Below the pieces are notes generated by a model. It was not told where the DNA came from. It made no database searches and worked only from the letters and a program-made list of their open reading frames with translations. This document shows positions 1 through 64,000 of a DNA stretch of 64,000 nt, piece after piece; positions within the stretch are counted from its first letter, which is position 1; each line of letters starts with the position of its first letter. Source of the stretch: Acidobacteriota bacterium (lineage in GTDB: Bacteria; Acidobacteriota; Terriglobia; UBA7540); the NCBI GenBank assembly GCA_004298155.1, contig SCRD01000025.1, forward strand, positions 85,022 to 149,021, read 5' to 3'. The position numbers and the translations under genes were made by a program.

Positions 1-1308
1 AACCGGATCGGCAAGCCCCGGATCAACCAGATCACGACCGACCCGCAATTGCACATCGATCCGGCTCTGCTCGACCGCGCGTACACCTGCTCGCCGGCCA
101 GCGTCCTGACGCTGGAGCAATACAGGACCACACTCGAACGGTTTCGCCAGCTTGGAGTTTTCTCTTCATATCGGCTGGACCTCGAGCCTGCGGCCGGTGA
201 AGGTCCGGAAACATTTGATTTGGCGTTGAGTGCCGTGGAAAAAAACGGATGGGGCCCGAACAAGGCCGCTGCGTTGATTTCACTGGTCCGCGGGCTGCCG
301 TATGAGACGGTTTACCCGGAGGTCTATAACCTTCGCCGCTCGGCTCTCAACATCGATTCCCTTTTCCGGTGGGACAGCCAGAAGCGCCGCGCCTTCGTCT
401 CTATTTCAGCTCCGCTCGCGCGCAACCCCAAATTCCGCTACGGATTCTATGCAGACGGCCGCAACGAAAACTGGAACATTTCCCACACTTTCCTTCAGCC
501 TGCAGTGCCGGTTGAGGGCTTCAATCTGGAAAAAATCCAACTTGGCGGCGGAATTGAATCCATCGCCAACAGCCGCTGGATGTGGTCTGCCGGATTGAAT
601 GTTTCTGGCCGGCGCTTTCGCAATCTGCCATCCGGCGCTTCCGCCGCTGACCCTGTTTTCACGAACGGCGCCGCGGCGGAAGCCCGGGCGCGCAGCGATT
701 ACGCTCTCCTCAGGGTCCCGGAAAAGCGGTTCACGCTTGACTCTGGCGTTCAGGGCGCCGTCGGCAATTTTTACGCCCGTGGATTCGGGCGCTTCGGCAC
801 GTTGCAGGGCTCACTGGGAGCGCGATGGTTACCGCAGGCCCGCGGCGATGATTTTGAAATGATTGAAGAAATTTATGCCGGCAAAACCTTTGGGCGCGTC
901 CCGTTTGACAACCTCTTCATGCTCGGCCTCGAGCACGACAACAATCTGCCCCTTCGCGCGCACATCGGGACAGAAAATGGCCAGAAGGGAAATGCCCCAC
1001 TGGGCCGCGACTATTTGCTCTCAAACTGGGAGGTCAACAAGGACCTTTACACAAACGCGTGGTTCAAGCTGCGGCTGGCGCCGTTTGTCGATACGGGCAA
1101 GGCCTACGACGGCCCGGACGGCTTTGGCTCCCGCCAATGGCTCTGGGATACGGGCGCATCCGCGAAGCTGAGAGTGCTGGGCGGGGTTGCCCTCGTATTC
1201 ACTTATGGAAAAGATCTGCGGACCGGCAGAAATACTTACTACTTCACCACCACGCGCGAAGGCGGACCGAGCTTCTTTCCTTTGCCTTTTGTAGAAAGAT
1301 TCCGATAG
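1..1308 (+). CDS. Outer-membrane beta-barrel protein of BamA/TamA/patatin-barrel type, C-terminal part
   Basis: The frame is open at the left edge, so the true start lies outside the window; 435 residues plus the stop are visible. The first 80 or so residues look like the end of a POTRA-type domain (the pattern RFRQLGVFSSYRLDLEP is typical of POTRA helix 2 and strand 3). The rest alternates short polar and aromatic strands with Gly-rich turns, as in a 16-strand Omp85 or patatin-type surface-antigen barrel (GLEHDNNLPLRAHIG, APFVDTGKAY). It would sit in the outer membrane, either assembling barrel proteins or anchoring an N-terminal enzyme domain that is not visible here. It converges on the next gene with a 56-base gap and no clear terminator. 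The family is fairly secure; the subtype is not. Confidence 0.6.
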   Translation, partial: NRIGKPRINQITTDPQLHIDPALLDRAYTCSPASVLTLEQYRTTLERFRQLGVFSSYRLDLEPAAGEGPETFDLALSAVEKNGWGPNKAAALISLVRGLPYETVYPEVYNLRRSALNIDSLFRWDSQKRRAFVSISAPLARNPKFRYGFYADGRNENWNISHTFLQPAVPVEGFNLEKIQLGGGIESIANSRWMWSAGLNVSGRRFRNLPSGASAADPVFTNGAAAEARARSDYALLRVPEKRFTLDSGVQGAVGNFYARGFGRFGTLQGSLGARWLPQARGDDFEMIEEIYAGKTFGRVPFDNLFMLGLEHDNNLPLRAHIGTENGQKGNAPLGRDYLLSNWEVNKDLYTNAWFKLRLAPFVDTGKAYDGPDGFGSRQWLWDTGASAKLRVLGGVALVFTYGKDLRTGRNTYYFTTTREGGPSFFPLPFVERFR

Positions 1309-1364
1309 GACCCATCGTTTTGAAGGCGTCTCATCGTGGTGTCTCTGCCTATTGCCGCTAAGCC

Positions 1365-2261
1365 TCATTCCGTCGAACGCACTTTTACGCCTGCAAGTTC
1401 TTCAAGAAAGGTCACGACGGCGGCGTAGTCCAATTCCCCTTTGCCCTGCGCGCGCGCAGAGGCATATACCTCTTTGACAGCAGCCGTCACCGGCATCGGT
1501 ACACCCTGTGCGAAGGCCGCTTCCATGGCCAGCGTCACATCTTTGTGCATCCACTTGAGGGGGAAGTATGGCGTGAAGTCCCCCTTGAATATGAATGGCG
1601 CCTTAAAGTCGGTCAGGGCCGCGCGCGCCATGCTGTTTTGGACGATCTCCATCATCACTTCCGGCCGCACCCCGGACTTCGTAGCCAGCACGAAACCTTC
1701 GCAGAAAATTTCGACCATGGTGGACTGGATGGCATTTTGCGCCAGTTTGGCGGAAAGGCCTGCTCCATGTGCACCGCAGTAGATATGCTTCTTGCCCAGC
1801 ACTTTCAATAGCGGCAGCGCCCTCTCATACGTTTCGCGCTCGCCGCCGATCATGAAGGTCAGTTCGCCTTTCTCAGCGCCGTGTTTGCTGCCTGTGACTG
1901 GGGCATCCAGAAAGTTTGCTTTCCTGCCGGCCGTTGCGCACGCCAGCCGACGGCTGACCACGGGGCTGATGGTGGCGGAATCGATCACAATGGCGCCGGG
2001 CTTGACCGTTTGGAGAACACCATCTTTGCCCGCGATGACGCCTTCGGACGCCGTGGAATCGCTGACAATGCTCATAACATAGTTGGCGTTGCTTGCCGCC
2101 TCCGCAGGAGTCGAGGCAACTTTCGCCCCAGCCTGCTCAAGCGCCCGCGCCTTGTCAGGCGTTCGATTGAATACGGTTACCTGGTAGCCGGCCTTAACCA
2201 GATTCAAGGCCATGGGCTCTCCCATGATTCCCAGACCAATGAAGCCAACAGACTCCGCCAT
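1365..2261 (-). CDS. NAD(P)-dependent beta-hydroxyacid dehydrogenase, tartronate-semialdehyde reductase type
   Basis: The 298-residue protein begins with a Rossmann dinucleotide motif (GFIGLGIMG, residues 6-14). It carries the substrate-binding DAPVTGS motif (119-125) and the catalytic lysine in KLAQN (K172), the pattern of the 6-phosphogluconate/3-hydroxyisobutyrate dehydrogenase family. Members reduce tartronate or succinic semialdehyde, or oxidise 3-hydroxyisobutyrate, in the cytoplasm. The start is supported by AAGGAGG seven bases upstream. It is the last gene of a same-strand run with a glycerate 2-kinase and a hydroxyacid reductase, so tartronate semialdehyde to glycerate is the most likely reaction. 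A plant GLYR1-like succinic-semialdehyde activity cannot be excluded. Confidence 0.85.
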   Translation of the reverse strand: MAESVGFIGLGIMGEPMALNLVKAGYQVTVFNRTPDKARALEQAGAKVASTPAEAASNANYVMSIVSDSTASEGVIAGKDGVLQTVKPGAIVIDSATISPVVSRRLACATAGRKANFLDAPVTGSKHGAEKGELTFMIGGERETYERALPLLKVLGKKHIYCGAHGAGLSAKLAQNAIQSTMVEIFCEGFVLATKSGVRPEVMMEIVQNSMARAALTDFKAPFIFKGDFTPYFPLKWMHKDVTLAMEAAFAQGVPMPVTAAVKEVYASARAQGKGELDYAAVVTFLEELAGVKVRSTE

Positions 2262-2353
2262 CGAATGCCTCCTTCAGGTTAAATCCAGGGCCGCTTGCCA
2301 GCGTCCTGTCCCTGTTACTCGCAAGGCCCAGCCTGCCGGATTATCGCTCAACT

Positions 2354-3706
2354 CTACAAGTCTCCGAAATCCAGCCAGAGCCTGACGTCCCGAACGTTGT
2401 TGCCGGTGTACCCGGTGTCGAGTGTATCACCAAGAGTGCGGAAGAAATAATAGGAGTCGCTTTCAGCCATATAACGTTGCGGATCGAGCCCGCGCGCCCG
2501 CGCCCGGCTGACGGTCTGCCCGTCCGCGACTGCTCCGCTCGAAGGGCTGTTGCCGTCGCGCCCGTCTGTCCCGGCGCTTAGCACCACCCGGTTCTGATGT
2601 TCGATTTTTTCTGCGGCGTAAAGCACGAAAGCCTGGTTGCGGCCACCCATGCCTGAACCTGTGACCTCGCACGTGACTTCCCCGCCTACAACCAGCGCAA
2701 CCGGCCGTCCGTGATGCTCCGCTGCCAGGGCATCCAGGGCATCCAGATTTCTGTCCGCAACTTCGCGATAATCCACGTCCCATTTGCCGGAATCCACATC
2801 GCAAATAAAGCCCTCCCGCTCCAGCGCCTCTCTTGCGGCGTTGACGGCCTCGCGGTTTGAGAGGAGACAAACGTATTCAGAGCTTCGGAAACACGCATCG
2901 CCGGACTTGGGCGTCTCATTGAGCGAGCGCTCCTTGAAATGTTTGCGAATCGACTGGGGCAACCTTTCGGCCAGATTGTTCTCTTCCGCCAGCCTGTAAC
3001 ATTCGTCGAGAGTGGAATCGTCGGGCATGGTGGGTCCTGACGCCACCATCGAGGGCAGATCGTCCGGCACGTCAGAAACGTACAAGGTCAACTGGCGGGC
3101 AGGATGCGCGGCGCCGGCCAATCGTCCCCCCTTTACTGCAGACACATGTTTGCGAAGGACGTTGATCTGCTCGATGGGCAGGGCGCTGGTTACCAGCACG
3201 CGGTTAAATTCAACCAGGTCTTTCAAAGAAACTTTGGGGTCCAGAGGTTTTTCAAACAGCGCGGACCCGCCGCCGGAAATCAGAAAGATCACCAATTCAC
3301 TGGGTCCGAGCCCGGAGACGAGTTCGAGCGCAGCCTCAGCGGCGGCAATGCTGTCTGCGTTCGGGTAGGGATGGCCCCCTTCAAAATAGCTGACGTTCTT
3401 GAGCTTCGAGGCAGGAAGGGCGGGCGCTACCACGACACCCGAAGCAATCCGCCCACCGAGGACTTCGTCTAAAGTAGCGGCCATTCGGGCAGCCGCCTTG
3501 CCAATGGCAATGACATGTGGTGGCCAGGTGAGCGACGTGCTGGTTTCACCGACAAGAAGTGTCTGGCCGGAGAGCGTCAACTTCTCCAACATCGTTTTAC
3601 GGAGATCGATGGCAGCGATGACCTCATGAAAAATATGACGGGCAATCGCCTTGCCGTGGTCGTGGGAAGGACCGGCCGAAGCCGGAATCTCATCTTGGAT
3701 GCTCAT
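2354..3706 (-). CDS. Glycerate 2-kinase (MOFRL family)
   Basis: The 450-residue length is normal for bacterial GckA/TtuD-type proteins. The N-terminal domain (about residues 20-260) has the conserved HPYPNADS and LISGGGSALFEKP segments. The C-terminal MOFRL domain (about 330-445) has GGRNQAFVLYAAEKI and SAGTDGRDGNSPSSGA. The family phosphorylates D-glycerate at the 2-position with ATP to give 2-phosphoglycerate, feeding lower glycolysis. Some older family entries were called hydroxypyruvate reductase. It lies 92 bases upstream of the tartronate-semialdehyde-reductase-like gene and downstream of a D-2-hydroxyacid reductase on the same strand, so the three plausibly channel glyoxylate or hydroxypyruvate into 2-phosphoglycerate. 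Confidence 0.9.
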   Translation of the reverse strand: MSIQDEIPASAGPSHDHGKAIARHIFHEVIAAIDLRKTMLEKLTLSGQTLLVGETSTSLTWPPHVIAIGKAAARMAATLDEVLGGRIASGVVVAPALPASKLKNVSYFEGGHPYPNADSIAAAEAALELVSGLGPSELVIFLISGGGSALFEKPLDPKVSLKDLVEFNRVLVTSALPIEQINVLRKHVSAVKGGRLAGAAHPARQLTLYVSDVPDDLPSMVASGPTMPDDSTLDECYRLAEENNLAERLPQSIRKHFKERSLNETPKSGDACFRSSEYVCLLSNREAVNAAREALEREGFICDVDSGKWDVDYREVADRNLDALDALAAEHHGRPVALVVGGEVTCEVTGSGMGGRNQAFVLYAAEKIEHQNRVVLSAGTDGRDGNSPSSGAVADGQTVSRARARGLDPQRYMAESDSYYFFRTLGDTLDTGYTGNNVRDVRLWLDFGDL

Positions 3707-3825
3707 GGTTCGTCTGGCGCAACTTTCCCGGTTCTGATTTTCACCGCCTGCCGCAAAATCTTCATTATTGAAAAGCTGGACGCGGATAGCAAGTGGAGGT
3801 TGGCCAGGGCCGCCTGCTGGCGCGG

Positions 3826-4797
3826 TCAGGAATAAATCCCGGGATTCACAATATTGGCAGGCCGCTCGCCCGCAAGCATGGCCAGCAGGTTTTTGGCAGC
3901 AAGTGTGGCCATCCTGAGGCGCGTTTCACCTGTGGCGCTGCCAATGTGCGGCGCTAGCACAACATTATCGAGGCCAAGCAGATCAGGATTGACGCGCGGC
4001 TCGTCTTCAAAAACATCCAGCCCCGCGCCGGCAATTTTTCCGCTGCTGAGGGCTTCCACCAGGGCTTTCTCATCCACGACGGGCCCGCGCGCCGTGTTGA
4101 CGAGAATGGCGTTGCGCTTCATCTGGCTGAGTGCTTTGCCACTGATGATGTGGTGCGTTTCGGGGGTCAACGGGACGTGAAGGCTGACGTAATCAGACTC
4201 GCGAAGGAGGGTCTCAAATTCCGCATACTGGGCGTGCAGTTCGCGCTCAACGCTTTCAGCAGCCCGGCGCCGCGTGTAGTAGAGGACCCGCATGGAAAAC
4301 CCGAAGCCGCGGCGTGCCATCGGCTGGCCGATGCCGCCGAACCCTAACAGCCCGAGTGTTTTGTGATGAACGTCGAACCCGTGCATCAGCCCCCATTGCC
4401 AGCGCTCCCAACGTCCTTCGCGAACATAACGGTCGGCCTCGATTGCGCGCCGCGCCGTGGCCAGCAAGAGCATGAAGGCGAGGTCAGCCGTGGTTTCTTC
4501 GAGCGATCCGGCGGTGTTGGTAATAGGGATCCGCCGGCGATTGCAGGCCGCAACATCAATGTTGTCGTAACCAACGCCGCAATTGGATATGGCCCGCAGC
4601 CGGGGCGCCGACTGCAAAACGTCCGCGCTCACCCGCGCGGAGTTGACCAGGATTCCTTCAACCTCGCGGCATTCTTCACCCAGTTGAGAGGCCGGAATGG
4701 CGGCGTCCTCAGGGTAACTTCGTACGTCGCAGTCTCTCAAGAGCAGCTCCAAGGCAGCAGCGGGAAGCGGGCGCGTGACGAAAACTTTCGGCTTCAT
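3826..4797 (-). CDS. D-2-hydroxyacid dehydrogenase (hydroxypyruvate/glyoxylate reductase type)
   Basis: The start at 4797 has AAGGAG just upstream; a TTG start at 4809 is possible but less likely. The 323-residue protein has the typical discontinuous substrate domain around a Rossmann domain with GLLGFGGIGQPMA. The catalytic triad is visible as R in NTARGPVVD, E in DVFEDEP and H in LAPHIGSAT. There is no ACT or ASB domain, so it is not a long phosphoglycerate dehydrogenase. Family members reduce hydroxypyruvate or glyoxylate with NAD(P)H. The next gene on this strand, 119 bases away, is a glycerate 2-kinase, which supports D-glycerate formation from hydroxypyruvate. It starts divergently from the nuclease-like gene on the plus strand. 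Confidence 0.87.
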   Translation of the reverse strand: MKPKVFVTRPLPAAALELLLRDCDVRSYPEDAAIPASQLGEECREVEGILVNSARVSADVLQSAPRLRAISNCGVGYDNIDVAACNRRRIPITNTAGSLEETTADLAFMLLLATARRAIEADRYVREGRWERWQWGLMHGFDVHHKTLGLLGFGGIGQPMARRGFGFSMRVLYYTRRRAAESVERELHAQYAEFETLLRESDYVSLHVPLTPETHHIISGKALSQMKRNAILVNTARGPVVDEKALVEALSSGKIAGAGLDVFEDEPRVNPDLLGLDNVVLAPHIGSATGETRLRMATLAAKNLLAMLAGERPANIVNPGIYS

Positions 4798-4869
4798 GGT
4801 CTCCTTCAAGCTTCACAGGGATGGCCGAGTGGTTTGATAACATGCCGGAGCTGAATCCGTCAACCGGGC

Positions 4870-6534
4870 GTGTCAAATGTTCCGAGCGAAACAAGGCCGC
4901 CGTTATATGCTTTCCTGACTCCGCGGCATGTTCCCGATGTGATGCCGGGGATTGCCTCGTATGGCATGGCAGGCACGGTTATAATGGACGCCCAGACTGT
5001 CATGGCACATGAATCAGAGGCCAAATCGCTCTGCGCGCTCCAGCACGAGGTTGAAGCGTTTATCCAGTCCCTTGCTCACCCGGTCGTGGTTGAAGACGAA
5101 GTGGAATTGTTCGACCTGACTTCGGCGAGATGGCAGTTGAGCACCCAGTTTAACAAGCTGCTATTTGAAGCCTGGAACCCGACCCGAACGCTGGCGCGCC
5201 GGGTTGAGGAAGTGGCTTATCGTGATGGCGGCCGGCTGGGCGTCTTTGTGCGAAAACCGCACGCCCGGGAAACTTCGGTGATTGAATTTCGTGAGCTTCA
5301 TCCGCAGCAGCGCAAGGGGCGTGAAAGGGAGCGGTCGGCCTTTCGGCAGGAATTTGTCGCCATGCTCAAGCAGGAATTCCAGGGCTGGCGGCTGGAAAAG
5401 GTCACCAACCGCTCTGACCGTGAGCATTCGTTCTCCACGTGGTACACACGGGGGCTCGCGCGGCAGGGCCGGACGGGGTGCGCTTTTATCGGGCTCAGCA
5501 GGGGTGAAGCCCCTGCCGCAGCCGACGCTGTGCTGGCGTTCGGGTTGATCTGGCTCGACTGGCTGCGAAACCGTTCGGACAGGGCAACGGTGCCAAGGCT
5601 CCGCATCTATCTGCCCAGAGAGGCCGTTGGGTTAAACGCGCAACGCGCCGCCGCCATCAACCACCGGGCTGTGCAGTTGGAACTGTTTGAATGGAACGGC
5701 GGGGGCGAACGTCCGGCCCGAGTGGTCCTTGAGACTGCCGGTGATGTTTCGACACGCCTTGTTCGCCATCGGCCGAATGAAGCGCTCATCAGCCGCCATC
5801 GCGAACTCTTGCGCGACCTGCTGAGCGATGACGTTGATCGTGTGATGATGGCCACGGATACTTCCGGAAAGTTTGTTTCGGTGCGAGTCGCCGGCCTGGA
5901 AATTGCGCGCATCGAAGGCGACCTTTCACCGAAAATCTACTTTGGCCTCGAGGGAAGCATTCGCAGGCTGGATGACAACAGCCAGGATGGCTTTCGGAAC
6001 TTCGTCTCTCGCGTGCTCGCCCGCCGCAACGCTGCGAGTGAAGATACCACCGACGAATTCTACCGGCTACAGTCCGAGCGCTGGCTGGAAAGCATGCTGG
6101 TCAGCAACATCACCAGGATTGATCCTGCACTTTCACCCGGTTTCGCTTATCCGCAGGTACCCGCATTTTCGCGGACCGACCGCGGCGTGATTGACATCCT
6201 GTCGGTGACGCGCGGCGGCCGCCTTGCCGTGATTGAACTGAAGCTCGAGGAGCAGATCAACCTGCCTTTCCAGGCGCTCGACTACTGGCTGCGCGTGGAG
6301 AAGCTGCGACAAGAGCGGAAGTTCCAGGACTATGGTTATTTTCCGGGCGTGGCGCTTGCCGACGCGAAGCCAACGCTCTACCTTGTTGTGCCCGCTTTCA
6401 GGTTCCACTCCACAACAACCCGAATGCTTCGTTATCTCGATCCATCCATCACCGTGATGCAGATTGGCATCAACGATCAGTGGCGCCAGGGCATCAAAGC
6501 CCTTTTCAGAAGGGAATTGAGGGCAGGCGTTTGA
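4870..6534 (+). CDS. Uncharacterised protein with C-terminal PD-(D/E)XK nuclease-like domain
   Basis: I do not recognise this family as a whole. The C-terminal 180 residues fit a PD-(D/E)XK core: a helix (ERWLESMLVSNI), then an acidic strand (RGVIDIL) and ten residues later LAVIELKLEE, giving the D...ExK pattern, followed by a helix. The N-terminal 350 residues show no motif I can name; residues from about 120 are rich in Arg and aromatic residues. No helicase, methyltransferase or toxin partner lies beside it. The start is uncertain: GTG at 4870 is the longest, while ATG codons at 4966, 4984 and 5002 are more natural, and none has a good Shine-Dalgarno site. A role in DNA or RNA cleavage or repair is inferred from the fold only. 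Confidence 0.55.
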   Translation: MSNVPSETRPPLYAFLTPRHVPDVMPGIASYGMAGTVIMDAQTVMAHESEAKSLCALQHEVEAFIQSLAHPVVVEDEVELFDLTSARWQLSTQFNKLLFEAWNPTRTLARRVEEVAYRDGGRLGVFVRKPHARETSVIEFRELHPQQRKGRERERSAFRQEFVAMLKQEFQGWRLEKVTNRSDREHSFSTWYTRGLARQGRTGCAFIGLSRGEAPAAADAVLAFGLIWLDWLRNRSDRATVPRLRIYLPREAVGLNAQRAAAINHRAVQLELFEWNGGGERPARVVLETAGDVSTRLVRHRPNEALISRHRELLRDLLSDDVDRVMMATDTSGKFVSVRVAGLEIARIEGDLSPKIYFGLEGSIRRLDDNSQDGFRNFVSRVLARRNAASEDTTDEFYRLQSERWLESMLVSNITRIDPALSPGFAYPQVPAFSRTDRGVIDILSVTRGGRLAVIELKLEEQINLPFQALDYWLRVEKLRQERKFQDYGYFPGVALADAKPTLYLVVPAFRFHSTTTRMLRYLDPSITVMQIGINDQWRQGIKALFRRELRAGV

Positions 6535-6591
6535 GGCGCGGAATTTCGCACGGCATACGGCAGGAAGGAAAGTTCGATACCTCGCACAGCT

Positions 6592-7041
<450 letters not shown>

Positions 7042-7192
7042 GGCCTCCTGCTCCTTTGTCGCAGTTGACAATTGTATCGAACCTGTCCCCCTATGTAACG
7101 CCTGCCGGCTGGGGCATCACCTCTAAATTAGAAATCTGTAATTATTACTCGATGTGTCTTAATTGAACACTTTTTGCAAAAGCCGTCGAATT

Positions 7193-7220
7193 TTGACCAA
7201 TATGTTATTCGTAACATATT
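7193..7220 (+). promoter_or_regulatory. Putative promoter overlapped by a perfect palindrome (operator-like)
   Basis: TTGACC (7193-7198) could be a -35 box. CATATT (7215-7220), 16 bases further on, could be a weak -10 box. The spacer and -10 box are covered exactly by a perfect inverted repeat at 7199-7220, with 9-bp arms AATATGTTA and TAACATATT around a TTCG loop. That placement is what a repressor operator would show. It precedes the first gene of the phage-derived cluster by about 190 bases. The repeat is certain from the sequence; promoter and operator roles are inferred. Confidence 0.45.
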
Positions 7221-7244
7221 GATAACACGATACATACAAATTAT

Positions 7245-7280
7245 CGTCCCAAACGTCCCAAACGTCCCCATCGTCCCATT
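7245..7280 (+). repeat. Four tandem 9-bp repeats (CGTCCCAAA type)
   Basis: Four consecutive 9-mers start at 7245, 7254, 7263 and 7272: CGTCCCAAA, CGTCCCAAA, CGTCCCCAT and CGTCCCATT, followed by a G run. A diverged three-unit copy with a similar AT-rich leader is at 53151-53177. The rest of 7042-7405 is AT-rich leader with no gene I can support. The array could be a protein-binding iteron site or a genome-wide repeat. Confidence 0.7.
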
Positions 7281-7405
7281 TGGGGGGGGTACGCTTAATT
7301 TGTGGGCGGGACACGGACAGCGCCACAGGGTGTGGATGGCGCGGAAAGGGTCCCGGCGCGAGAAGGGGGAGGTGTGTCCTGGAGACGCAATTAAACAGTA
7401 TACGC

Positions 7406-8107
7406 ATGCAGCCGCAACCTGGCGAGACTCGTTCTGCGGCGCCGGCCATTGTCAACCTTGCCGCCGAGCGCCGCCTTGTTCAGCGAGTTTTTGAGCGCTG
7501 TAATCAGACCATTGCCGGCGCCTGCGCACCCTCTTCGACGCCGGTGGAATTTCTTGGCGCGCTGGTGGCAAACGAAAGCGGCGGCGTCGCGGATGCCACG
7601 CGTTTCGAGCCCGCAGTTTACCGCCATCTGCTGGCGGTGGCAGAGAGCCAGTCACCTTCTTACGGAAGCATCAACATGGCAGTGCTCGACCGCGAGCTTG
7701 GCCAGCAGGTTTCTGCGAATAGTGCCGCGCTCCACGCGCGATACATGACGCGCGGCTTTGCCGAGATTTATTCGAGCCAGATCCAGAAGGCGTCCGACGC
7801 CGCGCTGCGCGAGCTTGCCACATCCTGGGGTTACACGCAGATCATGGGTTACCACATGGTGGGCCGGCCAGGCGATGTTCGCCAGCTTCTCGATCCGGGT
7901 TTTCATTTCCGCATGGCCGTCTGGCTGCTGTCGGAGTTCGCCGTCGATTTCCATCTTGATCCCGCAGAAGATTTTGCGGAAATGTTCCGCTGCTGGAACA
8001 CGGGCCGCCCGAACGGCAGCACTTACGATCCCAGCTACGTTGACAAGGGGCTCGAGCGCATGGAGCTTTACCGCCAGCTCCGGCAAGCTCAGGCGGCCGT
8101 CCGATAG
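7406..8107 (+). CDS. Phage endolysin, N-acetylmuramidase (DUF3380-like)
   Basis: The protein of about 233 residues contains a lysozyme-like catalytic region with ANESGG (probable catalytic Glu) followed by SWGYTQIMGYH, the close equivalent of the SWGLMQIMG hallmark of phage N-acetylmuramidases. It has no signal peptide, so export would need a holin, and small membrane proteins follow directly. The ATG at 7406 has no Shine-Dalgarno site. A strong AGGGGGAGG lies ahead of an in-frame CTG at 7379, so the start is open. It is the first gene of the cluster, matching the position of lysis genes ahead of packaging genes in Mu-type phages. The enzyme would cut the MurNAc-GlcNAc backbone at particle release. 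Confidence 0.75.
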   Translation: MQPQPGETRSAAPAIVNLAAERRLVQRVFERCNQTIAGACAPSSTPVEFLGALVANESGGVADATRFEPAVYRHLLAVAESQSPSYGSINMAVLDRELGQQVSANSAALHARYMTRGFAEIYSSQIQKASDAALRELATSWGYTQIMGYHMVGRPGDVRQLLDPGFHFRMAVWLLSEFAVDFHLDPAEDFAEMFRCWNTGRPNGSTYDPSYVDKGLERMELYRQLRQAQAAVR

Positions 8108-8175
8108 GGCGCGGCCCTGCCCGCGGCATTCAGGTTCAATTTTAACTGTTTGGTTAAATCAAAGGAGGAGCAGAA

Positions 8176-8319
8176 ATGATCAACGTAGTGATGTTCCTGG
8201 TCGGGTTTACGGCAGGGCTGATATTGGCCGGGCTTTTTGAGCAGCGCGCGGTCAGGGAAATCCTGAACCTTCGCACTTACCTGCGCGCCGAGCTTCAGAG
8301 GCTGGCGGCGAGGCTGTAA
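8176..8319 (+). CDS. Small single-pass membrane protein of the lysis region
   Basis: A 47-residue ORF starts with ATG at 8176, five bases after an exceptionally good AAAGGAGGAG ribosome binding site. Residues 2-20 form one hydrophobic segment (VVMFLVGFTAGLILAGLF) and the tail is basic and helical (LRTYLRAELQRLAARL). It is too short for most gene callers. Size, topology and position between endolysin and the other membrane proteins fit a small holin or antiholin-like protein, but no family is recognised. Confidence 0.6.
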   Translation: MINVVMFLVGFTAGLILAGLFEQRAVREILNLRTYLRAELQRLAARL

Positions 8320-8400
8320 AGAAATTACGAATTATGAATTACAAATTACCAAACCGATGGTGTCAGGTAATTCGTACTTAGTAATTCGTAATTAAAACGA
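8320..8400. repeat. Self-complementary AATTACGAATTA repeat between genes
   Basis: The forward words AATTACGAATTATGAATTAC at 8323-8342 are answered by reverse-complement words (AATTCGTA, TAATTCGTAATT) at 8362-8395, so the RNA could fold into a long AT-rich hairpin. The same words recur at 10186, 10717, 13655, 18870, 19590-19650, 20415, 20515-20545 and 31485-31510. Confidence 0.7.
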
Positions 8401-8469
8401 ACCTCCACGGCTTAGAAATAGAACGGCGGCCCCGCCCCGCGGGACGGCCGCTCCAGAAAAAGAAGAACC

Positions 8470-8694
8470 ATGCGCGAATACATCAAACAGCTTTTTTCTG
8501 AATACGGTGAAGCAAGTTTCGGGCGCACCGGCTCGTTCTTCGGCCTGGTGCTCGGGTGCGGCTGGGTTTCGTTTCTAGTCTGGACCACGCACCATCTTCC
8601 AGACCTCGAAGGGCTGACGGTTTTTATCTCCACGCTCTATGGACTCAGCAAGACGGGCGAGACCGTGCAGCGGGTGTTGGGAAAAAAGAATTGA
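8470..8694 (+). CDS. Small membrane protein, possible holin
   Basis: The 74-residue protein has two hydrophobic segments, about 22-40 (SFFGLVLGCGWVSFLVW) and 46-60 (LEGLTVFISTLYGLS), with a charged N-terminus and a basic C-terminus (RVLGKKN). A purine-rich AGAAAAAGAAGAA precedes the ATG. It sits between the endolysin and the spanin-like gene, so a class II holin role is reasonable. No sequence motif proves it, and it could equally be a general phage membrane protein. Confidence 0.5.
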   Translation: MREYIKQLFSEYGEASFGRTGSFFGLVLGCGWVSFLVWTTHHLPDLEGLTVFISTLYGLSKTGETVQRVLGKKN

Positions 8695-8696
8695 AC

Positions 8697-8781
8697 GATT
8701 GAGTGATCGGGTGATTGGTCATTGGGCTCCGCCCAGGCCGCAGCTTGTAACGCTTCAGTCACTCAATCGCTAAATCACTCA
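8697..8781. repeat. Self-complementary GATTGAGTGAT repeat between genes
   Basis: The words ATTGAGTGATCGGGTGATTG (8699-8718) are mirrored by CACTCAATCGC and AAATCACTCAAT (8760-8783). The repeat runs up to the start region of the spanin-like gene, so any longer N-terminus read through it would be repeat-encoded. Confidence 0.65.
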
Positions 8782-8796
8782 ATGTTCAGGATGAAC

Positions 8797-9777
8797 ATGG
8801 CAATGATGGAAGCACTGAAGAATTTAATTCGTCGGGTCCCGGGGCGTTACTGGCTTGTCGTGGGGGGCCTGCTGGCGGCGGCGTTCTGGATGCAGCAGCA
8901 TGACGCACGAATCCGCCAGCAGGCGGGGCTTCAGCAGTTGCGCAGCGAAACTTCGGCGGAAGTGGCCGGGCTGCGCAAGCAGGCCGCGCACGATGTGGAG
9001 CAGGCAAACGTCGAGAACGCCAAAGCCGTTGCAGAACTTGAGCAGCGCCGCCAGCAGGCGGAACAGCAGAGCCGGCAACTGGCCGCGCAGCTCGCCGGTT
9101 TGCGCAACCAGGCGCAGGTCCAGGCTGGCGAAGTGGCCACGCTTCCGATATCGGAAATAGTGACACGCGTGGCCGCCCAGCTTGGATTGAAGGCGGAAGA
9201 CGTTGCCTCGAATGGGCAGCACGGGAAAAGCCCCCTCACCCGGCCCCGCCAGGCGGGACCACCCTCTCCCCTCGGAGAGGGCCTGGCCACGCACTCTTCT
9301 GCTCCTCCGCCGGATTGTCATCCTGAGGAGCGGCAGGCGACGAAGGATCCCGGCAGTTCAATAGCCGCGTCAGGGCAAGCTCCATGCAAGGAGCAGACTG
9401 CGGGGATCCTTCGCTCCGCCCAGGATGACAGGGCGGCCGCCTTGTCCCTCACTGCTTCCGGAGCGCGCAAAGTGGAGACGGCGCTCGTGGCGCTCGACGC
9501 CTGCCGCGCGGAGAGCAGCATCCAGGGCCGGCAATTTTCAAACTGCCAGGTCCGCGCCGAGGCGGATGAGGCCGCCATCGGGCGCCTGAACGGTTCGGTG
9601 GTCAGCCTCAACCAGGCCCTTGCGGCAAAAGACAAGGTCCTCGCCGGGCAGCAGGCCGAGTACAAAGCGGAACTGCGCGCCGCCCGGGGAACTTTTCTGG
9701 GCCGCCTGGCGCGCCTGACGGAGCACGTAGCCATCGGCGTGGGATTGGGCGTGGCGATTGGAGTGGCGGTGAAATGA
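8797..9777 (+). CDS. Spanin-like (Rz-type) membrane coiled-coil protein with in-frame repeat insertion
   Basis: Starts at 8782, 8791, 8797, 8803 and 8806 are all in frame; AGGA at 8788 best serves 8797. After a transmembrane segment (YWLVVGGLLAAAFWM) comes a long Gln/Ala-rich coiled coil of about 90 residues, then a second coiled coil and a C-terminal Gly/Val-rich hydrophobic segment. This resembles phage Rz-type spanins or inner-membrane lysis accessories. Between the two coiled coils about 75 residues (nt 9215-9445) are translated from REP-like repeats: low-complexity Pro/Ser/Gly text, then CHPEERQATKDPGSS and GILRSAQDD. The frame is kept through the insertion. The gene overlaps the next by four bases (ATGA). 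Confidence 0.5.
   Translation: MAMMEALKNLIRRVPGRYWLVVGGLLAAAFWMQQHDARIRQQAGLQQLRSETSAEVAGLRKQAAHDVEQANVENAKAVAELEQRRQQAEQQSRQLAAQLAGLRNQAQVQAGEVATLPISEIVTRVAAQLGLKAEDVASNGQHGKSPLTRPRQAGPPSPLGEGLATHSSAPPPDCHPEERQATKDPGSSIAASGQAPCKEQTAGILRSAQDDRAAALSLTASGARKVETALVALDACRAESSIQGRQFSNCQVRAEADEAAIGRLNGSVVSLNQALAAKDKVLAGQQAEYKAELRAARGTFLGRLARLTEHVAIGVGLGVAIGVAVK
9231..9432. repeat. Two REP-like elements inside the spanin-like gene
   Basis: 9231-9290 is a copy of the CCCCTCACCCGG / CTCTCCCC / GGAGAGGG palindromic family, also at 10213-10272 and 10996-11052. 9316-9432 is a copy of the TCATCCTGAG / GAAGGATCC ... GGATCCTTCG / CAGGATGACA family, also at 13677-13825 and 46187-46260. Both are imperfect inverted repeats. 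Here they are translated without a stop or frameshift. Confidence 0.75.
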
Positions 9778-10130
9778 TGCCTCAGGACTTTGCGCGCATG
9801 GCCATGTGGTGGGGACCCGGTGTGCTGCTTCTGCTTGCCTTCAGTTACGGGCTGCTGCGCCTCGCGCAGTTATGGATTGAGCGCAGCATGGACGCGCGGC
9901 GCCGCCAGATGGAAAGCCTCTTTGGCATGGCGGAGCAGTACGTGAAGCAGTTCCTCAACGCGCAATTGTCGCAGGCAGAGGCGCTTTCAAGGCTGGCTTC
10001 AAGCGTCGAGCAGAGTGATTCGCGCGACAGCATGGAGCACCAGCAGATCCTGGTTGCCCTGCGGGCCATGCATGGCGACATCGAACGGCTGGTCCGCCGG
10101 CCCGCGAATCCGCATGAATCTGAAGGATAG
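9774..10130 (+). CDS. Membrane-anchored coiled-coil phage protein (DUF2730/Mu gp25-like)
   Basis: The 118-residue protein has one transmembrane segment (about residues 13-32, WGPGVLLLLAFSYGLLRL) followed by a charged helical stretch that could form a coiled coil. Its start overlaps the previous stop (ATGA), implying translational coupling. In Mu-type phages a TM plus coiled-coil protein of this size (gp25, DUF2730) stands just before gp26 and the small terminase, which is the order here. The alternative is a second spanin component. The call rests on position and architecture only. Confidence 0.45.
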   Translation: MMPQDFARMAMWWGPGVLLLLAFSYGLLRLAQLWIERSMDARRRQMESLFGMAEQYVKQFLNAQLSQAEALSRLASSVEQSDSRDSMEHQQILVALRAMHGDIERLVRRPANPHESEG

Positions 10131-10396
10131 CCACGGGGGTGGCGCAGACGTCGCGCTTTCTGCGATGTCTGCGAGTCGATGGAAAAAATTATGAATCACG
10201 AATTACCGGAAGCGACCCCTCACCCGGTCCCGGCAAGCAGGACCACCCTCTCCCCTGGGAGAGGGCTTGGGCCGTCCGCAGACATGGCAAAAAGCGCCAC
10301 GTGTTCGCCATCCGGCAATCCAGAGGAGCTATGCGGGGAAGAAGGTGCGAGCAGTATCGAACAGGAAGGACCAACCAAAACAGGAGTGAAAACGGC
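10131..10396. repeat. Composite repeat block before the gp26-like gene
   Basis: Three families sit in series. 10140-10172 is TGGCGCAGAC...GATGTCTGCG. 10186-10206 is AATTATGAATCACGAATTAC. 10213-10272 is the CCCTCACCCGG/GGAGAGGG palindrome, followed by CGCAGACATGGCAAAAAGCG (10279-10298). A frame runs through the block into the next gene, but the real start is at 10397. Confidence 0.65.
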
Positions 10397-10711
10397 ATGA
10401 CCAGCAGCGTACGGCAAAAAGAAATCGTCAGAGGAAAAATCCTTTACTACCTCAAACTGATCTACCCGCAGTCGGCAACCCTTCCGTTGCTGCAGGGCGA
10501 GCTCGACATCTTCGGTTATCCGGTGCCGATCGACGACCTGGATTTCCACGTCGCCTACCTGGCGGAAAAGGGGCTGGTGAGCACGGAAAACCTTCGCGGC
10601 CCTCACCCGCGCCGCCACATCACGCTGGTGAAAATCACCGTCAAAGGGATCGATTATTTCGACGGACGCCTGCCCAGGGACGAAGGAGTTTATCTCGAAC
10701 CGGAGGCTTAA
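10397..10711 (+). CDS. Mu gp26-like winged-helix phage protein
   Basis: From the ATG at 10397 (AGGAG ten bases upstream) the product is 104 residues. The pattern of an N-terminal helix (GKILYYLKLIYPQ), a second helix ending in ELDIFGYPV, a DLDFHVAYLAEKGLV helix and a wing with ITLVKITVKGIDYFDG fits the small winged-helix proteins that stand before the small terminase in Mu-like phages (gp26 family). A longer frame back to 10139 is translated repeat sequence. The gene precedes the small terminase, consistent with an assembly or packaging accessory role of unknown mechanism. Confidence 0.6.
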   Translation: MTSSVRQKEIVRGKILYYLKLIYPQSATLPLLQGELDIFGYPVPIDDLDFHVAYLAEKGLVSTENLRGPHPRRHITLVKITVKGIDYFDGRLPRDEGVYLEPEA

Positions 10712-10895
10712 AAAGCAATTACGAATTATGAATTACGAACCCGGGTGGCTCAGATATCGCATTCTTTGCGATGTCTGCGAGACGGCGGCAGCGGGTTTGG
10801 GAGGTTCTCTGTGTCCTCTGCGGTTCAAAAGATTTACCACGGAGCACACAGAGCGCACAGAGGAAGCAACGGAAAGCGTGAAGGGCAGGAAGTCA
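10712..10895. repeat. Composite repeat block before the small terminase
   Basis: AATTACGAATTATGAATTAC is at 10717-10736. It is followed by TGGCTCAGATATCGCATTCT with TTTGCGATGTCTGCG (10746-10782), and by a palindrome with arms TCTCTGTGTCCTCTGCGGTT (10806-10825) and ACCACGGAGCACACAGAG plus GCACAGAGGAA (10837-10865). Confidence 0.65.
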
Positions 10896-11741
10896 ATGAG
10901 CGAACAGACGCGACGAAAAACTGAAAGGCCGCGCAGAAACGCAGGCACCGCGAAAAGCGCGACATCTGCACCACCGCAGCCAGCCGGAGGCGGACTGACC
11001 CCTCACCCGGACGCTGGCGCGTCCACCCTCTCCCCTCGGAGAGGGCTTGAACAAGGGTTTTCCGCAGACACCGCACAGAACGCGGCGTCTGCGCCAGCCG
11101 GCGAAGGGCGGCATGCGCGCCCTGTGACCGACGTGTTAAAGCTGCCGGCCGGGCTGCGCGAGCTGGTGGAACGCATGCTGGTGGAAGGTGCTACCTTCGA
11201 GGACGTTTGCGATTCCGTGAACGAGCGTGGCGTGCCGCTCACGCTGCAGGCCATCCAGAACCGTTACCGCGGCGATCTGGACCTGCAAAAGCGGCGGATT
11301 GAGTTCCAGGTGGAGCGCGCGCGGGCACTGACCGAGGCGCTGGGCGATCCCGAGTCATCGGACGCGCAACTGGCGTACGCCGCCATGCTGACGGGGCTCC
11401 AGAGCCTGAACCGCAAAGACGGCACCCTCAGTCTGAAAGAGGCCGTTAAAGGGTCAATGGAGCGCCGCAACCTCCTGCTGAAGCGCGACCTGCTGCGCAT
11501 GCAGATTGCGCGTGAAGAGCAGGAAAAAGGCTTTCGCAGGACGCGCCTGTACGCCGAGATGTTGAAGGTGCGGCTCACCAAAGCCAAGCTGGCGCAATTG
11601 CAGCAGGAACTGAAGAAGCATGAGAACAGCTCCACGCTGGGCCGGGTGGCCATGGAAAAAATCCAGGAGATTTACGGACTGCTGCAGATTCCCGTGATTC
11701 CGAAGGACGCGGACCTGGAGAGGGAAGAGAAGAAATTGTGA
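10896..11741 (+). CDS. Terminase small subunit, DUF3486/Mu gp27-like
   Basis: The ATG at 10896 follows AGGA with a five-base gap, giving 281 residues. Residues about 75-130 contain a helix-turn-helix-like region (LRELVERMLVEGATFEDV, then ERGVPLTLQAIQNRYRG). A long charged helical C-terminus follows, with repeated Arg/Lys/Gln and RRNLLLKRDLLRMQIAREE, as in the gp27/DUF3486 family that recognises DNA for packaging. Residues about 20-70 are Ala/Ser/Pro-rich text translated from repeat elements, an in-frame insertion between the basic N-terminus and the DNA-binding region. It is followed 137 bases later by the large terminase. Confidence 0.65.
   Translation: MSEQTRRKTERPRRNAGTAKSATSAPPQPAGGGLTPHPDAGASTLSPRRGLEQGFSADTAQNAASAPAGEGRHARPVTDVLKLPAGLRELVERMLVEGATFEDVCDSVNERGVPLTLQAIQNRYRGDLDLQKRRIEFQVERARALTEALGDPESSDAQLAYAAMLTGLQSLNRKDGTLSLKEAVKGSMERRNLLLKRDLLRMQIAREEQEKGFRRTRLYAEMLKVRLTKAKLAQLQQELKKHENSSTLGRVAMEKIQEIYGLLQIPVIPKDADLEREEKKL
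10950..11105. repeat. Repeat elements inside the small terminase gene
   Basis: Elements of the GCGAAAAGCGCGACATCTGC (10951-10970) and CGCAGACACCGC/GGCGTCTGCGCC (11061-11096) family flank a copy of the CCCCTCACCCGG...GGAGAGGG palindrome (10999-11048). All are read through in frame. Confidence 0.7.
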
Positions 11742-11878
11742 AAGATGAAGGCTGAAAGCGAATTACAAAACCCTGCGATGACGTTTGGCCAAGCTGGAGA
11801 CATGGTAATCGGTGCCGCGTCTGCGCCAGGCGAGTGCAAATCCGGCAATGAGTCAATGAACTAATCGGTCAATAAACA

Positions 11879-13645
11879 ATGCCTCGAAAGAAGACACAAA
11901 TCGCAAAGAAGACGGCAGAGGCGCAAGAGCCAATGGCCGCAGACATGGCAAAAAGCGCCACGTCTGCGCCACCCGGCCCCCGGAGAGGGCTTGAGCATAA
12001 CTCGCCGGCCCGGGCGGAAGTGGTCAGCGCTCCCGTCCGCCTGCTGCCCTACCAGCGCCGCTGGGTGGAGGACCGCTCCTCGCTGAAGATGGTGGTAAAG
12101 GCGCGGCAGATCGGCTACTCGTTTGCCGCCACGCTGCAGGCCCTGCTGCGCTGCCTGGAGCGCAAGACCACCTGGATCTTTCTTTCCAAGGGCGAGCGGC
12201 AATCGAAGCTGCTGATGGAAAAAGTGCAGGAGCACATCCAGAGCTGCGGGATTGTGGCGCAGGCGTTTGAGTCCACTTTCTTTGAAGGGGCCAGCCAGAA
12301 GCAGCTTGAGGTGCGGCTGCCGAACGGGTCGGTGATTTACGGCCTGCCGTCGAATCCCGACACGGCGCGCGGCTATTCCGGCAACGTGACGCTTGATGAA
12401 TTCGCCTTCCACGCCGACGCGGCAAAGATCTATTCAGCGCTCTTCCCGACCATCACGCGCGGCTATTCGCTGGAAGTGATCTCGACGCCCAACGGGCAGC
12501 AGGGAAAATTTTATGAGCTGGCGAAGGCGGCGGGGATGGCGGACGGGCGAATAGCGAATAGCGAGTTGCGAGCAGCAAGAGACGAAGCCCCTATTCGCGA
12601 TTCGTTACTCGCTACTCGCTGGTCTCCCCACTGGTGCGACGTTTATGAGGCCGTGCGCCAGGGATTGAAGATCAACGTTGAACTGCTGCGCGCAGGCTGC
12701 GACGACGAACCAACCTTCCAGCAGGAATTCTGCTGCCAGTTTGTTTCCACGGCGGAAAACTTTTTTTCACCCGAGCTTCTGGCCGCCTGCCTAAGCGCCG
12801 AGGCCAGAACGGATACACCGGCCCACCAACTGGCCTCGGCGAGCGGCATCGATCAATCAGGATTCGGCCGGCGGCGACTGGACGGAACAATCGAGGGGCC
12901 GGCAACTACCGGCCAGGTTTTAGAGAGAAATGTATTCCCGGCTTCAGGCTCCGAATTTTTCCTGGGCATCGATATTGGCCGGCAGCACGACCGCACGGTT
13001 TTCTGGCTGGATGAGGTGACGGCCCTGGGCTGCCATCCTGAGGCCGCGGATGCGGGTAGGGGAGCCCTCCGGGCTCCCGCGGGAGGGCAGAGCCCTCCCC
13101 TACCGGGCGCAGAAGAAAACCAGTCGATTGCCCGCATTGTGCGCACGCTTGACCGCGCTCCATTTGCGGATCAGCTCGAGTGCGCGCGCGAATTCCTGCG
13201 GCTGGAAAGGGAAGACGGCAGCCCACTGGTCCGGCGCGCAGCCATCGACGCCACGGGCATCGGGGCGATGCTGGCGGAAACGCTGGCGGCGGAATTCGGA
13301 CCGCGCGTGGAACCCGTGATTTTTACCGCGGCGGTGAAGGAGAACCTGGCGTTCCGGACCAAGCGGCGGATGGAAAAGCAGCTCTCTCTGCTGCCCGACA
13401 CGCGGGAAGTCCGGCGCGCCTTCAGCGCCGTGAAGCGCGTGGTGACGCCGAGCGGCAATCTGCGCTTTGACGCTGTGCGAACGGCGGCGGGACATGCCGA
13501 CGAATTCTGGGCCAAGGCGCTGGCCGACCTGGCCGCTGAGGCAGAGCCGGCCCCCGTGGCGGCAGACGCGTATCTTGCGGGCGGTGGATCCATCATCAAC
13601 CCCCGGGCGTTTACGGAACTCGATGGAGGATGGGAAGCGTTCTGA
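11879..13645 (+). CDS. Terminase large subunit, Mu gp28-like, with three repeat-derived insertions
   Basis: The 588-residue packaging motor has an adenine-binding PYQRRWVEDRS, an ATPase P-loop region (VVKARQIGYSFAAT, near residue 73), a Walker B-type VTLDEFAFH (about 170) and a C-terminal RNase H-like nuclease domain beginning FFLGIDIGRQHDRT (about 360), with further acidic motifs in AAIDATGIG and GHADEFW. It pumps DNA into the capsid and cuts it. Three stretches look like translated repeats: residues about 20-40 (nt 11935-11996), about 222-248 (nt 12544-12622) and about 382-412 (nt 13029-13110). All keep the frame and fall at a terminus or in likely surface loops. There is no Shine-Dalgarno match at the ATG; the upstream 137 bases hold further repeat words. 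Confidence 0.82.
   Translation: MPRKKTQIAKKTAEAQEPMAADMAKSATSAPPGPRRGLEHNSPARAEVVSAPVRLLPYQRRWVEDRSSLKMVVKARQIGYSFAATLQALLRCLERKTTWIFLSKGERQSKLLMEKVQEHIQSCGIVAQAFESTFFEGASQKQLEVRLPNGSVIYGLPSNPDTARGYSGNVTLDEFAFHADAAKIYSALFPTITRGYSLEVISTPNGQQGKFYELAKAAGMADGRIANSELRAARDEAPIRDSLLATRWSPHWCDVYEAVRQGLKINVELLRAGCDDEPTFQQEFCCQFVSTAENFFSPELLAACLSAEARTDTPAHQLASASGIDQSGFGRRRLDGTIEGPATTGQVLERNVFPASGSEFFLGIDIGRQHDRTVFWLDEVTALGCHPEAADAGRGALRAPAGGQSPPLPGAEENQSIARIVRTLDRAPFADQLECAREFLRLEREDGSPLVRRAAIDATGIGAMLAETLAAEFGPRVEPVIFTAAVKENLAFRTKRRMEKQLSLLPDTREVRRAFSAVKRVVTPSGNLRFDAVRTAAGHADEFWAKALADLAAEAEPAPVAADAYLAGGGSIINPRAFTELDGGWEAF
11935..11996. repeat. Repeat element in the large terminase N-terminus
   Basis: CGCAGACATGGCAAAAAGCG and CCACGTCTGCGCCACCCGG form the same inverted-repeat family as at 10279-10310 and 10140-10172. 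It is followed by CCCGGAGAGGGCTTGAGC, the tail of the GGAGAGGG family. The copy is translated within the terminase frame. Confidence 0.65.
12544..12622. repeat. Self-complementary GCGAATAGCGA repeat inside the large terminase
   Basis: GCGAATAGCGAATAGCGAGT (12546-12565) is mirrored by CTATTCGCGATTCG and TACTCGCTACTCGC (12591-12621). The 79-base element adds about 26 residues (IANSELRAARDEAPIRDSLL) between the ATPase and linker regions without breaking the frame. Confidence 0.7.
13055..13104. repeat. Palindromic insertion in the terminase nuclease domain
   Basis: The 10-bp arms GGTAGGGGAG (13055-13064) and CTCCCCTACC (13095-13104) enclose a GC-rich imperfect palindrome. It adds about 17 residues, and about 30 with flanks, between strands of the RNase H fold, directly after FWLDEVTALG. 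Confidence 0.7.
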
Positions 13646-13884
13646 ATTCTGAGTTATGAATTATGAATTACACAATCCCGTCATCCTGAGCCCGTTCGCT
13701 TGTCATCCTGAGCGAAGCGAAGGATCACCGTATTTCGCTCAGGACAAACTCCGCGAAGAATCCCTGCATTTGCAGAGCAACACAACTGCCGGGATCCTTC
13801 GTCGCCTTCGGCTCCTCAGGATGACGGGAATTGAGAATGACCGCGGGGGCATCGCCGATTCAGCACGAAGATCGAGGAGAAAAA
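13646..13884. repeat. Composite repeat block before the portal gene
   Basis: GAGTTATGAATTATGAATTA is at 13650-13669. It is followed by a large TCATCCTGAG...GGATCCTTCG...CAGGATGACGG element (13677-13825) with two nested copies. The portal ATG and its GAGGAG site follow at once. Confidence 0.75.
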
Positions 13885-15195
13885 ATGAAACTTGGACCTC
13901 TTGACATTCAATGGCGAAACTTGAGGCTGGCGGAATCACAGGTGAACGTGCCGCTGGAACGCACGGCGGCGGCGGCGGAAACGCTGCCCGCGGGCCTGCC
14001 CGGCACGCCCATCTTCCACGGGTTTCTGGAAGATTTCGGCGAATACAATCCGCAGCTTGAAGGACTCACGGCCATCCGCACCTACGAAAAGATGCGGCGC
14101 TCTGACGCGCAGGTGGCGGCCACGCTGCTGGCGTGCGAGCTGCCCATCCGTGCCGCCAACTGGGACGTGTTGCCGGCTGGCTCCGGTCCGCTTGATCAGG
14201 AGATCGCGCAGTTTGTCAAAGAGAACCTGTTTGGCGGGCTTGAATACGTTTCGCCGGCGGGCGTGAAAACCACCCAGTGCTGGGACGATGTGCTGCGCAA
14301 CGCTCTGCTGATGCTGGCGTTTGGCGCGGCAGCGCACGAGGAGATTTACGCTGTGGACGGAGCCAGAGTGCGCCTGGCGCGGCTGGCCCCGCGGCTGCCC
14401 GTTACTTTCTACCGCTGGATCACCGATGAGGACGGCGAAACGCTGCTGGCGCTCAACCAGTACGGCTACCGGAACTCGAACTTTGAGAGCGTGGAGATTC
14501 CGGCGGACCGCCTGGCCGTGTTCACCTTCAACAAGGAAGGCGCCAACTTTTTCGGGCGGTCGATGCTGCGGCCCGCCTACATGCACTGGTACATCAAGCA
14601 CAACCTCTATCGCATCGACGCCATCGCCGGCGAACGCAACGGCCTGGGTATTCCAACCATCGAACAGGGGACCAACGCCTCGAGAGAAGACCGCCAGGCC
14701 GCTGCATCGTGGGTAACGCAGCTCGCCGCGCATGAGAAGACCGGCATCGCGCTGCCCGCCGGATGGAAATTGACGCTGCAGGGCGTGCAGGGGCAGGTGC
14801 GCGACCTGTTCAATTCCATAGAACACCATAACATTGAAATATCCAGGACGGCACTTGCCTTCTTTATGAACCTCGGCCAGAGCTCGAAATCGAGCGGCAA
14901 CCGCGCGTTGGGGCAGGAAATGACCGATTTCTTTTTCCTGGCTGTGCAGGCCACAGCGGACCAGATTGCGCGCACCATCACCGCAACCTCTGTGAAGCGG
15001 CTGGTGGACTATAACTGGGACGGCGTCGGGAAGTATCCAACGCTTCAGGTTTCAAACCTGCGTTCTCGCAATCTGGACCAGACGCTGACGGCGCTCAGCC
15101 AGCTTGCCACGGCAAAAGTGATGGCCCCGTATCCGGAGCTGGCGCAGCACATCGCACGGGAACTCGGATTGCCGCAGCCGCCGGAAGGGCAGTGA
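13885..15195 (+). CDS. Portal protein, DUF935 (Mu gp29-like)
   Basis: From the ATG at 13885 (GAGGAG seven bases upstream) the protein is 436 residues, as usual for DUF935 portals. Typical segments are TAIRTYEKMRRSDAQVAATL near the N-terminus, RPAYMHWYIKHNLYRIDAIA and GLGIPTIEQG in the middle, and ALGQEMTDFFFLAVQATADQ near the end. Twelve copies would form the ring through which DNA enters and leaves the head and to which the tail connects. It follows the large terminase and precedes the protease-scaffold gene, the Mu-type order, although no separate gp30/MuF head-morphogenesis gene is seen. Confidence 0.88.
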   Translation: MKLGPLDIQWRNLRLAESQVNVPLERTAAAAETLPAGLPGTPIFHGFLEDFGEYNPQLEGLTAIRTYEKMRRSDAQVAATLLACELPIRAANWDVLPAGSGPLDQEIAQFVKENLFGGLEYVSPAGVKTTQCWDDVLRNALLMLAFGAAAHEEIYAVDGARVRLARLAPRLPVTFYRWITDEDGETLLALNQYGYRNSNFESVEIPADRLAVFTFNKEGANFFGRSMLRPAYMHWYIKHNLYRIDAIAGERNGLGIPTIEQGTNASREDRQAAASWVTQLAAHEKTGIALPAGWKLTLQGVQGQVRDLFNSIEHHNIEISRTALAFFMNLGQSSKSSGNRALGQEMTDFFFLAVQATADQIARTITATSVKRLVDYNWDGVGKYPTLQVSNLRSRNLDQTLTALSQLATAKVMAPYPELAQHIARELGLPQPPEGQ

Positions 15196-15261
15196 CGGGT
15201 GGATAGTGCGGGTGATAAGTACACGACGATTTGAAATTTCAGATTTGTGATTGGAGATGAC

Positions 15262-16428
15262 ATGCTGAGCACCCTGGAACAAACAACCACGCCGCGATTC
15301 ATGGCCACGCTCGAGCCCGCCGCCGGAGACGCGCCCGGGAAAGTCCGCATCCCGCTGGCGGTTACCGGAACGTGGGTGCGGGGGTCGAATAAATTTTCGA
15401 TCACGCGCGACGACCTGGAATCGATTGCGCGCAACTTTCGCGAGCGGCAGAACGGCGAAATCAACGTGGATTACGACCACGCCAGCGAAATGCCGGAAGT
15501 CGCCGCAGGCGGCCCCATTCCGTCTGCCGGACGCATTGTCGGCATCGACCCGCTGGAAGCCCAGGGCCGCCGCACCTTTCTGTGGGGATGGTTCGAACCC
15601 ACTGAACGCGCCCGCACGCTGGTGAAAAATCGGGAATACCGCTACATCTCGCCAGCCATCGACTGGGGCGCGAAAAACAAACGGACCGGCAAGCCGCAGG
15701 GGGCCACGCTTACATCGGTGGCGCTCACCAACCGGCCGTTCCTGGAAGAAATGCCACAAATCCGGCTGTCCGACCCGGGCTACCGCCTGGTGGACGCAAC
15801 GGCCGGAACCACGGACGCCGTCTCGCTCCATGCAATACAGGGCGGGGGCGCCCCAACAAGAGGAGGTTCCATGAAGAAGGTCCAACTTTCCGTCGCCGAC
15901 GGAAAAATCAAAGTGAATCATCCGGACCTCGCGGACGAGTATTACGCCGATCCGGATGACGCAGCCAGGGCGCTGGCGGAGCTCGGCAGCCATCCCGATG
16001 CCACTCCTGACGCCGAGGCCAACGAAGTGCCGCTGGCGCAGGCCGCCAACGTGCTGTCAGAAGCCGACGCGCAGGGCAAATCCATTCCCGCCGTGGAAGT
16101 GTTTCGGGCGCGGGTGGAGCAGGCGCTCGATGACGCCGTGCGGGGCGGCAAGATCCTGCCGCGCCGTCGCGACGATTGGCGCCGCATTGCGCTCGGGGAC
16201 TTCGGCGCGTTCTCACGCCTCGTGGCCGAGCAGCGGCCCCGCGTTCCGCTGCAGCCTGTGGGATTTTCCGGAGGCGTTCCGGAGAACGTGCAGGCGCAGG
16301 TGAAATTCATGGCGGAACAGCGCATGAAGGAGCGCGGCGTCAGCTACGGGCAGGCGCTCACGGAAATCGGGCGCGAGCAGCCTGACCTCATCCATCAATA
16401 CCGGCGGTCGGTAAGCGGCGGCGAATAG
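15262..16428 (+). CDS. Mu gpI-like head maturation protease and scaffold
   Basis: The ATG at 15262 follows GGAG by five bases; a GTG at 15247 is a weaker alternative. The N-terminal half (about 1-190) has the gpI-type protease pattern: RIPLAVTGTWVRGSNKFSIT, DYDHASEMP, AGRIVGIDPL, REYRYISPAIDWG, TSVALTNRPFLEEMP. The C-terminal half is Ala/Glu/Arg-rich and helical, as expected for an internal scaffold. A strong internal start at 15871 suggests a separately made scaffold, listed on its own. The protease would clip scaffold and coat protein during prohead maturation. Confidence 0.82.
   Translation: MLSTLEQTTTPRFMATLEPAAGDAPGKVRIPLAVTGTWVRGSNKFSITRDDLESIARNFRERQNGEINVDYDHASEMPEVAAGGPIPSAGRIVGIDPLEAQGRRTFLWGWFEPTERARTLVKNREYRYISPAIDWGAKNKRTGKPQGATLTSVALTNRPFLEEMPQIRLSDPGYRLVDATAGTTDAVSLHAIQGGGAPTRGGSMKKVQLSVADGKIKVNHPDLADEYYADPDDAARALAELGSHPDATPDAEANEVPLAQAANVLSEADAQGKSIPAVEVFRARVEQALDDAVRGGKILPRRRDDWRRIALGDFGAFSRLVAEQRPRVPLQPVGFSGGVPENVQAQVKFMAEQRMKERGVSYGQALTEIGREQPDLIHQYRRSVSGGE
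15871..16428 (+). CDS. Nested in-frame scaffold protein (Mu Z-like)
   Basis: An in-frame ATG at 15871 is preceded by AAGAGGAGG with a four-base gap, a better ribosome site than that of the full-length gene. It would yield a 185-residue protein beginning MKKVQLSVADGKIKVN, rich in Ala, Glu and Arg, ending with the gpI C-terminus. Phages of the Mu and lambda types are known to make the scaffold from an internal start of the protease gene. That this start is used here is inferred from the ribosome site and the domain boundary. Confidence 0.6.
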   Translation: MKKVQLSVADGKIKVNHPDLADEYYADPDDAARALAELGSHPDATPDAEANEVPLAQAANVLSEADAQGKSIPAVEVFRARVEQALDDAVRGGKILPRRRDDWRRIALGDFGAFSRLVAEQRPRVPLQPVGFSGGVPENVQAQVKFMAEQRMKERGVSYGQALTEIGREQPDLIHQYRRSVSGGE

Positions 16429-16593
16429 CCGCGGCCCCAACGGCAAGGCAATTTATCGATTTGATAAACCCGGCTGGCTCTGGCGTCGTACATGCCGGCA
16501 AGCCGCCAACGCAGCAAGTGTATTTCGTAGGGGCACGGCGTGCCGTGCCCAAACCAGCGGGACGATGCAGTCGGTCCCTACAGGAGGATATCT
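16429..16593. repeat. REP-like sequence before the decoration-protein gene
   Basis: The gap contains GTAGGGGCACGGCGTGCCGT (16529-16548), itself palindromic at GGCACGGCGTGCC, and the answering GGTCCCTACAGG at 16573-16584. AGGAGG at 16582-16587, six bases before the next GTG start, overlaps its end. Confidence 0.55.
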
Positions 16594-17004
16594 GTGGCAG
16601 GAGCAACATACGTTCTCGACAAGACTTACAAAGTAACCAACGTGGGAGGGGTCTCGCAATATCGCGCCGTGGTGCCGGCAACCAATGACGGCGAGTGCCA
16701 GTTGCCCACCGGATCCAACCAGCTTGCCTGGGGTATCACCCAGGAAGCACAGCCCCTTCAGAATGAAAACGTGACGGTGCGCAAGTACGGCATCTCGCGC
16801 GCCTACGCCGCCAGCGCCATCAGCAAAGGCCAATACGTGGAAGTGGCCGACGCAACCGGCGCATTGCAGGCGTCGAACCTGACGACGGTGCCGGCCTCGG
16901 CAACGCTTCACAACGTTATTGGCATCGCGGAAAGCTCGGCCAACGCGGGAGAAGTGCTTTTTGTGTTTCTCTCGCCCGGCCCGGTTGTTGTGCCCGTGAG
17001 CTAG
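16594..17004 (+). CDS. Phage capsid decoration protein, DUF2190-like
   Basis: The GTG at 16594 is served by AGGAGG six bases upstream, giving 136 residues. The sequence is small, beta-rich and Ala/Val/Thr-rich, with QLAWGITQEAQPLQNENVTV and ALQASNLTTVPASATLHNVIG. The pattern matches DUF2190-type proteins that usually sit between scaffold/protease and major capsid genes and stabilise the shell. It lies directly ahead of the coat gene. The assignment is by pattern and position; the family name is probable, not proven. Confidence 0.6.
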   Translation: MAGATYVLDKTYKVTNVGGVSQYRAVVPATNDGECQLPTGSNQLAWGITQEAQPLQNENVTVRKYGISRAYAASAISKGQYVEVADATGALQASNLTTVPASATLHNVIGIAESSANAGEVLFVFLSPGPVVVPVS

Positions 17005-17290
17005 TGAAATTGGTGATTGAGCGATTGGTGATTGAAAGACCTTAACTCGCAAATCACCATTCACTCAACCGCGAATGTACATGCGGGTCAGGCCCTGGCG
17101 GTCAGCAGCCGGGGTACTACGTTCCACTTTGGGGCGAGCGGCCTGCTGACGGGTCTCCGCGTTACGCAGCCGTCAGCGACCAGCAGTCAGCTTTCAGCAG
17201 GAACCATTCTGCCGCCGGCTGATGACTGGTTGCTGACAGCTAAAAACCCGCGCGCGGAGCGCAAGCCCAGAGTGGATTTGGAGAAATGAC
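17005..17290. repeat. Two self-complementary repeats before the coat gene
   Basis: ATTGGTGATTGAGCGATTGG (17010-17029) is mirrored by CAAATCACCATTCACTCAA (17051-17069). Further on, GTCAGCGACCAGCAGTCAGC (17172-17191) is mirrored by GCTGATGACTGGTTGCTGAC (17219-17238). No gene is supported in these 286 bases. Confidence 0.65.
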
Positions 17291-18226
17291 ATGCCAGACA
17301 TTTCGATGGTTCATGTTGATCAAGCCTTGACCAACGTTTCCATCGCTTATCACAACACGCAGTTCATCGCGGACCAGGTGTTCCAGCCGATTCCGGTGAG
17401 CAAGCAGTCCAACAAATACTTCATCTATTCGAAGGACCGCTTCCGCATCATGGATGACGCACGCCGGCCCGGCGCGCGCGCCAATGAAATCAACTGGACG
17501 CTTTCCACCGACACTTACTTTGCCGAAGGGCACGCGTTGGCTCAGGCCATTCCCGACGAGCTGCGCGCCAACGCCGACCAGGCAATCGACGTGGACGTGG
17601 ACACCACGGAAACTCTAACTGACCTCATTTATCTGCAGCGGGAGATCCAGGTTGCATCCGTGGCGACGAACCCGGCGGTGGTGACGCAGACCGCCGCGCT
17701 CGCCGGCACCAGCCAATGGTCGGACTTCACCAATTCCAATCCCATTGCCGCCATCGAGACGCAGAAGGCCACTATCCAGAAGCAGATCGGGCAGCCTCCG
17801 AATGCCCTGGTGGTGGGTTACCCGGTGTTTCTGCAGCTCCGGCAGCACCCGGTCATCATTGACCGCTTCAAGTACACACAGGTTGGAATCCTGCAGCCGG
17901 ACCACCTGAAGGCGGTTTTCAACGTGGATTACTTCCTGATCGGCGGGGCCATCAAGAACCTTGCGAAGGAAGGCGACGTGGACAACTTCGACTACATCTG
18001 GGGCAAGAACGCGCTGTTGTTCTACAAGCCTCCGACACCGGGCCGCCGCACCGTTTCGCTGGGTTACCAGTTCACATGGCTGTTCGGCGCCAACACGGAC
18101 GGCTACCTCGTCAAGCGTTATCGCGATGAGTCGCGAACGGCGGACGTGGTGGAAGTCCAGCTCTATTACGACTCCAAGGTGGTAGCGTCCAACGCCGCCT
18201 ACCTGTGGACGTCGGCGGTCGCGTAA
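17291..18226 (+). CDS. Phage major capsid protein
   Basis: The 311-residue protein has the size and strand/helix alternation of an HK97-fold coat. The N-terminal arm has IAYHNTQFIADQVFQPIPVS. A long central helix region contains AIETQKATIQKQIG. The end has LGYQFTWLFGANTDGYLVKRYRDES and YDSKVVASNAAYLW, patterns common in major capsid proteins of this phage group. A GGAG site precedes the ATG. Hundreds of copies would form the shell. It is followed by a short connector-type gene. The coat assignment is strong from order and pattern; the exact family is not determined. Confidence 0.8.
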   Translation: MPDISMVHVDQALTNVSIAYHNTQFIADQVFQPIPVSKQSNKYFIYSKDRFRIMDDARRPGARANEINWTLSTDTYFAEGHALAQAIPDELRANADQAIDVDVDTTETLTDLIYLQREIQVASVATNPAVVTQTAALAGTSQWSDFTNSNPIAAIETQKATIQKQIGQPPNALVVGYPVFLQLRQHPVIIDRFKYTQVGILQPDHLKAVFNVDYFLIGGAIKNLAKEGDVDNFDYIWGKNALLFYKPPTPGRRTVSLGYQFTWLFGANTDGYLVKRYRDESRTADVVEVQLYYDSKVVASNAAYLWTSAVA

Positions 18227-18237
18227 GGCAGCAGTTG

Positions 18238-18322
18238 GTAGCGCAGACCTCGTTCGGAGCGGTCTGCGGCTCTTGAAGAGAAAGGCCGCAGGCTTTTTGA
18301 AGGGCGAAAGTTTGCGCTACCC
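18238..18322. repeat. GTAGCGCAGACCTCG-family inverted repeat
   Basis: GTAGCGCAGACC at the left and TTTGCGCTACC at the right enclose a hairpin (GCAGACCTCG / CGGTCTGCGG) and a GGCCGCAGGCTTTTTGAAGG segment. Close relatives lie at 18957-19039 and 19673-19760, each before a head-tail gene. Confidence 0.7.
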
Positions 18323-18344
18323 AACTTGCCAGAGAGGAACGAAC

Positions 18345-18830
18345 ATGAGTTTCACAACCATTGATGCGGTCGCGGCGCACTACCCCGGCTTTCAGCGAGG
18401 CGTCACCAATCAGAACCCGGCCGACACCCAGATCCAGACCTGGATTGACAACCAGGCCGTGCGGATCACGGCGCTGGCCACAGCGCGCGGCTTCGACCTC
18501 ACAAGCCTGGCCGCGGCCAATCCGCCGGCACAGGCGCTGCTGGCGCTGATGAATGAGAATGCGGCGGCCGCCGACCTGGGCGACGCGCTCTACTCAATGC
18601 TCGGCCCCGGCGCCGCCACGCAGGGATGGGCCAATCCCAACACGTTGCGGAAGAGCTTTGAAAACATGATGACCGAGCTTGGCCAGGGCGCCTACGACAA
18701 ACTCTTTGTTGCCGCCGCCCGCACAGGAGACGTTTATCCCGCATTTGGCGGCGTCGCCGGACAGGAGACCGACCCGACAGGCCCGGAATTGGACAGCAAT
18801 CTCGCGTTCCGGAAGAACGACGTTTATTAA
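18345..18830 (+). CDS. Probable head-tail connector protein
   Basis: The ATG at 18345 (GAGAGGAA upstream) gives 161 residues, mainly helical and Ala-rich, with QIQTWIDNQAVRITALATARGFDLTSL fitting the N-terminal helices of gp6/DUF1320-type connectors (shown here as QIQTWIDNQAV then RITALATARGFD). It sits directly after the coat gene, where adaptors that bridge portal and tail are normally encoded. No specific family is recognised; the call rests on size, helical content and position. Confidence 0.5.
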   Translation: MSFTTIDAVAAHYPGFQRGVTNQNPADTQIQTWIDNQAVRITALATARGFDLTSLAAANPPAQALLALMNENAAAADLGDALYSMLGPGAATQGWANPNTLRKSFENMMTELGQGAYDKLFVAAARTGDVYPAFGGVAGQETDPTGPELDSNLAFRKNDVY

Positions 18831-19096
18831 GATCGGAGTTCTGAGTGCCGGGTTCTGAGTGAAAAGAAATTACGAATTATGAATTACCAATTACAAACCC
18901 GGGTGGCGTCCCGGCGTGCAGGCTCGCGTTCTGTGCGATGTCTGCGGCCCCGAGGGTGGCGTGGACCTGCGCTTCTGAGGTCCGCGGCTTTCGGCGAGAA
19001 AAGCCGTAGACTTTCTGAAAGGCGAAAGTCTGCGCTACCCACTCTGTCGCAGCAGGAAGGCGTGGCGGGCTAAACCCGCCGCTACCGAAAACGAAA
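18831..19096. repeat. Composite repeat block before the gpG-like gene
   Basis: AATTACGAATTATGAATTAC (18869-18888) leads into TGGCGTCCCGGCGTGC with GTGCGATGTCTGCGG (18904-18947). A GTGGACCTGCG...GTCTGCGCTACC element spans 18957-19039. Last is GTGGCGGGCTAAACCCGCCG (19063-19082), a short GC hairpin. No gene is supported here. Confidence 0.7.
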
Positions 19097-19600
19097 ATGA
19101 TTGCATTTGACGGCTCGATTAACTCGCAAGCGGTGGATGACAGCCTGAACCTTTTGCAGGCGCAGCTCAGTGATCTGTCGCCGGCGATGGAGCTGATTGC
19201 TGAAGATATCCGCGAGATGGAGGCTGCGCAATTTGCCAGCGCCGGGGCCGGCGGCGGCACGCCCTGGGCGGCGCTGGCACCCTCCACCGTGAAGCGCAAG
19301 CATGGTGCGGGAGGCATCCTGGTGGCGAGCGGAGCGCTGCTTGACTCGCTGACCGATCCGGCATCGCCGGACCACGTGGAAGCGATTGACAAGCTTTCGC
19401 TTGAAATCGGCACCAGCCTTCCTTACGCCACGTTCCAGCAGACGGGCGCCGGATGGGGATTCGGGGAGGGCTTGATGCCGCCCGCACCGCGGCGCGGCCA
19501 TGGGGTCCCCATGCGCCCGTTGCTGGTGATGACAGCCGACCGCCAGGACAGGTGGGTGGGATTCGTCACCCAACAGATCGAAGACAGTTATGAATTGTGA
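19097..19600 (+). CDS. Phage virion morphogenesis protein, Mu gpG/P2 gpS-like
   Basis: The 167-residue protein has the family's core: a helix ending EMEAAQFASAG, then TPWAALAPSTVKRK, GGILVASGALLDSLT, a segment ending IGTSLPYATFQQTG, and PMRPLLVMT. Members of this family act in tail completion and head-tail joining. A weak ribosome site precedes the ATG at 19097, which directly follows a repeat block. Neighbours are a connector-type gene upstream and a tail-terminator-like gene downstream. Confidence 0.8.
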   Translation: MIAFDGSINSQAVDDSLNLLQAQLSDLSPAMELIAEDIREMEAAQFASAGAGGGTPWAALAPSTVKRKHGAGGILVASGALLDSLTDPASPDHVEAIDKLSLEIGTSLPYATFQQTGAGWGFGEGLMPPAPRRGHGVPMRPLLVMTADRQDRWVGFVTQQIEDSYEL

Positions 19601-19818
19601 ATTACGAATTATAAAACCGGGAACAATTATGAATGACAAGTTACGAATTACCAAACGCGGCGGATGAGGGGGGTAGCGCGGACCTCCGCTTCTGAGGTCC
19701 GCGGCTTTTCGCCGCCAACCGGAAAGAACCGCAGATCGCAAAAACGGCGGTCGGCGCTACTCGATTGCTATTCGTAACTCGTAACTAGTAATTTAGACCC
19801 GTTTTCTTGGACGGAGCC
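19601..19818. repeat. Composite repeat block before the tail-terminator-like gene
   Basis: Two runs of AATTACGAATTAT-type words (19601-19650) and the answering TATTCGTAACTCGTAACTAG (19768-19787) flank a GTAGCGCGGACC...CGGCGCTACTC element (19673-19760). Confidence 0.7.
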
Positions 19819-20373
19819 ATGATTCAAAAATACCAGGCAACCTTTGCAAAGCCGTTAATCGATCAACTGATTGCCATTATTCAGCGGGACCAGCAGGCGG
19901 CCCTGGGCATTGTGAATGCCACGCGGCCTGCGGGACGCCCGCTGGGGCCGTTCGCCGCTTTCCTGAAAGAAGCCACGCCCATTCAGAACTGGCCGGCGCT
20001 GGTCCTGGTGGCGCAGCAGGTGGACTTTGACGCGGTAAGCGACATCGACCTGCGGAGCGAAACGCTCAGCTTCTATTGCGCGATGGCGCTCGTGGGCACT
20101 GACCCCGAATGGCTGGCCGAGGATGCGATGGACACGCTGAGAGTGGTTGACCTGGTGCTGGCGTCAGCGCCGCTCGAAGATTTCTATGCGCCACTTCCCA
20201 TCAGCCACACGACGGTCCCGGGCGGAATGACCTCCGGGCTCGATCCGGCAGTATCCAGGATCCTTGACTTGCGCATCATCCGGCACAATCTGGGTGCGCT
20301 GGTGCAGCGGAGGGGCGGGGCACTGGCGCGCGGCCCGCAGATTGAATTTGCCGTCAGCCTGGAAGAGCGTTGA
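19819..20373 (+). CDS. Phage protein, probable tail terminator or head-tail joining
   Basis: The 184-residue protein begins MIQKYQATFAKPLIDQL and has no motif I can name with confidence. Helix-strand alternation, with DIDLRSETLSFYCAMALVG in the middle and LRIIRHNLGALVQRRG near the end, and its place between the gpG-like gene and tail genes fit a tail terminator. A TTG start at 19807 is possible; ATG at 19819 has GGAG only two bases away. The function is inferred from order alone. Confidence 0.45.
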   Translation: MIQKYQATFAKPLIDQLIAIIQRDQQAALGIVNATRPAGRPLGPFAAFLKEATPIQNWPALVLVAQQVDFDAVSDIDLRSETLSFYCAMALVGTDPEWLAEDAMDTLRVVDLVLASAPLEDFYAPLPISHTTVPGGMTSGLDPAVSRILDLRIIRHNLGALVQRRGGALARGPQIEFAVSLEER

Positions 20374-20567
20374 CGCAGTTCTGAAGGATGAAGTGTGAAG
20401 GATGAAAGAAAGGCAATTACGAATGACAAATGACGAATTACCAGAATCCGTGTGGCGCATGCATCGCGCTCTTTGCGATGTGTGCGGCTTCATTGGCAGC
20501 AACCGCGGCGTTTGGTAATTCGCGACGCGTAATTCGTAATTGAAACCACTGAGATTGGAAGAAAACG
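20374..20567. repeat. Composite repeat block before spike gene 1
   Basis: AATTACGAATGACAAATGAC (20416-20435) and the answering GTAATTCGCGACGCGTAATT and TCGTAATTG (20514-20543) flank a TGTGGCGCATGCATCGCGCT / GCGATGTGTGCGG element (20451-20489). The block could fold into one long hairpin. Confidence 0.7.
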
Positions 20568-22874
20568 ATGAACCAACGTTACCAGTCAGGATGCGCAAAG
20601 CCATTGGTCATAATGCTGCTCGTAATCTGTGCGATCTGCCTCATCTGCGGACCGGCGCGGGCCACCACGGTCACCGGCAAAGTGGCCGACGCGGCAGGGA
20701 ACCCCGTGCCTGGAGCCACGGTTAACTTTGCGCTGATCAATATTGGCCGGGGAAACATCGCGCTCGAATCCGGCACTTCAATTGTAGCTCCCGCGCTGGT
20801 GACGGCCACGTCGGGAACCAACGGCGCGTTTTCCATTGCGCTGGTGGGCAATGATGCCATCACGCCTAACGGCACGCTCTACCAGGTTGTGATTCGCGGC
20901 GCCGGAATTACCTACGGGCCCTTCGTCTATTCCATCACGGGCGCCACTGCTGATCTTGATTCGCTCGTGCCCGTCGCTACCTTTCCCAACACTGCCAGCC
21001 AGGTTGCGGCGGCACAGCTTGTGCCGCCTTCGGGATGCGCCGCCAACCAAGTGCTGCAATGGACAGGGACGGCCTGGATGTGCGCGGCTTCGGCAAGCGG
21101 CGCCACGCTGGAGACGAATGGCACGAGCAACGCCGTGCAGAGCACGCTCAACTTCCAGACATCGACCGCCAACGCTGCGGGCCTGACGCTCACCCCAACC
21201 TATCAGACCGGCGGCGGGGAAAAGTTTGAGATTACGGGCAACTCCTATACGGGCAACGCGGCCACGGCCACAGCGCTGGCAGCGATGCCGGCGCAGTGCA
21301 CAACCAACCAGTTTGCCACTGGCATTGCCACGAACGGCGCGGCCAACTGCCTGCAGCCCGGGTTCGCGAATTTGTCGGGCCAGGCCACGGCGGCGCAGCT
21401 TCCCGCAACCATCAACGCCTCGGCTATTTACGACAAGGGCGGGCAGGTTTACAACGCCAAGGCTTACGGCGCAAAGGGTAACGGGGTTTTGATCTATAAC
21501 TGCTCGACCACTACCGCCAGCCCTAACATAACCTGCTCGACAGCAGCGTTCGCCGCGGCGGATGCCGGCAAGGCATTCCAGATGCAAGACAACAACGGAA
21601 CGAACCTCGTGACCACCACGATCTTGTCCGTTACGGATGCCACACACGTTGTATTGGCCGCAAACGCCACCTCTACATCATCGGCTATGAACGTAGTCTA
21701 TGGGACGGACGACACGGCCGCCATACGAAGCTTGATAACGATTGTCATCGCTGCTGGCGGGGGAAAAATATTCGTTCCTCCGGGCATTTACATACTTAAT
21801 GGAACACCCTCTACGTTTAACGCACTCCTTGACATACCCGGCGTAGCGTTGAATGCGCCGTACAAAACAATCCAATTTGAGGGAGCCGCCATACCTCTAC
21901 AAGTGGGTGCTGGTGGTGCTCCTTACGCTTCTACAGGAGCTTTTTATGCGATGTCGCCCATCGTAGCAGGCGGCGCGGTGCTACTGGCCGACCCCTATAG
22001 CAGCAGTTACAGCAGCGTCAACGTGGTGGTTGAAAACCTGCTTTTCGTTACTCCTATTAACCCGAACTACAGTGTAGTTCGGCTTGATTATGCGTATGAC
22101 CAGACAGTTCAAAATTGTTCCGTAATCGCCAATAAAGCACCGAATGGCTCATTGCCTATAGGGCCAACTTCCTCTCAAGGCGTCGGGTTTGAGTTCGGCG
22201 GGTACGGAGGTCAAGGTCTTAATGCCAACCTTTATGTCCAAGGAATATACACAGGGTTCCAGCTTAACGATCACTCGGTATGCATTAGCTGCTACGCACA
22301 GAATGTTTTTAGAGGGTTTCTGTCTCAGGGCGGGTCGCATACACGCGAAATCTACAACGGGCTAGTTCAAGACGCCGTTCGGGGCCTGGAGCTTGACGGT
22401 GCCACGCACATATTTGCACAAGTGGATTTTGAAACAAACACTTACGACATATACACAGACGGGACCGCAATGAAAGGATTTATTTATGCCAACAACCCTA
22501 ACGCGGCGATTGGCGCAATCCCCACATCGCCCGGACTGGTAATTCAAGACGCTAACGCGCCCGGCCTGATTTTGCCCACCCAGACGCTCAACCCGAACGG
22601 CGCGGTGACCACGCTGAATGGCACCACGGCCGGTACGTTGAAATGGTCGCAGCCCATGCAGGGCACGGCGCTCAAGAAAGCCGTGCTGAACTTCCAGGGC
22701 TTTGAGAACACCACGGCCACTCCGCAGACGGTGACCTTCCCGACTGCGTTTGCCTACGCACCCTCAGTGGTTGGCTGCACTCTTCCGGCAGGTATAACGG
22801 TGACCGCAACTCAGATGTCGGCCGTCTCGATGGGGGCAACGTTTACGGCGCAGTGCATGGTGGAGGGGCAATGA
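20568..22874 (+). CDS. Tail spike 1: signal peptide, carboxypeptidase-regulatory-like domain, pectate-lyase-type beta-helix
   Basis: Residues 1-32 look like a Sec signal peptide: basic start, hydrophobic core (IMLLVICAICLICG) and cleavage after PARA. A TTVTGKVADAAGNPVPGATV segment follows, as in CarboxypepD_reg domains. A Ser/Thr/Ala-rich stalk (about 100-285) leads to a beta-helix domain of Pectate_lyase_3 type with GGQVYNAKAYGAKGNG, DDTAAIRSLITI and GGGKIFVPPGIYIL. The C-terminal 95 residues are a small Thr/Val-rich knob. Such spikes bind or cut cell-surface polysaccharide. A signal peptide is unusual for a tail protein. The middle (about nt 21480-22560) is clearly more AT-rich than the ends, suggesting a swapped receptor-binding part. 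Confidence 0.65.
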   Translation: MNQRYQSGCAKPLVIMLLVICAICLICGPARATTVTGKVADAAGNPVPGATVNFALINIGRGNIALESGTSIVAPALVTATSGTNGAFSIALVGNDAITPNGTLYQVVIRGAGITYGPFVYSITGATADLDSLVPVATFPNTASQVAAAQLVPPSGCAANQVLQWTGTAWMCAASASGATLETNGTSNAVQSTLNFQTSTANAAGLTLTPTYQTGGGEKFEITGNSYTGNAATATALAAMPAQCTTNQFATGIATNGAANCLQPGFANLSGQATAAQLPATINASAIYDKGGQVYNAKAYGAKGNGVLIYNCSTTTASPNITCSTAAFAAADAGKAFQMQDNNGTNLVTTTILSVTDATHVVLAANATSTSSAMNVVYGTDDTAAIRSLITIVIAAGGGKIFVPPGIYILNGTPSTFNALLDIPGVALNAPYKTIQFEGAAIPLQVGAGGAPYASTGAFYAMSPIVAGGAVLLADPYSSSYSSVNVVVENLLFVTPINPNYSVVRLDYAYDQTVQNCSVIANKAPNGSLPIGPTSSQGVGFEFGGYGGQGLNANLYVQGIYTGFQLNDHSVCISCYAQNVFRGFLSQGGSHTREIYNGLVQDAVRGLELDGATHIFAQVDFETNTYDIYTDGTAMKGFIYANNPNAAIGAIPTSPGLVIQDANAPGLILPTQTLNPNGAVTTLNGTTAGTLKWSQPMQGTALKKAVLNFQGFENTTATPQTVTFPTAFAYAPSVVGCTLPAGITVTATQMSAVSMGATFTAQCMVEGQ

Positions 22875-23116
22875 GGATGCGAGCTGCCATCACACAACTG
22901 AGTAGCTGGGGCCTTTCGCATCAGGCAATGGACCGCCGCAGCGGGAGCATCTGGATATTGGCGGATGAGCGCGGCGTAGCTGATGGACTCATTGACTCAT
23001 CGGCGGATTGTTTGATGGACCGAAATACAGATTTGAAAGCGGCGGTCTCTGAATTTTGATCTCGCTATCTGGAAATGAATCAAGCGGCCAATCGCAAATG
23101 ATGACTGGAGGAACTT

Positions 23117-23716
23117 ATGGCAAACATTGATGCAACAAAAATTCACCAGGGGCCTGGGAAACTGTGGCTGGGTGTTACGGTCCCGGCAACGGGCAACCGG
23201 CTGGTTATCGATGCCAGCGGAAATCCGACGGCCGGCACGCCGCTGTTTGCGGGTGCTACAGACGGGGCCGCCACGATGGTGCTGACTCCGAAGCTGGTGG
23301 AGATTACGGCGGACCAGGTGACCGGGCCGGTGGACGTGGTAATGACCGGAGAAGCTGCATCCGTCGAGGTGACGCTGAAGGAGTCGGACCTGGCAAAGCT
23401 GAAGAATTACGTCGTCCATGGGAGCTTCTCGACCGGCACGGACATCTCGCTGCCTGCAGGATCGCAAAGTTACGAGGAGATCTCGTTTGGAGGTTTAATG
23501 GCGATTCCCAAAACGTCAGTGGCGGTGATCTCCGCGCGGCGGGACGCGGCCGGCAAATTTGTGGTGACGCAGCTCTACCAGGCTTACCAGGCAGAGGCCG
23601 TGCAGTTGCCGTTCCAGCGCGCCAAGGAAACCACCTACAAGATCAAGTTCGAAGGCCTCGCCGATCCTGCGCGCTCCGTCGGCGACCAGGTGGGCAAGAT
23701 CTACAGACAGGTCTAG
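23117..23716 (+). CDS. Phage major tail tube protein
   Basis: The 199-residue protein has a good GGAGG site and the size and beta-rich pattern of siphophage tube proteins. It opens with DATKIHQGPGKLWLGV, continues with AATMVLTPKLVEITADQVTG and an ASVEVTLKESDLAKLKNYV segment typical of the inner-tube fold, and ends KETTYKIKFEGLADPARSVG. No sheath gene is present, so the tail is non-contractile, which separates this cluster from Mu itself and places it with B3/D3112-type layouts. Stacked hexamers would form the tail tube. The preceding 242 bases after spike 1 hold repeat-like text and no convincing gene. Confidence 0.7.
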   Translation: MANIDATKIHQGPGKLWLGVTVPATGNRLVIDASGNPTAGTPLFAGATDGAATMVLTPKLVEITADQVTGPVDVVMTGEAASVEVTLKESDLAKLKNYVVHGSFSTGTDISLPAGSQSYEEISFGGLMAIPKTSVAVISARRDAAGKFVVTQLYQAYQAEAVQLPFQRAKETTYKIKFEGLADPARSVGDQVGKIYRQV

Positions 23717-23818
23717 AGATTGGCGATTGGCGATTTGTGATTAGCGACTATTCGGATTCAGCGCGGTTTGCACGCGGTCAATCATCAATAACCAATCGCT
23801 GAATAAATTGGAGGCTAC
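23717..23818. repeat. Self-complementary GATTGGCGATT repeat
   Basis: GATTGGCGATTGGCGATTTG (23719-23738) is answered by CAATCATCAATAACCAATCG (23779-23798). It lies between the tail tube gene and the first tail chaperone gene. Confidence 0.6.
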
Positions 23819-24307
23819 ATGGGGAAAAGCAACGGAATCGCTACAACAGACACCTGGCGGCGGGCGGCGAAGGCGGACCGCGAAGCCCGCGCTGAGCACC
23901 TGGCCTTGCCAAGCGGGGCCACCATCATGGCCGCCCGGCCTGAGCCGCTGGAGTGGGTGATGAGCGGACGCATCCCGCAAGGGCTGCTGGCAGTGGCGCT
24001 GGAAGATGCGGAATCGCCGCTGGGCGGCGGAGACCGCGAACTCACGCGGGAGGAAATCCTTGACCTGGCCAGCTTTGCCGCGCGGCTGGTGGCTGCGAGC
24101 GTCGTAGACCCGCCGATCGGCGATGGGCCGGGCGAAATTGCGCTTGACGATATTCCCATCCGCGACCGCGCGTTCATCTTTGAGTGGGCCTGCTGCGCAC
24201 TCAGCGGCAATGACGCTGGCGCTTCGGAGGAAGAGGCGGCGACCGCCACACATTCCTCAAAGGAGGACCTCTCCAGCGCTTCGCTGGAGAGGTTTCGTCA
24301 GAAGTGA
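23819..24307 (+). CDS. Tail assembly chaperone, zero-frame product (gpG-like)
   Basis: The 162-residue protein follows GGAGG and lies between the tail tube and tape measure genes, the fixed position of tail assembly chaperones. It is helical and acidic at the end, with RPEPLEWVMSGRIPQGLLAV, a motif common in these chaperones, and LTREEILDLASFAARLVAAS. The frame ends at 24307. A second frame that opens well upstream continues to 24515, the layout expected for programmed frameshifting to a G-T fusion. The chaperone would coat the tape measure during tail assembly. Confidence 0.65.
   Translation: MGKSNGIATTDTWRRAAKADREARAEHLALPSGATIMAARPEPLEWVMSGRIPQGLLAVALEDAESPLGGGDRELTREEILDLASFAARLVAASVVDPPIGDGPGEIALDDIPIRDRAFIFEWACCALSGNDAGASEEEAATATHSSKEDLSSASLERFRQK
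24259..24293 (+). promoter_or_regulatory. Candidate frameshift stimulator: SD-like site plus stem-loop
   Basis: AAAGGAGG (24259-24266) is followed at once by a perfect 12-bp stem with arms ACCTCTCCAGCG (24267-24278) and CGCTGGAGAGGT (24282-24293) and a 3-base loop. It ends 11 bases before the zero-frame stop (24305). Internal Shine-Dalgarno sites and hairpins are known stimulators of bacterial frameshifting. The needed shift is +1 (equivalent to -2). It might instead be a REP-like hairpin or a ribosome site for the next frame. Confidence 0.45.
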
Positions 24308-24314
24308 AAATTTT

Positions 24315-24515
24315 ATGCTGCTGGCGATGGCGGCGGAAAAATTCGGTTGCCGCCCGAGCCGCATGGTGGGATTGCGTGATCCGGTCCTGGCGCTCGATTT
24401 TGACCTGGCGGCAACAGCCAGACTGCTGGGCGCGGAACGGGCAGCCGCAAACGCCCTGACCGAAGGTTTTGAGCAAGCTCCTGAAAGCCAGCGAGCGAAA
24501 AACGTGCATTGGTAG
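24315..24515 (+). CDS. Tail assembly chaperone, second frame (T-domain-like)
   Basis: The frame is open from 24123 but gains protein-like character near its ATG at 24315; from there it encodes 66 residues. The pattern MAAEKFGCRPSRMVGLRDP then ALDFDLAATARLLGAER is typical of the short second chaperone ORF in siphophages (rigid RPS/LLGL and LDFDLA motifs). The upstream ribosome site is weak, which favours synthesis as a frameshift extension of the 23819 gene. The overlap window for a shift is 24123-24304. Confidence 0.6.
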   Translation: MLLAMAAEKFGCRPSRMVGLRDPVLALDFDLAATARLLGAERAAANALTEGFEQAPESQRAKNVHW

Positions 24516-24527
24516 GAAGTTGAGAGG

Positions 24528-25403
24528 ATGATGGCCACAAACAACGCAGCAGAACTTTTGATACGGATCTCCGCTGATCCTTCGCAGGCGGAGTCGAGCA
24601 TCCAGGCTTTCCGCTCGAACTTCAACGGCAGCCTCGGCGGCATGAGCTCCGATCTCATGCAGTGGTCGAGCCGCGGGGCATCGAGCTTCGGCAGCGTGCA
24701 AAAATCATTGCAGGGGCTGACCGGCAATTTCGGCCTGAGTCTCAACAGCCTGAATGCGTCACTAAAACAGAACCGGCTGGCCGTCGGGCAGTGGGGAACC
24801 GGCGTTAACAGCACATTTTCAAGCGCCCTGAGCGCCTCGAATGCTCTTGGAACCAGTTTGCTGGGAAGCTTCAGGCTGTTTGATTCGGCGCTGGTGCGGA
24901 ATTCCGGCAACGCGAACGTCTGGCAGAAAAGCATCGGCCAGGCTTTCGAAAAGGCGGCGCTCGCTTCCATCGGCGCCATTGCCAAAGAGGCAGTGGTGAG
25001 GGCGATTTATTCAACGGCGCTCGGCTTCTACCTGCTGGCGGTGGGTGACTTTGCTGGCGCAGGCCAGGCGTTTGAAGCAGCAGCAGTTTTCGGCGCGGTG
25101 GGAGGGGCCGCAGGGCTGGCCGCCAAGGCGCTCAGCGGAGGAGTTTCCGGGCCAGGCGGCGGTCAGAAGGCATCATCGGGCAATCATGCGACGGGCGGCA
25201 AGTCTTCTACAACGCGAGCAGGGGCCAGCGCGCAGAGTTCTGGCGAGAAGCAGCAGACGGTCCAGGTGATCTTCCAGGGGCCGGTCTATGGCGGCCAGGC
25301 GGGCGTAGACGAACTGGTGCGGCACATCTCAAAAGCCGTGATGGAACGCGATGTGAACCTGGTTGCGTATACCGTGGTCCGGCAGCCGGCGACGCGCGCA
25401 TGA
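24528..25403 (+). CDS. Short tape measure / tail length protein
   Basis: The 291-residue protein directly follows the chaperones, where the tape measure is always encoded. It is low in Cys, rich in Ala/Ser/Gly/Asn and helical, with a hydrophobic Ala/Gly segment at about 165-205 (GFYLLAVGDFAGAGQAFEAA). The C-terminus (QTVQVIFQGPVYGG, DELVRHISKAVMERDVNLVA) resembles the ends of tape measure proteins. At about 0.15 nm per residue it would set a tail near 44 nm, much shorter than in B3-type phages and similar to gene transfer agents. It is possible that only a tape-measure C-terminal half is kept. Confidence 0.55.
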   Translation: MMATNNAAELLIRISADPSQAESSIQAFRSNFNGSLGGMSSDLMQWSSRGASSFGSVQKSLQGLTGNFGLSLNSLNASLKQNRLAVGQWGTGVNSTFSSALSASNALGTSLLGSFRLFDSALVRNSGNANVWQKSIGQAFEKAALASIGAIAKEAVVRAIYSTALGFYLLAVGDFAGAGQAFEAAAVFGAVGGAAGLAAKALSGGVSGPGGGQKASSGNHATGGKSSTTRAGASAQSSGEKQQTVQVIFQGPVYGGQAGVDELVRHISKAVMERDVNLVAYTVVRQPATRA

Positions 25404-25503
25404 GAAGGAACCCAACGGGTGGCATGTGGCAGGCAGCATGTAGGCCCGCATGCCATGTGCCGCGTACCACCTGTCACATGCCACATCGGGGAGGGAGAAC
25501 GAA
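25404..25503. repeat. Self-complementary GGTGGCATGTGGCA repeat
   Basis: GGTGGCATGTGGCAGGCAGC (25419-25438) is answered by ACCACCTGTCACATGCCACA (25467-25486). A GGGAGGGAG ribosome site for the next gene follows. Confidence 0.65.
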
Positions 25504-25890
25504 GTGAGCTATCCGAAAATTGTTTACACGCCCACAGGCGGGGCGGAGCAGACCCTGAATTTTACTTCGGCGCCGCGGCAGCAGCCGGGCTATTCAAAGG
25601 GGGCCGTCCGGCATGACAACATCTCGACGGCGGGCATCCGCGAATCCGTGCTGGAGCGCGTCGACGCCTTCCTGGAAATCAACGTTGATTACATTCAGGC
25701 CGGTAACGACCTGGCGGGCTGGTCAGCTTTTCTGGACTTCGCGCTCACGGGCGCGCCCTTCGCGTATTTCCCGGATGCTTCGCAGCCTGCAGTTATCAAC
25801 TGCCTTTTGGAAGATACCGGAGAGACCGTTGGGTACATGTCGCCTGGCATTTACAGCGTGAAGGTGAAATTCCGTCAGCAGGTGTTATGA
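25504..25890 (+). CDS. Phage tail protein, distal-tail-like
   Basis: The GTG at 25504 follows GGGAGGGAG and gives 128 residues. The sequence (KIVYTPTGGAEQTLNFTSAP, then ERVDAFLEINVDYI, WSAFLDFALTGAPFAYFPD, GIYSVKVKFRQQVL) is compact and beta-rich, a pattern seen in small tail-tip proteins between tape measure and hub. It probably joins the tube to the hub as a distal tail protein. No catalytic motif is seen. Confidence 0.5.
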   Translation: MSYPKIVYTPTGGAEQTLNFTSAPRQQPGYSKGAVRHDNISTAGIRESVLERVDAFLEINVDYIQAGNDLAGWSAFLDFALTGAPFAYFPDASQPAVINCLLEDTGETVGYMSPGIYSVKVKFRQQVL

Positions 25891-25932
25891 GCGCTGACGA
25901 TAGATGAATTCCTTTGAGGATGGTGCAACCGA

Positions 25933-26115
25933 ATGCCGGTGATTACGAACCCGAGTTTTGACCTGAACAACACGGCGCTTTTCAAGCAGCCGCTCTACGT
26001 GGCGCAAATTGAAGGAATCATGGACGTGTTGACGACCTTCCGGCCGGAAGACATGAACGTGGGACACACCGGCTACGGCATGAATGGGTACGGGACCACC
26101 GGGTACGGGTACTGA
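25933..26115 (+). CDS. Small Gly/Tyr-tailed protein of the tail-tip region
   Basis: This 60-residue ORF lies between two tail-tip genes in the same direction, with a GAGGATG ribosome-like site ten bases upstream. The first half (TNPSFDLNNTALFKQPLYVA) is ordinary; the last 18 residues are a Gly/Tyr/Asn repeat (GHTGYGMNGYGTTGYGY). No family is recognised. Tight packing between neighbours supports it being a real gene; the function is unknown. Confidence 0.5.
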   Translation: MPVITNPSFDLNNTALFKQPLYVAQIEGIMDVLTTFRPEDMNVGHTGYGMNGYGTTGYGY

Positions 26116-26138
26116 AATCAAGTGCAAGGAGCGAAGGG

Positions 26139-29100
26139 ATGGCGGAAGTCAGTGATTATTATTCCGGGGACCTTGCGGCGGCGCTGAGCGGGGAACTCGC
26201 GTGGATCGAGGGCCAGATCAACGCCAACGTCTCGCCGTTTGCGGGTATTGCGCTTACAACTGAGACCAGTGCTCCTTTTGTAGAGGGCGCTGTAGACGCG
26301 GTGAAGAATTCTTTCTCGAGTCTTGCGCAGACCTCCGTGCCCAATATCGTCCTTGATCCCATCGCCGGCCTCACCTCGGACGGCCAGGCCGGCCCTGACG
26401 GCTTTCCGGTTAACTATTCGCCCATTCCTTTGCTTTCGGGCAACCTGCTTATCAACCTTTTCACGCTCGGCACCGCCAGCAATGTCAACGGCCGGGTGCT
26501 GAATCTGGCCCAGCCCGCGTCATCCTACCGTGTGGACGTCTATTCTTTCACCGACAGCTTTCATTATCAGGGTTCGGCAACAATTGCCTCCGGCGGCACG
26601 TGGACACAACCGTTCGTGCAGCCAGGAACTGTGATCGCCTTCCTGATGGATGCCGGCGCGCCGCAGCCGGCCGCAGGCTCTTCCACGCCATCGGTCGCGG
26701 GCTGGATTGCCCATTCCAATACCGGCGTGGGGAAGAAGCTTAAGGATTATTTCGCCCGCGTTACCGTCAAGACTTACCTCGAGTCTGTGGTGGAAGACAA
26801 CATTCCCATCATCGTTCAGGACTCGACGCACGCGCGGTTTGGGACGAGCCTGGCGATTGGTTCGGGCACGCTGGTGGCCCACGTGTTCTACAACGATCCA
26901 TCACTGGGCCCCGTCGACCTTTATTCGACGTTACAAAGCCCTGCCGCCTATCCGGACCTTCCACGCGAGGTTGAGGTCCCACCCAGTGACCCGGACTTCT
27001 TCACCGCGGCGCAACTGACCAGCTCGAATCTGCCAGCCGTCCAGAACCGCTGCTGGATATACAGTGCAGCGCTGGCCATCATCAGTTTTTCCGTAGGAGG
27101 CCTGTGGGACGCCGCCGCGCGCATCATCACTCAGCTCAACGCCCTCCTCGAAAGTTCTGGCTATCTGCCGGCCATCATCCTCGAAGACGCCCAGGATGGG
27201 ACAACCTCGCGGTGGTCACTCCAGTCGGGCGCAGGGTCAGTGGCCAATGCTCTGGATACAGCCGAGCCTCCGTCCGAATCCGGCGGCTCGAGGGTCATCT
27301 TTTTCACGGCCACCAGTGCTCCAGCGAGCTGGATCTTTACCGGAGTCGGATTGCCGGATGTTATCGATTCACTCATCGAGTGGCGATTTAAGACCAATGT
27401 GAATTTCAAATTCACCGTGGGGCTGGCAAGTTCCGGCGGGCGAGTGACGTCTTTCCGTCTGGTTTCATCCGGAACTGCCGGGTATGATGCTGTGACGAAA
27501 ACGGTGACGGCGGTATTGCCGCTCCGACTCAATGCCTGGCAAACCTATCTTGCCGACCTGAACGCCCGGATCGGCCAGTACATGAGTGGCGAGACTGTTA
27601 CTTCGATCACTTCATTCGCGGTTGAACTCGAATCCACCGGTATCCTTAGCCTGGATGACCTTTCGGCAGGCGCTCCCAAGCCTGCGGGATCCCTCAGTGT
27701 TTCCTATGACGTTTACAACGGCCAGGCCGATCAGGCAACTATCCGGGCCGGCGCTTTGGCCTGGGTCGCCTACGCCTATGGCACCTATATGGAACGGACG
27801 GGAGACTACGAGCGCGCCGCAACCGGACTTGAGAGCATGCTCGATCTCCTCTTCTTCCTGCAATCCGCGGCCACGGATGCGCGACAGAACCTGATCACGG
27901 CCGGCTGGGGAATCTACCAGGATCCCGGCTATCAGTTCGTGCCGGGGCAGATTTCAAGCGTCTACACCGACGACAACTTTGTCTGCTGGTTTGCTTTTGA
28001 TAAGGCGGCGCGCGTGCTGCCGGCAGCGGCGCAGACTTTGCTCGCGGAAGGATTGATCACGCAGGCTGAGTCGGCGCAGATCAGCGCGGCAGCAGGCAAC
28101 GCGTCCACCAAAGCATCCCAAATCAGGTCTGCGATTTTGAACCAGATGTGGATTCCGGCATCGGGAAATGTGAACGGGCATTTCGCGCGCGGAGCTTCGA
28201 GTTCAGGCCTGGACACATCGCTTGCGCTGGGCTCGGCGAGCTCGTGGGCCGCGTTGTTCTGCCACGAAATCGGCGATGACGCGAGGGCCGTCGAATGCCT
28301 GGAATTTGCCTTTGAAACCTTCTTCCTCCGCAACCAGCAGATTGTTGCCAGCGCCGTCGCCAATTCGTACAACCAGGCCTACTTGCAGCTGACGCCCTTT
28401 GATGGGTTCAAGCCCTGCGCAGACTCAACGGGCGGTTACTCAGGCTCCCCCATGTCGGTCTCAATGGAAGGAACGATGGCGATCCTGGCCGGGTTGCTGC
28501 GCCTGAGTGATAACACCGCCCTGGAAACTTACTTCAGCGCAAACTATGCGGGCGGCCTGCCTTCCTTTATCGGGCGGCTGGTCGAAAGTATGAACATTGT
28601 TGCTCGCGGCACCGGTTCGGACGGGCTGTTGGCTTATTCCCTGGCGGCGAGGGCGCTACCTTGGGAGATTGCGGTCCGCAAGACAGTATCCTCGACTGCC
28701 TGGTTCTGGCTGACGGCGCTGCGCAATGATATTCTGCTGTCCTCGTCTTCGGCTGACCTCGGCCGGCACCCTTGCCTGAAAGTCCCGCAGGGAGTTCACC
28801 AAAGCATCCAACAGTTGCAGGGGCAGAGCTCGATTGGCGCCCTCGAGATCGACGCCATCGACAGCAACGGATTCATGACCGCGCTTGCGAGCCGCGGCAA
28901 GCTCGTCGGCCGCCGGTTGGTTCTCAGCGTAGGTTACCCGGGCATGAACTCCTCCGACTTTGTAACCGTTGCCACCCAGGAGATTGAAGGAATCGAAGTG
29001 CTTCCTTCAGGCGGCGGGTATCGCCTCGACTGCCATGACCTGAATCGCTACGCCAAATCACAAATCTTTACCGTGGGTGACGACGGGGCTGCTGTCTCGA

Positions 29101-30116
29101 ACCAGCATCCGCGAAGGCTGCTGGCCAATCCCATGGACCTGGTCCTGATGGTTATGCAGAATGAGCTGGGGCTTGGGCAATCGTCGCTGGTGGACCCTGC
29201 AGCATGGAAATTCTACGATCCCGCGAAGTGGGACTCCACAAACACCACGAACCCTACACTGATCACTCCCAACCCCTACCTTGAAGTGGACCAGGTGCTG
29301 TTTTATCGCAATGGTATCTTTGCAGGATACCTTTTTGATTTTGAATTCAAACAGCCGGTTGAAGCCAAACAGTTTCTGGAATTCGAAATATTTCACCCTC
29401 TCGGCGGCTATGCGGTGATTCTGGCAGACGGACGCATGTCTCCGCGATTTTTTGTTCCGCCGTATTCCTTTGCGGGTCTGGCCTCGCTGAACGAGCGGAA
29501 TATCACGGCAATCCCGGGCGTAAAGCCTGAGCCGCTGATCAACCAGGTGACATTCCGAATGGACTACGACGGGAGCGGGTTCCAGACTGAACTTTTGTTT
29601 CTCTCATCTCCGTCTCTTCAGCAATTCGGTCTGGCCGGTGAAGACATTATCGAATCCAAGGGAATGAAGCTGGAGCGCGGAGGGGCCTCGCTGGCGGGCA
29701 TCACGGCTAACAGGATCTTCCATCGCTATGGCGGGATCGACCCCGTGTCCGGCTTGCCGCGCGGTGGAGCGCCCGCTCTCAGCGTGACCAGCCAGTTTAT
29801 GAATTTGACAATAGAAGCCGGTGACTTTGTTTACTTTTCCCATCCCCTGCTGCCCAACCTTGAGGCCGGGACCCGGGGAGTCTACAACCGCATCATGGAA
29901 GTGGTGGGCAAGCAGCCCAATTACACGCAGGGAAACATGGCCTATCAGTTGCTGGATACCGGCTGGATGGGAGGCAAGGTGCTCTCGCGGATCGCACCAC
30001 AGGGCACGCCCGCATGGAGCGCGGCTTCGAGCGCTGAACGCGAGCGCTACATGTTTCTTTCGCAGGAATCTAACGGGAATTATTCCGACGGCACACGGGG
30101 CAAGACAGTTTTTTAG
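26139..30116 (+). CDS. Tail hub/tip protein with embedded carbohydrate-binding-like and six-hairpin-glycosidase-like domains
   Basis: This is the largest gene of the cluster (1325 residues), with AAGGAG seven bases before the ATG. Residues 1-340 are beta-rich and unrecognised. Residues about 345-515 look like a jelly-roll carbohydrate-binding module (ILEDAQDGTTSRWSLQSG to GILSLDDLSAG). Residues about 520-865 look like an alpha/alpha-toroid glycosidase: ALAWVAYAYGTYMERTGDY, AGWGIYQDPGY, YTDDNFVCWFAFDKAARVL, SLALGSASSWAALFCHEIGD, GGYSGSPMSVSMEGTMAIL. Residues about 868-1325 are a phage tail hub (SIGALEIDAIDSNG, LVGRRLVLSVGYPG, YRLDCHDLNRYAKS). It would plug the tail tip and digest surface glycans. 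Catalytic residues cannot be fixed by eye. Confidence 0.65.
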   Translation: MAEVSDYYSGDLAAALSGELAWIEGQINANVSPFAGIALTTETSAPFVEGAVDAVKNSFSSLAQTSVPNIVLDPIAGLTSDGQAGPDGFPVNYSPIPLLSGNLLINLFTLGTASNVNGRVLNLAQPASSYRVDVYSFTDSFHYQGSATIASGGTWTQPFVQPGTVIAFLMDAGAPQPAAGSSTPSVAGWIAHSNTGVGKKLKDYFARVTVKTYLESVVEDNIPIIVQDSTHARFGTSLAIGSGTLVAHVFYNDPSLGPVDLYSTLQSPAAYPDLPREVEVPPSDPDFFTAAQLTSSNLPAVQNRCWIYSAALAIISFSVGGLWDAAARIITQLNALLESSGYLPAIILEDAQDGTTSRWSLQSGAGSVANALDTAEPPSESGGSRVIFFTATSAPASWIFTGVGLPDVIDSLIEWRFKTNVNFKFTVGLASSGGRVTSFRLVSSGTAGYDAVTKTVTAVLPLRLNAWQTYLADLNARIGQYMSGETVTSITSFAVELESTGILSLDDLSAGAPKPAGSLSVSYDVYNGQADQATIRAGALAWVAYAYGTYMERTGDYERAATGLESMLDLLFFLQSAATDARQNLITAGWGIYQDPGYQFVPGQISSVYTDDNFVCWFAFDKAARVLPAAAQTLLAEGLITQAESAQISAAAGNASTKASQIRSAILNQMWIPASGNVNGHFARGASSSGLDTSLALGSASSWAALFCHEIGDDARAVECLEFAFETFFLRNQQIVASAVANSYNQAYLQLTPFDGFKPCADSTGGYSGSPMSVSMEGTMAILAGLLRLSDNTALETYFSANYAGGLPSFIGRLVESMNIVARGTGSDGLLAYSLAARALPWEIAVRKTVSSTAWFWLTALRNDILLSSSSADLGRHPCLKVPQGVHQSIQQLQGQSSIGALEIDAIDSNGFMTALASRGKLVGRRLVLSVGYPGMNSSDFVTVATQEIEGIEVLPSGGGYRLDCHDLNRYAKSQIFTVGDDGAAVSNQHPRRLLANPMDLVLMVMQNELGLGQSSLVDPAAWKFYDPAKWDSTNTTNPTLITPNPYLEVDQVLFYRNGIFAGYLFDFEFKQPVEAKQFLEFEIFHPLGGYAVILADGRMSPRFFVPPYSFAGLASLNERNITAIPGVKPEPLINQVTFRMDYDGSGFQTELLFLSSPSLQQFGLAGEDIIESKGMKLERGGASLAGITANRIFHRYGGIDPVSGLPRGGAPALSVTSQFMNLTIEAGDFVYFSHPLLPNLEAGTRGVYNRIMEVVGKQPNYTQGNMAYQLLDTGWMGGKVLSRIAPQGTPAWSAASSAERERYMFLSQESNGNYSDGTRGKTVF

Positions 30117-30157
30117 ATCGTGTGATGGAAGGGTTCTACGATTGACGAATAAAAAGA

Positions 30158-30199
30158 TTGGACGGGCCGTTCGATGGATCGACCGGCCAACGAGTCCAA
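30158..30199. repeat. Hairpin between hub and next tail gene
   Basis: TTGGAC (30158-30163) pairs with GTCCAA (30194-30199), and the inside segments GGCCGTTCGAT and ATCGACCGGCC also pair with one mismatch. It is another member of the junction hairpins, with a different stem sequence. Confidence 0.6.
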
Positions 30200-30226
30200 C
30201 ATTCAATAAACAGGTGGAGAAAACTG

Positions 30227-30709
30227 ATGGCACAAATGACGTTCGCAACAACTCCGGGCTTTGTGGACCTTCCGGATTCGGTGCTCCAGGCAGACCAGCC
30301 GCTGACCGATTACGTTCTTACCAAGATCAACAACAACGCAAAGTTTGCAGCCGTACGGCCTGAAATTTTTTACGGTTGGTACAAGAACGGTGAGATGGTG
30401 ACGATTCCGTTGAGTCCGGTGGATGGCTATGTTTACGCCCGGCAGGAGCTGGAATACGAGGTCGCCGCGTGGTGCTCGAGATCTCCGGCCAGCGGCTCCG
30501 CAACCAACGGGGCCCTGGTCAAGCCCGTCCGCGCCAGTGTGAATGACGGGCCGGGCAGCCTGTTCCTCATGGATTTTTGGGTCGAAGAGAAAAACGAGGC
30601 CAATCCCGGACTTGTCCACTGCGACACCCACTACTGGGATGGCGGAACAGAGACGCCAACGAGCGGCGGGTTTATGAAAGTGCGAACAATCGCGACAAGA
30701 TTGTCCTAG
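30227..30709 (+). CDS. Phage tail protein of unknown function
   Basis: From the ATG at 30227 (GGTGGAG upstream) the product is 160 residues. It is beta-rich with many aromatic residues (EIFYGWYKNGEMVTIPLSPV, YARQELEYEVAAWCS, FLMDFWVEEKNEANPG, HCDTHYWDGGTETP). I do not recognise a family. It lies between the hub and the fibre-type genes, where small baseplate or fibre-attachment proteins are usual. Confidence 0.45.
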   Translation: MAQMTFATTPGFVDLPDSVLQADQPLTDYVLTKINNNAKFAAVRPEIFYGWYKNGEMVTIPLSPVDGYVYARQELEYEVAAWCSRSPASGSATNGALVKPVRASVNDGPGSLFLMDFWVEEKNEANPGLVHCDTHYWDGGTETPTSGGFMKVRTIATRLS

Positions 30710-30805
30710 CAGCCATCAGCCTCGAGCGGCCACTCCTCAAAAACAGGTTGCTGGCGGCGTAGGGCTGATACCTGATGGCTGAAAGCTGATAGCGGAGGAA
30801 TCACA
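30710..30805. repeat. Self-complementary AGCCATCAGCC repeat
   Basis: AGCAGCCATCAGCC (30710-30723) is answered by GGGCTGATACCTGATGGCTG and AAAGCTGATAGC (30762-30793). GGAGGAATCAC, the ribosome site of the next gene, follows directly. Confidence 0.65.
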
Positions 30806-31471
30806 ATGGCAGTTGTCCGAACAGTTCTACCGCGCAAGGGAATCATTGAGCCCCAGCACGGGGCCAACTACGAGACTGACCTTGACACCAACTGGCAGAT
30901 CATTGACAGCCTGCTGCAGGATGCCAACGACGTGAAGACAGCCATCCAGGCCGCTCCTACTGTGACGGCCTGGGTGTCAGACCGGGGCATTTCAGGGGTC
31001 GTCAGCGGGTTTGTGCTTTCGACTTCCGCCACGCTGGCACCCGGTCTTTCCGTGGGTGTACTTTATGCCCAGGGGCTCCGCTATGCGCCGGCCTCCGCGC
31101 CGGCGCTTTCGGCCGCTCCGGCAAGCTCCAGCAGCTACCTTTTCTATAATTCCACAGGCGGGTTCTACTACAACCTGACCGGCGCCGCCAGCACTGCCGG
31201 CGACGCCTTTATGGGGATCGTGATAACCAACTCGACTGCCGTTACTTCGGTGACGCAAGCCACGAAGATATGGGGACAACTGACCATAGTGCCGGGAGCA
31301 GTGGGCAATTTTACAGTGCCGCACCTGCTGGGCCGCGCGCCTGTGGGAGCCCTGGTTCAAATGACGTCAAGCGGGGCCATCTGGTTCCAGTCCTCGACGA
31401 TGTATGACAACACAAATCTCTATCTGGTCGCCTCAGACCCGACGGTGACCGCAAAGGTGCAGATATGGTGA
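30806..31471 (+). CDS. Tail fibre or baseplate attachment protein
   Basis: The 221-residue protein has a strong GGAGG site. The N-terminus (LPRKGIIEPQHGANYETDLD, then NWQIIDSLLQDANDVKTAI) is of the kind that anchors fibres to tail tips in siphophages. The rest is Ser/Thr/Ala/Gly-rich beta structure typical of fibres. Its stop overlaps the start of the second spike gene by seven bases, implying translational coupling and a shared particle role. The receptor is unknown. Confidence 0.55.
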   Translation: MAVVRTVLPRKGIIEPQHGANYETDLDTNWQIIDSLLQDANDVKTAIQAAPTVTAWVSDRGISGVVSGFVLSTSATLAPGLSVGVLYAQGLRYAPASAPALSAAPASSSSYLFYNSTGGFYYNLTGAASTAGDAFMGIVITNSTAVTSVTQATKIWGQLTIVPGAVGNFTVPHLLGRAPVGALVQMTSSGAIWFQSSTMYDNTNLYLVASDPTVTAKVQIW

Positions 31472-33525
31472 GAATTATGGAAAAAACAATTACGAATTAC
31501 GAATTACGAATGAATCATAAACGTGGAGGCGCGGATTCCAAATGGCAGCAATCTGTGTTCATGGCAATCTTTTTTGCTGCGTCATTCGTAACTGGTAATT
31601 CGTCATTGCTCTTTGGGCAGCAGCCCCAGGCGCCTGCGGGAACGCCGTTGTATTCCGCCAATGCCAAGTACGTGAACGGTATGGCTCCAGGTTACTGGCC
31701 AACAGCAGGGAGTGGCCTGACCCTCAGCCTGAGCGCGGGAACAGCTTATTGCGGCAATCCGCCTGCTCCGGTCAGCTATCCTGGCGGATCTTTAGCCCTG
31801 GCTGCCAGCACGACGAATTACATCTACCTGGATCCCGCTAACAACTGTGCTCCCGCTGCCGCCACGTCGGCGTTTTCGGCAGGACAGATTCCCATCGCGA
31901 AGGTGCTAACCGGAACCTCATCGATCACCTCTATTACCGATGCCCGCACATGGTTCCAGCCGCAGCCCTGCGTGGCCGGTTCCGCAGGGGACCTGCACTG
32001 CTCGTCACTCGGAGCCAACCAGAACATTTCGCTCACCCCGAGCGGCACAGGCTTCTCTGTGATTACGAACCTTATGGACAAAGGCGGACAGGTCTTCAAC
32101 GTCAAGGCGTATGGGGCAAAAGGAGACGGAGCGACAAACGACAGCCCGGCTTTTCAGAGCGCCTATAATGCAGCAGTCGCAGCGGGAGGCGGCATTGTTC
32201 TTGTTCCTCCTACTGGAAGTTCAAGCTGCTATCTACTAAGCACCGCAATCAACATGACCTCCGATGGTACGCGGGTGACCATTGACGGCACTGGAGGCAT
32301 CGGCCCCGTACAAACAGGGTCATCCGGTTTGATCTGTGCGAATACAGGCGGCGTTTTATTTGACATAACTAATTCAAGTCAAAAGACGTTTCAAAACCTG
32401 GATGTTACCGCTCAAAAATCTGGGTTGAGTAGTCCAAGTATGATAGGCATTCTCTCGGCCCGTAATTCAACAGGCCAGAGCGGGCAGTTCGATCACGTTA
32501 TCAACTGCGTCTTTGCGATGCCGCTCCACTATAGCGGCACTGTCTATTCATTCGGAGTGTATCTATTCGGCGGTGAGATCACATTTCTGTCAGATGATAC
32601 CTTGGAAGCAGATTACCCGATTGTTGCTACGGGCACCAATAATTTCAATATTACAAGCCCGTTCGTTACGCTCGGCACCGGCACGTATTCCGAGACAGAC
32701 ATATCATTCAACAATATGGAATTGCTGACCTCCGGCCTTGGCCCTGCCGTTTACCTGTACGGTGCTAGCGACGTGAACTTATCAGGGCATAGCTGGAATT
32801 TTAGCCAAGCCAACCCTTATCCCGCGGGTCTCTATGGGTATGCTTTTGAGATATACGATTCCCATGACATTCATGTTCGAGCTTGGCGTCAGGAAGGGTT
32901 TCCGGGTTTTGCATATATTAACAAGGGTTTATATAACAGCACCATTCAAGGCACTCATGCCCCCTCGCCTACTCCTACCACGCACGCTGTAGAGTTCAAT
33001 GACGCATCATCAGAGATTGAAGATGATGACTTCAAAATCTTCGACGAGATGAATACATCCGCCAACTGGTATTACGATGCAACCGGGGGGGCTCCAACAG
33101 GCGTAGCGGTTCTGGACAACGTGAGTTTCTACTGTGGTCAGGAAAGTAATTGCGTAAACGTCCCGGTCGGAAATTTCAGTACCGGCCACGTAATGTACTG
33201 GTCCAAAGTTCGCTGGTCAGGGTCCGGCTCGAATTCAAGCCCAATCATCCGCATCGACCAAGGAACTTACCAGTTGCCATTGACAGGAGGCTTCACCATT
33301 CCGACGACTGCGGTCGCGGCGAATAGCTGCACAACCCTGGCGCTTGTAAGTGCGGCGGGCGCACCGGCGCTGGCTACAGTTCAAATGCACCCTCAAACCT
33401 GGTACGGCCTGCTTGTAACAGCCGCTTGGGGAACGGGTGGGTTTTCCCCTGTACTCTGTAACCCGACCTCTGCCTCCATAACCCCCGGCGCATCAATCGG
33501 GGCAACATTCAGGGTCGTTCAATAA
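31465..33525 (+). CDS. Tail spike 2: pectate-lyase-type beta-helix with signal-peptide-like N-terminus
   Basis: The ATG at 31465 lies inside the previous gene's end and has AAAGGTG six bases before it. The first 50 residues include a hydrophobic segment (FMAIFFAASFVTGNSSLLFG) resembling a signal peptide. A Ser/Ala-rich stalk and GGQVFNVKAYGAKGDGATND, then AVAAGGGIVLVPP, mark the same beta-helix family as spike 1 (GGQVYNAKAYGAKGNG). The C-terminal part (TTAVAANSCTTLALVSAAGA) is a small knob. Nucleotides about 32150-33300 are more AT-rich than the flanks. It is the last gene of the cluster. Binding or degradation of surface polysaccharide is inferred from the fold. Confidence 0.65.
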   Translation: MVRIMEKTITNYELRMNHKRGGADSKWQQSVFMAIFFAASFVTGNSSLLFGQQPQAPAGTPLYSANAKYVNGMAPGYWPTAGSGLTLSLSAGTAYCGNPPAPVSYPGGSLALAASTTNYIYLDPANNCAPAAATSAFSAGQIPIAKVLTGTSSITSITDARTWFQPQPCVAGSAGDLHCSSLGANQNISLTPSGTGFSVITNLMDKGGQVFNVKAYGAKGDGATNDSPAFQSAYNAAVAAGGGIVLVPPTGSSSCYLLSTAINMTSDGTRVTIDGTGGIGPVQTGSSGLICANTGGVLFDITNSSQKTFQNLDVTAQKSGLSSPSMIGILSARNSTGQSGQFDHVINCVFAMPLHYSGTVYSFGVYLFGGEITFLSDDTLEADYPIVATGTNNFNITSPFVTLGTGTYSETDISFNNMELLTSGLGPAVYLYGASDVNLSGHSWNFSQANPYPAGLYGYAFEIYDSHDIHVRAWRQEGFPGFAYINKGLYNSTIQGTHAPSPTPTTHAVEFNDASSEIEDDDFKIFDEMNTSANWYYDATGGAPTGVAVLDNVSFYCGQESNCVNVPVGNFSTGHVMYWSKVRWSGSGSNSSPIIRIDQGTYQLPLTGGFTIPTTAVAANSCTTLALVSAAGAPALATVQMHPQTWYGLLVTAAWGTGGFSPVLCNPTSASITPGASIGATFRVVQ
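31480..31610. repeat. AATTACGAATTA repeat pair inside the start of spike gene 2
   Basis: CAATTACGAATTACGAATTA (31487-31506) is answered by GTCATTCGTAACTGGTAATT and CGTCATTGC (31581-31609). Both halves are translated: the first as TITNYELRM, the second as part of the hydrophobic signal-like segment (SFVTGNSSLL). Confidence 0.7.
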
Positions 33526-33540
33526 TTCTGGGCGGGAGGA

Positions 33541-34618
33541 CGACAAAGCTATCGAACATTGCCGCATCCATCGAACGAGAGATTGCTGGAGCCACTGGCC
33601 GTGGCTTCGGGTGCTCGCTGATTCCATCTTTCAGACCCTTCATCGCCTGCACTTGATCAGTTGGCGGCGCACTTTGGCATCCACCCCTTGCAGGTCGAAG
33701 ACTGCCGCCATCGCCGCCAAACCCCCCCGGGTTGAAGAACATGACACGTACACTTTTATTGTTACCAAGGTGATGGCCTCCGTTTCAGGTGAGGGGCGGC
33801 CGGGCCGGGACGCTACTGCTCTCGCCGGCCCGCGACCAGCACGGAGAAGTACCACGGGTTCCGCCAGATCTACAACCTCTGATACGCCCAGCCCATCGGA
33901 GTCGGGCATCGGCCATCTCAAGTTTGAAGATTTTGATCTTTCTCCGGGGCCCGATTAGGTTCTCACGGTAAGCGGTGGAGACTCGGCGCTGGTATCAGCA
34001 GCGGCCACGCGCGTGCGATCAGAGGCCGCACTTCGTGATCCGGAGCGCATCATCCGCGCCCTGATTGATTCCGCCGTGGACCATTACCTCCCGGCTCTTG
34101 ACCGTATCGGGGACTTCATCAATCGGCTCGAAGACCGCGTGATCCGCAATCCTGTTCCGCCCACGCTAAGGGAGATTTTTCACCTGAAGCGTGTTCTTCT
34201 GGATCTTCGCCGTACCGCCACTTCCATGCGCGAGGTGGCGAACGGTCTGGTCAGACGCTTCGATACGGCGCGTTCAGGAGCGCGTGAGAGTATTGACCAA
34301 GACCTGCGCTTCTATTATCGGGGTGTTTACGAGCACGCCGTCAGAGTGGTCGACTTCATTGAAACGTATCGGGACCTGCTGGCCGGGTCGATAGACGTTT
34401 ATCTCTCCGCAGTTGCAAACCGCACCAATGAGGTCATGAAAATTCTCACCCTCTGGGGCACGATTGCAATGCCTCTACTTGTTCTCACCAATTTTTACGG
34501 CATGAACGTCCGGCTTCCGCTCGAGCAAAACCCCTATGCGCTGGCCCCCATCGGCCTGATCATGGTGGCCTCAACCATTCTTGTATTCATCTACATCCGC
34601 CGGAAACACTGGATGTGA
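33541..34618 (+). pseudogene. corA: corA magnesium transporter pseudogene
   Basis: CorA text is readable across frames. HLSDPSSPALDQLAAHFGIH and PLQVEDCRHRRQ come from one frame; PRVEEHDTYTFIVTKVM and HLKFEDFDL from a second; VLTVSGGDSALV to the end of the gene from the same second frame after a stop. Lesions are a TGA at 33619-33621, a frameshift at the C run near 33721-33728, and a TAG at 33956-33958, where a Tyr codon is expected in GPDYVLTV. The 201-residue tail from 34013 keeps both membrane segments and the YGMN signature. CorA normally forms a pentameric Mg2+ channel; this copy cannot make a full protein. It abuts the last phage-derived gene by 15 bases. Confidence 0.8.
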
Positions 34619-34796
34619 CCAACACTTCTGCAGAGCGTCTCCAAAACAGCTCAAGCTATCTCTCGAAATTGGCGATTAAGGTAAAAAGGATATGGAAAGC
34701 CATTGCATTTCCTAAACTAGGATATTCTGAGGTGTGAATTTCCCGGCGCCGGGTGTCGTCTCTGTCGCCGGCTAGTGTGCTCTTTAGGGGAGTCTG

Positions 34797-35123
34797 GTGA
34801 ATATGGGCCTTAGCGTCAAAGCGTCGATGCGCCGCAGCACCCGGGTCCAGGTGCGCATTCCCGTGGTTGTTACGGGAACTTTGCCGAACGGGGAGTCCTT
34901 CACTGAACAGACTTATGTCCTGACTGTCAGCAGGTTTGGAGCGCGGCTTAAATGCAGTCATCTCCTGACCCCTGGCATGGAAATCAGGGTTAGACCGAAG
35001 GCCGGGAATGAGGATGCGCTCTTTCAGGTTGTGTGGGCTGGCGGGAGGTCGGGCAACTCGGGCGAGGTGGGAATCCAGTATGTAAAAGCCGTAAACCTTT
35101 TTGGAATAGCTTTCCCTGATTGA
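34797..35123 (+). CDS. PilZ-domain protein (c-di-GMP binding)
   Basis: The GTG at 34797 lies four bases after AGGGGAG; an ATG at 34803 is the alternative. The 108-residue single-domain protein carries the RxxxR motif (RRSTR) near the N-terminus, then VRIPVVVTGTLPNGESF, and TVSRFGARLK at the position of the D/NxSxxG motif, where the usual Asp or Asn is replaced by Thr. PilZ domains bind cyclic di-GMP and regulate motility, exopolysaccharide or biofilm functions. The altered second motif could weaken binding. It stands alone between the corA pseudogene and a small secreted protein. Confidence 0.75.
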   Translation: MNMGLSVKASMRRSTRVQVRIPVVVTGTLPNGESFTEQTYVLTVSRFGARLKCSHLLTPGMEIRVRPKAGNEDALFQVVWAGGRSGNSGEVGIQYVKAVNLFGIAFPD

Positions 35124-35217
35124 TTTCGCAGTCGTCGCGTCCGGCGGCGACGCGGCGGCGCAGATCAATCCAGTTGCCCGCTGGCATATCAGACGAATTC
35201 GCATTAAAATTTAGTCC

Positions 35218-35607
35218 GTGGTCGAAACTTCCAAAACAGCAAACCTAATCCGCCTTGCCCTTTTCGTAACGGCGTTCTCGCTGGGGCTGGGCTTTCTGGC
35301 GATCCCCATTTGCACTTTATCTTTCCAGGGCCAGAATCCGCCCTCGGAGGATATTTCGTTCTCTGTCAGCGGAACCATTACAGAAGAGTCGCCTGGAAAA
35401 CTAACCGTGGATGGCGGCCAGGACATGCTGTTCACAGTCAAGTACGATTCCACAACGAAGATTGAGCATGAGAATGGCAACCCTGCCAAACTTTCAGACC
35501 TTCGTGTGGGGGTAAAGATTCTGGCAAAGGGTACCTTGACGGAGGAGGGTGACGTGATCGCAAAGACGATCACGATAGAACCCCGGTCAAAGCGCCCTAC
35601 AGAGTGA
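35218..35607 (+). CDS. Small exported protein, DUF5666-like
   Basis: The GTG at 35218 gives 129 residues. A hydrophobic segment (LIRLALFVTAFSLGLGFLAI) acts as a signal peptide or anchor. The remainder (SVSGTITEESPGKLTVDGGQ, then KYDSTTKIEHENG, KILAKGTLTEEGDVIAKTI) is a small OB-like beta barrel of the kind found in DUF5666 proteins, which are frequent in Acidobacteria. It lies convergent to the ornithine-cyclodeaminase-like gene with 13 bases between stops. Its role is unknown. Confidence 0.6.
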   Translation: MVETSKTANLIRLALFVTAFSLGLGFLAIPICTLSFQGQNPPSEDISFSVSGTITEESPGKLTVDGGQDMLFTVKYDSTTKIEHENGNPAKLSDLRVGVKILAKGTLTEEGDVIAKTITIEPRSKRPTE

Positions 35608-35620
35608 GGATGCGATTCTG

Positions 35621-36592
35621 CTAGCGCGGCGAGTCCTCCCAAATGGCGAAGGGCTTCCCTTTTTTCTTTTCAAGCGCTTCACGATAGATAAAGCCGGCGG
35701 CCATGACGTCCCATATAGCAATTCCGCACGACTTGAAGACCGTGATCTGCTCGCTTGATTCACGCCGGGGTTTGATTCCAGTCACAATGTCGTTCAACTC
35801 CATCACGTCGTCCCAGCTTTGATTGGCTGCCTTAAGTCCCTGGACCAGGTCGCCTGCTTCGTCGCGGGCCTGGGCGATGGAATCAACTGCAATAATTTCG
35901 GCCTGGCGCAATGCTGCATCATCCAGCTCCCGACGATCGGCCATGTTGGCCCCGATGGCGTTGACATGGGTTCCGGGGCGAAGCCATTCTCCTTTGATGA
36001 CGGGTTCCCGCGAAGTCGTCGCGGCAATGACGATATCGCCAAAGCGCGCGGCATCCTCTGCGCTTGCGGCGGGTTCAACCGGAAAATCGAGATAATCCGC
36101 CATCTCTCTGCAGAATTCCACGCGATGCTTTTCGTCCCTTGCAAAAACTCTTGCTGCCCGGATTTTGCGAACGCCGGCAACCGCCTCCAGTTGTGTCCGC
36201 GCCTGTCGCCCAGCTCCGATCAGTCCCACTGCGGAAGCGTCCTGGCGCGCGAGATACTTTGTTGCCACGCCGCTTGCCGCTCCGGTTCGAATGCGGCCCA
36301 GATAGTCAGCCTCTATGACGGCGAGCAGGTCCCCCGTCTTTGTATCGAAGAGCAGGACCAGAAAGCGTGCCGCGCCGGATACGATGGTATAAATTTTCAT
36401 TCCTGCCAGATGCTCGTCCGCAAGGGCCGCTGCCATATAGTGGAGTGAAAAGCCGGGCTGGAAAACCCGTTGCCGCGGCTGGTTGACGGCCCTGCCGCTT
36501 TGTTGAGCCACAAAGCTGGCCTCTATGCGCAAGAGCGCCTGCTTCATTGGAAAAAGTTCCTGAACATCTCTTTCTGAGAGGAAAAGAGCCAT
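35621..36592 (-). CDS. Ornithine cyclodeaminase / mu-crystallin family protein
   Basis: The 323-residue protein has the family landmarks: PRQRVFQPG, AGMKIYTI, a GRIRTGAASGVATKYLA segment, Rossmann GLIGAGRQARTQLEA, an IVIAATTSREPVI strand-helix and HVNAIGANMADRRELD. Members deaminate and cyclise ornithine, or reduce imines and keto-acids of alanine or N-substituted amino acids. The start lies three bases after the creatininase-family gene's stop, and its AAGGTG site overlaps that stop, so the two are translationally coupled. The partner suggests a small nitrogenous substrate; which one cannot be told. Confidence 0.82.
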   Translation of the reverse strand: MALFLSERDVQELFPMKQALLRIEASFVAQQSGRAVNQPRQRVFQPGFSLHYMAAALADEHLAGMKIYTIVSGAARFLVLLFDTKTGDLLAVIEADYLGRIRTGAASGVATKYLARQDASAVGLIGAGRQARTQLEAVAGVRKIRAARVFARDEKHRVEFCREMADYLDFPVEPAASAEDAARFGDIVIAATTSREPVIKGEWLRPGTHVNAIGANMADRRELDDAALRQAEIIAVDSIAQARDEAGDLVQGLKAANQSWDDVMELNDIVTGIKPRRESSEQITVFKSCGIAIWDVMAAGFIYREALEKKKGKPFAIWEDSPR

Positions 36593-36595
36593 GAT

Positions 36596-37582
36596 TCACC
36601 TTGCAAGCTGGTAGAGCCAGGTCAGAATTGCCCAGACCGCCAGCCCAACCGCCGCCGCTGCAGCGAGGCCGGGAAAGGCCGTGTGCAACATTGGGATCTT
36701 ATATAAGAAAGAGGTCTGCCGCCATTTCCTGTTGTGGCCGTCCAGCACCGGGCCGACGAGTTCCCACACGGCCTCAAGAAACAGCCGCTGTGCAGCCTCG
36801 CCCAATTCTGTGCAGGCGGCTGAAGGCGTTCCAATATAGCCCATCCGGTTTCCCAGTTGCAAAGGGTAGTTTCTGCGGATGGCGTTGGTGAGCTTGAACT
36901 TTTGCGGTGGCAAGCCATGATACGTGGATTTCACCAATTCCGGACGGTCCAGCAGGACGAGCGAAGTTTCCCACATTCCGGCATGCGTATCGCCATCCAG
37001 GGCGCCGCGCTCCGCCGCCGTGAATGGGCGCCCAAGAAAAGTTTCAAGACGTTTTGCGTACCCGCCACGCATGAACTTCCAAAGCGCAGGCCCGCTGACC
37101 GAGAGCATGCGCGCCCTGTGTCGCCTGGACACTACAGCCGCAGCTTCTTCAAGGGCCACGATGTGGCGCGGTCCTCCGTGACCGTTCAGGACCAGGATGT
37201 AACGGAACCCGTGGCGGGCCAGAGCCGCGCCGTAATCAAGCGTTGCGTTACGCACCGTGCTGGCCCTAGCCAGCAGTGTTCCGGCGCGGTCAAATGCAGA
37301 GGCACCGATTGGAATACTCGGGCCGATCAGAACTGTCCAGCCGGGTTTTGCCTCGATGATGCGCACCGCCAGCTTTGCGCAGATCGCGGCTGAGGTCATG
37401 AGGTCGGTTCCGACAGGAAGGTGCGGGCCGTGTTCTTCCAGAGGACTGACACAAAAGAGGACGGCCACATTGTTACGGTCTAACGCTTCAAGTTGAGTGA
37501 AGGTCAATTCCTCAAGGCGAAGGATCCTTCCACTTTCAGGCGGGGCCTCTGTTCCGTTGCTGTGCCGGAGAACTTCGTCCAT
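36596..37582 (-). CDS. Creatininase-family amidohydrolase with C-terminal membrane anchor
   Basis: The 328-residue protein shows the creatininase fold markers: SPLEEHGPHLPVGTDL with the metal-binding Glu/His/Asp, GFRYILVLNGHGGPRH with the second metal His, and DGDTHAGMWETSLVL with the catalytic Glu. Residues about 302-325 (AAAAAVGLAVWAILTWLYQL) form a predicted membrane segment, not typical of soluble creatininases. Family members hydrolyse cyclic or linear amides such as creatinine, or formamidopyrimidines. It is the third gene of a minus-strand run, 12 bases downstream of the acyltransferase-like gene and 3 bases upstream of the ornithine-cyclodeaminase-like gene. Confidence 0.8.
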   Translation of the reverse strand: MDEVLRHSNGTEAPPESGRILRLEELTFTQLEALDRNNVAVLFCVSPLEEHGPHLPVGTDLMTSAAICAKLAVRIIEAKPGWTVLIGPSIPIGASAFDRAGTLLARASTVRNATLDYGAALARHGFRYILVLNGHGGPRHIVALEEAAAVVSRRHRARMLSVSGPALWKFMRGGYAKRLETFLGRPFTAAERGALDGDTHAGMWETSLVLLDRPELVKSTYHGLPPQKFKLTNAIRRNYPLQLGNRMGYIGTPSAACTELGEAAQRLFLEAVWELVGPVLDGHNRKWRQTSFLYKIPMLHTAFPGLAAAAAVGLAVWAILTWLYQLAR

Positions 37583-37594
37583 CTGGGCAGGCCA

Positions 37595-39088
37595 TTATTC
37601 GGGAAGGCTTTGTGTCTGCACGCCTGGTGCGCCGGAGAGTTGATCGGAAAGCTCGATCTCCCGATTGAATTTCCGTAGGATGTTCTCTCTCTGGCGAGTA
37701 AGGTGGGACATCCTGGCCGGGTGCAGCGCTTTTCGGACCAACACATGGACCCGACGGCGGATGAGCCACCGATAGCGCCATAGATAAGCGCCCGTAACGG
37801 GCAGGGTCAGAGCATAATAACCCGCCACGGCCCTTCCCCACCAGAAGTGGACCACGAAGATTTGAAGCGTGTAAGAGCTTAAGACGGCGGAAATCCGCAG
37901 CAGCCATTCGGCTTTGGGGTCTCTTTTCGGGAAATCCCTGAACAGGCCGCTGGCTGAAAGGATGATCAACGCCGGAAGATGGTTTATGAGGCCATAAAGC
38001 GCGGCAGGAAATCCGAGCACAGTCTCGATCCATGCCAAAGCCACCTGATCCCGTGACGCCTGCCATGGACCAGAAATCTCAACGATCAGCTCTCCCAATG
38101 AGAATTGCCTGTAAGCTTCACGGTAAGCGGCTACTGATTGTCGAAGTTCAACCAGCCGCGCGGGATCAGTACGGTTTTGCTCCTCAATCCATTTTCTGGC
38201 AAACCCGCTGAGTTCCAGGTCTTCCGGCCGCTGTTTCCAGTCGGCCTTCCGGGACCACTGGCGCCTGAGATGTTCGCGCAACAAATCCTCAAGTTTTCGA
38301 CTGAATTGTTCGAGGTCTGGTTCCGCAAGGCTGAAGATGTTTGCCGCGATCGCGGCCTGGGCCGCCTCCGCCAAGTGCTCAGACGCTTCAGCAACGTCTT
38401 CGCCGACCTTAGGCAGAAAATCCCGTGCCTGAAGTGGAAAATCAACACACATCAAAGGCTCGGGTCCGCGTCGTCCTGTGCCGAGAAACCAGTGCACGGG
38501 ATAAATTCCGGGTTGGACCTGGCATTTAGTTTGCAGGATGGCTTCCACGGCCACCCGGGCGGAAAAATCGGTGACTGGCTGGCGACGGTTCTCGTTTCGC
38601 GGATACCGTCCCGCAAATATTGCGAGCATCCCCTGGTTTGCCATAACGGTCAGGCAGGAGTTGAGCCAGGAGTTCCGTTCTTCCGCGGTACAATCGAAAG
38701 CATGCATTCCCAGCGCCCGCGCGAATAGCTTGCCGAAGAAACCACGAACCTCGCCGGATGGGACCAGGCAATGGATCTGGCGATCGAGAGCGGAAATGAG
38801 GAGCAATGCGACAGGCAGGCTTCGCGGATGAGTAATCAGGAGGATGGACGGACCGGGCCGATCAATCCTTTCCAGGTTGAGCATTCGAAGCCGGGGAAAA
38901 AAGAGACGGAGTCCCAATCGGACTGCTGCCCGCATCAGGCGATAGGAGGCCGGGACACTATGAGACTGAGTATGGCGCGAAATTTGTGGGTCCAAAGTTT
39001 TTCCTCTCAATATTGATTGCCAGGGGCCGCACGGTTGTCCAGGCCTCACCTGCGGCCCTGCCGGCGGGGCATCGCATTGCTCTCCCAT
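37595..39088 (-). CDS. PlsC-like acyltransferase, membrane associated, altered active-site motif
   Basis: The longest frame has 497 residues and overlaps the SH3-domain gene by 43 bases; an ATG at 38935 is another possible start. Residues about 75-215 follow the glycerol-phosphate acyltransferase pattern, but the catalytic NH-x4-D motif appears as THPRSLP. The EGTR-like motif is replaced by IFAGRYPRNE. PVHWFLGTG fits the later Pro-rich motif. The C-terminal half has two to three membrane segments (GLINHLPALIILSASGLF; LQIFVVHFWWGRAVAGYYAL). The family transfers acyl chains to lysophosphatidate or other alcohols at the inner membrane. Loss of the motif Asp questions the usual activity. Confidence 0.6.
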   Translation of the reverse strand: MGEQCDAPPAGPQVRPGQPCGPWQSILRGKTLDPQISRHTQSHSVPASYRLMRAAVRLGLRLFFPRLRMLNLERIDRPGPSILLITHPRSLPVALLLISALDRQIHCLVPSGEVRGFFGKLFARALGMHAFDCTAEERNSWLNSCLTVMANQGMLAIFAGRYPRNENRRQPVTDFSARVAVEAILQTKCQVQPGIYPVHWFLGTGRRGPEPLMCVDFPLQARDFLPKVGEDVAEASEHLAEAAQAAIAANIFSLAEPDLEQFSRKLEDLLREHLRRQWSRKADWKQRPEDLELSGFARKWIEEQNRTDPARLVELRQSVAAYREAYRQFSLGELIVEISGPWQASRDQVALAWIETVLGFPAALYGLINHLPALIILSASGLFRDFPKRDPKAEWLLRISAVLSSYTLQIFVVHFWWGRAVAGYYALTLPVTGAYLWRYRWLIRRRVHVLVRKALHPARMSHLTRQRENILRKFNREIELSDQLSGAPGVQTQSLPE

Positions 39089-40122
39089 CCCTCCACGGTT
39101 CCTACCGGCCGCACGACGGTATCAAAAAGGCCGTAAACATTCTGAAACTTGTTTCCTTTGCGATCCACAAGCCGCAGACGAAAATACGGAACGTTGTCGA
39201 CGTGCTCAACCTGAATTGGAAAATTGCCGCTCAGGCCGCTCTTAACAAATGATGTAACGTAGTGATGCGACCTCACTGACCACGTGAATACACGGATATG
39301 CGTGAAATCAAAATCGACCGTTCCTTCTCGATCTGCCACCAGGTACTGGGGGATGCTCGAGTTTCCGTCCAGGACGGTGTTTAGTACGAACCACGCAACG
39401 ACATTGTATTCGTCCGCATACTGTGAAATCCCTTGAGGTATTTCCAGAGTGACAAGGCGTCCCAGCACCCACCCGGCCCGGGAACCGGACTGCACCAGAT
39501 ACCAGGCGTCGCCCGCCGCAGATGGAGGCGTTGTCCTTTGTGTTTCACTGCCGGCCGCTCCTCTTCCAACAATACGGCGGTCAAAAACTACAACGTCCTG
39601 GCCTTGCATCAACATTCCGAGGGCGGGCGCTCCGCGAAGGGGCTCAAGGTGAATGTTTGCAGCCAGAACAATGTGCCCGGCCGCCTGCGCTTGCATGCCC
39701 TTAAGTTCCTGGACCAGTTTCTGGCCTCGTTCATAGACATTTGCAGGGATCAGTTCATTGGTGATTACCCAGCCTTCATTGCCGCTACCCGTCCGGACCT
39801 TGGCCCAGCTTTCTCCCTTTTTCAAAATTTCGAGTCTGTCGCCGTACTTCAGGACTTGTGTGACCTTGTGGACAACAGCGGGTGTGTCCAGTAAATCAAG
39901 CGATGGGGAGGTTACGTATTCCACCCCGAGGGAAACCTCAGAGCTGCGAAACCAATGATAATGGGCCCCAATGATTGCGGCTAACCCGATGACTGAAATG
40001 ATGACAATGGACTTCGTTTTAATGGGTCCCTCCCGGGTGAAAAAACTCAACTTGTAGTTTACAACTGCATCCGGTGAAATGAACGCGTTTTCGGGGCGCG
40101 CCGGGGACGCATTCCCTTCCAC
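39046..40122 (-). CDS. Membrane-anchored protein with two bacterial SH3 domains
   Basis: The 358-residue protein has a single membrane segment (SIVIISVIGLAAIIGAHYHW, about residues 38-57) and an extracytoplasmic remainder. Two SH3b-like domains are visible: about 65-125 (PAVVHKVTQVLKYGDRLEIL, ESWAKVRTGSGNEGWV) and about 150-232 (AAGHIVLAANIHLEPLRG, SGSRAGWVLGRLVTLEIP). The C-terminal part with VEHVDNVPYFRLRLVDRKG is beta-rich and unknown. SH3b domains usually bind peptidoglycan or peptides. It is the first gene of the four-gene minus-strand run ending at 35621. Confidence 0.65.
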   Translation of the reverse strand: MEGNASPARPENAFISPDAVVNYKLSFFTREGPIKTKSIVIISVIGLAAIIGAHYHWFRSSEVSLGVEYVTSPSLDLLDTPAVVHKVTQVLKYGDRLEILKKGESWAKVRTGSGNEGWVITNELIPANVYERGQKLVQELKGMQAQAAGHIVLAANIHLEPLRGAPALGMLMQGQDVVVFDRRIVGRGAAGSETQRTTPPSAAGDAWYLVQSGSRAGWVLGRLVTLEIPQGISQYADEYNVVAWFVLNTVLDGNSSIPQYLVADREGTVDFDFTHIRVFTWSVRSHHYVTSFVKSGLSGNFPIQVEHVDNVPYFRLRLVDRKGNKFQNVYGLFDTVVRPVGTVEGWESNAMPRRQGRR

Positions 40123-40233
40123 ATTTCACTCCTTGACCGGCAGATCGGCTGGCTCCGTAGACGCCTGCAACCTGTGCCGCTGGCGGGATGGGCTGCGCTT
40201 CAACGAAGCGGGGGTTGACAGGTGGGGTTGCCA

Positions 40234-40935
40234 ATGCCTAATGTGACAATTTTTGAGATTCGACTACGCGAATGCAAACTTTTGGAGGTCGCCACGAAGA
40301 TCCAACGCCTATTTATTCCCGGACCCGCCGGAAGCCTCGAGGCGCTGCTTGAGTGGAATCCGGATTGGGTCCCACGGCAGCTTGCCGTCGTCTGTCATCC
40401 GCATCCGCTTTATGGCGGGTCCATGCACAACAAAGTTGTCTTCAGTGCGGCGAAAGCCGCTATCCATATGTCCATTCCCACTCTGCGCTTCAATTTCCGC
40501 GGAGTGGGGCACAGCGAAGGAGAACATGCTGACGGCATTGGCGAACGCGATGACGCCCGCGCGGCGCTTGATTACCTGGCCGAGCGGTTTCCTCGGACCC
40601 CTGTGTTGATGATAGGATTCTCGTTCGGCTCGGTTGTTGCGCTGGCCGTGGGTTCTGAGGACCCGCGAGTCAACAGCCTGGTAGGAATTGGCCTCCCTGT
40701 AAACTCGGCGGATTTCAGTTTCTTCCTCGAAGTTCGAAAGCCCAAGTTAATTGTCCAGGGTACCGAGGACCAGTTCGGTTCCATGGAGAGAGTGGCCAGG
40801 CTCTTTTCCTCACTCAAGGAACCGAAGCGGCTGCGCTTCGTAGAAGGGGCTGACCATTTCCTGACTGGCAAATTGCATGATCTGCAAATGGAGATACAGG
40901 AATTTCTCCAGGGCATTTTAAATCCATTACAATAG
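40234..40935 (+). CDS. Alpha/beta hydrolase, dienelactone-hydrolase-like
   Basis: The ATG at 40234 follows AGGTGGGG; a GTG at 40222 is also in frame. The 233-residue enzyme has the usual markers: AVVCHPHPLYGGSMHNKVV, LRFNFRGVGHSEG (oxyanion region), nucleophile elbow GFSFGS, acid loop IVQGTEDQFG and catalytic His in EGADHFLTGK. This HPHP...GG and RGVG pattern is that of the small YpfH/KANL3-like serine hydrolases. Substrate is unknown. It is divergent from the SH3-domain gene with about 110 bases between starts. Confidence 0.82.
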   Translation: MPNVTIFEIRLRECKLLEVATKIQRLFIPGPAGSLEALLEWNPDWVPRQLAVVCHPHPLYGGSMHNKVVFSAAKAAIHMSIPTLRFNFRGVGHSEGEHADGIGERDDARAALDYLAERFPRTPVLMIGFSFGSVVALAVGSEDPRVNSLVGIGLPVNSADFSFFLEVRKPKLIVQGTEDQFGSMERVARLFSSLKEPKRLRFVEGADHFLTGKLHDLQMEIQEFLQGILNPLQ

Positions 40936-40984
40936 GAGCGTTGGCAGTCACGCTCCCGAGTAAATCAACTTTCGAGGTGAACGG

Positions 40985-41140
40985 ATGGAGAACCTTGAAG
41001 AGGCTGATGCAGGATCATTCTACTGCCCGTTGTGCAAGATCGAAGTTGAAGACCCGCTGGTATGCGGAGACTGTGCGGCCGTGATTTGCCGCCGTTGTGG
41101 TACTCCGCTCGAAAAAATCGAAGAATTGGGAGTTGGCTGA
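40985..41140 (+). CDS. Small zinc-ribbon protein
   Basis: A 51-residue ORF starts at ATG 40985, six bases after GAGGTGA. It has three CxxC-type pairs: CPLC, CGDC and CRRC, the last two closely spaced, which would bind one or two zinc ions. The ends are acidic (ENLEEADAG; EKIEELGVG). It lies 49 bases after the alpha/beta hydrolase in the same direction and may be cotranscribed. Likely a small nucleic-acid- or protein-binding factor; no specific function can be given. Confidence 0.6.
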   Translation: MENLEEADAGSFYCPLCKIEVEDPLVCGDCAAVICRRCGTPLEKIEELGVG

Positions 41141-41325
41141 AGCAGGGTGCATCAGACGAGTATCAATATTAATAGAAGCAATTGACGCCGGATGCGCGTG
41201 GCAAGTGCAATTGGCGTGATCCATTTCCAATCCTCAATCCCACCGCGGCACCCCGCGTGCTGGTGCACGAATATGTCGGGAATGGAACGGAGTGATTCAC
41301 CTCCTGGTTCCGGGCCTATTTCCTG

Positions 41326-43437
41326 CTAAAACGCCGCCAAAGCTTTGCATGCTTTCACCACATCGGCAACCTGGGGCAGCATGGCGTCTTCCATGACGGG
41401 ATGGTAAGGCACATAGACGTCTTTAGCAGCTACGCGGCGGACAGGGGCGTCCAGAAATTCAAAAAGTTCCTCTGCAATGCGGGCGGCAATCTCTGCGCCG
41501 TACCCCCAGGAGATGCAATCTTCATAAACGACCAGCACCCGGCTGGTCTTTTTGACAGACGCGCTGATAAGTTCCCAGTCGTAAGGTTGGAGCGAACGTA
41601 AGTCCAGGATCTCAGCGCTGATGCCTTCCTTTTCAAGCTCCCTGGAGGCCTGTACAGACCGATTGACCAGCGCGCCATAGGTTACGATAGTCAGATCGCT
41701 ACCTTCACGTACCAGCTTTGCCTTGCCGAACGGGATCATGTAATCCGGGCCGGGATAAGGCGCGCGATTGTAAGTCTGCCGGTAAAGATGTTTGGGTTCG
41801 AGAAAAAGCACAGGATCGTCCGATCGAATGGCCGTGCGGAGCAGTCCGTTGGCATCCAGAGCGTTTGAGGGCATCACGATGCGCCAGCCCGGCAGGTGGG
41901 CGAAAATCGATTCGCCCGACTGGCTATGATAAACAGCGCCACCCATCAGGTATCCACCAGCCGGGGCCCTCACCACCATTGGACACGAAAACACATTATT
42001 TGACCGCCAGCGCAAGGTCGGTATTTCATTTCGCATCTGCATGAACGCGGGCCAGATATAATCGAGAAACTGGACCTCGACAATCGGTTTGAGCCCGCGG
42101 GTAGCCATGCCCATGGCCCTCCCCAGGATGCTGGCCTCCGCGATGGGGGCGTTATAGCAACGGGCGGCGCCGAAGTGTCGCTGCAGGCCGTGGGTGACCT
42201 TGAAAACTCCTCCTTTGCCTTTCATCACGGCCAGGTCGCTTTCATGGCTACAATCGGCCACATCCTCACCAAAGACCACGACACGCGGATCGCGCGACAT
42301 CTCATCCCTCATGCAGGCATTGAGAAGGTCCACCATGGTTTTGGGTTCGCCATGCGATTTTGCCGGATGGTCGAACCTCTCGGAGGTCGGGTCGACCGTG
42401 GGGGAATAAATAAAGTCCATCAGGGTTTCCGGATCGGGTGGAGCGACGGTGAGCGCCTTGTCTGCGGCTTCGCGTATCTCACGCTCCACTTCAGTTTCCA
42501 ATGTTTCCAGCTCCGCTTCTGTCATCAAGCCCTCTTTAACCAGATGATGAGCCAGCTTGTGAAGGGGATCCTGCTTTGCTTCCTTCTGCCGGATTTCCTC
42601 CGGCTTGTACATCTTTTCGTCGTCAGACATGGAATGCGAATAGGGCCGGATAACGTGGGCGTGAAGCAGCGCGGGCTTTCTTTGCTCGCGAACGTAGGAG
42701 GCGGCCCTTCCTGCCGCCTCGTAGCTCTCAATAAAGTCCGTCCCGTCGCATTCCACGACCAGGAGGCCGGGGAAATCTTTCACCAGGGCGGAAATGCTGC
42801 CGCCTGGAGTCTGATCGTCAACAGGGACTGAGATGGCATATCCGTTGTCTTCTATAAGGTAAAGCAACGGCAGTTGGCGGAGGCAGGTGTAATTGAGGGA
42901 TTCCCAGAACTCACCTTCACTGGTTGCGCCTTCCCCCAGAGAAGTAAATGCAATTTCATCGGAGTGAAAGCTCGGCGCCAGCTCGGCGGCCTCCGTGACC
43001 TGGGAATAATACCGGTTCGCTTCGGCCGCCCCGACCGCCTGCAGCACCTGAGTCCCGGTGGCGCTTGAGCCGGAGACAATGTGGAGTGGTCTGGAACTCC
43101 AGTGGGAAGGCATCTGCCGCCCGCCCGAGCTCGGATCGTCTTTAGCCCCAACGCTTCCCAGGAAAATGTCAAGTACCGTCATGCCCAGTTCGAGACAAAG
43201 GGCACGGTCGCGGTAATACGGGTAAACCCAGTCTACCCCCGGCTTCAAGTGCATGGCGGTCGCTACCTGGACTGCCTCGTGCCCAGCGCCGTTGATCTGA
43301 AAATAGACGCGGTTCTGGCGCTTCAGCTGGATTTCCTTGTCGTCGATTTTCCTCGCCAGATACATGATGCGGTAGGCGCGCACGAGCGAAGATTTAGACG
43401 GCCGGGGTGGCTTATAGGTTGAAGTAACTGTAGCCAT
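41326..43437 (-). CDS. 2-oxoacid dehydrogenase E1 component, fused alpha-beta subunits
   Basis: From the ATG at 43437 (AAGGAG five bases upstream) the protein is 703 residues. The alpha half (1-360) has [20 protein letters not shown], the thiamine-diphosphate region [18 protein letters not shown] and [10 protein letters not shown]. The beta half (about 375-703) has [39 protein letters not shown], and the C-terminal transketolase domain with [14 protein letters not shown]. Fused E1 proteins decarboxylate pyruvate or branched-chain 2-oxoacids and pass the acyl group to lipoyl-E2. No E2 or E3 gene is adjacent. Confidence 0.88.
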
Positions 43438-43781
43438 TCCGCTCCTTGAAAATGAAGTCTTTTCCTCTAGAGTATATCTTTTCGCCGCTGAATTCCCGCC
43501 AGATATTATTAGAATTCGAAATGGGAAAGTCAATGTCTGTGGTTAGACCAAGCCTGAGACTCGCATCCTTCACCGAAGGAAGGGCAGAACCGCTCGCAAA
43601 ATCTGTCTTCCATGCCTTTAACGCGCCTTGGGACCGCGCCGGAAGGTTGCTTCTGGTGAGGCGGCAAGCACGGCAGGGAGAGAAGTTTTCTTTCGGATAC
43701 TAGTGCGCGTATCGCATATATGGTAGCATGAGCGAATAAAAGGCGAAGGCGCCTGCCCGTGCTCAGGGTCAGAGAGGCGAC
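43438..43781. other. Divergent intergenic region without a supported gene
   Basis: These 344 bases separate the E1 and mrfA-like genes and should hold both promoters. A plus-strand frame at 43446-43703 has no ribosome site and no family-like sequence, so it is not called. I see no strong -35/-10 pair and no hairpin. Confidence 0.5.
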
Positions 43782-46190
43782 ATGAAAGGCTTGTCACAAA
43801 CGAAGTCGATTGCCCGGACCGATGATCTGAAAGACCGGTCCACCGATACGGCCTCTATCGAAAGCGTAGTGCGGGAAATCCAGGGCAGCTTCAAAGGGTC
43901 ACGGCGCGAAGGGGGCGTGACCGCCCTCCGGCATTACCCGGCGCGCGAAGCGCGAGTAGTTCCGTTTCCGGATTTTCTTCCTGAGCGTGTGAATGAAGCG
44001 TTGAAGTCAAGGGGAGTTGAAAACCTTTACTCGCACCAGGCCATTGCGGCAACCTTGGCCCACGAAGGCAAAAATGTTGTTGTGGTCACTCCCACGGCAT
44101 CGGGTAAGACGCTCTGTTACAACCTGCCGGTCCTGAGTGCTCTGGTCGAAAACCCCGATGCGCGGGCGCTCTATCTGTTTCCCACTAAGGCCCTGTCACA
44201 GGACCAATTGGTGGAACTTAATCGCTGGACGGAAAAGATTGGCGGCGATCTTCGGACATTTACCTACGACGGGGACACTCCCCAGGATGCACGGCGGGCC
44301 ATTCGTGCCCAGGCAAACCTGGTGATTACCAACCCGGACATGCTCCACACGGGCATCCTGCCGCACCATACCAGGTGGGAGCGGCTGTTTGAAAACCTTC
44401 GCTACGTTGTCATTGACGAGCTGCATTACTACCGTGGTGTTTTCGGAAGTCATCTGGCCAACGTCATCCGGCGGCTCAAGCGGATTGCGGAATTCTATGG
44501 CAGCCATCCGCAGTTTATCTGTACCTCGGCGACCATCGCCAACCCGGCCGAGCTGGCCACGCGCATCGTCGAGCAGGATGTCACACTGGTGGACGAGAAT
44601 GGAGCGCCCGCGGCAGAAAAATTCTTTGTACTCTACAACCCGCCAGTGGTCAATCCGCAACTCGGCATTCGCAGGTCTTACCTGAACGAAACGCGCCGCC
44701 TGGCGAAGGTCTTCATGATGCGGGGCCTGGAAACCATTGTCTTCGCCAATTCGCGCCTGGCAACTGAAATCCTTGTGACTTACCTCAAGGAGGACTTTGC
44801 CCGGCGTCCAGTAGGGCCGGAAGTCGTCCGCGGTTACCGGGGCGGCTATCTACCGCTCGAGCGGCGCGAGATTGAGCGAGACCTCCGTGAAGGGCGGCTG
44901 CTGGGAGTGGTTGCCACCAACGCGCTGGAACTGGGAATAGACATTGGCAGCCTCGACGTTGCGGTGATGGCCGGCTATCCGGGAACGATTGCTTCCACCT
45001 GGCAGCGCGCGGGCAGGGCAGGCCGCCGGGATGGAAGTTCCGCCGCGCTGCTGGTGGCTTCAAGCGCGCCGCTCGACCAGTTCATCGTTCAGAACCCGGA
45101 CTATTTCTTTGATCACTCACCCGAGCACGGCTACGTGAATCCGGACAATCTCCAGATACTGCTCAACCACTTGAAGTGCGCGGCCTTTGAACTGCCGCTG
45201 AAAGAGGATGAGAAATTCTGCGGCCTCGATCTCAAGCTGCTCTGCAAGCATCTTGAGGACCTCGGATTCCTTCATAAGACCAGTGAGGGCTGGCACTGGA
45301 TTTCTGAAAGTTACCCGGCAGACGCCATTAGTCTGCGGTCTGTCTCTTCGGATAATTTTGTCATTGTAGACAACACCGGTGAGCCGCGCATTGTTGGCGA
45401 GGTGGACTTTACGAGTGCGTTGACCACCGTACATGAGAAGGCCATCTACCTTCAGGACGGCCAGCAGTATCACGTGGAGCGCCTGGGTTATGAAGAGCGC
45501 AAGGCCTTCGTGCGCCAGTGCGATTCCGAATACTACACCGACGCCATTTCCTATACTAAGATCAAAATCCTGGAGAATTTTGACTCCGCGCCGGCCGGGC
45601 CTGCGTTCAGGAACCACGGCGAGGTCCAGGTGAATACTCAGGTTGTGGGGTTCAAGAAGATCAAGTTCCACACCATGCAAAACGTGGGCTCGGGCGAACT
45701 GATGCTGCCTGAGCAAGAGATGCACACCACGGCGTTCTGGCTGACGCTGCCGCAGGCTTTGCTGGATGCCATGCCTTATTCGCGCGATGACCGGATGAAC
45801 GGCGTCCAGGGTCTTGCCCACGCGTTGCAGGCGATTGGCACATTGCTGATGATGTGCGACGCGCGCGACCTGGGCGTGGCGGTCGGCGAGAATCTGGCTA
45901 TGGCGGAGGATGTTGAAACTTCGCCTTCGGCCCAGGGCCGGCCGGCTGTTTACACTAAAATCTTTGAACCCAATATTTATCTTTACGATAAATATCCCGG
46001 CGGGATTGGATTCAGCGAGCCGTTGTTTCGACTCAGCGCCAGCCTGCTTGAAAACACGCGGCGCATGATATTGAATTGTCCTTGCGAGTCGGGTTGCCCG
46101 TCCTGCGTGGGTCCCGTTGGCGAGGTGGGAGAGAAGGGCAAGGAAGTGGCGCTGGCCATCCTCGGCGGCATTCTGGAGGCTTCATCCTGA
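43782..46190 (+). CDS. mrfA: MrfA/YprA-like DEAD/DEAH helicase with DUF1998 C-terminus
   Basis: The 802-residue protein has the superfamily-2 motifs in order: Q-like SHQAIAATLAHEG, Walker A TPTASGKTLCYN, motif II IDELHYYRG, motif III TSATIANPAEL, and motif VI QRAGRAGRRDGSSA. The C-terminal domain ends with four cysteines (CPCESGCPSC), which bind zinc in DUF1998 proteins. In Bacillus subtilis MrfA works with the exonuclease MrfB to repair mitomycin-C lesions independently of UvrABC. The mrfB-like gene follows 209 bases downstream on the same strand. The N-terminus carries a basic 50-residue leader. No SOS-type operator was recognised. Confidence 0.88.
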   Translation: MKGLSQTKSIARTDDLKDRSTDTASIESVVREIQGSFKGSRREGGVTALRHYPAREARVVPFPDFLPERVNEALKSRGVENLYSHQAIAATLAHEGKNVVVVTPTASGKTLCYNLPVLSALVENPDARALYLFPTKALSQDQLVELNRWTEKIGGDLRTFTYDGDTPQDARRAIRAQANLVITNPDMLHTGILPHHTRWERLFENLRYVVIDELHYYRGVFGSHLANVIRRLKRIAEFYGSHPQFICTSATIANPAELATRIVEQDVTLVDENGAPAAEKFFVLYNPPVVNPQLGIRRSYLNETRRLAKVFMMRGLETIVFANSRLATEILVTYLKEDFARRPVGPEVVRGYRGGYLPLERREIERDLREGRLLGVVATNALELGIDIGSLDVAVMAGYPGTIASTWQRAGRAGRRDGSSAALLVASSAPLDQFIVQNPDYFFDHSPEHGYVNPDNLQILLNHLKCAAFELPLKEDEKFCGLDLKLLCKHLEDLGFLHKTSEGWHWISESYPADAISLRSVSSDNFVIVDNTGEPRIVGEVDFTSALTTVHEKAIYLQDGQQYHVERLGYEERKAFVRQCDSEYYTDAISYTKIKILENFDSAPAGPAFRNHGEVQVNTQVVGFKKIKFHTMQNVGSGELMLPEQEMHTTAFWLTLPQALLDAMPYSRDDRMNGVQGLAHALQAIGTLLMMCDARDLGVAVGENLAMAEDVETSPSAQGRPAVYTKIFEPNIYLYDKYPGGIGFSEPLFRLSASLLENTRRMILNCPCESGCPSCVGPVGEVGEKGKEVALAILGGILEASS

Positions 46191-46265
46191 GCCCTTCGCT
46201 GTCATTCTGAGCAGAGCGAGGAATCTGCTGTTGGCTCAGGGTAAACTCCGTGAAGGATCGGCGTT
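46187..46265. repeat. TCATCCTGAG-family REP element between mrfA and mrfB
   Basis: TTCATCCTGAGCCCTTCGCT (46183-46202) and TCATTCTGAGCAGAGCGAGG (46203-46222) are followed by GGCTCAGGGTAAACTCCGTG and GAAGGATCGG. This is the same family as inside the phage-derived cluster at 9316-9432 and 13677-13825, showing it is a genome-wide host repeat. Confidence 0.7.
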
Positions 46266-46399
46266 GCTGGTTTAAGAGCGATGCATCAGATGCTTCGAGG
46301 AAATTACCCATAGCCCTTCCACTTCGTTCGAGGCCATTCGCAAGTGGAGGCGAACTGGCGCAGCATGGCAGCGGACCATTTTCCGTAACTTGACCAATC

Positions 46400-47710
46400 A
46401 TGAACTTGGAAGAAAAACTTCAGGAGCTCAAAAAAGCAGCTAGCAAGACGGTGCGTGAGGACGCGCTCGAACGCCAGCTCGAATTCTTGCGGTGGATCGA
46501 GAAGCGGCCCAGGAGAGTTTCTGCGCAGCAGGCGCCGCGCGGCGTTGAGCATTACGTCGACGGCGAGGTCTGCACCAATGACCGAGGCGATTATTTTCAG
46601 GCCAGTCAGCTCCTTCCATTTGGCAGGCCTTATGGCAAGTATTGCGTTGGCGATGTCGCCCACGCGGACCTCGCGCCGCTGGAATTGTTTCTGAAGGGCG
46701 GAAATGTTCCGCCGACTTCCTCGGTTGTTTATTTGGATACGGAAACCACGGGCCTTGCCGGGGGGACCGGCACGTGCGCGTTTCTGATTGGAATCGGGGC
46801 TGCGGAGGGACCAGGGTTCAGGGTACGCCAGTTCTTCCTGCGGGATTTTACGGAAGAGAAAGCTGCTCTGGAAGCCCTGGCGAGGGCGCTCGCGCCCTAC
46901 GAACTCCTGGTGACTTACAACGGCAAGACTTTCGATGTTCCGCTGCTTGAAACGCGTTATACCCTGGCCCGCATGAAATCACCTTTCTCGCGCATGGTCC
47001 ACCTTGATCTGTTGCACCCTGCGCGCCGCTTGTGGAAGCTGCGGCTTGAAAGCTGCCAGCTCAAAAATCTCGAGAGAGAACTGCTGGGCATCGCGCGGAA
47101 CGGTGACGTGCCAGGTTCCGAGATTCCGCAAATCTATTTCGACTACCTTCGCACCAGGAGCGCGAAGGCGCTGCAGCCGGTCTTCTTCCACAACGCGCTG
47201 GACATTGTGACGCTTGCAGGGCTTACGGTTGAGGTTGGCCGTGCCATTGCAAATGCGGGCGACGACGCCGGTTGCGACAGTCTCGATTTGTTCAGCCTCA
47301 GCCGCGTCCTCGATCGCGCCGGCGCCTCAGAACTTGCCCGCGCAACCTGCCTGCAGGCGATTGCCCGCGGCCTGCCGGAATCGGTTGAGCCGCAGGCCCT
47401 GTGGCAACTGGCGGCGCAGCACAAGAAGGAGCGCCAATATGATGCTGCTGTCGAAGCCTGGATGAAGATTTCAAGCCTTGGGTTGCGATACACAGTGGAG
47501 GCGTTTGAGGAGCTCGCAATTCATTATGAGCACCGGGCGCGCGACGCGAATAAAGCCCTGGAATATGCGATGGCGGCCTATGAGCACCTGCAGGACAACT
47601 CCGGCTCCCAGGCCCGTCTGGAACGTCTTGCGCACCGGCGCGAAAGGTTGCTGAGAAAGTCGCAAACGGAAAGTGTACCCTGCGGGTACCCTCCTCAATA
47701 CTCTCACTAA
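46400..47710 (+). CDS. mrfB: MrfB/YprB-like RNase H-fold exonuclease with TPR-like tail
   Basis: The 436-residue protein has a DnaQ/RNase H-like core: SSVVYLDTETTGLAGGTGTC supplies the D and E of motif I, LVTYNGKTFDVPLLETRY is motif II, and FFHNALDIVTLAGL gives the motif III His/Asp. The C-terminal third (about 300-420) is helical and TPR-like. B. subtilis MrfB is a 3'-5' exonuclease that acts with the MrfA helicase in mitomycin repair; the tandem order here supports the same pair. Its end overlaps the converging carboxymuconolactone-decarboxylase-like gene by four bases. Confidence 0.85.
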   Translation: MNLEEKLQELKKAASKTVREDALERQLEFLRWIEKRPRRVSAQQAPRGVEHYVDGEVCTNDRGDYFQASQLLPFGRPYGKYCVGDVAHADLAPLELFLKGGNVPPTSSVVYLDTETTGLAGGTGTCAFLIGIGAAEGPGFRVRQFFLRDFTEEKAALEALARALAPYELLVTYNGKTFDVPLLETRYTLARMKSPFSRMVHLDLLHPARRLWKLRLESCQLKNLERELLGIARNGDVPGSEIPQIYFDYLRTRSAKALQPVFFHNALDIVTLAGLTVEVGRAIANAGDDAGCDSLDLFSLSRVLDRAGASELARATCLQAIARGLPESVEPQALWQLAAQHKKERQYDAAVEAWMKISSLGLRYTVEAFEELAIHYEHRARDANKALEYAMAAYEHLQDNSGSQARLERLAHRRERLLRKSQTESVPCGYPPQYSH

Positions 47711-48081
47711 ACGCTGCCGGGCTTTTTCCTGTTAAAAACTTCGTCGGCGATGACCAGCGCGTCCCAGCAGGCCGGAAACCCCGCGTAGATGGCCATGTGG
47801 AGCAGAGTTTCAAGAATCTCGTCGCGCGTTGCGCCGTTGTTCAGAGCCATTTCGAGATTCAGCCGCAGGGCGTTCTGGCGACCCAAGGCCACGAGCGCCG
47901 CAATCGTGATCAGGCTGCGCGTCTTGAGTTCCAGGTTGGGCCGCGACCAGACATCCGCTGCGACAAAATCCGTCACCATGCCGGCGAAATCCGGCGATAG
48001 TTTGGTCCACGCCTCGCGGACTTCGCTGGTCCTCTCCTTGCCGAGCATCTGGTATAGCATCTCGAGGCCTTTATCACTCAT
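47707..48081 (-). CDS. Carboxymuconolactone decarboxylase family protein
   Basis: The 124-residue protein is a single AhpD-like helical domain: KTRSLITIAALVALGRQNAL, LEMALNNGATRDEILETLLH, and AIYAGFPACWDALVIADEVF. The position of the CxxC of AhpD peroxidases is occupied by alanine-rich sequence, so a classical AhpD thiol activity is unlikely; it is closer to 4-carboxymuconolactone decarboxylase (PcaC) and its uncharacterised relatives. No other beta-ketoadipate gene is near. It overlaps the mrfB-like gene tail-to-tail by four bases. Confidence 0.82.
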   Translation of the reverse strand: MSDKGLEMLYQMLGKERTSEVREAWTKLSPDFAGMVTDFVAADVWSRPNLELKTRSLITIAALVALGRQNALRLNLEMALNNGATRDEILETLLHMAIYAGFPACWDALVIADEVFNRKKPGSV

Positions 48082-48286
48082 GAGAATATCCTTTCTGTAG
48101 AATTTTCACCCGCAGAATTTTGTGGCCCGACAATTATCCGTGCAGCTTCCGGGCAAGGCCGCACCCGGCGCCGGTCGCGATGGCGACCGGGGCTTTGAAA
48201 TCGCGATTGTTATCAGCCATTGGGTAGGATGAGAATCGATCAGCATGCTTACAAAACGGCCCCGACGGTATTACGTCGCATCAGAC

Positions 48287-48814
48287 TCAAGACCCTCCAC
48301 TGTTTTTTCCTTTGAACTTAAGGACCACCTGCCGCCGGTCAACCGCTTCCTGATCGGTTACAGAATTTGTCTTGACGGTTTGCAGTTCTCCCACCAGTTC
48401 AAGGTAGTCAGGATCGTCCTTCTTATTTCCCTTTCCCCGCTGAACAGCTCCTGAAAAACGGTAGTACATCTCATGGATCTTGCGCGTCCGGAATTCCACA
48501 TGGTTGCCCTTGCGCTCGCCGATAGTAATGGGATAACTCAAGATGGCGTCAGACTCCGATTGCCCCTGGAGCACATCGATGTACCCCTTGAGCATCTGGT
48601 CTTCTTGCAGAATCGCCAGCGTATTATAAGGTTCCAGGAATTGATAATCGCCAGTAATGTCGCTGACCTGGCTTGCCGACGTCTGGGCTTTTACGCTGCC
48701 GCACGCGGCAAACACAGCGAGCGCCATCATTACCCCTGCGGCTTTAGTCATCCGCTCCAGCGCCGGCTGGTGATTCTTCCACCGCGTCTTACCATGCAAC
48801 AAACCCATTTGCAT
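48287..48814 (-). CDS. Exported protein of unknown function
   Basis: From the ATG at 48814 (GAGG upstream) the product is 175 residues; a frame back to 48961 is open but lacks support. A hydrophobic stretch (VMMALAVFAACGS) followed by VKA then QTSASQ fits a signal peptide, and the cysteine could even be a lipobox. The mature part (ITGDYQFLEPYNTLAILQED, GERKGNHVEFRTRKIHEMYY) is beta-rich and without a recognised family. It lies on the same strand as the alpha-galactosidase-like gene upstream. Confidence 0.55.
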   Translation of the reverse strand: MQMGLLHGKTRWKNHQPALERMTKAAGVMMALAVFAACGSVKAQTSASQVSDITGDYQFLEPYNTLAILQEDQMLKGYIDVLQGQSESDAILSYPITIGERKGNHVEFRTRKIHEMYYRFSGAVQRGKGNKKDDPDYLELVGELQTVKTNSVTDQEAVDRRQVVLKFKGKNSGGS

Positions 48815-48965
48815 TCGCCTCGTGCGCGCCTTTCTGCCTTTATGATTTCCAGAAAGACAGTTTATTCCCCCGCCGCGTACCGGGCAAGCCACAAACATCC
48901 AGTGGTGTGCGGGCGGGCCAATTCTCGTCGAGGCATTGTATGGCTCGCGTGCCTCTGTCAAGCGG

Positions 48966-51188
48966 CTATTGTTTGCTCACTTCAAGCAGCAGATGGGTTG
49001 TAAAACGGGTGGTCAAAGTAGGGTCCTGGCCGGTCACGGTTCCGAGGTCTTTATCGCGTTCGTAATCGAAAACTTTGTAGCGGCTGCTTTTATCAAGGCC
49101 GCGCAACTCAATTTTTCCTTGCCAGGGGGATGCAGGATCAGGAGCAAAGAAGGCATAGTACATCTTGCCGTCTTTACTGATGGCGTAGCCTTCAGGGAAA
49201 TCGTACCCATAGGTGTAGAGATTCAGGAAGGTGCCGTCTGATAGCATCTTTTCGTTATAGATCGAGGTCCATTTCTTCCAGATCGCTTCCTTCTCAGGCG
49301 TCAGGTAGGCTTCCTTGAAGTGGGGGCCGGGGTCGGGCCAGACAAATTTGGTGCCGACCACGCCGCCCGCCCCCACGGTCGAAGCAAAATCCATCCCCTT
49401 GTCGATTTCGTTGCCGCCCTGGAAAACGATATTCGTCAATTCAACGTGGTCTCCGTAAACGGCCGCCTGCGGGCCGAGAAGCGCTTTGTACATCTTGATT
49501 CGCCGCCGCACCTGAATGGAACCTACCGGGTCCGCCGTTACCGCCTGGTCCATATAAGGCAGCCAGGCGAAGTTTGGCGGAGTTCCGCAGGGGCAGACCT
49601 GGGTGACGCTTTCGGGTTTGATGGCCCGCGTGGTCTCAAGAATGGTTTTGAATATTTCTGCCATGGCCCGGATGGAATCCTGCGGGGACTTATGATGATG
49701 CTTCGGGTTGTAGCAGGCCGGAATCGTAAAGACGTTGTCCAGCTTGTGGCCGTCGAATCCCCAGTCGCGAATAAATTTTTCCGTCAATTTCTTGTAGTAT
49801 TCCTGGACTGCAGGCACGGCCGGGCAAAGCGCGCCCAGGCCACGAACCATTTTTGCGGGCTTGCCATTCTTGTCGAGCACCAGCCAGTCAGGATGCTCTT
49901 TTACAATCTGCGCCGTTTTGTACCGGTGCGATTCATAGCCGCCGGACCCATCTTCAACGCCAATGGGCAGCCACCAGATCTGCACCAGGATCCCTTGCTG
50001 GTGAAACGCATCCACCATCTTTTTGATGGAATCGCCCGGGAACGTGTCGGAGCGCGGGTTCCAGTCGCCATAAGTGTCAAACCAGCGGTCGTCCAGCGTG
50101 GCCCATCGAATGTGAAACTCCTTGAGCTTGGGAATTGTTCCCAGCATCTGTTTGGGAGTCACTTCGGATTCGTAGCCCCAGCCGCACCAGCTGATTTGAT
50201 AATCTGAGTTGCTGGGTTTTGGCAGGTTCCAGCCCTCTCGCTGCAGCGCCTCAGAATAAAGATGCAAAGGCTCGTAGAAGTCGCCGGAGTAAACCGCGAC
50301 AAACCCCCGCGGCGTGGAATACGTATCACCAGGCTGAAGAGTTGTATCCGGCTCAAGAACCATGGAGGCGCTGACGCGGTTGTTGGCCGTGACGTTGACA
50401 GGCAGCGAGAGGACCCATGGGATCGTCTCGATGTGTCCGATGGCTTCCCCCACTTTGTTCGTCCAAAACGCTACCACCGGAATCCCGCCACCCTCGCCCC
50501 TGGGCTGCATGCCGCTGATGAGGTTCTGCTGGGAGAAATGGCCTGAGATTTCCATGACGTCATCCTTGCCCCACTTCTCGCTGGCGCCCTGAAAGGACCA
50601 CATCTGATACGGCGGCGCGGAGGGATCGGCCAGGGAGGCGTTCAACTGGTGGTTGTTTGTGACAACTTTATCCAGGGTGAGAGGTTTGTTGCCCAGATTC
50701 TTGTAGGACGTGGAGGTCACCAGGAGGCGGGGAAAGTTGTCGTATGCCTCGAAAACAAGTGATTCGTCAAGGGACGCGCCGTTTTCCGCCTTGCTCGTGC
50801 CGGTGATCTCAACCCGTTTGCCCAGTTCGCCGAGCTTGCCGCGCGCGTCTGAAACCTTAACGTGATCAAGATCGAGAGTGAAATCGGCAATCTCCTTTCC
50901 ATTAATCGTCACCGAGTTTGAAGGCACGGGCCCGGACGCGGCTGGATCATCCAGGGTAAGGCGCTTCCCTTGTTCCAGAAGGTAAGCCTGTACGTAACCT
51001 GAAGGGAGGATTTCAAAGGCGGCATTAGAAGTCCTGATGGTGACCGGCCCGCCGGGGTTTACGGTAACGGCAACCCTCGATGCGCCTCCGGGCGTGGGCA
51101 ATGAGCTATTCTGGCAGGCGGTTAATGCCAGCGAACTTGCCAGAATGAAGCATTGGAATACTTTGGCCAAGCCAGATGATCGGCGCAT
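48966..51188 (-). CDS. GH36-like alpha-galactosidase lipoprotein
   Basis: The ATG at 51188 has GGGAG nine bases upstream and starts a lipoprotein signal (SSLALTAC, lipobox Cys at residue 26). The 740-residue enzyme has an N-terminal beta-sandwich followed by a TIM barrel: WCGWGYESEVTPKQML, TLDDRWFDTYGDWNPR, GILVQIWWLPIG, GFDGHKLDNVF (probable nucleophile Asp) and QAVTADPVGSIQVRR (probable acid/base Asp). A short beta domain closes it. GH36 enzymes release alpha-galactose from raffinose-type sugars or galactomannan side chains; as a lipoprotein it would act in the periplasm or at the outer membrane. Exact substrate is unknown. Confidence 0.75.
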   Translation of the reverse strand: MRRSSGLAKVFQCFILASSLALTACQNSSLPTPGGASRVAVTVNPGGPVTIRTSNAAFEILPSGYVQAYLLEQGKRLTLDDPAASGPVPSNSVTINGKEIADFTLDLDHVKVSDARGKLGELGKRVEITGTSKAENGASLDESLVFEAYDNFPRLLVTSTSYKNLGNKPLTLDKVVTNNHQLNASLADPSAPPYQMWSFQGASEKWGKDDVMEISGHFSQQNLISGMQPRGEGGGIPVVAFWTNKVGEAIGHIETIPWVLSLPVNVTANNRVSASMVLEPDTTLQPGDTYSTPRGFVAVYSGDFYEPLHLYSEALQREGWNLPKPSNSDYQISWCGWGYESEVTPKQMLGTIPKLKEFHIRWATLDDRWFDTYGDWNPRSDTFPGDSIKKMVDAFHQQGILVQIWWLPIGVEDGSGGYESHRYKTAQIVKEHPDWLVLDKNGKPAKMVRGLGALCPAVPAVQEYYKKLTEKFIRDWGFDGHKLDNVFTIPACYNPKHHHKSPQDSIRAMAEIFKTILETTRAIKPESVTQVCPCGTPPNFAWLPYMDQAVTADPVGSIQVRRRIKMYKALLGPQAAVYGDHVELTNIVFQGGNEIDKGMDFASTVGAGGVVGTKFVWPDPGPHFKEAYLTPEKEAIWKKWTSIYNEKMLSDGTFLNLYTYGYDFPEGYAISKDGKMYYAFFAPDPASPWQGKIELRGLDKSSRYKVFDYERDKDLGTVTGQDPTLTTRFTTHLLLEVSKQ

Positions 51189-51319
51189 AGATACAATTCT
51201 CCCGGCGCAATCGTGCAGGACGCTGTGACCGTCCGCCACGCGATTATACTTCAGTCCAAATTGGGCCGCCATGCAATTGGCCGGACGATCGTTGAAGTAA
51301 AAAGGAGCTCCCCAAGGGA

Positions 51320-52147
51320 TTATGCCCTGGCGCTTTCATAGCAGCCGAGTACACGAAGGAAATTGGTCACTTCTTCGAGATGCTCCAGCGCCTTCCTGCA
51401 GCGCTCTTCTTTAACATTGCCAGCGAAATCAAGATAGAAGAAATATTCCCAGGGCCTGCCGCTCAGAGGCCTTGACTCCATTTTGGAAAGGTCGATCTCG
51501 CGCAGGGCAAAAACGCTGAGACATTTGTAGAGAGCGCCCGGAACGTTGCGGGTGGAAAAAACAATGGAAACTTTATTGGCCCGCGTCGAAACAACGGGCC
51601 GGGTTGATAAAAGGAGAAACCGCGTGAAGTTTTCACGGTGGTCTTCAAGATGTGTCTTCAGAATACGTGCTCGATAAAAAGAAGCGGCAACCCGGCTGGC
51701 GATGGCGGCGAAACCAGCGGGGCGTTCGGCGGCCAGCATCTTGACGCTTCCCGCCGTGTCGTAAAAGGGAACTCTCTCAACCTTGGGATGGCTGGAAAAG
51801 AACCTGTTGCACTGGGCCAGGGCTACTGGATGGGAATAGACCCGCTGAAGGTTACGCAGGGTGGTCCCTGGAAAAGCGATCAGATTATGAACGATCCGCA
51901 GCTTGACTTCGGCCACGATGTGCAGGTGGTTCTTCAGCAGGAGGTCGTAGTTTTCATAAACCGAACCGGCCAGAGTATTTTCAATGGGCGCCAGGCACCG
52001 TGACGCTTTGCCCTTTGCCACGCTGGCGAAGAGAGCCTCAAAAGTCGGGCAGGGAAGCACCTGGATGTTTCGGCCCAGCAGTTTGTAGGCGGCTTCTTCG
52101 CTGAAAGCGCCGCGCTCGCCCTGGAATGCAATCGTCTCTTTTTTCAT
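51320..52147 (-). CDS. pheA: Prephenate dehydratase
   Basis: The 275-residue protein from the ATG at 52147 starts directly with the catalytic domain (IAFQGERGAFSEEAAYKLLG); a longer frame to 52396 would overlap the TetR gene. It has PIENTLAGSVYENYDLL, the essential Thr-Arg-Phe in ENFTRFLLLS, and a C-terminal ACT domain with the ESRP motif (KMESRPLSGRPWEY) that binds phenylalanine for feedback inhibition. No chorismate mutase domain is fused. It makes phenylpyruvate in phenylalanine synthesis. Confidence 0.93.
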   Translation of the reverse strand: MKKETIAFQGERGAFSEEAAYKLLGRNIQVLPCPTFEALFASVAKGKASRCLAPIENTLAGSVYENYDLLLKNHLHIVAEVKLRIVHNLIAFPGTTLRNLQRVYSHPVALAQCNRFFSSHPKVERVPFYDTAGSVKMLAAERPAGFAAIASRVAASFYRARILKTHLEDHRENFTRFLLLSTRPVVSTRANKVSIVFSTRNVPGALYKCLSVFALREIDLSKMESRPLSGRPWEYFFYLDFAGNVKEERCRKALEHLEEVTNFLRVLGCYESARA

Positions 52148-52263
52148 GCCGGCAGGCTTTCTCCTTATTTCATGCGACAAGGAAGTGATGCTATCACGAC
52201 GAAGGACGGGGGAACAACGGACGCTGCCTGATTGCTCTGCGCGCGGAATGAAAACGCACTTTG

Positions 52264-52902
52264 CTAGACAAACGGGTTGCGGTCTTCTGGACGGGTGGGG
52301 GAAGGTGACGCATCGCCCAGCAATCCCCTGAAAAAGAAATCGACACAGCCCTGTGTGAGTTCCTCCTGTGAAATGGGGCCATCTGGGTGGTACCACTGGT
52401 AGAGCCAGTTGATGATGCCGAGAAGATTGAAAGCAGCGAGCGCGGGCGATATCAGGCGCTCGTGGCCGGACTGGTCCTGGACCTGGACGATCAAGTCCTC
52501 CAGATAATGAATGTAAGCCTTCTTCCGAGCATTGATCTTCTTGCGCAGCTCGCCTTTCAGTGACCGGTTTTCGTGCAGGATCACGGTGATTTCCATGTCG
52601 CGCGCGCGAATTACAAGGTCGATATGGCCAATGATGGTCTGGCGCAGCTTCTCCTTTGGGTCCTGGATCAATTTCACTTTTTCGAGCACGCTTTCGTCGA
52701 GAATATCCATGCCATAGTTCATAATCTCAAACAGAAGCCGGTCTTTGCTGCCCACATGATGATAAAGCCCCGCCTTGGTCAGCTTGACGGCCTCCGCGAT
52801 ATCCTGCATGGATGCGCCGTCGTAACCTTTCTCATAGAAGACGCGCGCGGCAATGCGGCATATCTCGCGAAGCTTCAGTTTGGGATCAATCGCTTCAATC
52901 AT
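52264..52902 (-). CDS. TetR-family transcriptional regulator (KstR2-like)
   Basis: From the ATG at 52902 the protein is 212 residues, the normal length; the frame to 53034 adds an unlikely extension. The N-terminal helix-turn-helix is clear: REICRIAARVFYEKGYDGAS, MQDIAEAVKLTKAGLYHHVG, SKDRLLFEIM. The C-terminal ligand domain (ISPALAAFNLLGIINWLYQW) matches the type found in regulators of fatty-acid or steroid catabolism such as KstR2. The gene shares a strand with pheA 116 bases downstream but is probably separate. No operator is identified. Confidence 0.87.
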   Translation of the reverse strand: MIEAIDPKLKLREICRIAARVFYEKGYDGASMQDIAEAVKLTKAGLYHHVGSKDRLLFEIMNYGMDILDESVLEKVKLIQDPKEKLRQTIIGHIDLVIRARDMEITVILHENRSLKGELRKKINARKKAYIHYLEDLIVQVQDQSGHERLISPALAAFNLLGIINWLYQWYHPDGPISQEELTQGCVDFFFRGLLGDASPSPTRPEDRNPFV

Positions 52903-53150
52903 AGAAGTAGCTGCAAAGGATAAATGCGCCGCCAGTCTACCATACACTGTGCGGGCTATGGGACAACCGATGCCGAAATCGAGGCAGCCCGAGCGAGTGT
53001 GTGGAACCAGAATGTGTGGCGAACTATGCCGCAATCGGCAAATTTTACACGATGTGCCATAATTGGACGATTTTTTTGAAAACCTGATTCTTTTCGAGCC
53101 ATCTATTTAATAAATAACGTATTATCAACAACATACATTTTTGAAGAAAA

Positions 53151-53177
53151 TGTCCCAGAAATCCCAAACGTCCCATT
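53151..53177 (+). repeat. Three tandem 9-bp repeats, relative of 7245-7280
   Basis: TGTCCCAGA, AATCCCAAA and CGTCCCATT follow each other at 53151, 53160 and 53169. The AT-rich leader before them (TAACGTATTATCAACAACAT, 53116-53135) resembles the one before the first array (TAACATATTGATAACACGAT, 7212-7231), in the same orientation. The two are diverged copies of one element. Confidence 0.65.
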
Positions 53178-53435
53178 TTAAGGGTTGGCCCGGCCGTATG
53201 TAGCCTAGCCTGATGGGCTGACAATAAATCCCGCCCCGCGACCTTGAGTCCTTAGTCTGGAATGCCAGGCTCCGTGCCCCGCCGTGCCTTATCGATATCC
53301 CAGCCTCGATTTTCCCCCTGGCCTCGCAGCGCCCCGAAACTCGCTTCCGTGCGGCGCGAACAGTGTTCCGCCTCAGCAACCTGCATTCCCAACACTTTCG
53401 CATCCCTCTGCCTTCCTTCGATTTTCAAAAAACTG

Positions 53436-53464
53436 TTGACTTTTTCATTTCGCTGTAGGATATT
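53436..53464 (+). promoter_or_regulatory. Putative sigma-70 promoter for the Oar-type receptor
   Basis: TTGACT (53436-53441) and GATATT (53459-53464) are separated by 17 bases. They match 5 of 6 and 4 of 6 consensus positions. The receptor start is about 250 bases downstream. Acidobacterial promoter consensus is poorly known, so this is tentative. Confidence 0.35.
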
Positions 53465-53714
53465 TCTTCCGAGGTAGGTCACAAAATATTACTATCGTGC
53501 GCCTGGCGCGCGATTGCTCATGCCAGACCTTATGATGCTCGCATCCTGATGACGTGCTGGTGCGAGAAGTTTGACCAGGCGTAAGTGGGTTTCAGAAGGT
53601 CCTCGCACGCTGAGCTTGGTTCCTCTTCGCGTAGGGTGGGTCGGATCTAACCGGGACGAGTTGCAAGTTGCAATTGGACCACAGAGGGAGATCTGTGCGT
53701 TAAGGAGGAACTCC

Positions 53715-56700
53715 ATGCGTTCGCTACCGAAAGTTTTGTGCTTTGTTCTATTGCTTTGCTTCGGAGCAATGCTACCCACAGCGTGGGCGCAGGGGCCTGT
53801 CGGCACGATTAACGGCACCATCCTGGATCCAGGGGGCGCAGTTGTGCCTGGCGCGGCGGTGGTTGCGACCAACCTTGCCACTGGCATCGAATCAAAGACC
53901 ACCAGCACGTCGGCGGGCGCTTACACCTTGCCCTACCTTCCCTCCGGCACATACTCGATTCGGGCCTCCGCCCCGGGCTTCGAAACCTCCACAGCGGCGA
54001 ACATTATCCTTCGCGTTGCCCAGGACCTTACAGTGAACATCAGTCTTCGCCTGGGCCAGGTCACCCAGCAGGTGACGGTGAGCGACACGCCCGAACTTCT
54101 CGAAACAGGCTCGGCGGAGATAGGCCGCTACATTACGCAGTCGGAGTACAAGGCGTGGCCCATCCTGCTTGACGACGGCCAGCGGCAGATCCAGAGCTTC
54201 ATTTTTGACAGTCTGCCCGGCACGACGGGCGACACCTTCGCGGGGTCGATCAACGGCGGGCAGGAGTACTCTCACGAGATCCTGATCGACGGCATTGCGG
54301 TTGGGCGGTCCGATCTTTCCGGAGGAAACAACAACGAATTCAGCCCCTCCGCTGAGGCGATCGGCGAGTTCAAACTGCAGGAAGGCGCAATGAGCGCCGA
54401 ATACAATGGCGGGCAGACTGCCGTCGCGAATTTCACCATCAAATCCGGGACCAACACCCTGCACGGGTCCGCTTTCTACTACAACCAGAACGAAGCGCTG
54501 AACGCCCTTTCTCTCCAGGCCAAGACAGCCGGCTCAAAGAGAAACAAACATCGGGAAAACAATTACGGGTATTCCCTGGGCGGGCCCATTGTCATTCCCA
54601 AGATCTACAATGGCCGCAACAAGACCTTCTTCTTTACGAACTTTGAACACACCTCATTAGACGATCTGCGCCTGAGCGGTTTCACAACCCTGGCCCCGCT
54701 TGAATACAAGAACGGCGATTTTTCAAAGCTTCTGGACCCGGCCTGGACGGGCAACGCCAAGTCGGGCACGCAAGTCGGCACCGATGCACTGGGCCGGCCC
54801 ATCATTTTTGGACAGATTTACGATCCCAGCACCACCAGGACGTTCAACGGCCAGATTGTCCGCGATCCCTTCGCGGGCAACATTATCCCCGGCACGGCGT
54901 GGGACCCGGTGGCGAAGAACATTGTTAAGACCGTCGGCCTCACCGACCCGCAGATCGATAAAATGTTCAACAACACTCCCAGGGTCGGCACCTCCTCCCC
55001 CTTCTTCGACCTGCACACTTTTGGCATCAAGGTCGACCATACGATCAACGAGAAGAACCACATTTCCGGCTACTACAACCGCAGCTACCGGGACCGCAAC
55101 AACAATGGCGCATCGCGGTATCTGCCTATCCCGGGCCTGCCCACCAGCAGTTGGCAGGAGCAAAAAACGCCGGGGCACATGGGAAGGCTTTCATGGACCA
55201 CGACCATCACGCCCTCCCTGCTGAACCGCGCCGCGCTGGGCTATAACCGGTTCCGGAACACCAACGGCGCGATCCCGGCCACAGTGAATGCGGACTGGGC
55301 AACTAAAGATCGGAATGCAAGGCCTGCCCGGCACCATGTTCCCCTTCATCGACTTTTCGGGCACCCGGGTCCAGGGAGGTTCGATCGCGCGGATCGGCGT
55401 TGGTTTTGTTGATGACAGTTCCAATGGAAGCACGGTATTCGCGGATGACGCTACCTGGATCAAAGGGAAGCACAGCGTCAAATTCGGGTACCAGTACTCC
55501 CGCTACTTCTATAACGACAATTCACTTTCCGATGCGGGTAACTTTCATTTCACCGCACAAGCCACCGACCTTCCCGGCTACGATGCTTCTACGGGGCATG
55601 CATTTGCAAGCTTCCTGCTTGGCGGGGCAAGGAGCGCCAGCCACGGCATCACTGGCATCGTCTCAGCGTTCCGCCAGCCCTACCACGAGTTCTATGTTTC
55701 CGACGACTGGAAGCTGACCCCGAGGCTGACGATCAATTACGGCCTGAGGTGGGGAATTATTCCGCCGCTCCTCGAGCGCACGGGCCGCATGTCTGAGGTC
55801 GACTTGACCGCGCCCAACCCTGGCGCTGACAACCATCCCGGGGCGCTGGTGTTTGGCTCCCAGTTCAACGACACCTATTGGAAACAGATTGGCCCGCGCT
55901 TCGGCCTGGCGTACCAACTCAACAACAAGATCGTAATTCGTGCCGGTTATGCCATAACCAACACGCCGCCCATTGCCAACAACTGGGGCTATGGAGGGTT
56001 TTTGAATGGATTCAATGGCACAGACAACGTGGTGGCGGGTACGAGCCAATCGGGATTCGTCGACGACCCTGCAATTTACCTGAGGACGCCTTACCCCGCT
56101 TTTACAGGCACGTTGCCTAACACGGACCCGACCCAATTGAACTACCAAAGCGCGGTATCGACCACTGCCAGAGACGCCAACCGCCCGGGCTACGTGCAGA
56201 ATTACAGTTTCACGGTCCAATACCTGCTGCCCAAAGAAACGGTGCTGGAAGTCGCGTTTATCGGCAACAAAGGAACACGCCTGTGGGGGTCCAACAGCCC
56301 GTCGGTGTTCAGCGAATACGACGGCCTGCCATCGAGCCTGCTTTCCATGGGAGATGTTCTCAATGACCCGGTCAGCATGCACCCGCAGTTTATGCCGTAT
56401 GCCAGCTTCCCCACTGACCTGACCGTGGCTACGGCGCTCAGGCCCTATCCTCAATACCTTGGGGTGGAGGAGCAATTCCCTTACAACACCAACTCCAATT
56501 ACAACTCCTTGCAGGTGACGGCCACCAAACACCTGAACAAGGGGCTGGCCTTCCTTGCCGCTTACACCTGGTCCAAGGCCATTGGCTATGTGGATGCCAA
56601 TGGACCCGGGGCCTACTACGCCACCTTGCAGGACTATCACAACCGCCATTTGGAGAGGTCTCTTGCCTCGTTCAACCATCCGCAGGATTTCAAGTTGACG

Positions 56701-57261
56701 TGGGTGTGGGACACGCCGGTGGGTAAAGGCAGACACTTCGACATGCATTGGGCCAATCCAATCCTTGGAGGGTGGCAATTCTCGGCGATCCAGCACTATG
56801 TGTCTGGAGATGCAATCGCCATCTCCGAAGGGGGTCTGAATATACCGGACGGGATTGCTTTCGGGATCCGGCCGGATGTGCTTGCGGGCCAGAACTTGAC
56901 CCTTGGCGGAGCAGCCACCACCGTCGACGTGAACAACCCGACGCCGTACATCAATCCCGCGGCTTTCGCCCTTGTCCCCCAAACGGCAAACGCGGTGCCT
57001 CTGCGCGTGGGCACCGCTCCCAGACAGGAGCCGAACATACGCGGGCCGCATAGCGCGGGCGAAACCTTCCGCATGAGCAAGAAGTTCGCGCTCACCTCGC
57101 GGGAGGGGACGTTCTTCGGCGTGGGGATGACGATGACCAATCCCTTCAACCGTACCAACCGCTACATCGGTACCACGGACATCACGGCCTCGGATTTTGG
57201 AGCGTTGTATGCGGGTGGCGGCGGCCGAACCATTCAGTTGGACGCTCGCATCGAGTTTTAG
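53715..57261 (+). pseudogene. Oar-like TonB-dependent receptor interrupted by a one-base frameshift
   Basis: The gene starts at 53715, six bases after TAAGGAGG, with a Sec signal (LCFVLLLCFGAMLPTAWA), then a carboxypeptidase-regulatory domain (GTINGTILDPGGAVVPGAAV), a plug region (LIDGIAVGRSDLSGGNN, then EAIGEFKLQEGAMSAEYNGG) and the barrel. At 55305-55307 an extra A in an AAA run moves the frame. Restoring it joins ATVNADWATK to IGMQGLPGTMFPFIDF and the barrel continues to GRTIQLDARIEF at 57261, about 1181 residues, normal for acidobacterial Oar-like proteins. The uncorrected first part ends at 55412. Such receptors import large ligands across the outer membrane. The lesion may be a sequencing error, phase variation or real decay. 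Confidence 0.8.
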
Positions 57262-57315
57262 TTGTGCGCTGTCTGAGGCCTTAACGCCGACCTCCGGGCC
57301 GGCAGATCGGAACGT

Positions 57316-57333
57316 GCCGGGATGAATCCCGGC
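57316..57333. repeat. Short REP-like hairpin GCCGGGA/TCCCGGC
   Basis: The 7-bp arms GCCGGGA (57316-57322) and TCCCGGC (57327-57333) around TGAA are followed by GCTACAAA, a common REP pattern (compare GGCGGGCTAAACCCGCCGCT at 19065-19084). It lies between the receptor stop and the sulfatase-like gene. There is no T run, so a terminator role is doubtful. Confidence 0.55.
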
Positions 57334-57390
57334 GCTACAAACCGCGGGGCGGGTGTTAGCCATCCGCTTCACGTGCTATCATACTGGGCC

Positions 57391-59505
57391 ATGGAGCGCC
57401 GGTTGATTATTCCTCTCGGCGCAGGGCTGCGGCCTGAGGTTGGTCCGCGACATGCGGGGACCGGCTGGCGGATCGCTGCCCTGTGCGCATGCCTGTGTCT
57501 TCCAGGCTTGCTGTTCCTCACCTCCTGCAACTCCTCGCAGAAGTCGCGGAGCGAAGCGCAAGCCAAGTTGCGGCCGCTCAACGTGGTGGTGATCACCATC
57601 GACACCTTGCGGCCGGACCATGTCCACTGTTACGGATACCGGGACGTGGAAACGCCGACGCTCGACGCGCTGGCGCAACGCGGGGTGCTGTTTGAGCAGG
57701 CCGTGGCGCAGGCGCCGCTGACGCTGCCCTCCCATGCCAGCATCTTCACGGGCGAGTATCCCACCCGGCACCACGTTCGCGATACGGGCGGTTTTATTCT
57801 TCCCGCCTCATCCCGCACCCTGGCGAAAATCCTGCAGGAACAGGGCTGGGATACGGCGGCGTTTGTCGGCTCAGCCGTACTCAAGAAGAACTTTGGATTT
57901 AATGCAGGCTTTGACGTTTACGACGACCAGATGCCCAAGCCGGGCCCTTCCGAACAATTTCTGGAAGAGCCGGAGCGGCGCGCCGGGGTCGTGGTTGACC
58001 GCGCCATTCACTGGTTGAATACGCAGTCGCAGAAGCCGTTCTTCCTCTGGGTACACGTGTACGATCCGCATCTTCCCTACGAACCGCCCAGCCCTTTCCG
58101 GGAACAGTACAGGAGCCATCCCTACGATGGCGAGATCGCTTACACCGATCAGCAGCTTGGCCGGTTGATCGACGTTCTTGGAAAGAAGGACCCCAAAAAC
58201 ACGATTATTGCGGTGCTGTCCGACCACGGGGAAAGCCTGGGTGAGCACGGCGAGTACACGCACGGGGTGTTTGTTTACGATTCAACTTTGCGGATCGTCT
58301 TTATGATGTCGGGGCCGGGAATCCCTGCCGGGATGCGGATCAAACGGCAGGTGAGAAGCATCGACTTTCTGCCAACGCTGCTCGATCTGATGGGCGGGAA
58401 AGCGCCGGATGGGGTGCAGGGCACAAGCCTGGCGCCAGCGTTCTCTGGCAAGCTGGTTTCTACGGGAGTTTCCTACGCAGAGACGCTTTACCCGAAAATC
58501 AATATGGGATGGGCGGAGCTTCGCGCGGTCCGAACAGACCAATGGAAGTACATCCGCGCGCCGAAGCCTGAGCTCTATGACCTGACCCGGGACCCCAAAG
58601 AGACGACGAATGTAATCCAGCAGCATCCGGTGCAGACTGCAAGGTTTGAATCGATCCTGAATGGGGTGATCTCCGCCGAAGGCCACGGGACAACGGAGAA
58701 GGTGGAAATGAAGCTGGTGGATAAGCAGACGGAGGCGGAACTTTTTTCGCTGGGCTATCTGTCGGGATATTCGCCCAAGACGTATGAGTTGACAAGCCAG
58801 GGCATTGATCCCAAGGACCGCACGCACATTCTCAAATTGATTTACGAGGCCGAGAACCCGGCGTCGAAGACGAGCGAGGCGCGCCGCCTCGAACTGGAAC
58901 GCCAGGCCCTGGCCGAGGACCCCACGAATCCCTCGATTTACTACCAGCTTGGGGGACGATACCAGAAGGAGGGCCGGTCCAGGGAGGCGTTGAATCTGTA
59001 TCAGAGCGCGCTCGCAAAGGGCATCGAGAGCGGACAGTTGCACTCACACATCGCCACCTTGCTGCTTCGCGAAGGGAAGAAGGACGAAGCTATCGCCCAA
59101 TATGAGAAGGCAACGCAATTTAATCCCTCCGATTCGGAGAGCCTGGCCAACCTGGCCACGGCTTACCTCGAAGAGGGCAAGCTTGATGACGCCGAGCGCG
59201 CGTTCAAACAGCTTTTGGCTATCGACACAGACAGCGCCACGGCGCAAAACGGCCTGGGCCTGATTGCTGTCCAACGCCGGGACCCGCAAACGGCGCGAGG
59301 GTATTTCGAGCGCGCTGTCCAGCTTGACCCGGACCTGCTGGAGGCGCAGGTGAACCTGGGTTTGATTTATGAAATGCAGGGCGATCGTAAACGGGCGCGG
59401 GCATGCTTCGAAGCCTTCCTCGCCAAAGCCTCACCCGCGCAGTACGCCACGGTGATCCCGAAGGTGCGCCACGAGCTGGCGTCGCTTCAACAAAAAGACC
59501 CATGA
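57391..59505 (+). CDS. Sulfatase-like alkaline-phosphatase-superfamily lipoprotein fused to TPR repeats
   Basis: The 704-residue protein starts with a lipoprotein signal (LPGLLFLTSC). Residues about 40-440 are a sulfatase-fold domain: VVVITIDTLRPDHVHCYGY (metal Asp), TLPSHASIFTGEYPTRHH, VHVYDPHLPYEPP, and VLSDHGESLGEHGEY (metal Asp-His). Where sulfatases have Cys or Ser (C/S-x-P-x-R), this has Thr in TLPSH, so a classical formylglycine sulfatase is unlikely and a phosphatase or transferase is possible. The C-terminal 220 residues are TPR repeats (ALNLYQSALAKGIESGQLHS, DEAIAQYEKATQFNPSDSES). Its stop overlaps the next gene's ATG. Confidence 0.75.
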   Translation: MERRLIIPLGAGLRPEVGPRHAGTGWRIAALCACLCLPGLLFLTSCNSSQKSRSEAQAKLRPLNVVVITIDTLRPDHVHCYGYRDVETPTLDALAQRGVLFEQAVAQAPLTLPSHASIFTGEYPTRHHVRDTGGFILPASSRTLAKILQEQGWDTAAFVGSAVLKKNFGFNAGFDVYDDQMPKPGPSEQFLEEPERRAGVVVDRAIHWLNTQSQKPFFLWVHVYDPHLPYEPPSPFREQYRSHPYDGEIAYTDQQLGRLIDVLGKKDPKNTIIAVLSDHGESLGEHGEYTHGVFVYDSTLRIVFMMSGPGIPAGMRIKRQVRSIDFLPTLLDLMGGKAPDGVQGTSLAPAFSGKLVSTGVSYAETLYPKINMGWAELRAVRTDQWKYIRAPKPELYDLTRDPKETTNVIQQHPVQTARFESILNGVISAEGHGTTEKVEMKLVDKQTEAELFSLGYLSGYSPKTYELTSQGIDPKDRTHILKLIYEAENPASKTSEARRLELERQALAEDPTNPSIYYQLGGRYQKEGRSREALNLYQSALAKGIESGQLHSHIATLLLREGKKDEAIAQYEKATQFNPSDSESLANLATAYLEEGKLDDAERAFKQLLAIDTDSATAQNGLGLIAVQRRDPQTARGYFERAVQLDPDLLEAQVNLGLIYEMQGDRKRARACFEAFLAKASPAQYATVIPKVRHELASLQQKDP

Positions 59506-60545
59506 ATTATTTCCTGCTCATCCTGGTTTTGCAGATTGCGGCCCCTGGCCCGACCGAGGGACAGCTAAATCTCGAAACAAGCTGCGACACTGTGCAGAGC
59601 ATGGCGCTTCGGCAGAGCGCGCGGGCCGCCCTCAGCAAAAATCAGTATGAAATTGCGGCAGGGGATTTCTCCGAGGCGCTGCGGGAGTGCCCCGCGCAGA
59701 CTGACATCGTCATTGAACTCTCGCAGGCGCAGGCCCACCTGCGGCAGTTTGACGCGGCAATCCAGTCTCTCCAGGCCTATCTCAAACAGCAACCTGCGTC
59801 GGTCCCCGCCCAGCTCGCCCTGGCAAATGTGTATTTTATGGGGCAGCGGCTGGCGGAGGCGAAACGGGAAGCGGAAGGCGTTCTGGGCAAAGACCCCCGG
59901 AACCTCGCCGCCATGGAGATCGCGGCCAATGCGGAATATCTTCTCGGCAACGTGCTGGCAGCGGAGAACCGCTTCATCGATCTGCTTGACCGATACCCTG
60001 ACGACGAGAATGGCGCCTACATGCTGGGCCGGATCTATTACCAGGAAGGCCAGATCGACCAGGCCGTGGGCCAGTTCGAGCGGGTGCTGAAGATCAATCC
60101 GCGGTCGTATAAGGCTTATGACAACCTCGGCCTCTGCTATGAAGCCAGCGGACAAGGCGAGAAAGCGGCCCGCCACTTTTGGGCAGCCATCAAGCTTGCT
60201 GATGAGCAACATTCCAACGACGATTGGCCTCTTGGGAACCTGGCCGAGCTCTACCTGAAACAAGGAGATGCCCAGAAGGCTTTTGCACTGGCTTCGAAAG
60301 CCGCTGACCGGAATCCTTACTCGGCGCGCAACTTCTATCTGGGTGGAAAAGCGCTCTGCGAGCTCAACAAATCCGACTTATGTCTCAACTGGCTGCAGCG
60401 CTCTTCGGCGCTTGACCCGAACTATCCGGAACCTCTCTTCCTGTTGGCCCACGTCTATGAGAAGCTGGGCGATGAGGGAAAGGCCAGGGAGAGTATGGAA
60501 AAGTTCCGCAAGGCAAAAGCCAGGCAGCCGAGCAAACGCAGATAG
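59502..60545 (+). CDS. Exported TPR-repeat protein
   Basis: The ATG at 59502 overlaps the upstream stop (ATGA). The 347-residue product begins with a short signal peptide (MNYFLLILVLQIAAPGPTEG) and consists of about seven tetratricopeptide repeats, for example NQYEIAAGDFSEALRECPAQ, GQIDQAVGQFERVLKINPRS and GQGEKAARHFWAAIKLADEQ. It ends in a basic tail (KARQPSKRR). TPRs mediate protein contacts. Coupling with the sulfatase-TPR gene and the following TPR gene points to one exported complex, whose job is unknown. Confidence 0.8.
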   Translation: MNYFLLILVLQIAAPGPTEGQLNLETSCDTVQSMALRQSARAALSKNQYEIAAGDFSEALRECPAQTDIVIELSQAQAHLRQFDAAIQSLQAYLKQQPASVPAQLALANVYFMGQRLAEAKREAEGVLGKDPRNLAAMEIAANAEYLLGNVLAAENRFIDLLDRYPDDENGAYMLGRIYYQEGQIDQAVGQFERVLKINPRSYKAYDNLGLCYEASGQGEKAARHFWAAIKLADEQHSNDDWPLGNLAELYLKQGDAQKAFALASKAADRNPYSARNFYLGGKALCELNKSDLCLNWLQRSSALDPNYPEPLFLLAHVYEKLGDEGKARESMEKFRKAKARQPSKRR

Positions 60546-60547
60546 GC

Positions 60548-61750
60548 ATGATATCCAAAAACAATATCTTCTCTCGCCGGGCCCTGCAACCCGGGCGAAT
60601 GGCCACGCTTTCTTGGTCGATATGCGCAGGGCTGCTGTGCGCGGTAACGCTCTGGGCGCAGGTTGCTCCCCCTCCCGAGCCATTGCGGCGTGCAAGAGAT
60701 CTGGTGATCGCGGGAAAACCCGAGCAGGCTGCCGCCATCTACCAGGAGCTGGTCCGGAAGTTTCCTGCGAACCCCGACCTTCGCGTGGACCTTTGCGTCG
60801 CCTACTACAAGGCCCGGCGCTACAGGGACTCGGCGGAGGCGGCAAAGGCAGCGCTCAGGCTTCGGCCGGAATTGCCAGGCGCGAACTTGTTCCTGGGCGC
60901 AAGTTATCTCCAACTGGGTGAATTCGCCTCTGCCATCCCGCCTCTTCAGAAGGTGATCGAAGAGCAACCCACGGAGCGGAATGCGCTGCTCGCCCTGGCA
61001 GAAGCCCTTTCAGGGGCCGGACGGTATGAAGAGGCCGCCGGACGTTTCCAGAAACTGGCGGAAATCGTTCCGGAAAATCCCCGGGTCTGGTATGGCCTGG
61101 GCCAATGCTACGATAAGCTCTCCGAGCAGACGCCCGGGCAAAACGAGCATTACCGGGAATTGGCGCAACAAGCTTACAACCGGCTTGGGCAACTGCCTCC
61201 TTCGCCCGAAAGCTACATCCACGCCGCCGAAATGCGCGAGAAGAGCTCGGAGTGGGTCGAAGCTGCAAAACAATGGCGCGAGGCACTGGCGCTTGCTCCG
61301 CAGGATAACCGGGCGCGGTCGGGCCTGGCCTGGGCGCTCTTTCGAGCACGCGACTACCCCTCGGCGCTGGGGGTGATTGAAGAAATGCGGAAGGACGGCC
61401 TGGATTCCGCCGTGCTGAACTTCCTGACCGGAGGCTGCTGGCTCAACCTGGAGCAGCCGGAGAAAAGCGTTTCGTTTTTGGAGAAAGCCATCGCCGCCGA
61501 CCCCGCTTTCCTGCCTGCAAAGGCCGCGCTCGGACAGGCCCTGCTGCAAACCGGCAAAGCCCCGGAGGCAATTCCGTTCCTGCGGGCCGCACTTTCGCTC
61601 GACGAAGATGGCGCCATCCACTTCCAGCTTTATCGTGCTTATGCCATTGCGGGTGAGGCCGGGGCGGCAAAGCAGGCGCTTGCGGATTACGAGGAGTTTA
61701 AGAAAGGGCTTGCCCACGCACCAACGGTGAGTGGAAGCGTCTACCGTTGA
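60548..61750 (+). CDS. Exported TPR-repeat protein
   Basis: Starting two bases after the previous stop, this 400-residue protein has a signal peptide (SWSICAGLLCAVTLWAQVAP) and about nine TPR-type repeats (GKPEQAAAIYQELVRKFPAN, RYEEAAGRFQKLAEIVPENP, EWVEAAKQWREALALAPQDN). No catalytic domain is present. It converges with the CRTAC1 gene, the stops being 32 bases apart. In Acidobacteria, TPR proteins commonly accompany CRTAC1 (ASPIC/UnbV) proteins; the functional link is unproven. Confidence 0.82.
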   Translation: MISKNNIFSRRALQPGRMATLSWSICAGLLCAVTLWAQVAPPPEPLRRARDLVIAGKPEQAAAIYQELVRKFPANPDLRVDLCVAYYKARRYRDSAEAAKAALRLRPELPGANLFLGASYLQLGEFASAIPPLQKVIEEQPTERNALLALAEALSGAGRYEEAAGRFQKLAEIVPENPRVWYGLGQCYDKLSEQTPGQNEHYRELAQQAYNRLGQLPPSPESYIHAAEMREKSSEWVEAAKQWREALALAPQDNRARSGLAWALFRARDYPSALGVIEEMRKDGLDSAVLNFLTGGCWLNLEQPEKSVSFLEKAIAADPAFLPAKAALGQALLQTGKAPEAIPFLRAALSLDEDGAIHFQLYRAYAIAGEAGAAKQALADYEEFKKGLAHAPTVSGSVYR

Positions 61751-61782
61751 GGCAACTCCTGGTCCGCGTTCAACCAGCACAA

Positions 61783-63480
61783 TTACGGTTCGCGAACCCG
61801 CACCACCTGGTTAGCAGGCACGTTCGTGAGCACCTGTCGTGTCCCGCTGGGCCACCGAATTTCGATTTTTTCCACCTTCTTCAGCTTACCGGTCCCGAAA
61901 TGGACACCGAAGTGGCTGGATGACGCATAGCTCATCGCGGAGGTCATGTGATTGAACTGGCCGTCCACGCGAATTTCCGCGCCGATCCCGTCGCGATTGC
62001 TCCGGGTTCCCTCCAGCTTGAAAATCAGCCAGGAATTTTCACCGGGCGTGACGTTTTCCCATAACTCCGGAGCCTCGCCTAGTGAGGTTACGATCGCGTC
62101 AATCCTGCCATCGCTGTTGAAGTCGGCAAAGGCGGCGCCCCGGTGCGCCCGCGGCGCGAGAAAATCTTCTCCTGCGGTCTCGGAAACATCCCGAAAGGTT
62201 CCGTCGCCCCGGTTCAGGAAGATGGCGTTGTGCAGTTTGTATTTCGTCGCTTCGTACAGCTCCACCCGATCGTTGACGTGAGAGTTGGCGGTAAAGAGGT
62301 CTTTCCAACCGTCATTATTGAAATCAAACATGCCGAATCCAAACCCACTGTAGACCCTGCTGGCCAGCCCCATGTTGCTTGAGTAAGTCGCATCTTCGAA
62401 CAAACCCCGTCCCAGGTTTCGATAGAGCGGGAAGGTTTCACCTGCAAGCGCGGCGAAAGCGATATCCGGCAGCCCGTCATTATTGTAGTCGCGGAAGTCC
62501 GCACCCATGCCTGAGACGGGATTGCCGGTGTCGAGCAAAGCAACGCCTGCCTTCAGGGCGACCTCTTCGAACTTACCGTGTCCGAGGTTGTGGAAAAGGA
62601 AATTTCGCACCTTGTCGTTCGTAACGAAAATGTCCGTGAGGCCGTCACCATCGTAGTCGGCGACTGCGATTCCCATTCCCTTTCCGATATACGCGGCGAT
62701 GCCTGACTCTTGCGAGACATCTTTGAACTTCCCATTGCCCTCGTTATGGTAAAGCGTATTCGGAAGGCCTTCGAAGACGCCGGGATGACAGTAGACGCGC
62801 AACTGCCGCGATGCATCGCCGCAGAAGGGTTCGGACTTTGGCGGCCATTGCAGATAATTAACTACAAAGAGGTCCAACAGCCCGTCATTGTCGTAGTCGA
62901 GCCATGCAGCGCCAATCGACCAGGGGCTGCTCTTGATCCCTGCCTCCCCGGTCACGTCTTCGAACGTCCCGTCGCCCCGATTGTGATAAAGAATATTCCT
63001 TCCGACCCCCGCCACGAAGAGATCGACATGGCCGTCGTTGTCATAGTCGGCGGCGCTGGCCCCCATGGAGTATCCTGCGCCGGCGACTCCGGCCTTTTCA
63101 GTCACATCCTGAAAATGAAATCCACCCAGATTCCGGTAGAGGCGATTCCAGTATCTGGGTGAAGTCTTCTCCAAAGACGGCCAGGACGCCCCGTTGGTGA
63201 AGTAGATATCCGTCAGTCCGTCGCCGTCATAATCGAATGCCGCCACGCCCCCAGCCATCGTTTCGATGAGGTGCTTGCTCGGAGTCGGGCTGTTCTCCAG
63301 CACGAATTGTATGCCTGACGCGGCAGTAACATTCCGAAAAAGAACAGGCGCGGTAGAGCCATTCCGCCCGACTATTGCAGCCGCCTCCTGCGCGGAGACC
63401 TTCGCGGCTTCAAAAGGAACAACCATCGCTCCCAGCGCGCCGCTGCTGATCTTGATGAAATTTCTGCGGGAATGGTCCAT
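61783..63480 (-). CDS. CRTAC1-family exported protein (FG-GAP repeats, ASPIC/UnbV domain)
   Basis: From the ATG at 63480 the 565-residue protein opens with a Tat-type signal (SRRNFIKISSGALGAM). At least seven FG-GAP/VCBS blades follow, each with a calcium-binding DxDxDG-like loop (DYDGDGLTDIYFTNG, DYDNDGHVDLFVAG, DFNNDGWKDLFTAN, DFNSDGRIDAIVTS), forming a beta-propeller. The C-terminal ASPIC/UnbV domain is typical (RDGIGAEIRVDGQ, MSYASSSHFGVHFGTG, VEKIEIRWPSGTRQVLTNV). It is exported folded. Roles in surface binding or in polysaccharide or vanadium-like redox chemistry are speculative. Confidence 0.9.
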   Translation of the reverse strand: MDHSRRNFIKISSGALGAMVVPFEAAKVSAQEAAAIVGRNGSTAPVLFRNVTAASGIQFVLENSPTPSKHLIETMAGGVAAFDYDGDGLTDIYFTNGASWPSLEKTSPRYWNRLYRNLGGFHFQDVTEKAGVAGAGYSMGASAADYDNDGHVDLFVAGVGRNILYHNRGDGTFEDVTGEAGIKSSPWSIGAAWLDYDNDGLLDLFVVNYLQWPPKSEPFCGDASRQLRVYCHPGVFEGLPNTLYHNEGNGKFKDVSQESGIAAYIGKGMGIAVADYDGDGLTDIFVTNDKVRNFLFHNLGHGKFEEVALKAGVALLDTGNPVSGMGADFRDYNNDGLPDIAFAALAGETFPLYRNLGRGLFEDATYSSNMGLASRVYSGFGFGMFDFNNDGWKDLFTANSHVNDRVELYEATKYKLHNAIFLNRGDGTFRDVSETAGEDFLAPRAHRGAAFADFNSDGRIDAIVTSLGEAPELWENVTPGENSWLIFKLEGTRSNRDGIGAEIRVDGQFNHMTSAMSYASSSHFGVHFGTGKLKKVEKIEIRWPSGTRQVLTNVPANQVVRVREP

Positions 63481-63815
63481 ACAGGATCCCGGCTCCTTAT
63501 GATTCCAGTGCCGAAGAGTATCAGGGTATCGGCCTGAATCCAATTTGGAATTTCCAATCGCAGTTCCGTGATGATCTTGTCCGGATGCATCCGGCGGCCG
63601 CCGCGAGCTGCCGGAATTTAATCCGTTTCCTGGAGAAGCCTGTGCAGCATGGTTCGCAGGGCGGTCTGCCCAGTTGTTGATTTGGGATAAAGTTCGCGCC
63701 GTTTCACATCATGTTCGCTTCGGTAGGCCCTGGCCCAAATCACGCGAGCATAATTACGCAGAAATTCGTAAGCTGTCCAGGCCAGGCAAACAATTCTCCT
63801 CCCGGATTGCGGCAA
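63481..63815. other. Intergenic region without a supported gene
   Basis: No ORF here has a ribosome site and family-like sequence; a minus-strand frame at 63618-63815 of 65 residues is not convincing. The only visible structure is a small palindrome with arms TTGGAA and TTCCAA at 63545-63557, about 65 bases upstream of the CRTAC1 start, which might be regulatory. Confidence 0.45.
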
Positions 63816-64000
63816 CTAAAGCTTCGAGGCGGCGGCCAGGAGTTCGGATTCGATTTTTCGGAAAGCAGCCACATCGCGAACGTAGTCCGTAAAGGACGAG
63901 ATGGCGCTCGTTGCCAGGCGGCTGGCTTCCGCCGGGTTTGAAGCCTTGAGCTGCTGCAGCAACTCGTAGTCTTCGATCCCGGCCAGGAATGTTTCCATCC
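63816..64000 (-). CDS. C-terminal end of a glycoside-hydrolase-like (DUF4091-type) protein
   Basis: The frame is open to the right edge, so only about the last 61 residues are present. TFLAGIEDYELLQQLKA and ISSFTDYVRDVAAFRKIESE match the conserved C-terminal helix of DUF4091 proteins, where the REGIEDYEYL pattern ends a catalytic barrel domain. The protein may therefore be a secreted glycan-active enzyme, in line with the alpha-galactosidase-like gene in the window. The ATG at 63998 is probably internal. Confidence 0.5.
   Translation of the reverse strand, partial: METFLAGIEDYELLQQLKASNPAEASRLATSAISSFTDYVRDVAAFRKIESELLAAASKL

What the first reader, a model, noticed from the sequence alone, without database searches (positions are those of the whole stretch)
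7193..33525. Capsid-tail cluster without replication or integration genes: gene-transfer-agent-like candidate
Seen: about 26 kb of co-directional lysis, packaging, head, tail and spike genes, all open, bounded by dtd and a corA pseudogene, with no transposase, integrase, repressor, recombinase or replication gene. The tape measure is only 291 residues and the 1325-residue hub carries a glycosidase-like domain. Known: gene transfer agents such as RcGTA consist of a structural cluster without replication genes, have short tails and tape measures, and have a roughly 1300-residue hub with a glycosidase-like domain. Inference: this may be a domesticated DNA-transfer particle built on a Mu-type head and siphophage tail, rather than a normal prophage. 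A decayed prophage that lost its early region is the main alternative.
Basis: partly seen in the sequence, partly recalled or inferred. Interest (0 to 1): 0.85.

Follow-up and report, generated by a model that had tools for sequence, protein, structure and literature searches.

The report
Domesticated phage particle cluster in Acidobacteriota
A soil bacterium and most of its relatives carry, often at the same chromosomal spot, a set of phage head-and-tail genes that evolution keeps intact although the genes for phage replication are gone, so it looks like a tamed virus particle, possibly a vehicle that moves bacterial DNA between cells.

Summary
Window 7400-33525 is a co-directional packaging, head and tail cluster with no mobility or replication gene found, between housekeeping genes. 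Capsid or hub is found in 35 of 39 genomes of the host family; elsewhere in the class the capsid is rare (15 of 380) and the full-length hub absent (0 of 380). Seven genera share the site by one or both flanks. Between congeners, 23 core genes have median dS about 0.48 (flanks 0.67) and dN/dS 0.06-0.36. A related phage in the same genus has a Mu-type transposase, a 710-residue tape measure and a 509-residue hub; clusters have 248-303 and mostly 1323-1557. This points to a domesticated, GTA-like locus, not a decaying prophage. Against simple vertical descent: three genera carry other head types, monophyly of all clusters is rejected (p 2e-5), head and tail trees differ, one-per-genus capsid distances do not track hosts, and some copies are damaged. 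Packaging and transfer of host DNA are untested.

The parts
6592..7071 (-). dtd (D-Tyr-tRNA deacylase): conserved left host flank
   Evidence: PF02580 E 8e-56; same neighbour in G038, G025, G027 and metagenomic contig L050
7400..8107 (+). lysozyme-like lytic enzyme (probable release or entry enzyme)
   Evidence: no Pfam or PHROG hit; 7-member alignment with invariant NES and SWG.TQIMGYH motifs; assignment to a muramidase-like family is recalled, inferred
8176..8319 (+). small membrane protein, holin-like by position
   Evidence: LapA-domain hit below the curated cut-off; conserved in G038, L050 and G027
8470..8694 (+). small protein, possible holin by position
   Evidence: 59-92% identical in the relatives that have it; no family hit
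8722..9777 (+). protein with a hydrophobic segment, possible lysis accessory
   Evidence: hydrophobic segment near residue 44 of the ORF; dN/dS 0.36; no family hit
9774..10130 (+). small conserved cluster protein
   Evidence: 47-86% in relatives; no PHROG hit, chance-level Pfam hits only
10400..10711 (+). winged-helix (PadR/MarR-like) protein, candidate regulator; 74-90% identical in 8 of the 10 relatives aligned, 40% in phage G037:C47 and 29% in G001 (genus g2)
   Evidence: phrog_436; alignment A8; AlphaFold2 pLDDT 90; Foldseek to PadR and MarR structures, E about 5e-4
10728..11741 (+). small terminase, Mu gp27-like (the ORF's first part looks like intergenic repeat; true start probably later)
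   Evidence: PF11985 E 2e-6, just over the cut-off, phrog_426
11879..13645 (+). large terminase
   Evidence: phrog_5909 E 5e-31, phrog_2 E 1e-27; T4 gp17 E 9e-5
13831..15195 (+). portal protein
   Evidence: phrog_113 E 2e-65; solved portal chains E 5e-19
15247..16428 (+). head maturation protease
   Evidence: phrog_328 E 1e-23
16540..17004 (+). scaffold/decoration protein
   Evidence: phrog_673 E 1e-8
17291..18226 (+). major capsid protein
   Evidence: phrog_1005 E 3e-82; 3bjq E 2e-28
18273..18830 (+). head-tail connector candidate
   Evidence: syntenic in relatives; no family hit
19097..19600 (+). tail completion/Neck1 protein
   Evidence: phrog_26 E 5e-21; only the first 72 residues remain in G038 and none found in G025
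19807..20373 (+). tail terminator candidate
   Evidence: syntenic, 31-92%; no family hit
20568..22874 (+). hypervariable fibre or lyase gene with signal-peptide-like start, in a slot 78 bp to 4.9 kb wide in the clusters measured
   Evidence: phrog_32881 E 3e-8; slot widths and hydrophobic N-terminus
23117..23716 (+). tail protein (tube candidate)
   Evidence: phrog_2175 E 4e-10; dN/dS 0.06
23819..24307 (+). tail assembly protein candidate
   Evidence: syntenic
24528..25403 (+). short tape-measure-like protein, 291 aa
   Evidence: position and synteny; homologous to a 710 aa protein in phage G037:C47
25450..25890 (+). distal tail protein candidate
   Evidence: 37-85% in relatives
25933..26115 (+). 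small tail-tip protein
   Evidence: syntenic
26139..30116 (+). composite tail hub: N-terminal region, alpha/alpha-toroid glycosidase-like domain, gp27/VgrG-like hub
   Evidence: profile A1; Foldseek of residues 480-1325 on a low-confidence model; full length in 0 of 380 class genomes outside the family
30158..30709 (+). tail-tip protein
   Evidence: 36-85% in relatives
30806..31471 (+). tail-tip/fibre-anchor protein
   Evidence: 41-90% in relatives
31465..33525 (+). pectate-lyase-like spike with signal-peptide-like start
   Evidence: PF12708 E 3e-7, tail spike PHROGs; hydrophobic N-terminus
33535..34615 (+). corA pseudogene (frameshift): decaying host flank
   Evidence: tblastn with full-length CorA of G018 and G019; PF01544
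35621..36592 (-). ornithine cyclodeaminase: conserved right host flank
   Evidence: PF02423 E 6e-70; near the cluster on the same contig in G038, G037, G025, G027, G018, G010, G015

Best explanation
A domesticated phage-particle locus, derived from a Mu-type transposable siphophage, kept by the host lineage as a GTA-like device. Shown: no transposition or early module was found; structural genes are open and under purifying selection; the cluster sits at a shared chromosomal site in seven genera and is nearly family-wide; its tape measure is much shorter and its hub larger than in the related phages examined. Inferred: it makes small-headed, short-tailed particles; the terminase fills heads with host DNA; a lysozyme-like enzyme and small membrane proteins release them by lysis; the hub glycosidase-like domain and pectate-lyase-like spikes let the particle through the surface polysaccharide of relatives; the conserved winged-helix protein may regulate it. 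Domestication about 0.85; DNA transfer to other cells about 0.6.
For: Near-universal in the family and rare outside: MCP 32 of 39, hub 29 of 39, either 35 of 39; MCP in 16 of 19 family genomes at least 90% complete against 15 of 380 others, those at 28-42% identity; hub profile in 16 of the same 19 (13 of them full length in one frame) and full length in 0 of 380 others, of which 4 have only the C-terminal hub part and 2 weak partial matches. Same site: both flanks in genera g1, g12, g14; right flank in g3, g6, g9, g10; partial in g11. Selection, window against G038: 23 core genes median dS about 0.48, dN/dS 0.06-0.36 (MCP 0.07, portal 0.10, hub 0.12); nine flank genes median dS about 0.67. 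corA at the border is frameshifted here and not found by tblastn in the two congeners (an 11% profile-length match in G038), while the cluster stays open. Related phage G037:C47 has a transposase (phrog_310, E 5e-66) and a DNA transposition protein (phrog_296), tape measure 710 aa, hub 509 aa; its transposase is patchy, matched in 10 of 39 genomes, and in the window's genome only at 31% over 136 residues on another contig. Host-cluster distance correlation for MCP: 29 genomes r 0.45, p 0.0002; 11 type I genomes with congeners r 0.65; 9 genomes of clade X r 0.67.
Against: Monophyly of all clusters rejected (AU p 2e-5; 7e-4 without g5): phages G037:C47 and L051 fall beside type I and g5 clusters. 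Head and tail trees differ. Genera g2, g5, g16 carry other head types than their host position predicts. With one genome per genus, type I MCP distances do not follow host distances (r 0.07, p 0.42; concatenation r -0.07, p 0.57). In G001 (g2) the dtd-cyclodeaminase site is empty and the cluster is elsewhere. Neither gene was found in 4 of 39 (G003, G022, G028, G029). G027 has lost TerL-to-hub, G038 has an insertion in the neck gene, metagenomic L050 has a frame break in TerL. Cluster dS is lower than flank dS, compatible with some recombination. [quoted passage not shown] No expression, particle or packaging data.
Confidence: 0.6

Rival explanations
1. Domesticated headed particle used for killing or interference (PBSX-like): it may package host DNA but serves as a weapon against relatives rather than as a gene-transfer vehicle.
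For: Same domestication evidence; spike and fibre genes are the most diverged and the fibre slot is turned over; glycosidase-like hub and pectate-lyase-like spikes. A 2026 paper, passages seen, reports PBSX packaging 13.4 kb dispersed host fragments.
Against: No toxin or immunity family reached its cut-off among the proteins scanned; fast receptor-binding genes are also normal in phages and GTAs (recalled).
Confidence: 0.22
2. Repeatedly acquired defective Mu-like prophages: each genus gained a phage that lost its early region, with no host function.
For: Phages interleave with clusters in the tree and monophyly is rejected; head types differ among g2, g5, g16 and the rest; clusters at other sites in g2 and g18; related Mu-like phages circulate in the family.
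Against: Same site in seven genera; dN/dS 0.06-0.36 in core genes at dS about 0.5; short tape measure and composite hub shared by most sampled clusters and not seen in the phages examined; presence nearly family-wide.
Confidence: 0.1
3. Functional satellite or prophage mobilised in trans by a helper Mu-like phage.
For: A Mu-like phage with related structural genes lives in G037, a member of the same genus.
Against: Satellites usually keep their own mobility genes and borrow structural genes (recalled), the opposite of this cluster; no transposase found in the cluster; stable site; transposase homologue patchy and only a weak partial match in the window's genome.
Confidence: 0.05

Closest known systems
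RcGTA (Rhodogtaviriformidae)
   Same: structural cluster without replication genes, long residence in a host lineage, short tape measure, about 1300-residue hub with a glycosidase-like part (RcGTA features recalled, as in the finding)
   Different: Mu-type small terminase and related head; alpha/alpha-toroid instead of TIM barrel (recalled); the RcGTA particle chain 6tba matches the hub model only at Foldseek E 0.41, prob 0.06; no RcGTA chain among PDB sequence hits for MCP, TerL, portal or the hub profile
Mu-type transposable siphophage on G037:C47 (same genus)
   Same: syntenic TerL, portal, protease, capsid (56%), tail genes, winged-helix homologue at 40%
   Different: has transposase and MuB-like protein, phage lysozyme, long tape measure, short hub; the 38 kb of its contig searched share no window flank gene
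PBSX of Bacillus subtilis
   Same: domesticated headed particle (recalled); packages dispersed host DNA (passage)
   Different: sequence relation not tested here; host phylum and killing role differ (recalled)
Bartonella BaGTA and Brachyspira BhGTA viriforms
   Same: independently exapted phage loci (passages)
   Different: sequence relation not tested here

Membership tests
GTA viriforms (features listed in PMC9662315, passages seen) | caudoviricete-derived structural proteins | tested here: met
GTA viriforms (features listed in PMC9662315, passages seen) | mostly encapsidates random host DNA | not testable with these tools
   needs particle DNA
GTA viriforms (features listed in PMC9662315, passages seen) | genome fully endogenised in the host genome | tested here: met
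   flanked by host genes in several genera; no mobility module found; other contributing loci not systematically sought
GTA viriforms (features listed in PMC9662315, passages seen) | locus too large for its own head | not testable with these tools
   head size unknown
GTA viriforms (features listed in PMC9662315, passages seen) | mostly vertical inheritance, co-diversification with host | tested here: inconclusive
   for: same site and agreement within type I and clade X; against: g2, g5, g16, monophyly and one-per-genus tests
GTA viriforms (features listed in PMC9662315, passages seen) | encapsidated DNA delivered to other cells | not testable with these tools
   needs a transfer assay
RcGTA-like (Rhodogtaviriformidae) | recognisable sequence similarity of structural proteins to RcGTA | tested here: not met
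   no RcGTA chain among PDB sequence hits for MCP, TerL, portal and hub; 6tba only E 0.41 by fold for the hub fragment. Only proteins with a solved chain could be compared; remote homology is not excluded
Mu-type transposable phage | linked transposase and MuB-like protein | tested here: not met
   not found in the cluster; in the whole genome only 31% over 136 residues on another contig
Tailocin | tail without capsid, portal or terminase | tested here: not met
   capsid, portal, terminase present and constrained

The most novel reading that the evidence does not exclude
A gene transfer agent lineage in Acidobacteriota, built from Mu-type transposable siphophages, held at one chromosomal site since an early ancestor of the family and refreshed by replacement of head and tail modules from circulating relatives.
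Probability: 0.5. Interest if true: 0.9.

Novelty: new variant of a known kind. Interest (0 to 1): 0.8.

Why it matters
The GTAs studied in detail are predominantly alphaproteobacterial (passage). My searches of the held library for GTA, domesticated prophage or Terriglobia terms (some listings were capped) showed no paper that by title or abstract start reports a GTA in Acidobacteriota; I looked inside only a few. A Mu-derived GTA-like locus in an abundant soil phylum would be a further origin, with a Mu-type relative in the same genus for comparison. It would suggest a route of gene exchange in bacteria that are hard to culture, and offers a case in which module exchange between a domesticated particle and phages can be studied.

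Tried and rejected
Decayed prophage: rejected as main reading because of low dN/dS, open frames and shared site. Single domestication with strict vertical descent: not supported (AU tests; head and tail trees). Tailocin: rejected, head genes present. A second GTA locus hinted at by dispersed repeats: the other repeat-rich locus G000:C7 186-202 kb reads as an array of repeated permease-like genes (by eye from the ORFs; no family search). PDB sequence searches with hub, lysozyme-like, tail, tape-measure and tip profiles gave nothing useful. In phage records the hub found one partial match (26% of the query, a Coprococcus phage) and the winged-helix protein none. The host tree also took in overlapping antisense frames; I repeated it with six clean markers and the main groups stayed. 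Distances are distorted because genomes hold different genes; per-gene tests are. Rows were dropped before trees: ten metagenomic loci from the concatenation, rows under 15% filled, seven long or poor rows, four. The ORF table came back cut; part was reprinted.
Full report
WHAT IS THERE. The window is G000:C25:85022-149021 of a 5.21 Mb, 29-contig genome estimated 97.6% complete. The nearest named relatives are Acidobacteria and Terriglobia MAGs. From about 7400 to 33525 a co-directional cluster encodes a lysozyme-like enzyme, small membrane proteins, a winged-helix protein, Mu gp27-like small terminase, large terminase, portal, protease, scaffold/decoration, major capsid, connector and tail genes, a 291-residue tape-measure-like protein, a 1325-residue hub and pectate-lyase-like spike genes. 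Portal, capsid and terminase match solved phage chains. No mobility, repressor or replication gene was found among the cluster and flank proteins scanned.

DISTRIBUTION. The capsid protein is found in 32 of 39 genomes of the family, the hub in 29 of 39, either in 35 of 39; among genomes at least 85% complete the order holds only this family in the collection. Neither was found in G003, G022, G028 and G029. In 399 class genomes at least 90% complete, 16 of 19 family members have the capsid against 15 of 380 others, which match at 28-42% identity. The hub profile matches 16 of 19 family members, 13 of them full length in one frame; outside, four genomes have only the C-terminal hub part, as expected for ordinary phage hubs, and two have weak partial matches.

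LOCATION. In G038, G025 and G027 (genera g1, g12, g14) both flanks are those of the window: the 4870 gene and dtd on the left, corA remnants and/or cyclodeaminase genes on the right. G037 (g1), G018 (g9), G019 (g10), G010 (g3) and G015 (g6) share the right flank (in G019 corA and two further genes; no cyclodeaminase was found in that genome); G021 (g11) shares part of it; metagenomic contig L050 shares dtd. Three g18 genomes share another site, and a g15 genome shares downstream genes with one of them. In G001 (g2) dtd and cyclodeaminase are about 1.1 kb apart with no cluster, and its cluster lies elsewhere. G017 (g8) could not be placed because contigs end.

SELECTION. Between the window and congener G038, 23 core genes (fibre, spike and the doubtful 17032 ORF set aside) have dS 0.28-0.65, median about 0.48; nine flank genes (the short 34656 gene left out, dS 0.17, dN/dS 1.6) have median about 0.67. 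dN/dS is 0.07 for the capsid, 0.06 for tail protein 23117, 0.10 portal, 0.12 hub, 0.19 tape measure, 0.20 TerL, 0.31 lysozyme-like, 0.35 small terminase, 0.36 for 8722; flanks 0.07-0.32. The neck gene is compared over 74 codons only. Fibre and spike have dS 1.3-1.6 and dN/dS 0.31 and 0.20 there, and the 17032 ORF about 1.1. Values against G037, L041 and L050 are similar in kind. Beside it, corA is frameshifted in the window and gave no tblastn match in G038 and G037 (an 11% match in G038), but is full length in G018 and G019.

THE MOBILE RELATIVE. Contig G037:C47, in a genome of the same genus, carries a phage with a transposase (phrog_310, 5e-66; the Pfam Mu-transposase C-terminal hit is under its cut-off), a MuB-like protein (phrog_296, 1.5e-26), phage lysozyme and a weak holin hit, then the same structural order with a 56% identical capsid. 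Its tape measure has 710 residues and its hub 509. Metagenomic L051 (651 by position, and 525) and class genome G260 (809 and 467) look alike. Tape measures recognised in clusters W, G025, G010, G015, G036, G033 and G017 have 248-303 residues; ORFs at the same position in G001 and G012 have 276 and 314. Hubs mostly have 1323-1557; G018 has a 1243-residue hub with a different N-terminal part, and G033 and G021 show split or cut hubs. Other capsid copies in g2 genomes sit with longer tail genes and look like phages. The transposase is matched in 10 of 39 family genomes.

HISTORY. Host trees and the cluster tree agree that g1 and g14, g10 and g13, and g3, g4, g6, g15, g18 belong together (g14 on few columns in both; g16 joins the last group in the cluster tree only). 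MCP distances correlate with host distances over 29 genomes (r 0.45), in 11 type I genomes with congeners (0.65) and in 9 of clade X (0.67). But with one genome per genus the type I capsid gives r 0.07 and the concatenation r -0.07, g2, g5 and g16 have heads that do not fit their hosts, phages fall among the clusters, monophyly is rejected, and head and tail modules tell different stories. I read this as long-term maintenance at host loci with repeated module replacement from related phages, or several domestications of related phages; the data do not decide.

MECHANISM. Inferred from anatomy: a T4-gp17-related terminase and a phage portal fill a head; a short tail follows from the short tape measure; the hub combines a gp27/VgrG-like part with an alpha/alpha-toroid glycosidase-like domain (low-confidence model); release by the lysozyme-like enzyme and small membrane proteins. 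The 103-residue winged-helix protein is kept at 74-90% in 8 of 10 relatives aligned, across type I and clade X, where capsids of the two groups are near 50% identical; 40% in the phage and 29% in g2. That makes it a good candidate regulator.

AGAINST. G027 has an in-frame TerL-hub deletion, G038 an insertion in the neck gene, L050 a broken TerL; some of these could be assembly faults. [quoted passage not shown] No particle has been seen.

LITERATURE. GTA criteria come from PMC9662315 (passages). PMC12946183 (passages) describes an element outside Alphaproteobacteria and says few are known. PMC5900883 (passages) lists acidobacterial prophages and uses the words 'gene transfer agents' only in a general sense. 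PMC11924767 on acidobacterial viruses has no occurrence of gene transfer, GTA or transposase in its main text (term search). The listings, some of them capped, showed no paper that reports a GTA in this phylum by title or abstract start; I did not open all of them.

Noticed in passing
window 20568-22874 and 31465-33525; L133/L134 (phage G037:C47): The pectate-lyase-like fibre and spike genes, and their counterparts in several other clusters and in the related phage, begin with signal-peptide-like hydrophobic N-termini (hydropathy scan), unusual for proteins assembled onto a particle inside the cell.
   Followed up: partly
window 20373-23117: Hypervariable slot between two conserved tail genes: 78 bp to 4.9 kb in the relatives measured, holding fibre or lyase genes in some.
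   Followed up: partly
window 8313-31515; G000:C7:186173-201746: Repeats like TTACGAATTATGAATTAC, 12 copies in the cluster; the genome's other hot spot is an array of permease-like genes.
   Followed up: partly
L184:10150-11000: G027 carries an in-frame fusion of TerL to the hub C-terminus, from an internal deletion or a misassembly.
   Followed up: partly
L124:1961-3490: G038 has about 1.5 kb inserted after residue 72 of the neck gene; an ORF there reads like a phage-type lysozyme (motif recalled, no family search).
   Followed up: partly
window 4870-6534: Uncharacterised 554-residue protein next to dtd, conserved at the locus in g1, g12 and g14; its C-terminus looks nuclease-like (motif recalled; no Pfam hit).
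   Followed up: no
window 33535-34615: corA is frameshifted here, without a tblastn match in both congeners, cut short in G027, but full length in G018 and G019.
   Followed up: yes
L264, L266: Further capsid copies in g2 genomes sit with longer tail genes and, in G007, on the same contig as a transposase homologue: probably Mu-like prophages.
   Followed up: partly
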